From Bacteroidota bacterium (GTDB lineage Bacteria > Bacteroidota > Bacteroidia > Bacteroidales > VadinHA17): DNA of 34,990 nt. Position 1 is the stretch's first letter, and each line of letters starts with the position of its first letter. This document shows, in pieces, positions 1-34,990 of this stretch. The position numbers and the translations under genes are program-made. The stretch is from assembly GCA_003250475.1 (NCBI GenBank), contig QKGI01000042.1, forward strand, positions 1 to 34,990, given 5' to 3'. The notes beneath the pieces are model-generated. The model worked only from the letters and a program-made list of their open reading frames with translations, made no database searches and had not been told where the DNA came from.

Positions 1-346
1 AATCCTTGCAGCTGTTCAGTGTTCCGATGATTGTTGCCTGGTTCTCACCGTTGATCTGGATGATGGGAGCGGCCTCCCCATAACCCTCAATTCCATTCTC
101 AAGAACAATTGTAACAAGGGCATTGTCAAGATGGGTCATCACACCCAGTGATATATGAAACGGTTCATCCAGCTCGGTATTTATCGGCTCGATGAACATC
201 CCTGTGATCTTCAGTCCTTTTATACCTCCCGGCCTGGATGATTTTTTGTCTTCGCCCGGCAGGATGCCGGCCCCTAATGCAGTGGCAGTGGCTAATCCGC
301 CTGCGGTTAACCCGCCCTTTTTAATAAAAGCTCTCCTGGTGGTCAT
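1..346 (-). CDS. Tat-exported dipeptide epimerase-like enzyme (enolase superfamily), 3' part outside window
   Basis: The minus-strand reading frame starts with ATG at 346 and stays open to the window edge, giving 115 residues. The N-terminus has a twin-arginine export signal: TTRRAFIKKGG followed by a Gly/Ala-rich hydrophobic stretch. After it comes the start of a muconate-lactonizing/mandelate-racemase N-terminal domain: a KITGMFIEPINTELDEPFHI strand pair, then EGYGEAAP at about residues 91-98. That GEAAP motif is typical of L-Ala-D/L-Glu (dipeptide) epimerases, which recycle peptidoglycan peptides. The catalytic lysines and metal ligands lie beyond the edge, so the exact specificity cannot be judged. 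The gene lies 81 bp downstream of the GH9 gene on the same strand, with no obvious terminator between them, but its predicted role is unrelated to glycan breakdown. Confidence 0.75.
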   Translation of the reverse strand, partial: MTTRRAFIKKGGLTAGGLATATALGAGILPGEDKKSSRPGGIKGLKITGMFIEPINTELDEPFHISLGVMTHLDNALVTIVLENGIEGYGEAAPIIQINGENQATIIGTLNSCKD

Positions 347-427
347 TATTTAATCTGTTGGATACGGGGCTTAAATTTAACCTTTTCCGGGAGTTGTTTG
401 GTCTATGGAGCTTTTTCTTTCTTCAAT

Positions 428-2179
428 TTATATTACTTGTCCCATGCTGTCCATTGCGCCGAGGATAAAGACCAGCGGGGCATTCCAGTTAATGCATATC
501 TCGTTGGTCGAGTAGCTGCACTCGCTGTCGGTGTACGACTTTGCCGGGAAAGGAGAGCGCGGTACCGCCGGCTGGCAGTCGTTCATTACCGACGTGTTGG
601 GCCCGCCGACAAGGAAGCCGGGCACGGGCTCCGCCACTCCGTCGGCTCCCGAGGGGCGGTGGTGTATGTGCATGGGCGAGAGGCTCCCGAAGCCTGTGAC
701 GAAGCAATAACCTGTGGGGTTGGTGCCGAGAAGCCAGTTGACATCGGCCTGCACTGAGGGCATATATCTGTCGTCACCGGTAAGGAGCATGGCGATGATC
801 TTTATCAGTGCCTGGTTGGCCACATCGGAGGTGCTGCCCCATGCAAAACGGTCGAGGCTGATGCCATACGGACACCGTGCTGATTTCTCTGCCAGCTCAT
901 CGGCATAGGCTGTCAGGAGGCCGGCAGCGGCCTTACGTATCCCGCTGAAGCTATCGGGCCCGGACAGGGCCAGGGAGATGAGTCCGAGTGTCCCTGTCTG
1001 GTTCCAGGTGGGAGTGCCGGCTTTAATACCGTCGAGGAAGCCTTCTTCCGGGACGTAGCCGTCTGTTATGGCTGTCTCCGCCAGGGCCCAGAACAGCTCG
1101 TCAGACAGGTCGCCGTCGCCGTAGGCTCCGGTGCTCACATCCGCCGGCTGCCTGTATATCACATCCGGATTGGCCTCGGCCCACTGCATGGCTCTGCCGG
1201 AGGCTTCAAGGCACCTGTCGGCTAGGGCCCTGAGCTCCTCCGACGGGTCACCGGCAAAGACCCGGTATGCCATCGCCGTCAGGGCAGCAAAGTCAAGGGT
1301 CGCCGCAGTGCTCTTCATGACAACATAGCGTGGCTGTGTCGCCTCATGAGGCATCTCGAATCCGAAGAACTGCAGGTTGGTCAGCTTGTGATAGACACCG
1401 CCGTCTTCCGGGTCCTGCATGGTAAGATACCATCCCAGGTTCCATAGCAGCTCGTCAACCACGTCGGGTATCTCATTGCCGCTCTCAGGTATACTGAGAT
1501 GAAGAGACCTGCAGTATTCAGGAAAAAGCTGGTAGAAAAGCAGCAGGGTGTAGTTTGTTATGCTGCTGTTGACGATGTATTTATTATAGTCGCCTGCATC
1601 ATACCATCCTCCGGGGCTGGAGATGACAGTGCCTGCCGGCCTGCTGCCTGATGCCGCAGAGCTGTGAACGAATACTGCCGTATCGGGGTGACCGGCAGGA
1701 CGGGCCCATTCCGAGCCGTACTCTCCGGTGATCTCAAAGCCGGAACGGTTGAAGTAAAAGGATTTTATGGCAGCCTTTGTTATCTCTGTGTATACATCCC
1801 TCCCTATGCGGAATGGTGCTGAGCATGTCTCCGAGCCTTCGAGGCAAAGCCTGTATGTCCCAGGCTTCTTCAGTCCCGGGAAACCGGCTGCCCGCACCGT
1901 ATCGCCCGACAGGTCCCAGTAACGGGGTTCTCCTGCTGTGCCTCTGAAAACGACCCTGCCGTCTGTTGCATCAATAATCTCAAACCTTTCTGCATCGCTG
2001 CGTACCAGTGCCACCTTATCTGCACCGGGTTGATATCCGACCTGGTTGACAAGGATAATATCGTTGGCTGCCGGTGCCTCTACGCGTGTTTTCTTCAGCT
2101 CCGCATTGCCACAGCCAGAGGATGCCAGCAGCGCAAAAGCCGCCAGCATGAAAAGTCCCGGATTAGATTTCTTTTTCAT
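428..2179 (-). CDS. GH9 lipoprotein glycosidase (endo-beta-1,4-glucanase family)
   Basis: The product is 583 residues long. It has a lipoprotein signal with Cys at about residue 23 (LLASSGC), a CelD-type N-terminal Ig-like domain (about 38-125, starting ILVNQVGY) and a GH9 (alpha/alpha)6 catalytic domain. The catalytic-base region GGWYDAGDYNKY is at about 190-201. A His-rich motif (MHIHHRPSG) lies near 503-511, and the general acid Glu sits in STNEICINWNAPL near 560. GH9 enzymes invert beta-1,4-glucosidic bonds in cellulose, glucomannan or xyloglucan; some N-terminal-Ig members are exo-acting. The start is taken as ATG at 2179, in a TGATG overlap with the GH94 stop, which implies translational coupling; an in-frame GTG one codon upstream (2182) is the alternative. 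It is the last PUL gene of the leftward operon. As a lipoprotein it probably acts in the periplasm or at the surface, supplying cellobiose or glucose to the GH94 route. Confidence 0.9.
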   Translation of the reverse strand: MKKKSNPGLFMLAAFALLASSGCGNAELKKTRVEAPAANDIILVNQVGYQPGADKVALVRSDAERFEIIDATDGRVVFRGTAGEPRYWDLSGDTVRAAGFPGLKKPGTYRLCLEGSETCSAPFRIGRDVYTEITKAAIKSFYFNRSGFEITGEYGSEWARPAGHPDTAVFVHSSAASGSRPAGTVISSPGGWYDAGDYNKYIVNSSITNYTLLLFYQLFPEYCRSLHLSIPESGNEIPDVVDELLWNLGWYLTMQDPEDGGVYHKLTNLQFFGFEMPHEATQPRYVVMKSTAATLDFAALTAMAYRVFAGDPSEELRALADRCLEASGRAMQWAEANPDVIYRQPADVSTGAYGDGDLSDELFWALAETAITDGYVPEEGFLDGIKAGTPTWNQTGTLGLISLALSGPDSFSGIRKAAAGLLTAYADELAEKSARCPYGISLDRFAWGSTSDVANQALIKIIAMLLTGDDRYMPSVQADVNWLLGTNPTGYCFVTGFGSLSPMHIHHRPSGADGVAEPVPGFLVGGPNTSVMNDCQPAVPRSPFPAKSYTDSECSYSTNEICINWNAPLVFILGAMDSMGQVI

Positions 2180-4611
2180 CACATTGTTACTTTGATATTG
2201 TGTTCTGTCCCTTCAGGAAACAGCGGCACGATGAACGATTCAACCTTCTCTCCGTCAACTGTCATCTCCCACACACCTCTTGTCTTGTGTTCAGGGTTTA
2301 TGATCTCGATATTATAAACCGCTCCCCTGAAGAGGCGTCTCACCGTGAATCCGCCCCATTCGGGGGGTATGCACGGGTCGATCAGCAGCCCGTCATAGTC
2401 AGGACGTATCCCCAGTATATGCTGTGTCACGGCAAGGTAGCACCATGCTGCTGTGCCTGTGAGCCAGCTGTTTTTTGCTTCGCCGGGCCTGAAGGCATCC
2501 TTGCCGGCTATCATCTGTGAATAGACATAGGGCTCTGTTTTGTGCAGGTCACTGATATCCTCGAGGAATGACGGGGTGATGCGGCTGTAATAGTCGAAGG
2601 CCCTGGAGCCGTTACCTGTCATCGTCTCGGATATTATGACCCATGGGTTGTTATGGCAGAAGACCCCGGCGTTCTCCTTATACCCCTCCGGGTAGCTGGA
2701 TATCTCACCGAGGTGCAGGTTATACTCTGTAAAGGCGGGGTTGTTAAGCACTATCCCGTACTCACATGCGAGGTGCCTGTTCACCGATGCCAGCGCCTTC
2801 AGGGCCCTGCCGTCGTCGAGTCCTATACCTGCCATGATGCACATCCCCTGTGACTCGATGAAGATCTTCCCTTCACTGTTCTCCCTGCTGCCCACTTTCC
2901 TCCCGTAGAAATCCCAGGCACGCAGAAACCATTCGCCATCCCAGCCGTGAGCGTCGACAGCCCTGACCATATCGTCAATGTGTCGCTGAGCTTCATCTGC
3001 TATCTTCTCTTCGCCTCTTCTCCGGGCAATGGTGACGAAATCCGCGCCATAGAGCACGAACATGCCTGCTATGAATACTGATTCCGCCACTCCTCCCTTC
3101 TTATTCTCAGTGGTCTGGAAACTCTCGTCGGGGTTTGAAGAGAAGCAGTTCAGGTTGAGGCAGTCGTTCCAGTCGGCACGTCCTATCAGCGGCAGCCCGT
3201 GCGGTCCCAGGTTGTTGACTACATGCGTGAACGACCTGTGCAGATGGCCGAACAGGCTGGCAGTGTTTTCAGGGTCGTTATTGAAAGGCACCGTCTCATC
3301 GAGTATAGACCAGTCGCCTGTCTCTTTCAGGTAGGTAGCCACACCGAAGATGAGCCACAGCGGGTCATCGTTGAAATTACCACCTATCTCCGCATTGCCC
3401 CTCTTTGTCAGTGGCTGGTACTGGTGGTAGGCGCTGCCGTCGTCAAACTGTGTCGATGCGATATCGATGATCCTCTCCCGGGCCTGCGGGCTTATCATCT
3501 GGACATATCCCCCGAGGTCCTGGTTTGAATCACGGAAGCCCATGCCTCTTCCTATCCCTGATTCGAAATAGGAGGCGCTGCGTGACATGTGGTATGTGAC
3601 CATACACTGGTACGGGTTCCAGATATTGACCATGCGGGAGAGACGGGGGTCAGGATGGTCAAGAGTGATGACCGACAGATGACGCTCCCAGTAATCTCTC
3701 AGCCGGTCAAATGCCCTGTCCACCTTTTCGTCGGTGTCATATCTCTCTATGATGGCATGTGCCCGGCTCTTGTTTATTATACCCGGAGAGACGAATTTCT
3801 CATTGTCAGGATTTTCAACGTACCCCAGGACGAAGATGAGATTCTTCTGTTCACCCGGCTCAAGATCCACCTCGACACAATGAGACGCCACAGGAGACCA
3901 GCCGTGTGCCACGCTGTTGGATGGCCTGCCGGAGAATACGGCGTCGGGGCGGTCAAAACCGTTATACATTCCCAGGAACGCATCGCGGTCGGTATCGAAC
4001 CCGGCGACAGGCCGGTTGACCGAATAGAATGCATAATGGTTACGGCGCTCACGGTACTCTGTCTTATGGTATATGACGCTGTCCTCTACTTCGACCTCTC
4101 CTGTGGAGAAGTTACGCTGGAAATTTGTCATATCGTCCTGGGCGTTCCAGAGGCACCACTCCAGGAAAGAAAAGAGCCTGACACGGCGGGGGAGCTTTCC
4201 GTTGTTCCTGAGGGAGAGACGCTGCACTTCGCAGTTATCGCCCACAGGAACGAAGAAGAGCATCTCGGCACGCAGATCATCCTTCTCTGCCCCGATGACA
4301 GTATAACCCATACCGTGACGGCATGAGTAGTCATCGATATCGGCTTTCACCGGCTTCCACCCCGGGGACCATACCGAACCGTTATCGTTGATATAGAAAT
4401 ACTTGCCTCCGTCATCGATGGGTACGTTATTGTATCTGTAACGAGTTATCCTGCGGAGTCTTGCATCGCGGTAGAAGCTGTAACCACCTGCTGTGTTGGA
4501 GATGATTGAGAAGAAATCCCGGTTGCCCAGGTAATTTATCCAGGGGTAAGGTGTCTTATAGCGGGTGATGACATACTCCTTTGCCTTGTCATCAAAGTGG
4601 CCGAATTTCAT
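2179..4611 (-). CDS. GH94 cellobiose phosphorylase
   Basis: The product is 810 residues long, the usual size for cellobiose phosphorylase, and has no signal peptide, so it is cytoplasmic. Family marks are an N-terminal beta-sandwich (about 1-300), a helical linker, and an (alpha/alpha)6 barrel with [10 protein letters not shown] (about 357-366) and [11 protein letters not shown] (about 477-487), whose Asp-Trp-Asn-Asp carries the presumed catalytic acid. The C-terminal part holds the usual GTAAW...[11 protein letters not shown] segment (about 720-745). Reaction: cellobiose + phosphate gives alpha-Glc-1-P + Glc; related members act on cellodextrins or laminaribiose, but this sequence is closest in layout to cellobiose enzymes. 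It begins 8 bp after the SSS transporter gene and ends in a TGATG overlap with GH9, so import, cleavage and glucanase production are co-expressed. It would also handle Glc-Glc segments of glucomannan. Confidence 0.92.
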
Positions 4612-4619
4612 AGTCAGAA

Positions 4620-6494
4620 TCAGTCTTTTAGTTTATTCCACCAGGTGAACTTCAGGATAACTGTAGTAACCACCATCACGGCTGTTGCTATATAGAACTG
4701 TGTCCATTCCCTCATCACAAGGAAGACAGGGAATGCCATCAGGGATATCTGCCAGATGATACCCACGACAATATTGAACATATCGCGCAGGAAGTCCCTG
4801 TTTGCCCTGAACGAGGGATCGGCTGCCACGACCATCTTTTCCACCGGCTTCCAGAACCCCCAGGGGCGCACCTGCCTGTAGAACTTTTTCAGTGTCTCAT
4901 CATCCTCTCTTTTTGTGAGGAGGGATCCCAGGATACTGCCGGCCAGGGATATGATGAAGATTATAGGAAATGCATTCATGCTGAAGTTTTCAGTCAGCGG
5001 CCAGTTTTGCAGTATCTCCAGGTTAAGGGCAGGGAGCACCAGGGCCGCGCATACACCCGAGAGCATGCCCCAGAAGTAGCCGTAGCCGTTGAACCGCCAC
5101 CAGTACCATTTAAGCACGTTGGGAGCGGTGTAGCCACCCCACAGGGCGGCTGTGATCCACAATACCACATCGTTTATTGATGTCACAAGGAAGCCCACCA
5201 CGATGCCTGTAATAACAATCAGCAGTGAGGCGGCGTAGCTCATCCTGACATAGGTCTTTTCACTTGCGTTGGGATTGATGTACCGTTTGTAGATGTCGTT
5301 GACAAGGTAAGCGGGCGCTGCATTCACGGTAGCCGCGAAATTACTCATGAAGGCGGCTATCAATCCTGCCAGCAGGAACCCGAGCAGACCCACCGGCACA
5401 TATGTCGCCAGCACCCTCGGGAGGATACTCTCGAAGTCGGGTTCCGTCAGCGATCCTGTATATAGTTTGTTGAAGTTCACCAGGGCCAGGATAGTCAGTC
5501 CGGCAACCATGAAGTAGCGTGTCGGGTTAAGGACGACGCTTACCAGGGAGCTCATCTTAGATGCCTCCTTAGGGTTCCTTGTGGCGAGGATACGTTGCAT
5601 ATCGTAGTTGGGAGCAGGGCCGGCAGCAGATACGAAGATCCCCTTGAAGAGCATCATTATAAAGAAGAGGCCGAACATCTCATAACCGTCGGTCTTTATC
5701 CAGTCGTTGAACGAGTGCAGTTTTGGTGATGCGGAGGCGGATATAGCGTTCCAGTCGAGTCCTGTAGTGTGCCCGAACCACAGGCTCTTCCACCCTTCGG
5801 GGATGACCGCGTTGAGGGCATCGGGAGATATCTGCCTGATGGCTATGATGCCCACCGCAATGGATGCTATCGTCAGTATTCCGTACTGGATCACCTCGGT
5901 GATGACCACGCTGAACATACCTCCCTTGACCACATAGAATGTGGTGATAGCCATGAGAATGAGAGCGTAGAGGTTGACATTTATCTGGGGATGGGCCAGG
6001 AGGTATTCAGGGTCGGATACCAGGGGAGGAAGGAATGCCGCAACAAATTTCCCTATGCCCTTGAAGCCGTAGGAGAGGAATCCGATGACGCTGACAATGG
6101 CAAAGATGACCACGATAATATGCGAGAGGCTGGATGCCCGTCCGTCGCCGAAGCGGGTTTTTATCCATTCCGCACCGGTCATGACGTTTGAGCGTCTCAG
6201 CCAGGCAGAGAGGTAGACCATCAGGAATATCTGGTTGAAGACAGGCCATAGCCAGGGTATCCACAGGCTCTTCATGCCGTAAACCGACAGCCAGTATACG
6301 AGGAGCATTGTTCCGGCTATGTCAAACATGCCCGAAGCGTTCGATACGCCCAGGAAATACCAGGGGAGGCTGTTGCCTCCAAGGAAGTATGACTGTATGT
6401 TTCTCGATGCTCTTTTTGAGACCCAGTTGCCTATAAAGATGGTCGCCAGGAGATACAGTATGACAATGCCAAGGTCAATAAAATGCACATTCAT
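4620..6494 (-). CDS. Sodium/solute symporter (SSS family), probable oligosaccharide importer
   Basis: This 624-residue integral inner-membrane protein has about 13-15 hydrophobic helices. The N-terminal helix ([20 protein letters not shown]) is followed by the SSS-typical segment [18 protein letters not shown] mid-protein stretch around [27 protein letters not shown] resembles the conserved SSS TM8/TM9 region (usual form FMSTxxxxLNxxAxxxxxDxY). A long charged loop near residues 535-580 precedes the last two helices. SSS carriers couple Na+ influx to uptake of sugars, amino acids or other solutes. Its place between a sugar regulator and cellobiose phosphorylase makes beta-1,4 disaccharides (cellobiose, mannobiose, Man-Glc) the likely cargo, but this is inferred from context only. 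It lies 25 bp after the Nudix regulator gene and 8 bp before GH94. No MFS or GPH-type disaccharide transporter is present elsewhere in the window. Confidence 0.88.
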
Positions 6495-6519
6495 GGTCAG
6501 GTATGGTTATTAGGATTAA

Positions 6520-7266
6520 TCAGATAATGAATGAGATACGTCCCTTCCTTGTCTTTTCGTACACCTCGCGGCTGAAGAGAAAGTATTGTGCGGGTTTATG
6601 GGCTACGCCCTGCTGTTTCTTTTTGAGGGGGATGACGTAGTGCATGAGGGCAACCTTCTTTCTGAAATTCCGTTTGTCAAAGGATGTTCCCAGGAGGGCC
6701 TCATAGAGCTTCTGAAGCTGCGACAGGGTGAAATAGTCAGGCAGGAGTTCAAAGGCAATGGGTTCAACCTTCACTTTCCGCTGGAGGGCTTCCAGGGCCT
6801 TATAGAACAGAAACTTATGGTCGAAGGCCATCTCCATGTCGCCGATCATTGAGACCGGGAACCATGAGACGTTCCTGTCCTTCAGTGTGAGAGTTACCTT
6901 GGTGTTGTCTATCAGTGCCAGGTAACCGACAGTGACCACACGGTCTGCAAAACCCTTGTTGATATAGTCAAGCCACATCTTGTCCTTGGGCGAGGATACG
7001 CGGTCAAGCTGCCCGAAAGCGCCGAACTGTTCCAGGAAGATATTATCGAGCCCGGTCAGCCCCCTGAGTATTCTGCTGGCTGCACTGTCGAGATCTTCAT
7101 CTTCAAAAATATGATAACCCGCAAGAGTGTGGTCCCTGATAAGGATCTCCCCGCTTGTATCATCTTTTAGCTCTCTTTCGACAAGCAGAACATTCAGTTT
7201 TTCAAAATCAAATCCGAATACTACGCAGTCGACCGAAATGTTGGGAATAATCTTATGTGATATCAT
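6520..7266 (-). CDS. Nudix-domain transcriptional regulator (NrtR/AraR-like), degenerate Nudix box
   Basis: The 248 residues comprise an N-terminal Nudix fold (about 8-140, SVDCVVFGFDFEKLNVLLVER) and a C-terminal winged-helix domain (about 165-235, FTLSQLQKLYEALLGTSF then FRKKVALMHYVIPL). This arrangement is that of NrtR-type regulators, including the Bacteroides arabinose repressor AraR. The Nudix box position (about 50-72) reads GYHIFEDEDLDSAASRIL and continues RGLTGL. It lacks the REUxEE metal-binding glutamates, so the domain should sense a ligand (sugar or sugar phosphate) rather than hydrolyse nucleotides. The gene opens the leftward SSS-GH94-GH9 operon and is divergent from susC, so it most simply autoregulates and controls both directions from the 7267-7647 region. 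The ligand is not readable from sequence. Confidence 0.85.
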   Translation of the reverse strand: MISHKIIPNISVDCVVFGFDFEKLNVLLVERELKDDTSGEILIRDHTLAGYHIFEDEDLDSAASRILRGLTGLDNIFLEQFGAFGQLDRVSSPKDKMWLDYINKGFADRVVTVGYLALIDNTKVTLTLKDRNVSWFPVSMIGDMEMAFDHKFLFYKALEALQRKVKVEPIAFELLPDYFTLSQLQKLYEALLGTSFDKRNFRKKVALMHYVIPLKKKQQGVAHKPAQYFLFSREVYEKTRKGRISFII

Positions 7267-7300
7267 TTTATTATACCTGGTAAGAGATAAAATGACTTAG

Positions 7301-7306
7301 TGTACA
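7301..7306. promoter_or_regulatory. Candidate operator, TGTACA palindrome in the leader of the Nudix operon
   Basis: A perfect 6-bp palindrome lies 35-40 bp upstream of the regulator start codon and a few bases downstream of the predicted transcription start. It shares the half-site GTGTA (7300-7304) with the longer inverted repeat in front of susC. Assignment to the Nudix regulator is inference. Confidence 0.25.
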
Positions 7307-7317
7307 ATGTAGGAATT

Positions 7318-7348
7318 CAAAGATATTGTAAATAAATAGCATAATCAA
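7318..7348 (-). promoter_or_regulatory. Promoter of the leftward Nudix-SSS-GH94-GH9 operon
   Basis: On the minus strand the -7 box reads TATCTTTG (7325 to 7318), matching the Bacteroidota consensus TAnnTTTG. A TTG element (7348 to 7346, inside TGTTGA) lies 20 bp upstream, the expected spacing for the -33 box. Transcription would start near 7311, leaving a leader of about 45 nt before the ATG at 7266. The TGTACA palindrome at 7301-7306 would lie just downstream of the start point, a usual repressor position. Confidence 0.5.
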
Positions 7349-7429
7349 CAGGTGAATGAAAAAAAGCTGAAAAGGGTAGATGAGGCAGTATGGGGTAATA
7401 ATGTCTTATATTATTATATTAATGTATAA

Positions 7430-7437
7430 TAAGTTTG
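7430..7437 (+). promoter_or_regulatory. Candidate distal -7 box upstream of susC
   Basis: TAAGTTTG matches the Bacteroidota -7 consensus TAnnTTTG and lies about 210 bp before the susC ATG. No TTG element is found at the expected spacing upstream. It is the first copy of the near-repeat TAAGTTTGATC / TAAATTTGATC (second copy at 7533) and overlaps the left arm of the GTTTGA-N13-TCAAAC inverted repeat (7433-7457). Confidence 0.25.
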
Positions 7438-7507
7438 ATCATAAGTTTTTTTCAAACGGCATGTACGTGTCAGGTATACGTATCTTAAGGAAATATTTAT
7501 TAACTAT

Positions 7508-7522
7508 GTGTAATAAGTACAC
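7508..7522. promoter_or_regulatory. Candidate operator, GTGTA-N5-TACAC inverted repeat before susC
   Basis: A perfect 5+5 bp inverted repeat with a 5-bp spacer (ATAAG) has its centre 18 bp upstream of the proximal -7 box at 7533. It therefore falls between the -33 and -7 positions of that promoter. Binding there would block susCD transcription, consistent with a repressor such as the adjacent Nudix regulator. The link is inferred from position only. Confidence 0.35.
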
Positions 7523-7532
7523 GAAGGAATGT

Positions 7533-7540
7533 TAAATTTG
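7533..7540 (+). promoter_or_regulatory. Candidate proximal -7 box of the susCD operon
   Basis: TAAATTTG matches TAnnTTTG. The nearest -33-like element is only TGTG at 7507-7510 (22-bp gap), so the promoter would be weak or activator-dependent. The predicted leader to the ATG at 7648 would be about 100 nt. Confidence 0.4.
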
Positions 7541-7647
7541 ATCGCTTGGGCACTTGACTAATCAAATTATTACAATAAAGAGACAAAATAGTATCAGTGC
7601 CACGCTGCGAAGAAGGGTTAACTTTAAAAACCTAAAACTGTACAGCT

Positions 7648-10600
7648 ATGCAAAAAAAACTCTTAAGACTAACTTTTCTTATTTGTCTGGCAGCTGTCAT
7701 GTCATCCTCAGTCCTTTATGCACAGCAGAGGACTGTTACCGGAAGGGTAACGGATGACACAAATGCTGCCTTACCCGGTGCCTCGATAGTGGTAAAGGGA
7801 ACGACAATAGGAACTGCTTCGGATCTCAACGGGAATTTCACCATCCAGGTACCTTCTGAAGCAACAACGCTGGTTGTTTCATTCATAGGGATGGACACGA
7901 AAGAAGTGCCAATCACTGCAGGACCAATGGAAATCACACTATCGATGTCAGCTGAGGAGGTTGATGCTGTGGTGGTGATCGGATATGGTACCATCAGGAG
8001 ATCGGAAGTGACATCTGCCATCGCCTCCGTGAAGACGGAGGAGATAAAAGACCTGGTGGTCACCGGTGTTGACCAGGCCCTTCAGGGCAAGATAGCCGGG
8101 TTGCAGGTAATGAACAACAGCGGACAGCCCGGCGGCGGTGTGTCAGTCAGGGTAAGGGGTATCACCTCTATAAACAGTAATGATCCCCTGATTGTTATTG
8201 ATGGTGTTCCCTTCACGGATAACATGGTTGAGAACACCGGTTATGACGGCCTTGGCGGCTCTGACGGGCAGACACAAAACAGTTTCCTTGCTACACTGAA
8301 CCCCAATGACATTGAGTCTATAGATGTATTGAAGGATGCCTCCGCGCAGGCTATCTACGGGTCACAGGCAGCTAACGGAGTACTCCTGATAACCACGAAA
8401 AAGGGTAAGGCCGGAGACGGGAAGGTCACCTATGATTTTTCCTACGGGCTGCAGGATGTGACAAGGAAGCTTGATGTCATGAATCTCCGCCAGTTTGCAG
8501 AATACCAGAACAGTGTGATAGCCGAGCTGGGATCTGGTTATACCCCGACAGAGGAGTTTGCCGATCCTTCCCTCCTGGGTGAAGGGACCGACTGGCAGGA
8601 CGCAATCTTCAGGCAGGGATATACCATGGATCACCAGCTGGGAATATCAGGCGGAAAGGAGAACACTAGCTACTACTTCTCCGCAGGTTATTATGATCAG
8701 AAAGGGATCCTGATAGGTTCTGATTTCAAACGTTACTCAACCAGGTTCAATCTTGACAGCAAGGTAAAGAGCTGGCTGAAGGCCGGTGTAAGCTCCAATA
8801 TCACCAGGAGCATTCAGAACGTGACACTGGCAGACGCAGCCGAGAGTACCATATGGTGGTCGACATTGCAGAACCCGCTGATCCCCGTAAAGAACCTCGA
8901 CGGCACCTGGGCAGGTAACTACTCTGTAGGCGGGTACAACTACACTGCAGACAACCCGGTAGCCACGAGCAACAGCAGGGGTAACAAGAGTGTCAACAGC
9001 CAGATATTCGGCAACATATATGCTGAAATAATCTTCCTGGAGGGGCTCTCTCTCAGAAATGAATTCTCTTACCAGATAGGGTTGCAGAACAACACTGCAT
9101 TTCAGTATGGAGACAATATAGGTACCCGGTCGCTGCAGGCACAGCTCTATGACAGCCGCAGCAACTCTTACTACTACGCAGTAAGAAATTACCTTAACTA
9201 TGCCAGGACACTGGGAAAACATAAGCTCAACTTTACCGGTGGCCATGAGGCTCAGTATTCGTACTGGGAGACTGTCAGCGGAAAGAAGGTTGACCTTCAG
9301 AATGACATCCTTGACCTGAATGCCGGGAGCACTGACAAGACCACATGGGATCTTACCGGAGGCAAGGGCGACTGGGCGATGGAGTCATATTTCGTAAGAG
9401 GAAACTACACCTTCGATGAACGGTATTCTCTATCGCTGAGCTACAGGGCTGACAAATCATCGAACTTCGGTCCCAACAGAAAATGGGGATTCTTCCCCGG
9501 GGCATCAGTAGGGTGGACCGTCACCAACGAGAAGTTCGCAGCCAACTGGACAAATGTGATGAACTATATGAAGATCAGGCTTGGTGCCGGGTCGGTGGGT
9601 AACCAGAACCTGCCCAGCGGTGCACCCAGTCCGCCATATACTTCCAACGTCAACTTCTGGCCGGGGCCGGTGGGCTTCGGACAGGTGGGCACAGCCTCGA
9701 CCAACTTCATCGCCGGGATTGCCAATCCCGATCTTAGCTGGGAGTCTGTAATAACATACAACGGAGGTGTTGACCTGGGCTTCCTGGGTGGAAAAATAGA
9801 CCTGACGGTTGACGTCTACAAGAAGGTAACCTCCAGGATGCTCCTGTTCAGCACCGGCCCTGCCCTGCTCGGTATAGGCGATGCCTGGAACGACCTGAAG
9901 GCACCGATAGGTAATGTCGGACAGATGACTAATACCGGTGTTGACGTGGGCCTGGTGACACGGAATATTTCAAAACCCAATTTCTCATGGAATACCTCGG
10001 TCGTCTTCTCACATTACAAGAACGTACTCAACAAGCTGATCAATGAGTCATCCTCTATTGACGGTAAGTTATACTATGACAATTACCTGATCACCCATAC
10101 TGTGCCGGGCTACGCCGTAGGCACCTTCTGGGGGCTCAAGACAGACGGCCTCTTCCGTACCCCGGCTGAGCTGGCTAACTCCTATCCGCAGTTCGGATCG
10201 GCAGTAGCCGAGAACGAAACATGGCTCGGCGACGTGAGGTTTAAAGATATCAACGATGACCAGGTCATTGATTCAAAGGATCTCACCTTTATCGGAAGCC
10301 CGATACCCGACTTCACTTTTGGCTTTACAAACAACTTCAGGTACAGGGACTTTGACCTGTCGGTCTTCCTGCAGGGAAGCTACGGGGCCGAGATATACAA
10401 CTTCATGAAATGGCAGCTTGAGAGGATGAATAACGTCTATTACAACCAGTCCACTGCCGTCATGGACCGCTATACGGCCACCAACACCGGCGGTGAACTT
10501 CCGCGTTTCTCCAACACCAACACCAACAACACGGCCATGTCAGACCGGTATGTTGAAGACGGTTCCTATGTCCGCGTACAGAATATTACACTCGGTTACA

Positions 10601-10806
10601 GGCTGCCAAAATCGCTTATCAGCAAGGTGCAGATAAACAACCTCAGGGTGTACGTAACGGTACAGAACCTTTACACATTCACAAAGTACTCCGGTTACGA
10701 TCCTGAAGTAGGCTCATACAATAACAGTATTAAGCTTATGAACGTTGATGCAGGTCACTATCCCAATCCGCGAACCTTTATGGGCGGAGTGAGTGTTGAG
10801 TTTTAA
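7648..10806 (+). CDS. SusC-like TonB-dependent outer-membrane oligosaccharide transporter
   Basis: The product is 1052 residues long, a normal SusC size. It has a signal peptide (about 1-25, ending LYAQ) and a CarboxypepD_reg-like Ig domain (about 28-100, VTGRVTDDTNAALPGASIVV). A TonB-box-like segment (DAVVVIGYGT, about 106-115) leads into a plug domain with LQGKIAGLQV, VRVRGITS and DPLIVIDGVPF motifs (about 140-190). The rest is a 22-strand barrel ending in Phe (GGVSVEF). No STN domain is present, so it should transport rather than signal through an anti-sigma factor. It pairs with the SusD lipoprotein encoded 12 bp downstream to import hemicellulose oligosaccharides in a TonB-driven way. 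It is the first gene of the rightward operon. An overlapping 67-codon frame at 7554-7757 is a shadow. Confidence 0.97.
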   Translation: MQKKLLRLTFLICLAAVMSSSVLYAQQRTVTGRVTDDTNAALPGASIVVKGTTIGTASDLNGNFTIQVPSEATTLVVSFIGMDTKEVPITAGPMEITLSMSAEEVDAVVVIGYGTIRRSEVTSAIASVKTEEIKDLVVTGVDQALQGKIAGLQVMNNSGQPGGGVSVRVRGITSINSNDPLIVIDGVPFTDNMVENTGYDGLGGSDGQTQNSFLATLNPNDIESIDVLKDASAQAIYGSQAANGVLLITTKKGKAGDGKVTYDFSYGLQDVTRKLDVMNLRQFAEYQNSVIAELGSGYTPTEEFADPSLLGEGTDWQDAIFRQGYTMDHQLGISGGKENTSYYFSAGYYDQKGILIGSDFKRYSTRFNLDSKVKSWLKAGVSSNITRSIQNVTLADAAESTIWWSTLQNPLIPVKNLDGTWAGNYSVGGYNYTADNPVATSNSRGNKSVNSQIFGNIYAEIIFLEGLSLRNEFSYQIGLQNNTAFQYGDNIGTRSLQAQLYDSRSNSYYYAVRNYLNYARTLGKHKLNFTGGHEAQYSYWETVSGKKVDLQNDILDLNAGSTDKTTWDLTGGKGDWAMESYFVRGNYTFDERYSLSLSYRADKSSNFGPNRKWGFFPGASVGWTVTNEKFAANWTNVMNYMKIRLGAGSVGNQNLPSGAPSPPYTSNVNFWPGPVGFGQVGTASTNFIAGIANPDLSWESVITYNGGVDLGFLGGKIDLTVDVYKKVTSRMLLFSTGPALLGIGDAWNDLKAPIGNVGQMTNTGVDVGLVTRNISKPNFSWNTSVVFSHYKNVLNKLINESSSIDGKLYYDNYLITHTVPGYAVGTFWGLKTDGLFRTPAELANSYPQFGSAVAENETWLGDVRFKDINDDQVIDSKDLTFIGSPIPDFTFGFTNNFRYRDFDLSVFLQGSYGAEIYNFMKWQLERMNNVYYNQSTAVMDRYTATNTGGELPRFSNTNTNNTAMSDRYVEDGSYVRVQNITLGYRLPKSLISKVQINNLRVYVTVQNLYTFTKYSGYDPEVGSYNNSIKLMNVDAGHYPNPRTFMGGVSVEF

Positions 10807-10818
10807 TGACTTAAAATT

Positions 10819-12432
10819 ATGATCATGAAAAACATAATAATATACTTTATAGTAATCCTGGCAGCAGTGCTTGCATCATGCAGTGAGTCATTCACTGAGC
10901 GTCCTTCACTCTCGGGTGCGACGGTGAGTAACTATTACAATACTGCAGATGAGGTAAGGGCTGCAACGAGTACCATCTACTCAGGATTGGCATGGTCAGG
11001 GTATGAAGCCCGTGCCCTCGATTGCATAGGTGAGATTCTATCGGGCAATGAGCATACCTGGAATGGTGATGACACTCCTTTCCAGGAGATGACTGTTTCC
11101 GCCACATCTGTCCGTCTCTCCGATTCATGGAAAGCATTCTACAAGGTGAACGGCTGGACCAGTGCGCTCATGGCTACTCTTGAACAGAAGAAGGCTGATG
11201 GCGGTGATCCGGCAATCCTTGATCCGGCAATCGCCGAATGTCACTTCCTCAGGGGGACGGTCTACTTCTACCTGGCCCGCATCTTCGGCCATGTACCCAT
11301 CGTTACCGATCCGGGGGCTATAGCTCTCACGGGTAACTTCAACATACCCCGCTATTACCAGGAGGATGTACTGCGGTTTGCCCTGGAGGAGCTCCAGCTT
11401 GCCGAAACCGGGTTACCGGAGACAGATGTGCCCGGCAGGGTAACAAAATACTCCGCCAAGGGTATGATGGCAAAGCTCTACCTTTATCAGAAGGACTATA
11501 CCAATGCAAAGCAGAAAGCCTGGGAGGTGATCGACTCGAAACAGTATGACCTCTTCCCCGATTATCGTGCCATGTTCAACTCAAGTGCCAACAACAACAA
11601 CATTGAAACCCTGTTTGCTGTGCAGCACCAGTGCACCATGAACCCCTGGGGATCGGGCAACCAGCTCAATCCTGACCGCGGACCGTCCAGCATGCAGACG
11701 GATGAAGCCAATATGTGGGAACTCTACAGGCCTTCCCTTGATATCAGGACTGCCTATGAACCCAATGACAGGAGGCGTGCCGGTTCGATGATGGAGCAGG
11801 GATGGACCATGGCGGACTGGAAGCCTCAGAAACTGCCACAGTCTGACGGATCTTATACGGCAGACGATGCTGCCTATAATGAGTTCATGAAGAACGGATT
11901 CAGGTATGACACCATACAGGACACCAAGCAGGGCGGAACGCTTAACGGCACCCGTTCCACAATAGCCAAGTATGTCGTAGGACCGGGGTCCAAGTATGGC
12001 GGCGAACAGGTTATCGGCATGAACACAGGTATAAACTTCATGATGTTACGTTATGCCGACATCCTTCTAATCTATACCGAGGCTACCCTGGGCACTGCTG
12101 CCTCAACAAGCGATGCAACAGCCCTGGGGGCTTTCAATGCCGTTCGCCTCCGTGCCGGACTGCCGACAAAAGATGTTGTCGATCTGGATGATATAATGCA
12201 GGAACGCCGTGTGGAGTTTGCCTTTGAAGGCGACTACTGGTTCGATATTACCCGCCAGGGGTTCCAGAAGGCGAAGGAGATAATAGAGGCACAGAACAGG
12301 GGTACCATGCCCGGCAGCCCCTTCTATGTGACCAACTTCACCGAGGATAAGATGTTCCTTCCGATTCCTGCCTCCGAGGTACTTCAGGACCCGAGGCTTG
12401 ATGAAGATCCTGAACCCTATTATACCAAATAG
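10819..12432 (+). CDS. SusD-like surface lipoprotein (RagB/SusD family)
   Basis: The product is 537 residues long with a lipoprotein signal; Cys at about 21 follows VLAS. SusD marks include the TPR-like helical segment AECHFLRGTVYFYLARIFG with HVPIVTD next to it (about 139-165) and MMAKLYLYQKDYTNAKQKAW (about 214-235). The C-terminal EYLR-type region reads ERRVEFAFEGDYWFDITRQG (about 461-480). It forms the lid of the SusC barrel and binds the incoming glycan at the cell surface. An alternative start is the second Met (10825). It is separated by 12 bp from susC and 2 bp from the next gene, clearly one operon. Confidence 0.97.
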   Translation: MIMKNIIIYFIVILAAVLASCSESFTERPSLSGATVSNYYNTADEVRAATSTIYSGLAWSGYEARALDCIGEILSGNEHTWNGDDTPFQEMTVSATSVRLSDSWKAFYKVNGWTSALMATLEQKKADGGDPAILDPAIAECHFLRGTVYFYLARIFGHVPIVTDPGAIALTGNFNIPRYYQEDVLRFALEELQLAETGLPETDVPGRVTKYSAKGMMAKLYLYQKDYTNAKQKAWEVIDSKQYDLFPDYRAMFNSSANNNNIETLFAVQHQCTMNPWGSGNQLNPDRGPSSMQTDEANMWELYRPSLDIRTAYEPNDRRRAGSMMEQGWTMADWKPQKLPQSDGSYTADDAAYNEFMKNGFRYDTIQDTKQGGTLNGTRSTIAKYVVGPGSKYGGEQVIGMNTGINFMMLRYADILLIYTEATLGTAASTSDATALGAFNAVRLRAGLPTKDVVDLDDIMQERRVEFAFEGDYWFDITRQGFQKAKEIIEAQNRGTMPGSPFYVTNFTEDKMFLPIPASEVLQDPRLDEDPEPYYTK

Positions 12433-12434
12433 CC

Positions 12435-13670
12435 ATGTCCGATATGAAAAAGATAAAATACTACAGGTTTCCGGCATCGATGCTGATACTGGTGACCATC
12501 CTTACGGGATTCTTCTTCCAGTCCTGCGAAAAGCAGGATGAGATGGCAATGCCGGAAGTAATATATGTCCGTAAGACAGATCCTGCCAAGTCCGACTCAC
12601 TGGTGGCCCATGCCTTCATGGGTGACAATATCGCCATTATAGGCAAAAACCTGGGGAATGTGGATGAGATATGGTTCAATGACCAGAAGGCAAATCTAAA
12701 CCCCAACCTTGTTACCAGCACTTCAATCATCGTACAGGTACCGGAAATCATACCGGCAACAGTTACCAACAAGATGACCCTGATCAACAGTGATAAGGTT
12801 AAAAAGCTGGAATACGAATTCGGAGTGGATGTACCGGCACCGCTTGTTGACAGGATGGTTTGCGAATATGTTGCAGACGGTGAAACGGCAGTCATCAAGG
12901 GAAATTACTTTGTCGATGATCCTGCCCTGCCGCTGGCAGTTCTCTTCCCCGGAAATGTTGCCGGGACGATAGTGAGCTCCACGATAACCGAGATACAGGT
13001 GACGGTACCTGCCGGTGTGGGCCCCGGCCAGGTACAGGTGAAGACTCTCTACGGGACAACCCGGTCGCGTTTCTTCTTCCGCGATGACAGGAACATCATA
13101 CTTAATTTTGACGACCTGACCGCTGCCGGTGGCTGGCGTTCGGGTGTCATCGGCAACTCCAACCCGGAACCCGTTGACGGTAACTATGTGAGATTCTCGG
13201 GAGCAATGGCGGGAGGCGCCGGCTCAACATGGAACGAGGACGCTTTCAGCTTTAACCTCTGGCCCCTGGCAAACGAACGTCCCGATATCCCTGTTTATAC
13301 AGGCGATATCAAGGATGGGCTCATCAAGTTTGAAGTGAACGTACTGGCAGCATGGCAGTCATCAGCCCTGCAGATGATCTTTACACCATACACTACTACC
13401 GCTACAAACGGTTATATCGCTGACGGAACATATCCCAGAGGGCTATGGTCACCCTGGAAAGAGACAGGAACCTACCAGACAGACGGATGGATCACCGTTT
13501 CATTCCCGCTGTCAGATTTCATCTATACATTTGATGGGGCCGAGTGTGCGAATAAGCTTACCGCAGACATGATCAGCGGACTGACCTTCTTCGTCTGGAA
13601 CGGCGGTGTGGCCGGAACCGACTGCAATCCTCACATATGTATAGACAATATACGTGTGGTGCCGAAGTAA
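12435..13670 (+). CDS. Surface glycan-binding lipoprotein with IPT/TIG domains (SGBP-B type)
   Basis: The product is 411 residues long; lipoprotein Cys at about 31 follows FFFQS. Two Ig-like IPT/TIG modules follow, about 40-130 (PEVIYVRKTDPAKSDSLVAH, then GDNIAIIGKNLGNVDEIWF) and about 135-217 (GETAVIKGNYFVDD, then ITEIQVTVPAGVGPGQVQV). The C-terminal domain (about 220-411) has the ILNFDD...GGWR...GNYVRF pattern of the SGBP-B glycan-binding family first described in xyloglucan loci. Exposed aromatics (SFNLWPLANE, YPRGLWSPWKETG) are candidate ligand platforms. It acts at the cell surface, helping hold polymer near SusCD. The start could also be Met4 (12444). The specific ligand is not predictable; mannan-, glucan- and xyloglucan-binding members all exist. 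Confidence 0.88.
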   Translation: MSDMKKIKYYRFPASMLILVTILTGFFFQSCEKQDEMAMPEVIYVRKTDPAKSDSLVAHAFMGDNIAIIGKNLGNVDEIWFNDQKANLNPNLVTSTSIIVQVPEIIPATVTNKMTLINSDKVKKLEYEFGVDVPAPLVDRMVCEYVADGETAVIKGNYFVDDPALPLAVLFPGNVAGTIVSSTITEIQVTVPAGVGPGQVQVKTLYGTTRSRFFFRDDRNIILNFDDLTAAGGWRSGVIGNSNPEPVDGNYVRFSGAMAGGAGSTWNEDAFSFNLWPLANERPDIPVYTGDIKDGLIKFEVNVLAAWQSSALQMIFTPYTTTATNGYIADGTYPRGLWSPWKETGTYQTDGWITVSFPLSDFIYTFDGAECANKLTADMISGLTFFVWNGGVAGTDCNPHICIDNIRVVPK

Positions 13671-13693
13671 CAAAAAATGAAAAATGAATTGCG

Positions 13694-15808
13694 ATGCATA
13701 AAATTCAAATAAAATTCCGCAACTGGACACTGTTACTCGCGACACTTTGCGTGGTCAGTGCCGGTATTATCCTCACCTCCTGCGAGGGAAAGGAGGAGGA
13801 AGATACGAAGGTGGTTCTCTATAGCTTCGGGCCTATGCCTATAGCCAGGGGAGCCGAGCTGAAATTCATCGGGATGAATCTTGACAAGGTGACTGCTGTC
13901 GTGTTACCGGATGGTATCAATATCACCTCCTTCACACAGAAGACATCCACCCTCCTTACGCTTACCGTTCCCCAGGAAGCAATCCCGGGTTATGTAGTGC
14001 TGAAGACACCTGATGGAGATATAACAACCAAAACCGAGATAGGTTTCTCAGAGCCCATCTCCATTGCCGGATTCACCCCTGCCACTGTCAAGGCCGGCGA
14101 CGAGCTGACAATAACAGGCGATTACCTGAACCTGGTGGGTGAGGTGATACTGACCGACAGGGTAACGGTTGCTGAGGATGATTTTACCAGCCACAGCCGT
14201 ACTGAGATCAAGCTGGTGATACCGGCTGAAGCACAGACCGGAAAGATTGCCGTATCCAATGCCGCAGAAGAGCCCATAATTGTATATTCGGCTACCAGCC
14301 TTACTGTGAAGCTGCCTGCCTTTACCACGGTGGCACCCAATCCGGTCAAGGCCGGAACTGCGCTGACAATAACCGGGACTGATCTTGACCTGGTTGTAAC
14401 TGTCACCCTTGGAGGTAACAAAGTGATTGCAGCAGCAGATCTTGTGAGTCAGACCGCTACGGAGATAGTTCTTACCGTGCCTGAAGACACCAAAGACGGC
14501 AAGGTGATAATGACACCCGCTTCCGGCGTGGAAGTCATTTCGGCCGATGACCTTATTATGGTTGTACCTACTGTCAGTGTCACCCCGGTGACGCTTAAAA
14601 ATGGCCAGGATATAACCGTTACAGGAACCAACCTTGACCTTGTTGATCACGTGGTCTTCGGTGGTGACAAGCAGGGCACGATCAAGGACGGAGGTACTGC
14701 AACCCAGATACTGGTAACGGTACCCGATGATGCCGTGACAGGCGTGGTGACCTTTGTTACAAAAGCCGGCAAGGAGGTGACAGGACCTAACCTTACGATG
14801 ATAGATCCGGTGTTCAGCTCTTTCACTCCTACCTCGGCTAAAGCAAACACCAATATTACCATCACAGGTACGGACCTTGACCTTGTCACTGATGTGGTAT
14901 TCACCGGCGGACTTAACGGCACGATAGTGTCCGGAACGGAGACATCGCTTACCGTTACCGTCCCCGTAGGAGCAAAGACAGGAAAGATCACAATTGTTGC
15001 CATGAACAAGACTGAGGTAGAGTCGGCCATCGACTTCACCATTCTTGCAAACCTGCCGACCTTTGACTCATATACCGAGTTCCGCGGTGAGCCCGGCAAG
15101 ATACTGACAATCAACGGCACCAATTTGCTTCTTGTCAAGGAGCTTACCTTCCCGGGTAATGTCCCTGCAACAGCTTATGGAATCAAAACTGACACAAAAA
15201 TTGAGGTTTACGTACCGGTGAATGTCCCCTTTGGCAATGGTACCATCTCACTCTTAACCTACGAGGGTGAAGAGGGTCTGTTCCCGCAGATATTCTTTGG
15301 TGGAACCTATCCTGTGGTTGATCCGGCACTGATGATCACCAATTATGATGATGATTTCAGTCAGTACGGATACTGGAGCGGCATTACCGAAACGGGCAAT
15401 GACCCGGCATATGCTCTTGATAATAATTATATGCACGGAACGACCGCTGCTGCAAACGGGTGGTTCTGGATATGGGGATGCAACTGGGTTGCTTTCCCGT
15501 CAGTTACTAAAGCTGACCATTATCTGAAACTCGACGTAAACATAACCAGACCGTTTGCTCCCGGTACAGGATCATTTACATTTAAACTAAGTGGTACGGA
15601 TATAGATATAGGCCATCTTGGTATTGAGAATCCTGACGGTAGCTGGTCTACTACAGGCTGGATTACCGTTACGATTGATCTTGCAAACTATACAGCACTG
15701 CCTGATGTGATTCCTTCAGGAGGAGACTGGGGTATAACCCTCTGGACGGGGGTTGACATGGACCTCACAGGTCTGTATGTCGATAATATAAGATTTGAAC
15801 ATAAATAA
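13694..15808 (+). CDS. Elongated surface glycan-binding lipoprotein with six IPT/TIG repeats
   Basis: The product is 704 residues long; lipoprotein Cys at 30 (GIILTSC). Six tandem Ig-like IPT/TIG modules of about 80 residues lie at roughly 40-118, 121-204, 208-290, 292-369, 372-450 and 455-535. Each has the core [IL]T[IV][TN]GT[DN]LDLV-like strand and a (L)TVP(xx)A(x)TGK-type edge. The C-terminal domain (540-704) carries a striking aromatic patch (NGWFWIWGCNWVAF, about 588-601) that probably contacts the glycan. It ends with a VDNIRF-type strand, as in the preceding protein. The array should work as a stalk placing the binding face far from the membrane. It has twice the usual number of modules for an SGBP-B. 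It lies 23 bp after the first SGBP and is followed by a hairpin. Confidence 0.87.
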   Translation: MHKIQIKFRNWTLLLATLCVVSAGIILTSCEGKEEEDTKVVLYSFGPMPIARGAELKFIGMNLDKVTAVVLPDGINITSFTQKTSTLLTLTVPQEAIPGYVVLKTPDGDITTKTEIGFSEPISIAGFTPATVKAGDELTITGDYLNLVGEVILTDRVTVAEDDFTSHSRTEIKLVIPAEAQTGKIAVSNAAEEPIIVYSATSLTVKLPAFTTVAPNPVKAGTALTITGTDLDLVVTVTLGGNKVIAAADLVSQTATEIVLTVPEDTKDGKVIMTPASGVEVISADDLIMVVPTVSVTPVTLKNGQDITVTGTNLDLVDHVVFGGDKQGTIKDGGTATQILVTVPDDAVTGVVTFVTKAGKEVTGPNLTMIDPVFSSFTPTSAKANTNITITGTDLDLVTDVVFTGGLNGTIVSGTETSLTVTVPVGAKTGKITIVAMNKTEVESAIDFTILANLPTFDSYTEFRGEPGKILTINGTNLLLVKELTFPGNVPATAYGIKTDTKIEVYVPVNVPFGNGTISLLTYEGEEGLFPQIFFGGTYPVVDPALMITNYDDDFSQYGYWSGITETGNDPAYALDNNYMHGTTAAANGWFWIWGCNWVAFPSVTKADHYLKLDVNITRPFAPGTGSFTFKLSGTDIDIGHLGIENPDGSWSTTGWITVTIDLANYTALPDVIPSGGDWGITLWTGVDMDLTGLYVDNIRFEHK

Positions 15809-15843
15809 TGGTATTTGACTAGATCAGCCATTTAAGAGGGAGT

Positions 15844-15885
15844 AAAGGGTGTCTCGGTTTTTTTCACTAAATTGAGATACCCTTT
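15844..15885 (+). terminator. Intercistronic hairpin between SGBP and the T9SS mannanase gene
   Basis: A 12-bp inverted repeat, AAAGGGTGTCTC (15844-15855) and GAGATACCCTTT (15874-15885), pairs fully with one G-U wobble around an 18-nt U-rich loop. The following sequence is only mildly T-rich (GCAATTTTAG), so it is a weak or partial terminator, or a 3'-end stabiliser that keeps susCD/SGBP mRNA more abundant than the enzyme genes downstream. Confidence 0.55.
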
Positions 15886-15910
15886 GCAATTTTAGATAAG
15901 TGATGTACTG

Positions 15911-18900
15911 ATGGAATATTTGCTGCGATTATCTTTTATTGCGTTTGTACTGGCTGTTACGCATGGCCCGGCCTCTGCCCAGGGTACCAGGTACGAAGCT
16001 GAAGACGGTACTCTGACAGGGACGGTTGCAGAGTCGTCGGTCAGCGGGTATTCAGGTACAGGATACGTCAGCGGGTTTGATAACGACGGTGACATGGTTA
16101 CCGTCTCCTTCAACCTTTCCGGCGGCGGGTACTATAACATATTTGTCGGTTATGCAGGACCTTACGGTGACAAGAAGAATATCCTCAGCATAAACGGCAA
16201 CAGCACTGAGATGTCATTCCCCGCCACGACGGTCTTTACCGAGGCAGCCTACGGAAGAGCATGGCTGAAGGAGGGAAACAACACCGTTTCCCTGATCAAA
16301 TCATGGGGATGGTTTCTGGTTGACTATATACGTATTGAGCCCAATGATGAGCCTGAGACCATTGTTCAGATACCATACGGGCTGGCTACACCATCACCGC
16401 TTACCGCAACAAAAAGGCTGTGGAGTTACCTGACCGACAGCTTTACCCATAAAATACACTCGGGTGCAATGAGCCTTAATGCAAAAGAGGAGGCCGACTG
16501 GCTCTTTGAACAGACGGGAAAGTACCCGGCTCTTACCGGGCTTGATCTGATGAACCATACACGCAGCTACAGCTGGTTTGACAAATCTGTGCTTGTAAAC
16601 GAGGCGGTGAACTGGTACGATAATAACGGCCTTGTGGCTGTCTGCTGGCACTGGCGCGACCCCTCAAGAGTCACGGACCAGTTTTATACATCGGGAACAT
16701 CCTTTGATGTCTCCAAGATTTTTGAACCGACCTCGCAGGAGTATCAGTTCATGCTTAGTGATATTGATATTATTGCCGGCTACCTTAAACAGATAAGTAA
16801 TGCAGAGGTCCCGGTTCTTTTCAGGCCGTTGCACGAAGCCTCCGGGGGGTGGTTCTGGTGGGGTGCAGCAGGGCCGGAACCATGTAAAGCACTGTGGAGG
16901 ATAATGTTCGAGCGCCTGGTAAACTACCATGGACTGAAAAACCTCATATGGGTCTGGACAACAGATGCCGCTGACGGAAACCTTGACTGGTATCCCGGCG
17001 ATGAGTACGTTGATATCCTGGGGGCGGATATTTACGCTGCCGACGGCGATTTCAGTTCGCAGTTGCTGACCTACAATGCCATAAAGGACAGGTTCCAGGG
17101 AAGGAAGATGATAACCCTCAGTGAGAACGGGCCGGTCCCGGACCCGGACTACCTGGTGGCGGATAAAGCTCACTGGTCGTGGTTCATGCCATGGTATGGC
17201 GATTTTATCCGTGACGGGATAATAAATCCGTTGTCACACTGGCAGAAGGTGATGAACCATGAATATGTCATCACCCTTGATGAGATGCCTGACCTGAAGA
17301 ACTATCCCGTAACAGGTGAACAGGACTTCAGCATGTATCCCCAGGGTTTCTTCCTGGCGGACTGGCAGCCAAGGACGGCAACCGTTCCTGAATATGATGA
17401 CGTTCCCGCAGTAACCGACCCTGTTACCGTAGCAGTAACCATTGACTTCAACGATACCCTGACAAAGATCCCCCGCTATCTCTTTGGTGACAATGCGAAC
17501 CTCTGGACCGGCACCATGTCTGATAAGCCAGCCCTGATGAAGCACATGACAAACCGTGAGATGGACCTCCTGCGCGGTCCCGGCGGTAGCATCTCGGATG
17601 TCTTTTTCTGGGACAGGAGCACCTCCGAGCGCCCTGCTGACGTACCCTCATCACTGATGAATGACCCTGCCAACACCTCATGGCCATGGTACGGACAGAG
17701 ACCGGAGAGCTGGACTATGGATGTGGACTCATTCTACAGCATACTGGGCCAGACCGGTGCCACGGGCATGATCACCGTGAACTACGGTTATGCCAGGTAC
17801 GGCACAGGAACTGATCCCGTTGCCCAGGCTGCACACATGGCAGCCGACTGGGTAAGATATGACAACGGCAGATCAAAATACTGGGAGATAGGTAATGAGG
17901 TCTTCGGAAGCTGGGAGGCGGGCTACCGGATAGACAGGTCACTTAACAAGGATGGTCAGCCTGAATACATTACACCCACACTTTACGGACAGCACTGCCG
18001 TGTATTCATAGATTCGATGAAGGCTGCCGCTGCAAAGACAGGCTTTGACATAAAGATAGGCGTTGTAATGGTTGAAGCACCGGCAACACACAGTACCTGG
18101 AACAGGCTTGTTGCAGCCGAGGTTGGCGACATGGCTGACTTCTATTCGGTGCACAGCTATTACACACCATGGAATACCGATTCGGATGTGGCGACGGTGC
18201 TGGCTTCCTACGCCGGCACGGGAGGTTATAAGACATATGTGTGGAATGAGGTGGCCGCCGCCGGAAAACCTAAACTGCCATTGGCACTTACGGAATACAA
18301 CATTTTTGCCCAGGGCTCAAACCAGGCTGTGTCGCACGCTAACGGCATGCATGCGGTACTTGTAACAGGCGAACTGATAAGAACAGGGTATGGAGCAGCC
18401 AACAGATGGGACCTGGCAAACGGATGGGATAACGGAAACGATCACGGCCTGTTTTCCTATAATGAACCGGGTATCCCTGACTATACTCCGCACCCGGCCT
18501 TCTATCATCTCTACTACATGAGCAGGCATACCGGCGATGTGCTTCTGAACTCTTCCATCACAGGTGCAACGGGAGTGGTCGTCACCCCCACAGCGTTCAG
18601 TTCAGGAGAGGCAGGCATCTCAATGGTCAATATGACCAGGGTACGCAAGGTGGTGCGTCTCAACCTCAAAAACTACGGGGTGGGAGAGAGATTTTATACT
18701 TATACCCTTACAGGGACAGATGGTGTCGACTTCTCAAGGAAGGTGTATGTAAACGGCTCCGGCGGGACACTTGATGCAGGAGGACCTGCAGACTATGAGA
18801 CTGTAAGGGCCGATGCCGTGATCATAGGTGATGAGATCAGGGTGGCCATGCCGGCCCTGTCGGCACTCTACATCCTGGTGGAGCCAGGGACAAAGGAGCT

Positions 18901-19180
18901 GGCTGTAAATAATGAGGTAACGGCAGCAGGTACTATCGTGGCTGACGATGAGGTGACACTATGGCCGAACCCGTCAGCCGGCAGTTTCTCAGTGAGAAAC
19001 CTGCCGGATCAGGTCACCCGGATTGAGATAACGGATCTTCAGGGAAGAATACTCTTCAGGAGGGTCACGGGAGACAGAACGCCTGAGCTTACCATTAATA
19101 CAGGCCTGGCTCCGGGCATTTACTTAATAGGTTTTTATGGAGACAGATACAGTGTCACCAGGAAGCTGGTAATAAAATAA
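15911..19180 (+). CDS. Multimodular T9SS-secreted CBM35-GH26-(clan GH-A domain) enzyme
   Basis: The product is 1089 residues long. It has a signal peptide (1-23) and a CBM35-like galactose-binding-type module (about 25-145, TRYEAEDGTLTGTVAES). A GH26 beta-mannanase domain (about 155-490) follows, with acid/base Glu309 in RPLHEASGGWFWWG and nucleophile Glu405 in ITLSENGP. A second TIM-barrel-like domain (about 508-880) has RGPGGSISDVFFW (555-567), KYWEIGNEVFGSW (656-668, Glu663) and LPLALTEYNIF (789-799, Glu795). Both glutamates of a clan GH-A retaining glycosidase are therefore present; it resembles GH51/GH44/GH39-type enzymes but I cannot assign a family. A beta-sandwich (about 885-990) and a type A T9SS sorting domain (about 1013-1089, VTLWPNPSAGSFSVRNLP to RKLVIK) complete it. 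It should be exported by Sec, then T9SS, and act on polymer at or beyond the surface. GH31 follows after 9 bp. Confidence 0.88.
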   Translation: MEYLLRLSFIAFVLAVTHGPASAQGTRYEAEDGTLTGTVAESSVSGYSGTGYVSGFDNDGDMVTVSFNLSGGGYYNIFVGYAGPYGDKKNILSINGNSTEMSFPATTVFTEAAYGRAWLKEGNNTVSLIKSWGWFLVDYIRIEPNDEPETIVQIPYGLATPSPLTATKRLWSYLTDSFTHKIHSGAMSLNAKEEADWLFEQTGKYPALTGLDLMNHTRSYSWFDKSVLVNEAVNWYDNNGLVAVCWHWRDPSRVTDQFYTSGTSFDVSKIFEPTSQEYQFMLSDIDIIAGYLKQISNAEVPVLFRPLHEASGGWFWWGAAGPEPCKALWRIMFERLVNYHGLKNLIWVWTTDAADGNLDWYPGDEYVDILGADIYAADGDFSSQLLTYNAIKDRFQGRKMITLSENGPVPDPDYLVADKAHWSWFMPWYGDFIRDGIINPLSHWQKVMNHEYVITLDEMPDLKNYPVTGEQDFSMYPQGFFLADWQPRTATVPEYDDVPAVTDPVTVAVTIDFNDTLTKIPRYLFGDNANLWTGTMSDKPALMKHMTNREMDLLRGPGGSISDVFFWDRSTSERPADVPSSLMNDPANTSWPWYGQRPESWTMDVDSFYSILGQTGATGMITVNYGYARYGTGTDPVAQAAHMAADWVRYDNGRSKYWEIGNEVFGSWEAGYRIDRSLNKDGQPEYITPTLYGQHCRVFIDSMKAAAAKTGFDIKIGVVMVEAPATHSTWNRLVAAEVGDMADFYSVHSYYTPWNTDSDVATVLASYAGTGGYKTYVWNEVAAAGKPKLPLALTEYNIFAQGSNQAVSHANGMHAVLVTGELIRTGYGAANRWDLANGWDNGNDHGLFSYNEPGIPDYTPHPAFYHLYYMSRHTGDVLLNSSITGATGVVVTPTAFSSGEAGISMVNMTRVRKVVRLNLKNYGVGERFYTYTLTGTDGVDFSRKVYVNGSGGTLDAGGPADYETVRADAVIIGDEIRVAMPALSALYILVEPGTKELAVNNEVTAAGTIVADDEVTLWPNPSAGSFSVRNLPDQVTRIEITDLQGRILFRRVTGDRTPELTINTGLAPGIYLIGFYGDRYSVTRKLVIK

Positions 19181-19189
19181 GATCTGGTT

Positions 19190-22051
19190 ATGAAGATGAT
19201 ACGGGTACTTTTTGCGGCATTGGTTACTGTGGCAGCCATGGTGACTACGGCCTGCCAGTCATGCTCTACTGCACCTTATACAAGAACAGCCGACGGAATA
19301 ATTATAAGGCTCGACGGTAAGTCCGCCTTCCCCGGCCAGGCAATAAGGTTAAAGGTCATTGCTGACAGGATCATCAGGGTTTCTTCAGTGCCTTCCGGGG
19401 AATTTCCCGGGGACAACACCCTCATGGTAGTTGAACAGCCTGCAACGGAAACAGCCTTCACCATCGAGGAGGGCGAAGGACATATAACCCTCAGCACCAC
19501 ATCACTGAACGCCCGGGTGTCACTTGAGACAGGAGAGGTCATTTTCACAGATTCTGAAGGGACAGTCTATGTCGCGGAACAGACTGACGGCGGACGGTCA
19601 TTCCTGCCGGTACAGGTATCCGGAGAGAGGGGTTATACCGTAAGGCAGCAGTTCGAATCATTCGCTGACGAGGCTATATATGGCCTCGGTGCCAACCAGA
19701 CCTCTTACATGAACATGAAAGGGAAGGACGCAAGCCTCTTCCAGTACAACACCCTTGCCGTCGTGCCTTTTATGATCTCCAACCGTAACTACGGGATACT
19801 GTGGGATAACAACTCATGGTCGAAGTACGGAGATATACGAGAATGGTATGAATTATCATCCATGAAGCTCTATGACAGGGATGGTGGTGAAGGCGGACTT
19901 ACGGCAACATACGCCGACAGGCTGACAGGAAAGCAGGTTTATACAAGCCGTACTGAAAACAGGATCAGCTACCTGTTCATCCCCGACCTGGCCAGGCTAC
20001 CTGAAGGGTATGACCCCGGTGCGGGCAAAGTGACATGGGAGGGGGCATTTGAGCCTGACACCACAGGAGTGCACAAGTTCGTCTTTACCTCGGCCGGGTA
20101 CGCCAGGCTGTGGATAGACGGGAAGCTGCTGTACGACAGGTGGCGCCAGTGCTGGAATGCATCGTCCAATTACTTCACCCTGAGCCTGGAGCAGGGTAAA
20201 CAGTACCCTGTGAAGATCGAATGGATCCCTGACGGAGGGGAGTCGTACATAGGACTTAAATATCTCACCCCGCTGGATGAGGAGGAGCAACAGAGGATAT
20301 CATTCTGGTCGGAGGTGGCTGACCAGATAGACTATTATTTTATCTGTGGAGGGAGTATGGATGAGGTCATCAGCGGGTACCGTACGCTGACAGGCAAAGC
20401 CCCTGTCATGCCTGCATGGGCAATGGGCTTCTGGCAGAGCCGCCAGCGTTATACGACCCGGGAAGAGGTGCTTGATGTGGTGAGAGAATACCGGAAACGG
20501 GGCATACCGTTTGACAATGTTGTCCTCGACTGGCAGTACTGGCCTGTTGACAAATGGGGTGACCACCAGTTTGACAGCACCAGGTTTCCCGATCCTGACG
20601 GTATGATCAGGGCCATTCACAATGATTTTAACGCCCGGATCATGATATCGGTGTGGCCCAAGTACTATGTCGGCACGGTGAACTATGAGGCCATGAACAG
20701 CAAAGGATGGCTCTACAGGAGAAACATTGAAAAGGGGCAGAAAGACTGGATAGGATATATTTCCACCTTCTATGACGCCTTCAATGCAGATGCCCGGCAT
20801 GCCTTCTGGGAGCAGATAAACAAAGCTCTTTACAGCAAAGGGATAGATGCCTGGTGGCTTGATGCCACCGAGCCTGACATCTGCTCCAACCTTCCCATGG
20901 ATGAGCGTAAAGCCCTGATGGACCCCACTGCCCTCGGAACGGCAGACAGGTACTTTAATGCTTATTCACTTGTGCAGGCACAGGGTGTATTTGAAGGGCA
21001 GAGTGCCACGGATCCCGGCAACAGGATCTTCATTCTTACCCGTTCCGCATTCGCCGGACTGCAGAGGTATTCGGCAGCCAACTGGAGCGGAGACATAGCA
21101 GCAAGATGGCATGATATGGCTGCCCAGATCCCATGCGGACTTAACTTCTCGATGTCAGGGATACCATGGTGGACAATGGATATAGGAGGATTCTCCGTTG
21201 AGAGCCGCTTCCAGCATCCCTCAGCAGCTGACCTTGACGAATGGCGTGAGCTGATGACACGCTGGCACCAGTTCGGGGCTTTCGTGCCTCTGTTCAGGTC
21301 ACATGGAGAATATCCCTACAGGGAGATTTATAACACCGCCCCTGAGACTCATCCTGCATATAAGTCGATGGTAGCATACAATAAGTTGAGATACAGGCTG
21401 ATGCCCTACATTTATTCGCTGGCCGGCCATGCCTGGCTCGACGATTATACTATCATGAGAGGATTGGCGATGGACTTCAGTCTTGATACGGCAGTTTTCA
21501 ACATTACAGACCAGTATATGTTCGGTCCTTCACTGATGGTTAATCCTGTTACCGAATATAAAGCGAGGTCAAGAAAGGTTTATCTGCCGGCAGCATACGG
21601 ATGGTATGACCTGCGCAGCGGAAGGCATTTCCAGGGAGGAACGGTGACGGAGGCGGATGCCCCTTACGATTATATACCTGTTTTTGCCAGGGAAGGGTCA
21701 ATAGTGCCTGTCGGGCCTGAGATACAGTATTCAATGGAGAAACCGGCTGACCCGCTGACGCTGTTTGTCTACACCGGGGCTGATGGCAGCTTCGTTCTCT
21801 ATGAGGATGAAGGTGATAACAACAATTACATTGAGGGGGAATACACCCTGATACCCTTTGAATGGAGCGAGGAAGAGGGTACTTTATCCATCGGTGAAAG
21901 GAAGGGAGAGTTCCCGGGGATGCTGCAGACACGCACCATCAATGTGATAAAGATATCAGCCGGGAGACCGGTGATGCTTGATTTTGATATGACACCTGAT
22001 ACAACTTTAAGTTATAGCGGAGAGAAGATTACTGTAACTTTGAAAGACTGA
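19190..22051 (+). CDS. GH31 lipoprotein alpha-glycosidase with PA14 insert (alpha-xylosidase-like)
   Basis: The product is 953 residues long, with a lipoprotein signal (Cys22, MVTTAC) and a GH31 N-terminal beta-sandwich interrupted by a PA14 module (about 240-365, WEGAFEPDTTGVHKFVFTSA, then RLWIDGKLLYDRW). The catalytic barrel follows from about 400. Nucleophile Asp558 is in DAWWLDATEPD, and acid/base Asp635 is in NWSGDIAARW. The NFSMSGIPWWTMDIGGF segment (about 653-669) is typical of the Xyl31A-like group. Enzymes with this PA14-bearing plan are mostly xyloglucan alpha-xylosidases acting on non-reducing-end xylose; alpha-galactosidases are also known in GH31. Because no GH27/GH36/GH97 is present in a mannan-rich locus, removal of alpha-Gal is a realistic alternative. 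It probably acts in the periplasm or at the surface, between the T9SS mannanase and the CE7 esterase genes. Confidence 0.9.
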   Translation: MKMIRVLFAALVTVAAMVTTACQSCSTAPYTRTADGIIIRLDGKSAFPGQAIRLKVIADRIIRVSSVPSGEFPGDNTLMVVEQPATETAFTIEEGEGHITLSTTSLNARVSLETGEVIFTDSEGTVYVAEQTDGGRSFLPVQVSGERGYTVRQQFESFADEAIYGLGANQTSYMNMKGKDASLFQYNTLAVVPFMISNRNYGILWDNNSWSKYGDIREWYELSSMKLYDRDGGEGGLTATYADRLTGKQVYTSRTENRISYLFIPDLARLPEGYDPGAGKVTWEGAFEPDTTGVHKFVFTSAGYARLWIDGKLLYDRWRQCWNASSNYFTLSLEQGKQYPVKIEWIPDGGESYIGLKYLTPLDEEEQQRISFWSEVADQIDYYFICGGSMDEVISGYRTLTGKAPVMPAWAMGFWQSRQRYTTREEVLDVVREYRKRGIPFDNVVLDWQYWPVDKWGDHQFDSTRFPDPDGMIRAIHNDFNARIMISVWPKYYVGTVNYEAMNSKGWLYRRNIEKGQKDWIGYISTFYDAFNADARHAFWEQINKALYSKGIDAWWLDATEPDICSNLPMDERKALMDPTALGTADRYFNAYSLVQAQGVFEGQSATDPGNRIFILTRSAFAGLQRYSAANWSGDIAARWHDMAAQIPCGLNFSMSGIPWWTMDIGGFSVESRFQHPSAADLDEWRELMTRWHQFGAFVPLFRSHGEYPYREIYNTAPETHPAYKSMVAYNKLRYRLMPYIYSLAGHAWLDDYTIMRGLAMDFSLDTAVFNITDQYMFGPSLMVNPVTEYKARSRKVYLPAAYGWYDLRSGRHFQGGTVTEADAPYDYIPVFAREGSIVPVGPEIQYSMEKPADPLTLFVYTGADGSFVLYEDEGDNNNYIEGEYTLIPFEWSEEEGTLSIGERKGEFPGMLQTRTINVIKISAGRPVMLDFDMTPDTTLSYSGEKITVTLKD

Positions 22052-22105
22052 CAGGGCAATCACGGTGCATGGAGTTAGGTGAATAATTTAAATTAGATCA
22101 TACTG

Positions 22106-23836
22106 ATGAAAAGACTGTTTCTTTCTGTTGTGCTAGTAACCGTTTATCTCAGCGGCAACACGCAGAGCATTGTGCCTGCCGAGTGGAAGTTCATTACAGA
22201 CGACAAGCCGGAATACATTGATTCTTCCATGAACGACTACTGGTGGGATGATATTTCGCCCCTGACAGTCTGGGAGAGGCAGGGATACGAGGGCTATGAC
22301 GGTTATGCATGGTACAGGGTGAAAGTGGTTGTTCCCTCCTCGATGAAGAGAAATGCTTACAGGTATGACGGCCTGATACTGAACCTGGGGAAGATTGATG
22401 ACAGTGACATAACCTATTTTAATGGTCATCAGGTTGGCAGCACAGGCCAGATGCCACCTGACTATTCAGGGGCATATGATGTGCCGCGTTCATACCGTAT
22501 ACCTGCCGGTTATATCCGGTGGGGGAAAAAGAATACCATCGCTGTAAGGGTCTATGATGCCGGTGGCGACGGAGGTCTTTATGGCGGCCCTGTGGAGCTG
22601 ACTAACATGGGTAACCCTGACCTCCTTACCCTTGGTACGGATATAGCGGCACAGGATATGATCTTTAAGGGAGCCCCTGACATTGAGATTCCCGTAACGG
22701 TAAAGAGCGGGTTCAGAAAAAAATACCGGGGAAACCTTGTCCTTAATATCGTCACCGATTTCGGAGATGAGTTCACTACAAAACAGAGTGAGGTGGTGGT
22801 GAAAAAGAAAAGCATCTCCCGTATCTGTTTCCATGTAGGTGACCTGAAGCCGGGATTCTATAAGGCCACCCTCTCCCTGGAGAGTAAAATGGGGAACAAG
22901 AAGTATAGATTCAATTTCGGGTATGAGCCTGAAAAAATAGTCTCACCGGTTGACCGACAACCTGATTTTGAGGCTTTCTGGGAGAGGACCAGGGCAGAGC
23001 TGGCAGCGGTAGACCCTCAATACAGGATGATACGCATCGATAGTCTCTGCACTGCCACGCACAATGTCTACCTCGTAGAGATGAGATCGCTGGGTAATGC
23101 GCTTATAAGAGGGTGGTACCAGGTGCCGGTCAAACCCGGCAGATATCCGGCCATTATGCAGGTGCCCGGCTACAGCTCGACCATCGTGCCTTCATACGTT
23201 AACTACGGCGATGACATCATCGGCTTCGGGCTGAACATCAGGGGACATGGCAACAGCAAGGACGATGTTAACCCCGGCTTCCCCGGATATATTCTCACTA
23301 ACCTTGATGATAAGGAGAAGTATATATATCGTGGAGCTTATATGGATTGTGTCAGGGGTATCGATTTCCTCTATTCGAGGCCGGAGGTTGACGCTTCGCG
23401 TATAGCCGTGGAGGGAGCCAGCCAGGGAGGTGCACTTACATTTGCCACAGCCGCCCTGGATAATGACAGGATTGCCGTCTGTGCACCACAGGTGCCGTTT
23501 CTGTCAGACTTCAGGGACTATTTCAGGGTTGCCACCTGGCCCGGTAATGAGTTCAAAGAACTTGTCGATCAGCAGAAGAAAATGACATGGGACCAGGTTT
23601 ACTATACCCTCAGTTACTTCGATATCAGGAACCTTGCACCTATGATAAAGGCACCCCTGTTGATGGGAGCGGGACTTATGGATGAGGTATGTCCACCGCA
23701 TATAAATTTTGCAGCGTACAACCAGGTGACCTCTGAAAAGGCATATATTGTCTACCCCGCTGCCGGGCATGGTCTGCCGGAGCACTTTTATCATGCAAAA
23801 ATGGATTGGATAAGGACACGATTCGGATTGAAATAA
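22106..23836 (+). CDS. CE7 acetyl esterase with N-terminal GH2-like jelly roll
   Basis: The product is 576 residues long. It has a signal peptide (about 1-20) and no convincing lipobox, so it is probably periplasmic. Residues about 25-170 form a GH2-type sugar-binding jelly roll (WYRVKVVVPSSM, LILNLGKIDDSDITYFNGHQ, NTIAVRVYD). An Ig-like region spans about 190-272. The rest (about 280-576) is an AXE1/CE7 alpha/beta-hydrolase. The catalytic triad is visible as Ser439 (EGASQGG), Asp526 (GLMDEVCPP) and His555 (PAAGHG); RGHG (379-382) fits the oxyanion region. CE7 enzymes deacetylate xylo-oligosaccharides, other acetylated sugars and cephalosporin C. Here an acetylated (galacto)glucomannan fragment is the likely substrate. 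Most CE7 proteins are single-domain (about 320 residues), so this fusion is longer than usual. Confidence 0.85.
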   Translation: MKRLFLSVVLVTVYLSGNTQSIVPAEWKFITDDKPEYIDSSMNDYWWDDISPLTVWERQGYEGYDGYAWYRVKVVVPSSMKRNAYRYDGLILNLGKIDDSDITYFNGHQVGSTGQMPPDYSGAYDVPRSYRIPAGYIRWGKKNTIAVRVYDAGGDGGLYGGPVELTNMGNPDLLTLGTDIAAQDMIFKGAPDIEIPVTVKSGFRKKYRGNLVLNIVTDFGDEFTTKQSEVVVKKKSISRICFHVGDLKPGFYKATLSLESKMGNKKYRFNFGYEPEKIVSPVDRQPDFEAFWERTRAELAAVDPQYRMIRIDSLCTATHNVYLVEMRSLGNALIRGWYQVPVKPGRYPAIMQVPGYSSTIVPSYVNYGDDIIGFGLNIRGHGNSKDDVNPGFPGYILTNLDDKEKYIYRGAYMDCVRGIDFLYSRPEVDASRIAVEGASQGGALTFATAALDNDRIAVCAPQVPFLSDFRDYFRVATWPGNEFKELVDQQKKMTWDQVYYTLSYFDIRNLAPMIKAPLLMGAGLMDEVCPPHINFAAYNQVTSEKAYIVYPAAGHGLPEHFYHAKMDWIRTRFGLK

Positions 23837-23852
23837 ACAAAATAACAGCGTT

Positions 23853-26282
23853 ATGAAAGGCAGAAACAGGTTTTTTCAACTGACGGCAGCTATTACGATA
23901 GCAGCTGCTCTGGCTGGTTGTTCGAAACAGGAGCCACGCATCAGGTCAGACTTCAACGACGGGTGGAAGTTCCTCCTTACTGACATAGATGGCGCGTGGG
24001 AAACAGATTTTGATGACAGCGGATGGAGATTGCTAAATCTGCCTCACGACTGGAGCATAGAAGGCAGTTTTAGTGAAGACAATCCTGCCTCACCAGGCGG
24101 CGGCGCACTGCCCGGGGGTATTGGATGGTACCGCAAGGCATTCACAGTCAGCTATGCCGACAGGGAGAAGCGGGTGATTGTGGAATTTGACGGCATCTAC
24201 CGCAACAGTGAGGTGTGGATTAACGGTGAATACCTTGGCAAATGGCCATACGGCTACAGCTCTTTCAGCTATGACCTGACCCCATACCTCAGGTATGGCG
24301 ATGACGGGAATGTCATTGCCGTAAAGGTTGACAACTCGCAACAGCCCAACTCAAGATGGTATTCTGGTTCGGGTATCTACCGCAACGTATGGCTTGTGAA
24401 AACGGAGAAGATAGCTGTTGACCACTGGGGCACCTTTGTTACTACTCCGGAAGTAAGCAGTGGGGCAGCACTGCTAAGGGTGGCCACGCAGGTGAAGAAC
24501 AGCACGGGCAACAGTACGGAGATAAGGCTGAAGACCAGGGTGTATGATCCCGAAAACAGGAGGGTTGCATCTGCAGATACAGACATGATCGAGATCAGTG
24601 GTGACGGCACCGCTGTCACACAGGAGATGAAGATAAGGAAGCCCCGCCTGTGGTCGGTGGAGGAACCGGATCTTTACAGGGTGGTGACTGAGGTCTGGTC
24701 CGGACAGAAACTGACCGACAGGTATGAGACGACGACAGGCATACGGTCATTCACTTTTGATAACGAGAAAGGATTCATACTGAACGATAAGCCTGTCAAG
24801 ATACTTGGTGTCTGCAATCATCATGACCTGGGTTGCCTGGGTGCAGCCGTAAACACCCGCGCCATAGAGAGACAGCTTCAGATACTGAAAGAGATGGGGT
24901 GCAATGGTATACGTACTTCCCATAACCCTCCTGCCCCCGAGCTGCTGGATCTGTGTGACCGCATGGGTTTCATCGTAATGGATGAGGCGTTCGATATGTG
25001 GAAGGTGGGGAAGACCGATTACGACTACCACCTTGATTTCGACGAGTGGCATAAAAAGGATCTGGAGGCGATGGTGCTTCGCGACAGAAACCATCCCTCC
25101 GTATTTATCTGGAGCATAGGCAACGAGGTGATGGAGCAGTGGGAGAGAGATGGCAGCGGTGAAGCTATCGCCGGCGAGCTCGCCGGTATCGTCAGGGCGC
25201 TGGATGACACACGGCCTCTGACCTCGGGATGCAATGACCCGACACCGGGGAATCCCGTGATAGCCTCGGGTGCCCTTGACCTTGTCGGGTTTAATTATAT
25301 TGACTCCCTGTGGACGCGTTTTCCCATAGCCTTTCCGGGAGGGAAGTATATCGGTACTGAGACCACCTCGGCGCTTGCCACCCGTGGCAGTTATGATATG
25401 CCATCCGATATCGTACGCCGCTGGCCAGTAAGGTGGGAGCAGCCCTATATGGATCTCAATGCTGACTATACATGCTCGTCATATGATAACTGTTCGGCAC
25501 CGTGGGGTACCACGCACCAGGACTCGTGGAGGCTCATCAGGGATAATGATTTCCTGGCAGGCATGTATATATGGACCGGCTTCGATTACCTTGGAGAACC
25601 CACACCATACTGGTGGCCGGCACGCAGTTCCTATTTCGGGATAGTTGACCTTGCCGGTTTTCCTAAAGACGCATACTACATGTACCAGAGCGAGTGGACA
25701 GATAAACCTGTGCTTCATATCTTCCCCCACTGGAACTGGACACCCGGTCAGACAGTGGATGTATGGGCATACACAAACTGTGATGAGGTGGAGCTCTTCA
25801 TCAACGGTATCTCCCAGGGTAAGAAGGTGAAGAGCGAGCCGGACCTCAGCCTGGTATGGAGAGTGCAATATGAAGAAGGAACACTGTCAGGTGTCGGATA
25901 CAAAGAGGGTATCGAGATCATGCGCGAGGAACTGAAGACAGCCGGGAAACCTGCAGCACTTGCATTGTCACCTGACAGATCTGAGCTCACGGCTGACGGG
26001 TCGGATCTTTCATTCATCACGGTAACTGTGGTGGACGAAGAGAATACTCCTGTTCCCTATGCAGACAACATGATCAGCTTCTCAGTACAGGGACCGGCAA
26101 CGATAGCCGGTGTCGACAACGGGTGCCAGACAAGCATGGAGCCGTTTCAGGCCGATCACCGGAAAGCCTTTAACGGAAAATGCCTGGTGGTGCTGAAGGC
26201 AGGCAAAGAAAAGGGAGAGATCACGGTGACGGCATCATCAGAAGGCCTTCCCGATGAATCATGCAGCCTGACAATCAGATAA
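23853..26282 (+). CDS. GH2 lipoprotein, beta-galactosidase-like
   Basis: The product is 809 residues long. It is a lipoprotein (Cys23, AALAGC) with a GH2 sugar-binding domain (about 30-185), an Ig-like domain (about 190-297), a TIM barrel (about 300-600), a DUF4982-type Ig domain and a C-terminal Big_1-like Ig domain (about 710-809). Acid/base Glu425 is in IWSIGNEVMEQW and nucleophile Glu503 in YIGTETTSA. The GVCNHHDLGCLGAAV segment (319-333) favours the beta-galactosidase branch over beta-mannosidases, which are built differently. In known xyloglucan loci similar GH2 enzymes remove terminal beta-Gal. Here it would act on beta-galactosyl side chains before GH31. Its 3' end overlaps the convergent AraC gene by 8 bp; it is the last gene of the rightward operon's first block. 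Confidence 0.9.
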   Translation: MKGRNRFFQLTAAITIAAALAGCSKQEPRIRSDFNDGWKFLLTDIDGAWETDFDDSGWRLLNLPHDWSIEGSFSEDNPASPGGGALPGGIGWYRKAFTVSYADREKRVIVEFDGIYRNSEVWINGEYLGKWPYGYSSFSYDLTPYLRYGDDGNVIAVKVDNSQQPNSRWYSGSGIYRNVWLVKTEKIAVDHWGTFVTTPEVSSGAALLRVATQVKNSTGNSTEIRLKTRVYDPENRRVASADTDMIEISGDGTAVTQEMKIRKPRLWSVEEPDLYRVVTEVWSGQKLTDRYETTTGIRSFTFDNEKGFILNDKPVKILGVCNHHDLGCLGAAVNTRAIERQLQILKEMGCNGIRTSHNPPAPELLDLCDRMGFIVMDEAFDMWKVGKTDYDYHLDFDEWHKKDLEAMVLRDRNHPSVFIWSIGNEVMEQWERDGSGEAIAGELAGIVRALDDTRPLTSGCNDPTPGNPVIASGALDLVGFNYIDSLWTRFPIAFPGGKYIGTETTSALATRGSYDMPSDIVRRWPVRWEQPYMDLNADYTCSSYDNCSAPWGTTHQDSWRLIRDNDFLAGMYIWTGFDYLGEPTPYWWPARSSYFGIVDLAGFPKDAYYMYQSEWTDKPVLHIFPHWNWTPGQTVDVWAYTNCDEVELFINGISQGKKVKSEPDLSLVWRVQYEEGTLSGVGYKEGIEIMREELKTAGKPAALALSPDRSELTADGSDLSFITVTVVDEENTPVPYADNMISFSVQGPATIAGVDNGCQTSMEPFQADHRKAFNGKCLVVLKAGKEKGEITVTASSEGLPDESCSLTIR

Positions 26283-27165
26283 AGACCCTGGTCCCCTGGT
26301 CATAGCTCTCCCTGAGTTCGCGGGGAGTGCATCCCTTCTTCTTCCTGAATATCCTGTTGAAGTTGGAGATGTTGTTAAAGCCGCATGAGTATGCTATCTC
26401 AGCTATGGTCTTGGTGGTGGAGATAAGCATCCGCGAGGCGCTGCCCAGGCGCACCTCGGTGACGCAGTCTATGAAGGTCATGCCTGTCCTCTGCTTAAAA
26501 AAGCGGCTGAATGCCGATTCTGTCATACTCGCTATGCGGGCAGCTTCACCAAGCGAGATCTGCCTGTCAAACGATGTGTGAATAAATCCCATTACCTTCT
26601 CAATCCGCCGGCTGTTGTAGGAGAAGACCTCGGTATCGCTGAAGCCTGAGTCAGACAGTATCCGGTAATCCCTTGAGATGGAGAGGTCATGGAGGATACT
26701 CATCAGCTCCAGGACCGAATCAAAACCCTGCTTCTTCCCCAGGCTCATTATGCGTGGTTCCAGGCGTTCTACTGTCTCATGGGCAAAGAGGATACCCCTG
26801 AGCGATCTCCGTAGCATGTTACGGATGAAATTCAGCTGGTTCTTCTGGAGGAACTTTTCGTCAAAGAAATCCTTGTGAAACTGTATGGTTATCTCCTCGA
26901 CCTGGTTTCTGGCAAAGCCCGTGCCGAACCATCCGTGTGGCAGTCCCGGACCCACCAGCGCAAGTTCCAGGTCTCCTATTTCCTCAACATGATCACCAAT
27001 GATCCTTCTGGCACCACGGGCGTTCTTAACGAAATTGAGCTCTATCTCGTCGTGGTAATGCAGGGGAAAGTCAAACTCCGACTTCGACCTGTAGAAATAG
27101 GTGAAGCAGTCAGACTTTGTCAGCGGGGTTATCTCCCGCAGTATATTATCATGCATGTTTTCCAT
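26275..27165 (-). CDS. AraC-family transcriptional regulator with cupin-type sensor domain
   Basis: The product is 296 residues long. The N-terminal cupin-like effector domain (about 20-110) has FPLHYHDEIELNFV (33-46), the usual sugar-binding fold of AraC regulators. The C-terminal double helix-turn-helix (about 190-290) carries ISLGEAARIASMTESAFSRF (203-222) and the family signature IAEIAYSCGFNNISNFNRIF (254-273), followed by KKGCTPRELR. It is transcribed against the GH2 gene (tail-to-tail, 8-bp overlap) and divergently from the GH5-GH26-GH130-epimerase operon. It is therefore the prime candidate activator of that third block. Start ATG 27165 is chosen; Met4 (27156) is equally possible. The ligand may be a manno- or gluco-oligosaccharide, by inference. 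Confidence 0.92.
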   Translation of the reverse strand: MENMHDNILREITPLTKSDCFTYFYRSKSEFDFPLHYHDEIELNFVKNARGARRIIGDHVEEIGDLELALVGPGLPHGWFGTGFARNQVEEITIQFHKDFFDEKFLQKNQLNFIRNMLRRSLRGILFAHETVERLEPRIMSLGKKQGFDSVLELMSILHDLSISRDYRILSDSGFSDTEVFSYNSRRIEKVMGFIHTSFDRQISLGEAARIASMTESAFSRFFKQRTGMTFIDCVTEVRLGSASRMLISTTKTIAEIAYSCGFNNISNFNRIFRKKKGCTPRELRESYDQGTRVFI

Positions 27166-27185
27166 TTGCCGGCATATGATTATTT

Positions 27186-27193
27186 CAAAGTTA
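27186..27193 (-). promoter_or_regulatory. Candidate -7 box of the araC-type gene
   Basis: The minus strand reads TAACTTTG (27193 to 27186), matching TAnnTTTG about 20 bp before the regulator ATG. No TTG is present at -33 spacing, so support is partial. Confidence 0.3.
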
Positions 27194-27423
27194 TTAATTA
27201 TATGTAAAAATCATACACTCTCTTTGGCAATTTCAGTCCACAACGAAGTATCATGTAACCAATATGATAGTAACGACAGGTAATGTTTCGTGCCGTAAGT
27301 GTCCGCAGCCCGGGTAAAAAAGTATTATATGCATGAATTCTTACTACATGGATTGCAGGCATAATGACATTAAAGTATCATGATTTAAAAGAATGGTATT
27401 ACTCGTCAGCGGGTGTGAATAAC

Positions 27424-27431
27424 TAATTTTG
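27424..27431 (+). promoter_or_regulatory. Candidate -7 box of the GH5-GH26-GH130-epimerase operon
   Basis: TAATTTTG matches TAnnTTTG and ends 21 bp before the GH5 ATG. No TTG lies at the usual distance, which would fit an activator-dependent promoter served by the divergent AraC regulator. The remaining 287-bp gap (27166-27452) shows no gene and no clear long palindrome. Confidence 0.3.
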
Positions 27432-27452
27432 ATTAAGATCGTAATAAGCCGC

Positions 27453-28757
27453 ATGATAAGACAGGTATTGGCCGGGCTGCTTTTGACAATAGCCCTGGCA
27501 GGTTGCGGAGGCAACCGGAATTTTGAATATGTGACTGTAGAGGACGGTATCTTCCGGCTCGCCGGTGAACCCTATTATTTCATCGGTGCAAACTACTGGT
27601 ACGGTGCTCTCCTGGGCAGCCCCGGGGAATACGGGGACCGCGACAGGCTGCTGGCGGAGCTCGATCACATGAAGAGCATAGGAATAGATAACCTGCGTGT
27701 GATGGTAGGGCCGGAAGGGCCAGATAATGAACCCTTCCGCGTTACTCCGGCGCTGCAGGTCGCGCCGGGCACCTATAACGAGGAGCTTCTTGACGGCCTT
27801 GATTACCTGCTCGCCGAGATGGGCAGGCGGGGCCTGCATGCCATACTTTTTCTTAACAACGCATGGGACTGGAGCGGTGGCTATTCGCAATATCTTAACT
27901 GGAACGGGTACGGCCCTATCCCAAACCCCAACGTCCCTCCAAATACATGGCACCAGTTTATGAGCTATTCCGGGCAGTTTAATGCATGTGAACCATGTAT
28001 CGGAATGTTCGAGGATTTTATCAGGTTCATACTGGGACGTACCAACAGGTATACCGGGTTGAAATATACTGACGATCCTGCCATCATGACCTGGGAGATA
28101 GCCAACGAACCGAGGGCGTTTTCTGACGAGAACATCCCGGCCTTTGAGTCGATGATAAAACGCATTGCCGGCCTTATCCAGGAGCTTGACAAAAACCATC
28201 TCGTCACCACCGGCACGGAAGGCAGGCACGGTTGTGAACAGCAGATGGACCTCTTTGAAAGGATACATGCCGACCCTGACATCGACTACCTCGTGATGCA
28301 TATATGGCCAAAAAACTGGGGCTGGCTTGACATAACGGATATACAGGGAACACTGGCATCGAGCATCGAAAAAACCAACCAGTATATTGATGACCACCTG
28401 GAGGTGGCGGAGCGCCTTAACAAGCCCATTGTGATCGAGGAGTTCGGGTTACCGCGCGATCACCATGGATATTCCCCTGATGAGCCTACAGCCTGCCGCG
28501 ATGCCTTCTACAATAACGCTTTTTCACAGGTAATCTATAACGCCCTCAGGCTTGGGCCGCTGGCGGGGGCAAATATATGGGCCTATTCAGGCGAAGGCAG
28601 GGCAACAGAAGGACATACTTACTGGCTGCCGGGCGATGATTACCTGGGCGATCCGCCACAGGAGGAGCAGGGACTGAATTCGGTCTTTAACACTGACACT
28701 ACGATAGACCTGATATCCGGTTATACCCGGAGCCTGGATGACGAATTAAAAAGATAG
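27453..28757 (+). CDS. GH5 (subfamily 7-like) beta-mannanase lipoprotein
   Basis: The product is 434 residues long from ATG 27453, which begins a proper lipoprotein signal (MIRQVLAGLLLTIALAGC, Cys18). The in-frame TTG at 27429 would add eight residues and is less likely. The GH5 barrel shows LAGEPYYFIGANYWYGA near 36-52 and the acid/base Glu219 in TWEIANEPRAF. HIWPKNWGW lies near 283-291, and the nucleophile Glu330 in PIVIEEFGLP. The ANYWYGA and IANEPR...EEFGLPRDHHGYSP pattern is that of GH5_7 mannan endo-1,4-beta-mannosidases. It cuts beta-mannan or glucomannan chains at the surface or in the periplasm. It is the first gene of the third block, 7 bp before GH26. Confidence 0.9.
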   Translation: MIRQVLAGLLLTIALAGCGGNRNFEYVTVEDGIFRLAGEPYYFIGANYWYGALLGSPGEYGDRDRLLAELDHMKSIGIDNLRVMVGPEGPDNEPFRVTPALQVAPGTYNEELLDGLDYLLAEMGRRGLHAILFLNNAWDWSGGYSQYLNWNGYGPIPNPNVPPNTWHQFMSYSGQFNACEPCIGMFEDFIRFILGRTNRYTGLKYTDDPAIMTWEIANEPRAFSDENIPAFESMIKRIAGLIQELDKNHLVTTGTEGRHGCEQQMDLFERIHADPDIDYLVMHIWPKNWGWLDITDIQGTLASSIEKTNQYIDDHLEVAERLNKPIVIEEFGLPRDHHGYSPDEPTACRDAFYNNAFSQVIYNALRLGPLAGANIWAYSGEGRATEGHTYWLPGDDYLGDPPQEEQGLNSVFNTDTTIDLISGYTRSLDDELKR

Positions 28758-28764
28758 CACGGCA

Positions 28765-29889
28765 ATGAGAAAAGCGATAGTTCCTTTAACAGTCTTACTT
28801 ATTCTGACGGCCTGTAACAACGTGCCGGATAAGAGGCCGGCCACTGCCGATCCCCGGGCTTCCGCCGAAACGGTTAAGATGCTTGCCGGGCTCAGGTATG
28901 CTGTGGATAAGGGCATCATGTTCGGGCACCAGGATGACCTTGCTTACGGTATAGGTTGGGTCAGCCCCGGGGGCGAGTCCGACATCAGGAGAGTAACATC
29001 GGATTACCCGGCTGTCTACGGCATGGACCTGGGAGATATCGAACACGGATCAGGGGTGAACCTCGATTCGGTGCCCTTTGAACAGATGAAGGCCTTCGCC
29101 GGGGAGATACGGTCACGCGGAGGTGTGATAACCTTCAGCTGGCATGTTGATAATCCTCTTACAGGTGGCACGGCATGGGATATATCATCCGATAAAGTGG
29201 TGAGCTCTGTTCTCCCGGGTGGCATATGCCATGAGAAATACAGGGAATGGCTCGACAGTCTTGCCGGGTTCATGAGATCGCTGACTGATGAGAACGGTGT
29301 TGCCATCCCTGTGATCTTCCGCCCGTATCATGAGCATACCGGCAGCTGGTTCTGGTGGGGACAGAACCTGTGTACTGACGACGAGTTCATCGCCTTATGG
29401 CGGTTTACGTTCAATTATCTGTGCGGGGAGAAGGGATTGCATAACCTGCTTTTCGCATATTCTGCCGCCGGTGATTTCGAAGACAAGGAGCAGTATATGA
29501 GACGTTACCCAGGGGATGAATATGTTGACCTGGTAGGCTTCGACTACTATCAGATGCCTGGCGCAGACAGCCGGTCTTTCATCGATGCCGTCAGCAGGGG
29601 CCTTGGTATTGTCACCGGGGTTGCTGCTGAGCATGGAAAGCTCGCAGCCCTGACAGAAGCAGGGTACGAAAGCATCCCTGACTCCACATGGTGGACCGGC
29701 ACACTGTGGCCTGCGGTGAAGGACTATCCGGTATCGTATGTGCTGGTATGGCGCAATGCCCATAACCGGCCGGGACACTATTATGCTCCTTACCCGGGGC
29801 AGGTGAGCGCAAAGGATTTCATTGACTTTTACAATTTGCCCGCAACACTATTCCAGGAGGATATTACAGGGCTTGATATTTACAAATAG
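28765..29889 (+). CDS. GH26 beta-mannanase lipoprotein
   Basis: The product is 374 residues long, a single-domain GH26 with lipoprotein Cys17 (LILTAC). The GH26 start motif [16 protein letters not shown] (50-65) is followed by [12 protein letters not shown] (124-135). Acid/base Glu190 is in [15 protein letters not shown] and nucleophile Glu298 in [10 protein letters not shown]. The GHQDDLAYG layout matches Bacteroidota GH26 mannanases, some of which release mannobiose from chain ends. Together with the following GH130 and epimerase genes it reproduces the known Bacteroides mannanase-phosphorylase-epimerase cassette. GH130 starts 20 bp downstream. Confidence 0.94.
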
Positions 29890-29909
29890 GGATAACCGCA
29901 ACCAGTATC

Positions 29910-31094
29910 ATGGATAATTTCGCAATCCGCCTCGCGGGGCTGAAAGAGGAGCACGAGGCACTTATCACGCGCAGCAATAAAAAGATAAAACCGGGGAACG
30001 GCATATTCGAGAGATATGAATATCCCGTGCTCACCGGAGCACATGCCCCTCTTGAATGGCGTTATGATCTCAATCCTGCAACCAACCCCTACCTGATGGA
30101 GCGGTTTGGTATCAATGCGGCATTCAACGCCGGTGCGATGAAATTTGAAGGGGAATACATTCTGGCCGTAAGAGTGGAAGGGCTTGACAGGAAATCGTTC
30201 TTTGCCATTGCCGGGAGCCCCAACGGCGTTGACAACTTCCGCTTCAGGGAGTTTCCGGTCACCATGCCGGAGACAGCTGACCCTGATATCAATGTATATG
30301 ATATGAGGCTGACAAGACATGAGGACGGCTGGATCTACGGCATCTTCTGCACAGAGCGCAAAGATCCGGCTGCTATGCCCGGCGACATGTCCTCGGCAAT
30401 AGCCTCGGCAGGGATAGCACGCACACATGACCTGGAGAACTGGGAACGTCTGCCCGACCTGGTATCAGACAGTCAGCAGAGGAATGTGGTGCTTCACCCG
30501 GAGTTTGTCGATGGCAGTTATGCCCTTTATACAAGACCCCAGGAGGGCTTCATCGATGCAGGGAGCGGAAGCGGCATAGGATGGGCGCTGGTGAAAGACA
30601 TCACTAAAGCGGTGATCCTCCCGGGTGATGAGAGAATAATAAACTTCAGGCACTACCATACGATCAAGGAGCTGAAGAACGGCGAAGGTCCACATCCGAT
30701 AAAAACCCGGGAGGGATGGCTCCATATGGCTCATGGTGTGAGAGGATGTGCGGCAGGACTGCGTTATGTTCTCTACCTCTATATGACCGCCCTGGATGAT
30801 CCGTCAAGGGTGATAGCGGAGCCGGGAGGATACTTCATGGCCCCGGCAGGGGAGGAACGCACCGGCGATGTCTCCAATGTGCTCTTCTCCAGCGGCTGGA
30901 TAGCCGATGAGGATGATACCGTTTATATCTACTATGCATCGTCTGACACAAGGATGCACGTTGCAGTCTCTTCCATAGACAGGCTTGTGGATTATTGCCT
31001 GAACACCCCGGCCGACGGATTTCGTTCCGCGGCATCAGTGAAGACGGTGAACGCAATAATAACCCGGAACAGGGAATACCTGGCAGGAAGATGA
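29910..31094 (+). CDS. GH130 4-O-beta-D-mannosyl-D-glucose phosphorylase
   Basis: The product is 394 residues long and has no signal peptide, so it is cytoplasmic. The five-bladed propeller family GH130 is recognisable from [20 protein letters not shown] (28-47), [19 protein letters not shown] (59-77), [12 protein letters not shown] (124-135; Asp131 is the presumed catalytic acid) and [14 protein letters not shown] (about 275-288). Length and motifs fit subfamily 1. Reaction: Man-beta-1,4-Glc + phosphate gives alpha-Man-1-P + Glc. It takes the epimerised mannobiose made by the next gene, whose ATG overlaps this stop (ATGA), a strong sign of coupled expression. Confidence 0.94.
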
Positions 31095-32308
31095 CAGAGG
31101 ACACTCAACGGCTGCTGGAGGAGATGAGGGCGGAAGCGACGGAGGAGCTGACGCATAACATCATGCCCTACTGGATAAAGAGGATGCCTGACAACAGACG
31201 GGGAGGTTTCTACGGCAGGATAGACGGCCATGACAACATCATAGAGGATGCGCCCCGGGGTGCAATACTTAACGCCCGCATCTTATGGAGCTTCTCGGCC
31301 GCGTACATCACCGTAAGGGACCCGGTTTATCTTGGGATGGCAACAAGAGCCCGCGATTATATCCTGGAGCATTTTTTCGACGACAAACACGGGGGTACCT
31401 ACTGGAGCCTTGACAGCAGCGGCAAACCGCTGGAGACAAAGAAGCAGATCTATTCCCTTGCTTTCTTCATCTATGCACTGACATGGTATCATATGGCCAC
31501 AGGCGACAGGGAGTCGCTTGACAGGGCCATCAGTCTCTTCCGGCTCATTGAAAAATACAGCTTTGACAGTGACCATGAGGGTTATCTTGAGGCTTTCACG
31601 CGCACATGGGAAGAGATTGCCGACCTGCGCCTGAGCGAGAAGGATGCCAACGAGAAGAAGACGATGAATACCCACCTTCATCTTCTCGAGGCTTATACAA
31701 GCCTGTTCAGGGTATGGCCTGATCCTCTCCTGAGGAACCGGCTGGCCGGCCTTGTCAGGATCTTCACTGAAAAGATAGTGGACCCGGTAACATCCCATCT
31801 GAACCTCTTCTTTGATGAGGAGTGGCATTGCCGCTCCACGCTTGTCTCCTATGGTCATGACATCGAAGCTTCATGGCTGCTGCTTGAGGCTGCCGGCGCA
31901 CTGGGTGAAGGTGACAGCGTGCGGGGCACTGTTCTCAGGATAGCAGCTGCAGCACATGAGGGCCTGGCGGAAGACGGTAGTCTCTTTTACGAGAGGGATG
32001 ATGCTGCGGGTCATTTTGACCGCGACAGACACTGGTGGGTACAGGCCGAAGCCGTGGCAGGGTTCATGAACACCTGGCAGCTGAGTGGCGACGCCGGCTG
32101 GCTGGAACTGGCATACTCGGTTTTTAAATATATCAGGACACACCTTATCGACAGTAAGAACGGAGAATGGTACTGGAGCATAAGGGCTGACGGCACCGTC
32201 AACCGTGACGAAGATAAGGCAGGGTTCTGGAAATGCCCTTACCATAACAGCAGGATGTGCCTCGGGATAATGACAGGGATACAGGGTCCTGACGGCAAAA
32301 AGCGCTGA
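31091..32308 (+). CDS. Cellobiose 2-epimerase (AGE family)
   Basis: The product is 405 residues long from the ATG that overlaps the GH130 stop; a frame extending upstream to 30995 exists, but no realistic signal precedes it. The (alpha/alpha)6-barrel AGE fold has [12 protein letters not shown] (61-72), [12 protein letters not shown] (192-203), [11 protein letters not shown] (254-264, His256) and [11 protein letters not shown] (315-325). [12 protein letters not shown] (379-390, His385) completes the set; the two His fit the general acid/base pair of the family. It is cytoplasmic. It interconverts the reducing-end Glc and Man of beta-1,4 disaccharides (mannobiose to Man-Glc, cellobiose to Glc-Man), feeding GH130 and, through cellobiose, GH94. 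It is the last PUL gene, followed by a strong terminator. Confidence 0.94.
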
Positions 32309-32357
32309 ACAGGACGATCATTTTTCATTCATTTTTTTAGAGCTTAGTGTGGTTGAA

Positions 32358-32387
32358 GGGGACCGGCTGCTGCCGGTCTCCTTTTTT
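32358..32387 (+). terminator. Rho-independent terminator at the end of the mannan operon
   Basis: A 10-bp stem, GGGGACCGGC (32358-32367) and GCCGGTCTCC (32372-32381), has one G-U pair and a TGCT tetraloop, and is followed directly by six T (32382-32387). It lies 50 bp after the epimerase stop and marks the right boundary of the PUL. The following 97 bp are very AT-rich and lead to the next gene. Confidence 0.9.
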
Positions 32388-32484
32388 AGCAGATAAGTTT
32401 TAATATATAAAACACATAATCTTTTATTACTTAACAATAAATTACTAATATTATAAAATACTTTATCTCCAGTAATCTATTGTC

Positions 32485-33018
32485 ATGAAGATTCACCGGT
32501 ACGTATTGTTCTTATTGCTAATCCCGTTCACAACCACTATCCAGGCACAGGAACAGGAAACAATCAAAAAAGAAGATAAATTCAGGATAAACGGCCAGCT
32601 GGGGGCTTCACTGGTCTTTTATAATGTAGAAGGACGGGACGCCAACCGCCCTTCTTTTTCATGGATGCTGGTAGGGAACCCGGTCATCACTCTCTACGGT
32701 ATCTCTTTACCCTTCTCCTTTACGGTAAGTGAGCAGGAGAGAAGCTTCCAGCAGCCTTTCAACAGGTTTGGTGTCAGTCCTTCATATAAGTGGGCTAAGC
32801 TTCATCTTGGCTACCGTAATGTGTCATTTTCAAAATACACGCTGGGAGGCCATACCATGCTGGGTGCAGGCGGAGAGTTTACTCCCGGTAAATTCCGCAT
32901 AGGAGTAATGTATGGTCAGCTGCTTAAACCGGTGCCTTTCAGTTCTGTGGTTCCCTATCCGCAGACGCAGGAGGTGCCGGCATACAGGCGCACCGGGCTG
33001 GCAGTGAAGTTTGGTTAA
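32485..33018 (+). CDS. Outer-membrane beta-barrel protein, N-terminal part (frameshifted)
   Basis: The 177 residues have a signal peptide (about 1-22, ending TTIQAQ) and then short alternating aromatic/polar strands (INGQLGASLVFYNVEG, PSYKWAKLHLGYRNVSF, KFRIGVMYGQLL) typical of an outer-membrane barrel. The frame stops at 33018 (VKFG-stop), yet the sequence continues as the same kind of protein in the next frame. Deleting one T in GGTTAAC (33013-33019) gives VKFGNSIDMILFRG without interruption, so 32485-34135 is best viewed as one gene of about 550 codons. I do not recognise a named function. Its partner is the surface protein that follows. Confidence 0.65.
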   Translation: MKIHRYVLFLLLIPFTTTIQAQEQETIKKEDKFRINGQLGASLVFYNVEGRDANRPSFSWMLVGNPVITLYGISLPFSFTVSEQERSFQQPFNRFGVSPSYKWAKLHLGYRNVSFSKYTLGGHTMLGAGGEFTPGKFRIGVMYGQLLKPVPFSSVVPYPQTQEVPAYRRTGLAVKFG

Positions 33019-34135
33019 CAGCATTGATATGATCCTGTTCAGAGGGAACGATGTTGCAGGATCTATTGCAGACACAAGCCTGCTGCTACTTCCGGGCTCA
33101 AATGTGGTTATCTCCCTGCTGACTCACCAGAGGCTGCTGAAGAACTTTGTCTTTGACCTTGAGTTTGCCAACAGTCTGTATACAGAAGATAACCGCCTCA
33201 CTGGTGATCCCGGGATGACGCCCCTGCCTCTTGTCAGCAAACTTATTGTAAACAATATAAGCACCTCCGGCAGCAACGCCATTGATGCTTCGTTCGGGTA
33301 TGACTCCAGGCCTTTCGATCTTAAGGTAAGGTTCAGGCAGATTGACCCGGGATTCAGATCCATGGGCACCTATTACATGCAGAACAATATCAGGAATATA
33401 ACTGTGGAGCCTTCACTAACCCTGTCAAAGGAGAGATATGTGATCTCAGGCAGCCTGGGTTTCCAGCGTGACAACCTTAAAGAGACACTGGCACACCAGA
33501 CGAACCGCACCATCGGTTCTGTAAGGGTGTCGGCCAATCCGCTGAAATGGTACCGGGCCGACCTTAACTACTCCAACTATGACATCAACCAGACCTCGGG
33601 AATAAATCCGCTTGACCCGTTGAGCACCATCAACCGTATTTCGCAGACAACAAGCAGTATAAGCCTGATGCAAAATTTCTCACTGACAGGCAAGACTATT
33701 ATGCAGAATCTGCTGGTAACTGTAAATGACCAGGCCATGACTGATCATGTCAACAATACCGGTAACTCGTTCAGGACACTGGTGGCGATGGGTTCCTACA
33801 TCATCGGTTACCTCCCGCTGAAGCTTAATCTCTCACTCACCTGGAGCTACTCCTCTGTTGACATGCCTGTCACACAAAACACAATATATGGTCCCGCGGC
33901 GTCACTGTCTGCCTCTATGCTCAAGGGCAGGCTAAGTATGGCGATGACCGGCTCTCGTTTTGCAAACTATATTGATGACAATCTTTATAATCATATCACA
34001 ACAGCTACATTAACAGCTAGTTATAAAATAACTAAAAAGCATCTTGTCAGATCAAGATTTTATATGAACCAGGGTACAGGTACATCTGCTTATACTGAAA
34101 CAAAAGGTGAATTCGGTTATGGATTTATATTCTGA
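33011..34135 (+). CDS. Outer-membrane beta-barrel protein, C-terminal part (frameshifted)
   Basis: This is the continuation of the preceding barrel in frame +1. The only upstream starts are TTG at 33011 and ATG at 33029, neither with a signal peptide, so a separate protein is unlikely. It contains many amphipathic strands (NITVEPSLTLSKERYVISGS, SVRVSANPLKWYRADLNYSN, KLNLSLTWSYSS) and ends with Phe (GEFGYGFIF), the usual outer-membrane barrel C-terminus. Whether the frameshift is real (pseudogene), a sequencing or assembly error, or translated by slippage cannot be decided here. The next gene starts inside its last 17 bp. Confidence 0.65.
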   Translation: MVNSIDMILFRGNDVAGSIADTSLLLLPGSNVVISLLTHQRLLKNFVFDLEFANSLYTEDNRLTGDPGMTPLPLVSKLIVNNISTSGSNAIDASFGYDSRPFDLKVRFRQIDPGFRSMGTYYMQNNIRNITVEPSLTLSKERYVISGSLGFQRDNLKETLAHQTNRTIGSVRVSANPLKWYRADLNYSNYDINQTSGINPLDPLSTINRISQTTSSISLMQNFSLTGKTIMQNLLVTVNDQAMTDHVNNTGNSFRTLVAMGSYIIGYLPLKLNLSLTWSYSSVDMPVTQNTIYGPAASLSASMLKGRLSMAMTGSRFANYIDDNLYNHITTATLTASYKITKKHLVRSRFYMNQGTGTSAYTETKGEFGYGFIF

Positions 34136-34990
34136 ACAAATAAAAAACAGCAGGTCTTTCCTGCTAAGGTCGGCCCTGTTGTTACTGCTGTTGTCTGTAT
34201 CATCTGCCACGGCATTAGCTCAGGTAACGGCTTCAGTTGCTGTCATGCCGCCATACAGTCCTGACATTGAGCGATATGCGGATAACACAAGGATCACTGT
34301 CCTGGCTTTTGACTATGGTGATATCGAGTGTTCTCTCCGACTGACCATTACAGGTGATAATGGGGTAGAATTAGTATCGTTGATTGACTTCATGTTTCAG
34401 ACTTTTTCTCTTCAGAATGGTATACCGGTTATTCTTTCCGGTCCGGACCTGGCGGAGTATTTTGATCTGAACCATCTGATCGTATCGGGCATTGACCCTG
34501 CAGAGCTTGCAAGCCAGGGACTGCCTCCGGGGAATTACCGCATATGTGCCAGGGTCTACAGCGGAGGCAGGCCTCTTTCGGAGGATGTTCCTTCAGGCTG
34601 CAGTAACTTCTTCAGGGTAAACTATCTGCAGCCGCCGATGCTTATCTCACCTGCAGACGGAAGCGAAATTGAAAATACCCTTGCGCAGCAGGTCATTTTC
34701 AGCTGGACTCCTTCACCCGGGGCGCCGGTCTGGACATCTTATGTTCTGAAGATCGTTGAGATAACTGATCCCGGCAGGGACCCGGATGAGGCGATGTTGT
34801 CAGCCACCACGCCTCCATTTTTTGAGGAGGAGGTTAATGGAACATCTTTCCTGTACGGCCCGGCTCAGCCTTTACTCGATCCCGGGAAGAGATATGCCTT
34901 CCAGGTGATAGCTACTGACCTGGAGACCAACAGCAGGTTTGAGAACTTCGGACGCAGTGAGGTCTATTCGTTTCGTTTCGGAAAAGAGTC
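34119..34990 (+). CDS. Large secreted surface protein (TANFOR-like), N-terminal part, 3' end outside window
   Basis: The frame is open from ATG 34119 to the edge (290 codons). After an N-terminal extension there is a signal sequence (about residues 13-35, SFLLRSALLLLLLSVSSATA, then LAQ). The next part (about 36-170) has VMPPYSPDIERYADNT near its start and LPPGNYRICARVYSGG near 145-160. This pattern resembles the N-terminal module of large uncharacterised Bacteroidota surface proteins named TANFOR. FN3-like modules follow (PPMLISPADGSEIENT, VIFSWTPSPGAP). It overlaps the barrel gene by 17 bp, so the two are co-translated and may form a surface complex. Function is unknown; family naming is from memory of the pattern, not a search. 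Confidence 0.7.
   Translation, partial: MDLYSEQIKNSRSFLLRSALLLLLLSVSSATALAQVTASVAVMPPYSPDIERYADNTRITVLAFDYGDIECSLRLTITGDNGVELVSLIDFMFQTFSLQNGIPVILSGPDLAEYFDLNHLIVSGIDPAELASQGLPPGNYRICARVYSGGRPLSEDVPSGCSNFFRVNYLQPPMLISPADGSEIENTLAQQVIFSWTPSPGAPVWTSYVLKIVEITDPGRDPDEAMLSATTPPFFEEEVNGTSFLYGPAQPLLDPGKRYAFQVIATDLETNSRFENFGRSEVYSFRFGKE

What the first reader, a model, noticed from the sequence alone, without database searches (positions are those of the whole stretch)
2179..32308. Dual phosphorolysis plus epimerase could consume all four beta-1,4 Man/Glc disaccharides
The locus encodes three cytoplasmic enzymes: GH94 (cellobiose phosphorylase), GH130 (Man-Glc phosphorylase) and cellobiose 2-epimerase. 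Known Bacteroides mannan loci have only the last two. Combined, Man-Man is epimerised to Man-Glc for GH130 and Man-Glc is used directly. Glc-Glc goes to GH94, and Glc-Man can be epimerised back to cellobiose for GH94. That would make a closed ATP-saving scheme for the random disaccharides of glucomannan. Presence of the genes is seen, reactions are family knowledge, the combined circuit is inference.
Basis: partly seen in the sequence, partly recalled or inferred. Interest (0 to 1): 0.75.

Follow-up and report, generated by a model that had tools for sequence, protein, structure and literature searches.

The report
Shared phosphorylase route for hemicellulose sugars
A bacterium's plant-fibre gene cluster carries two phosphate-using enzymes and one sugar-flipping enzyme that together could consume every mixed mannose/glucose disaccharide; the idea is sound but was already proposed for another bacterium in 2025, so this is mainly a well-conserved new example.

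Summary
The three enzymes are really there: GH94 cellobiose phosphorylase (2179-4611, -), GH130 mannosyl-glucose phosphorylase (29910-31094, +) and cellobiose 2-epimerase (31091-32308, +). The arrangement is conserved in sister species and one other genus, and GH94 sits beside GH130 and/or the epimerase in a few differently arranged loci, including one operon-like run (GH130 > transporter > GH94 > epimerase). Best reading: the epimerase turns the reducing sugar into glucose; the non-reducing sugar then decides which phosphorylase acts. (1) Not new: a 2025 Segatella copri paper tested the epimerase and GH130 and proposed GH94 for cellobiose and Glc-Man; GH94 in mannan loci was reported before. 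(2) Not mannan-only: an alpha-xylosidase-type GH31, xyloglucanase-type GH9 and a xyloglucan-binding-domain surface protein mean cellobiose may come from xyloglucan too. (3) Two arms, two regulators: a candidate NrtR operator (GTGTA-N5-TACAC) lies between the GH94 arm and SusC, none before the GH130/epimerase operon. An exo-mannosidase and other hydrolases mean the route need not be closed. Nothing was assayed.

The parts
428..2182 (-). GH9 glucanase, lipoprotein-like N-terminus; start overlaps the GH94 end by 4 bases (GTG start) or 1 (next codon, ATG)
   Evidence: Pfam 264 bits; best solved relative BoGH9A xyloglucan endo-glucanase 421 bits
2179..4611 (-). GH94 cellobiose phosphorylase, cytoplasmic
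4620..6494 (-). SSS sodium:solute symporter, the only inner-membrane sugar-type transporter among the 20 ORFs scanned; likely disaccharide importer (inference)
   Evidence: Pfam 91 bits; a relative lies beside GH94 in other loci and beside the epimerase in L083
6520..7266 (-). NrtR/AraR-type winged-helix regulator
   Evidence: Pfam PF21906, PF19368
7508..7522 (.). Candidate NrtR operator GTGTA-N5-TACAC in the divergent NrtR/SusC stretch
   Evidence: present in the window and 10 of 10 relatives with this stretch; 12 of 12 exact sites in 80 GH94 loci lie within 500 bp upstream of an NrtR gene, 0.55 expected in all
7648..10806 (+). SusC-like TonB-dependent transporter
10819..12432 (+). SusD-like protein
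12435..13670 (+). SGBP-B-like surface protein with the xyloglucan-binding (XBD) family domain
   Evidence: PF18329 164 bits; PbSGBP-B 145 bits
13694..15808 (+). TIG-repeat protein with weak XBD match (28.5 bits)
15911..19180 (+). CBM35-GH26 endo-mannanase type with an unassigned C-terminal region and a T9SS sorting tail
19190..22051 (+). GH31 of the PA14-bearing alpha-xylosidase group
   Evidence: BoGH31A 1049 bits, Xyl31A (2xvg) 885 bits
22106..23836 (+). AXE1/CE7-type acetyl esterase
23853..26282 (+). GH2 beta-galactosidase, GalB type
   Evidence: NF041463 955.5 bits, above its cut-off of 900
26275..27165 (-). AraC-family regulator
27429..28757 (+). GH5, exo-beta-mannosidase type, lipoprotein-like N-terminus
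   Evidence: Man5A 365 bits, exo-beta-1,4-mannosidase 267 bits
28765..29889 (+). GH26 nearest to 4zxo (381 bits) and CjMan26C (275 bits), lipoprotein-like N-terminus
29910..31094 (+). [quoted passage not shown]
31091..32308 (+). Cellobiose 2-epimerase, cytoplasmic; 4-base overlap with GH130

Best explanation
A locus for mixed beta-1,4 hemicellulose (glucomannan plus xyloglucan-type glucan) with a shared cytoplasmic disaccharide step. Surface and periplasmic GH26, GH9, GH31, GH2, CE7 and GH5 enzymes cut and strip the polymers to disaccharides, which the SSS symporter brings in. Mannanase cuts leave X-Man, glucanase cuts leave X-Glc. The epimerase acts on the reducing sugar and turns X-Man into X-Glc. 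GH130 then takes Man-Glc (giving Man-1-P + Glc) and GH94 takes Glc-Glc (giving Glc-1-P + Glc). Shown here: genes, family assignments, conserved order, candidate operator. From published work on homologues: epimerase and GH130 reactions. Inferred: import, flux, shared use, energy saving, and that GH94 here uses cellobiose.
For: Enzyme identities. In the survey of 117 family genomes, GH94, GH130, epimerase and GH31 lie on one contig in 8 of the 18 window-genus genomes with this GH94 and in 1 of 2 of genus g5 (counted by hand); gene order read in ten relatives. G092 lacks SusC through GH26 and GH2 but has GH94, GH130 and epimerase. GH130_1 occurs in 31 of 42 family genomes with this GH94 versus 13 of 75 without (Fisher 1.7e-9; within g13 11 of 22 versus 1 of 39-40, about 1.5e-5, hand counts, relatedness not corrected). 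Other layouts: L115 GH130>MFS_2>GH94>epimerase with a 4-base GH94/epimerase overlap; L106 MFS_2>GH94>epimerase; L089 (Spirochaete) GH94>epimerase-like; L083 and L058 GH94 and GH130 converging with a GH10 between; G096/L040 GH130>MFS_2>GH94>GH9. Published reactions of homologues.
Against: In genus g13, 0 of 11 genomes with both GH94 and GH130 have them on one contig. Only 4 of 73 named GH94 loci outside the window genus have GH130 (>=60%) or epimerase (>=50%) in the fetched flanks. Of three class genomes with this GH94, two have GH130 elsewhere in the genome and one none. The NrtR-SSS-GH94 arm also stands without mannan genes in the fetched flanks (L042, L043, L053, L068, L072, L091). GH94 is tied to GH31 and GH9, with no mannan gene recognised, in L046. 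The GH130 operon lacks the operator. A lipoprotein-like exo-mannosidase could hydrolyse Man-Man and Man-Glc before import. The epimerase falls below NCBIfam's EpiA cut-off (396 of 800 bits). No activity or expression data were seen for this organism.
Confidence: 0.6

Rival explanations
1. Two neighbours, two jobs: an autonomous NrtR-SSS-GH94-GH9 cellobiose/xyloglucan module sits beside a classical GH26-GH130-epimerase mannan module; they share an outer-membrane system but not disaccharide traffic.
For: The NrtR-(SSS)-GH94(-GH9) arm recurs without mannan genes in the fetched flanks; relatives of NrtR in 21, SSS in 17 and GH9 in 14 of 80 GH94 loci. The operator goes with NrtR. L046 has GH31>GH94>GH9 and no mannan gene recognised. 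The GH5-GH26-GH130-epimerase operon lies next to its own AraC gene and lacks the operator.
Against: GH94 and epimerase (or epimerase-like) genes are adjacent in L115, L106 and L089, and GH130-MFS_2-GH94 in L040/G096. Both arms are kept in the deletion variant G092. The operator lies before SusC, whose run of genes includes the GH26 mannanase.
Confidence: 0.27
2. Mainly hydrolytic: the lipoprotein-like GH5 mannosidase and exported GH3 enzymes make monosaccharides outside the cytoplasm, and GH94/GH130 are minor salvage enzymes.
For: GH5 closest to exo-beta-mannosidases; seven GH3 matches in the genome, five with signal-like N-termini by eye.
Against: No GH3 among the 20 window ORFs scanned; GH94, GH130 and epimerase are all present in the 8 of 10 relatives whose fetched stretch spans both arms (the other two, G103 and G096, are cut by contig ends).
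Confidence: 0.1
3. GH94 acts directly on Glc-Man as well as cellobiose, so the epimerase is not needed for that branch.
For: The S. [quoted passage not shown] broad acceptor use by cellobiose phosphorylases is recalled knowledge.
Against: GH94>epimerase adjacency in three other loci suggests that the two work together.
Confidence: 0.2

Closest known systems
Segatella copri glucomannan system (PMC12704710, PNAS 2025; passages seen)
   Same: GH26, CE7, GH130 and an adjacent epimerase; epimerase and GH130 tested; GH94 up on glucomannan in mice and proposed to break down cellobiose and Glc-Man
   Different: There GH94 is listed as a non-PUL gene; here it is in the same locus, beside xyloglucan-type genes and an NrtR regulator
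Dromedary fosmid 26H3, and Dysgonomonas mossii PUL13 as described there (PMC5877837; passages seen)
   Same: CE7, GH5, GH26, GH130 and GH94 on one fosmid; PUL13 is said to resemble it and to contain GH3 and GH94
   Different: Authors exclude GH3/GH94 from the mannan locus; the word epimerase does not occur in the text; no circuit in the passages seen
B. cellulosilyticus/B. uniformis CBM112 mannan PULs (PMC13357471; passages seen)
   Same: GH94 in 42% and GH130_1 in 36% of CBM112 PULs
   Different: B. uniformis PUL9 has GH94, B. cellulosilyticus PUL32 has GH130_1; the passages do not discuss joint use, and the word epimerase does not occur
Mannan pathways of B. fragilis, B. ovatus and Roseburia intestinalis (PMC6385246; passages seen)
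   Same: Epimerase plus GH130_1
   Different: Roseburia removes glucose with GH3; GH94 does not occur in the text
Bacteroides ovatus xyloglucan locus (recalled; relatives seen as solved structures)
   Same: GH31 alpha-xylosidase, GH9, XBD surface protein, GH2
   Different: Here no GH43 or GH3 was recognised, and the GH5 is closest to exo-mannosidases

Membership tests
GH94 cellobiose phosphorylase | Full-length GH94 domains, nearer to cellobiose phosphorylases than to other GH94 specificities | tested here: met
   1308 bits vs 439 chitobiose, 156 for 4zle (cellobionic acid phosphorylase, recalled), 83 cellodextrin, 53 laminaribiose
GH94 cellobiose phosphorylase | Glu/Tyr/Lys of subsite +1 | tested here: inconclusive
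   GEIxxYPxGYKEN stretch shared with 3qde in the alignment, but the role and numbering of these residues are recalled from another enzyme
GH94 cellobiose phosphorylase | Phosphorolysis of cellobiose | not testable with these tools
   needs assay
GH130_1 mannosyl-glucose phosphorylase | Groups with characterised MGPs | tested here: met
   641 and 517 bits to the two solved MGPs, at most 99 to other GH130
Cellobiose 2-epimerase | Nearer to cellobiose 2-epimerases than to N-acylglucosamine 2-epimerases | tested here: met
   408 vs 163 bits; EpiA 396 vs AGE 101 bits
Cellobiose 2-epimerase | Reaches NCBIfam EpiA equivalog cut-off | tested here: not met
   396 of 800 bits; the L115 and L083 relatives also fail it (399, 390), so the cut-off may simply be narrow
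CE + GH130_1 mannan pathway | Mannanase, epimerase and MGP in one locus | tested here: met
   by sequence:
Xyloglucan utilisation locus | alpha-xylosidase-type GH31, xyloglucanase-type GH9, XBD surface protein | tested here: met
   (sequence nearness only)
Xyloglucan utilisation locus | Endo-xyloglucanase GH5, GH3 and side-chain GH43/GH95 (recalled list) | tested here: not met
   GH5 is exo-mannosidase-like; no GH3, GH43 or GH95 recognised among the 20 ORFs scanned

The most novel reading that the evidence does not exclude
A general reducing-end-normalising module: one epimerase makes every beta-1,4 Man/Glc disaccharide end in glucose, and two phosphorylases then sort by the non-reducing sugar. 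Differing gene layouts suggest that it was put together several times in different lineages, and in this Bacteroidales group it serves glucomannan and xyloglucan from one locus, with the NrtR (cello-) regulator gating the shared outer-membrane importer.
Probability: 0.35. Interest if true: 0.55.

Novelty: new member of a known kind. Interest (0 to 1): 0.38.

Why it matters
If the circuit works, one epimerase and two phosphorylases would let a fermenter spend one ATP less per disaccharide on all four Man/Glc disaccharides. The conserved loci (and the operon-like run in L115) give compact, testable enzyme sets for a step that the S. copri work left as speculation. The candidate operator makes the regulation testable too.

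Tried and rejected
Considered and set aside: GH94 as cellobionic acid, cellodextrin, chitobiose or laminaribiose phosphorylase (scores); epimerase as N-acylglucosamine epimerase. A single-sequence fold of the C-terminal part of 15911-19180 gave pLDDT 29.6 and is useless; Pfam at E<=5 gave only weak unrelated names; plasmid tblastn gave 3 hits at 26-29% identity, two named cellulose-binding. A shared AraC site (AGTATCA) before SusC and GH5 is only a visual hint: window matches are near chance (3 found, 1.5 expected). In the window the operator pattern with one mismatch allowed is not itself rare (1 found, 0.54 expected), and in the whole genome the exact palindrome has 2 sites against 1 for the reversed control pattern; its weight comes from conservation and position. 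The second genome site (contig C90) lies between a methylase-like and a transporter-like gene (named by eye) and is taken as chance. A search for papers on the GH31 active site found none. Class survey: this GH94 in 4 of 395 genomes at E<=1e-150, own included; GH130 was run only on the other three of these, not on the whole sample, so there is no class baseline for GH130. Of the 36 GH130-bearing genomes, 11 GH130 contigs were checked by length: one (L045/G518) has the length of the GH94 contig; there the genes would lie about 45 kb apart, too far to count. The rest were judged by coordinates alone.

Claims on novelty rest on paper searches, 72 of an open-licence library only. Percent identities to the solved enzymes were not computed; bit scores are given.
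Full report
WHAT IS THERE. The window holds a divergent hemicellulose locus. Minus arm: NrtR-type regulator (6520-7266), SSS symporter (4620-6494), GH94 (2179-4611), GH9 (428-2182). Plus strand: SusC, SusD, XBD surface protein, TIG protein, CBM35-GH26, GH31, CE7, GH2; then AraC on the minus strand; then GH5, GH26, GH130, epimerase. GH130 and epimerase overlap by four bases, GH94 and GH9 by one to four depending on the start chosen, which suggests coupled translation (inference).

ENZYME IDENTITY. GH94 scores 1308 bits over its full length to cellobiose phosphorylase 3qde, with other GH94 activities at 439 bits or less. GH130 scores 641 bits to the mannosyl-glucose phosphorylase 3was. The epimerase scores 408 bits to a cellobiose 2-epimerase against 163 for the best N-acylglucosamine 2-epimerase, though it misses NCBIfam's EpiA cut-off.

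NOT MANNAN ALONE. GH31 is closest to BoGH31A alpha-xylosidase (1049 bits), GH9 to the xyloglucanase BoGH9A, and the surface protein carries the xyloglucan-binding domain family; GH2 passes the GalB beta-galactosidase cut-off. On the mannan side are CBM35-GH26, GH26 and an exo-mannosidase-type GH5. So cellobiose for GH94 may come from glucomannan, xyloglucan or both. GH94 lies between GH31 and GH9, with no mannan gene recognised, in a Sedimentisphaerales locus (L046), and GH31 (partial, contig edge) and GH2 relatives lie upstream of GH94 in L079. Conversely GH31 sits directly beside GH130 in two g13 genomes (L140, L141) and beside the GH5 mannosidase in two g15 genomes (L142, L143). Why an alpha-xylosidase-type enzyme keeps company with mannan genes is unexplained; its activity is not tested.

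CONSERVATION. In 117 genomes of the family, this type of GH94 (>=60% identity) is in 42: 18 of 22 in the window genus, 2 in g5, 22 in g13. It lies on one contig with GH130 and epimerase in 8 of 18, 1 of 2 and 0 of 11 (the 11 g13 genomes with both GH94 and GH130) (counted by hand). Several of the remaining window-genus cases end at contig edges and cannot be judged. One search read ten relatives (11 contig stretches): full order kept in G093, G094, G095, G100, G111; G107 has a more distant SusC/D (42/30% identity); G103 ends inside GH26; G096 is split over two contigs; G012 lacks matches for three genes; G092 lacks SusC through GH26 and GH2 but keeps GH94, GH31, GH130 and epimerase. The genome-level tie of GH94 and GH130 is strong (31 of 42 versus 13 of 75; within g13 11 of 22 versus 1 of 39-40, g13's size inferred from handle order), but relatedness and completeness were not corrected for. 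In 50 genomes chosen from the 73 GH94 loci outside the window genus, 36 have GH130_1 at E<=1e-80; there was no matched control. In a class sample only 4 of 395 genomes (own included) have this GH94 at E<=1e-150; of the other three, two have GH130 on another contig or about 2.9 Mb away, one has none.

OTHER LAYOUTS. Of 80 named GH94 loci (a list cut at the best 80), 7 belong to the window genus. Of the other 73, 4 have GH130 (>=60%) or epimerase (>=50%) in the fetched flank: L058, L083, L106, L115; many flanks are short. L089 adds an epimerase-like neighbour at 31% (205.7 bits to EpiA, 94.3 to AGE); a 29% GH130 match in L097 was not counted. L115 (Candidatus Symbiothrix) is the cleanest: GH26, GH5, CE7-like, GH5, GH130, MFS_2 transporter, GH94, epimerase, GH3 on one strand, with a GH94/epimerase overlap of four bases. 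L040 (G096) has GH130, MFS_2, GH94, GH9 in a row. I read these as separate assemblies because the layouts differ; no tree was made.

REGULATION. The stretch between NrtR and the next plus-strand gene (SusC; GH31 in G092) holds GTGTA-N5-TACAC (window 7508-7522) in the window and in all 10 relatives aligned. Over the 80 loci (1.43 Mb) there are 12 exact sites, against a Markov expectation of 0.55 (at most 3 in 20 runs); all 12 lie within 500 bp upstream of an NrtR homologue, in 11 of the 21 loci that have one. Six of these 11 loci are window-genus loci, five of them the same contigs as relatives already aligned; L044, L053, L069, L105 and L113 are outside the genus. The other 10 NrtR loci have only imperfect sites (one or two mismatches). 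This is good evidence for the regulator's operator and places GH94 and the SusC operon under one candidate switch.

PRIOR ART. [quoted passage not shown] there GH94 is outside the PULs. PMC5877837 (passages) shows GH94 near a CE7-GH5-GH26-GH130 cluster and says that D. mossii PUL13, which resembles it, contains GH94. PMC13357471 (passages) gives GH94 in 42% and GH130_1 in 36% of CBM112 PULs. PMC6784887 and PMC9860051 (passages) describe GH130/epimerase mannan loci; the passages place no GH94 in them. Hence: a new member of a known kind. What this work adds is the conserved single-locus arrangement, the L115 and G096 gene runs, the xyloglucan-type partners and the candidate operator.

VERDICT. 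It is neither shown nor first proposed here.

Noticed in passing
window 17381-18940: C-terminal region of the GH26 protein matches no Pfam family; by eye it has WEIGNE and TEYN motifs like clan GH-A enzymes (recalled); weak tblastn hits to Streptomyces/Nonomuraea records, two named cellulose-binding.
   Followed up: partly
L140, L141, L142, L143: Alpha-xylosidase-type GH31 directly beside GH130 (two g13 genomes) or beside the GH5 mannosidase (two g15 genomes): an unexplained tie between GH31 and mannan genes. In L140 and L141 an MFS_2 transporter lies between GH130 and epimerase, and an aldose 1-epimerase gene follows further on.
   Followed up: partly
L040 / G096:C52: A second locus with a GH130 copy 67% identical to the window's, followed by MFS_2, GH94 and GH9 in a sister species; GH94 seems to have joined a different mannan operon, though the contig holding the main locus ends where its GH94 would lie.
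   Followed up: partly
G092:C54: Deletion-like variant lacking SusC/D, surface proteins, GH26 and GH2 while keeping both phosphorylases, epimerase, GH31 and the operator.
   Followed up: yes
window 32485-34988: Three ORFs after the epimerase without Pfam assignment (one weak fn3 hint), found in the same order in G092 and G094.
   Followed up: no
L046:16087-18273: A lacto-N-biose phosphorylase-family gene (GH112 type, recalled) near the GH31>GH94>GH9 set in a Sedimentisphaerales locus.
   Followed up: no
window 7587-7596 and 27371-27380: Possible shared AGTATCA element before SusC and before GH5, maybe an AraC site; not clearly above chance in the window.
   Followed up: partly
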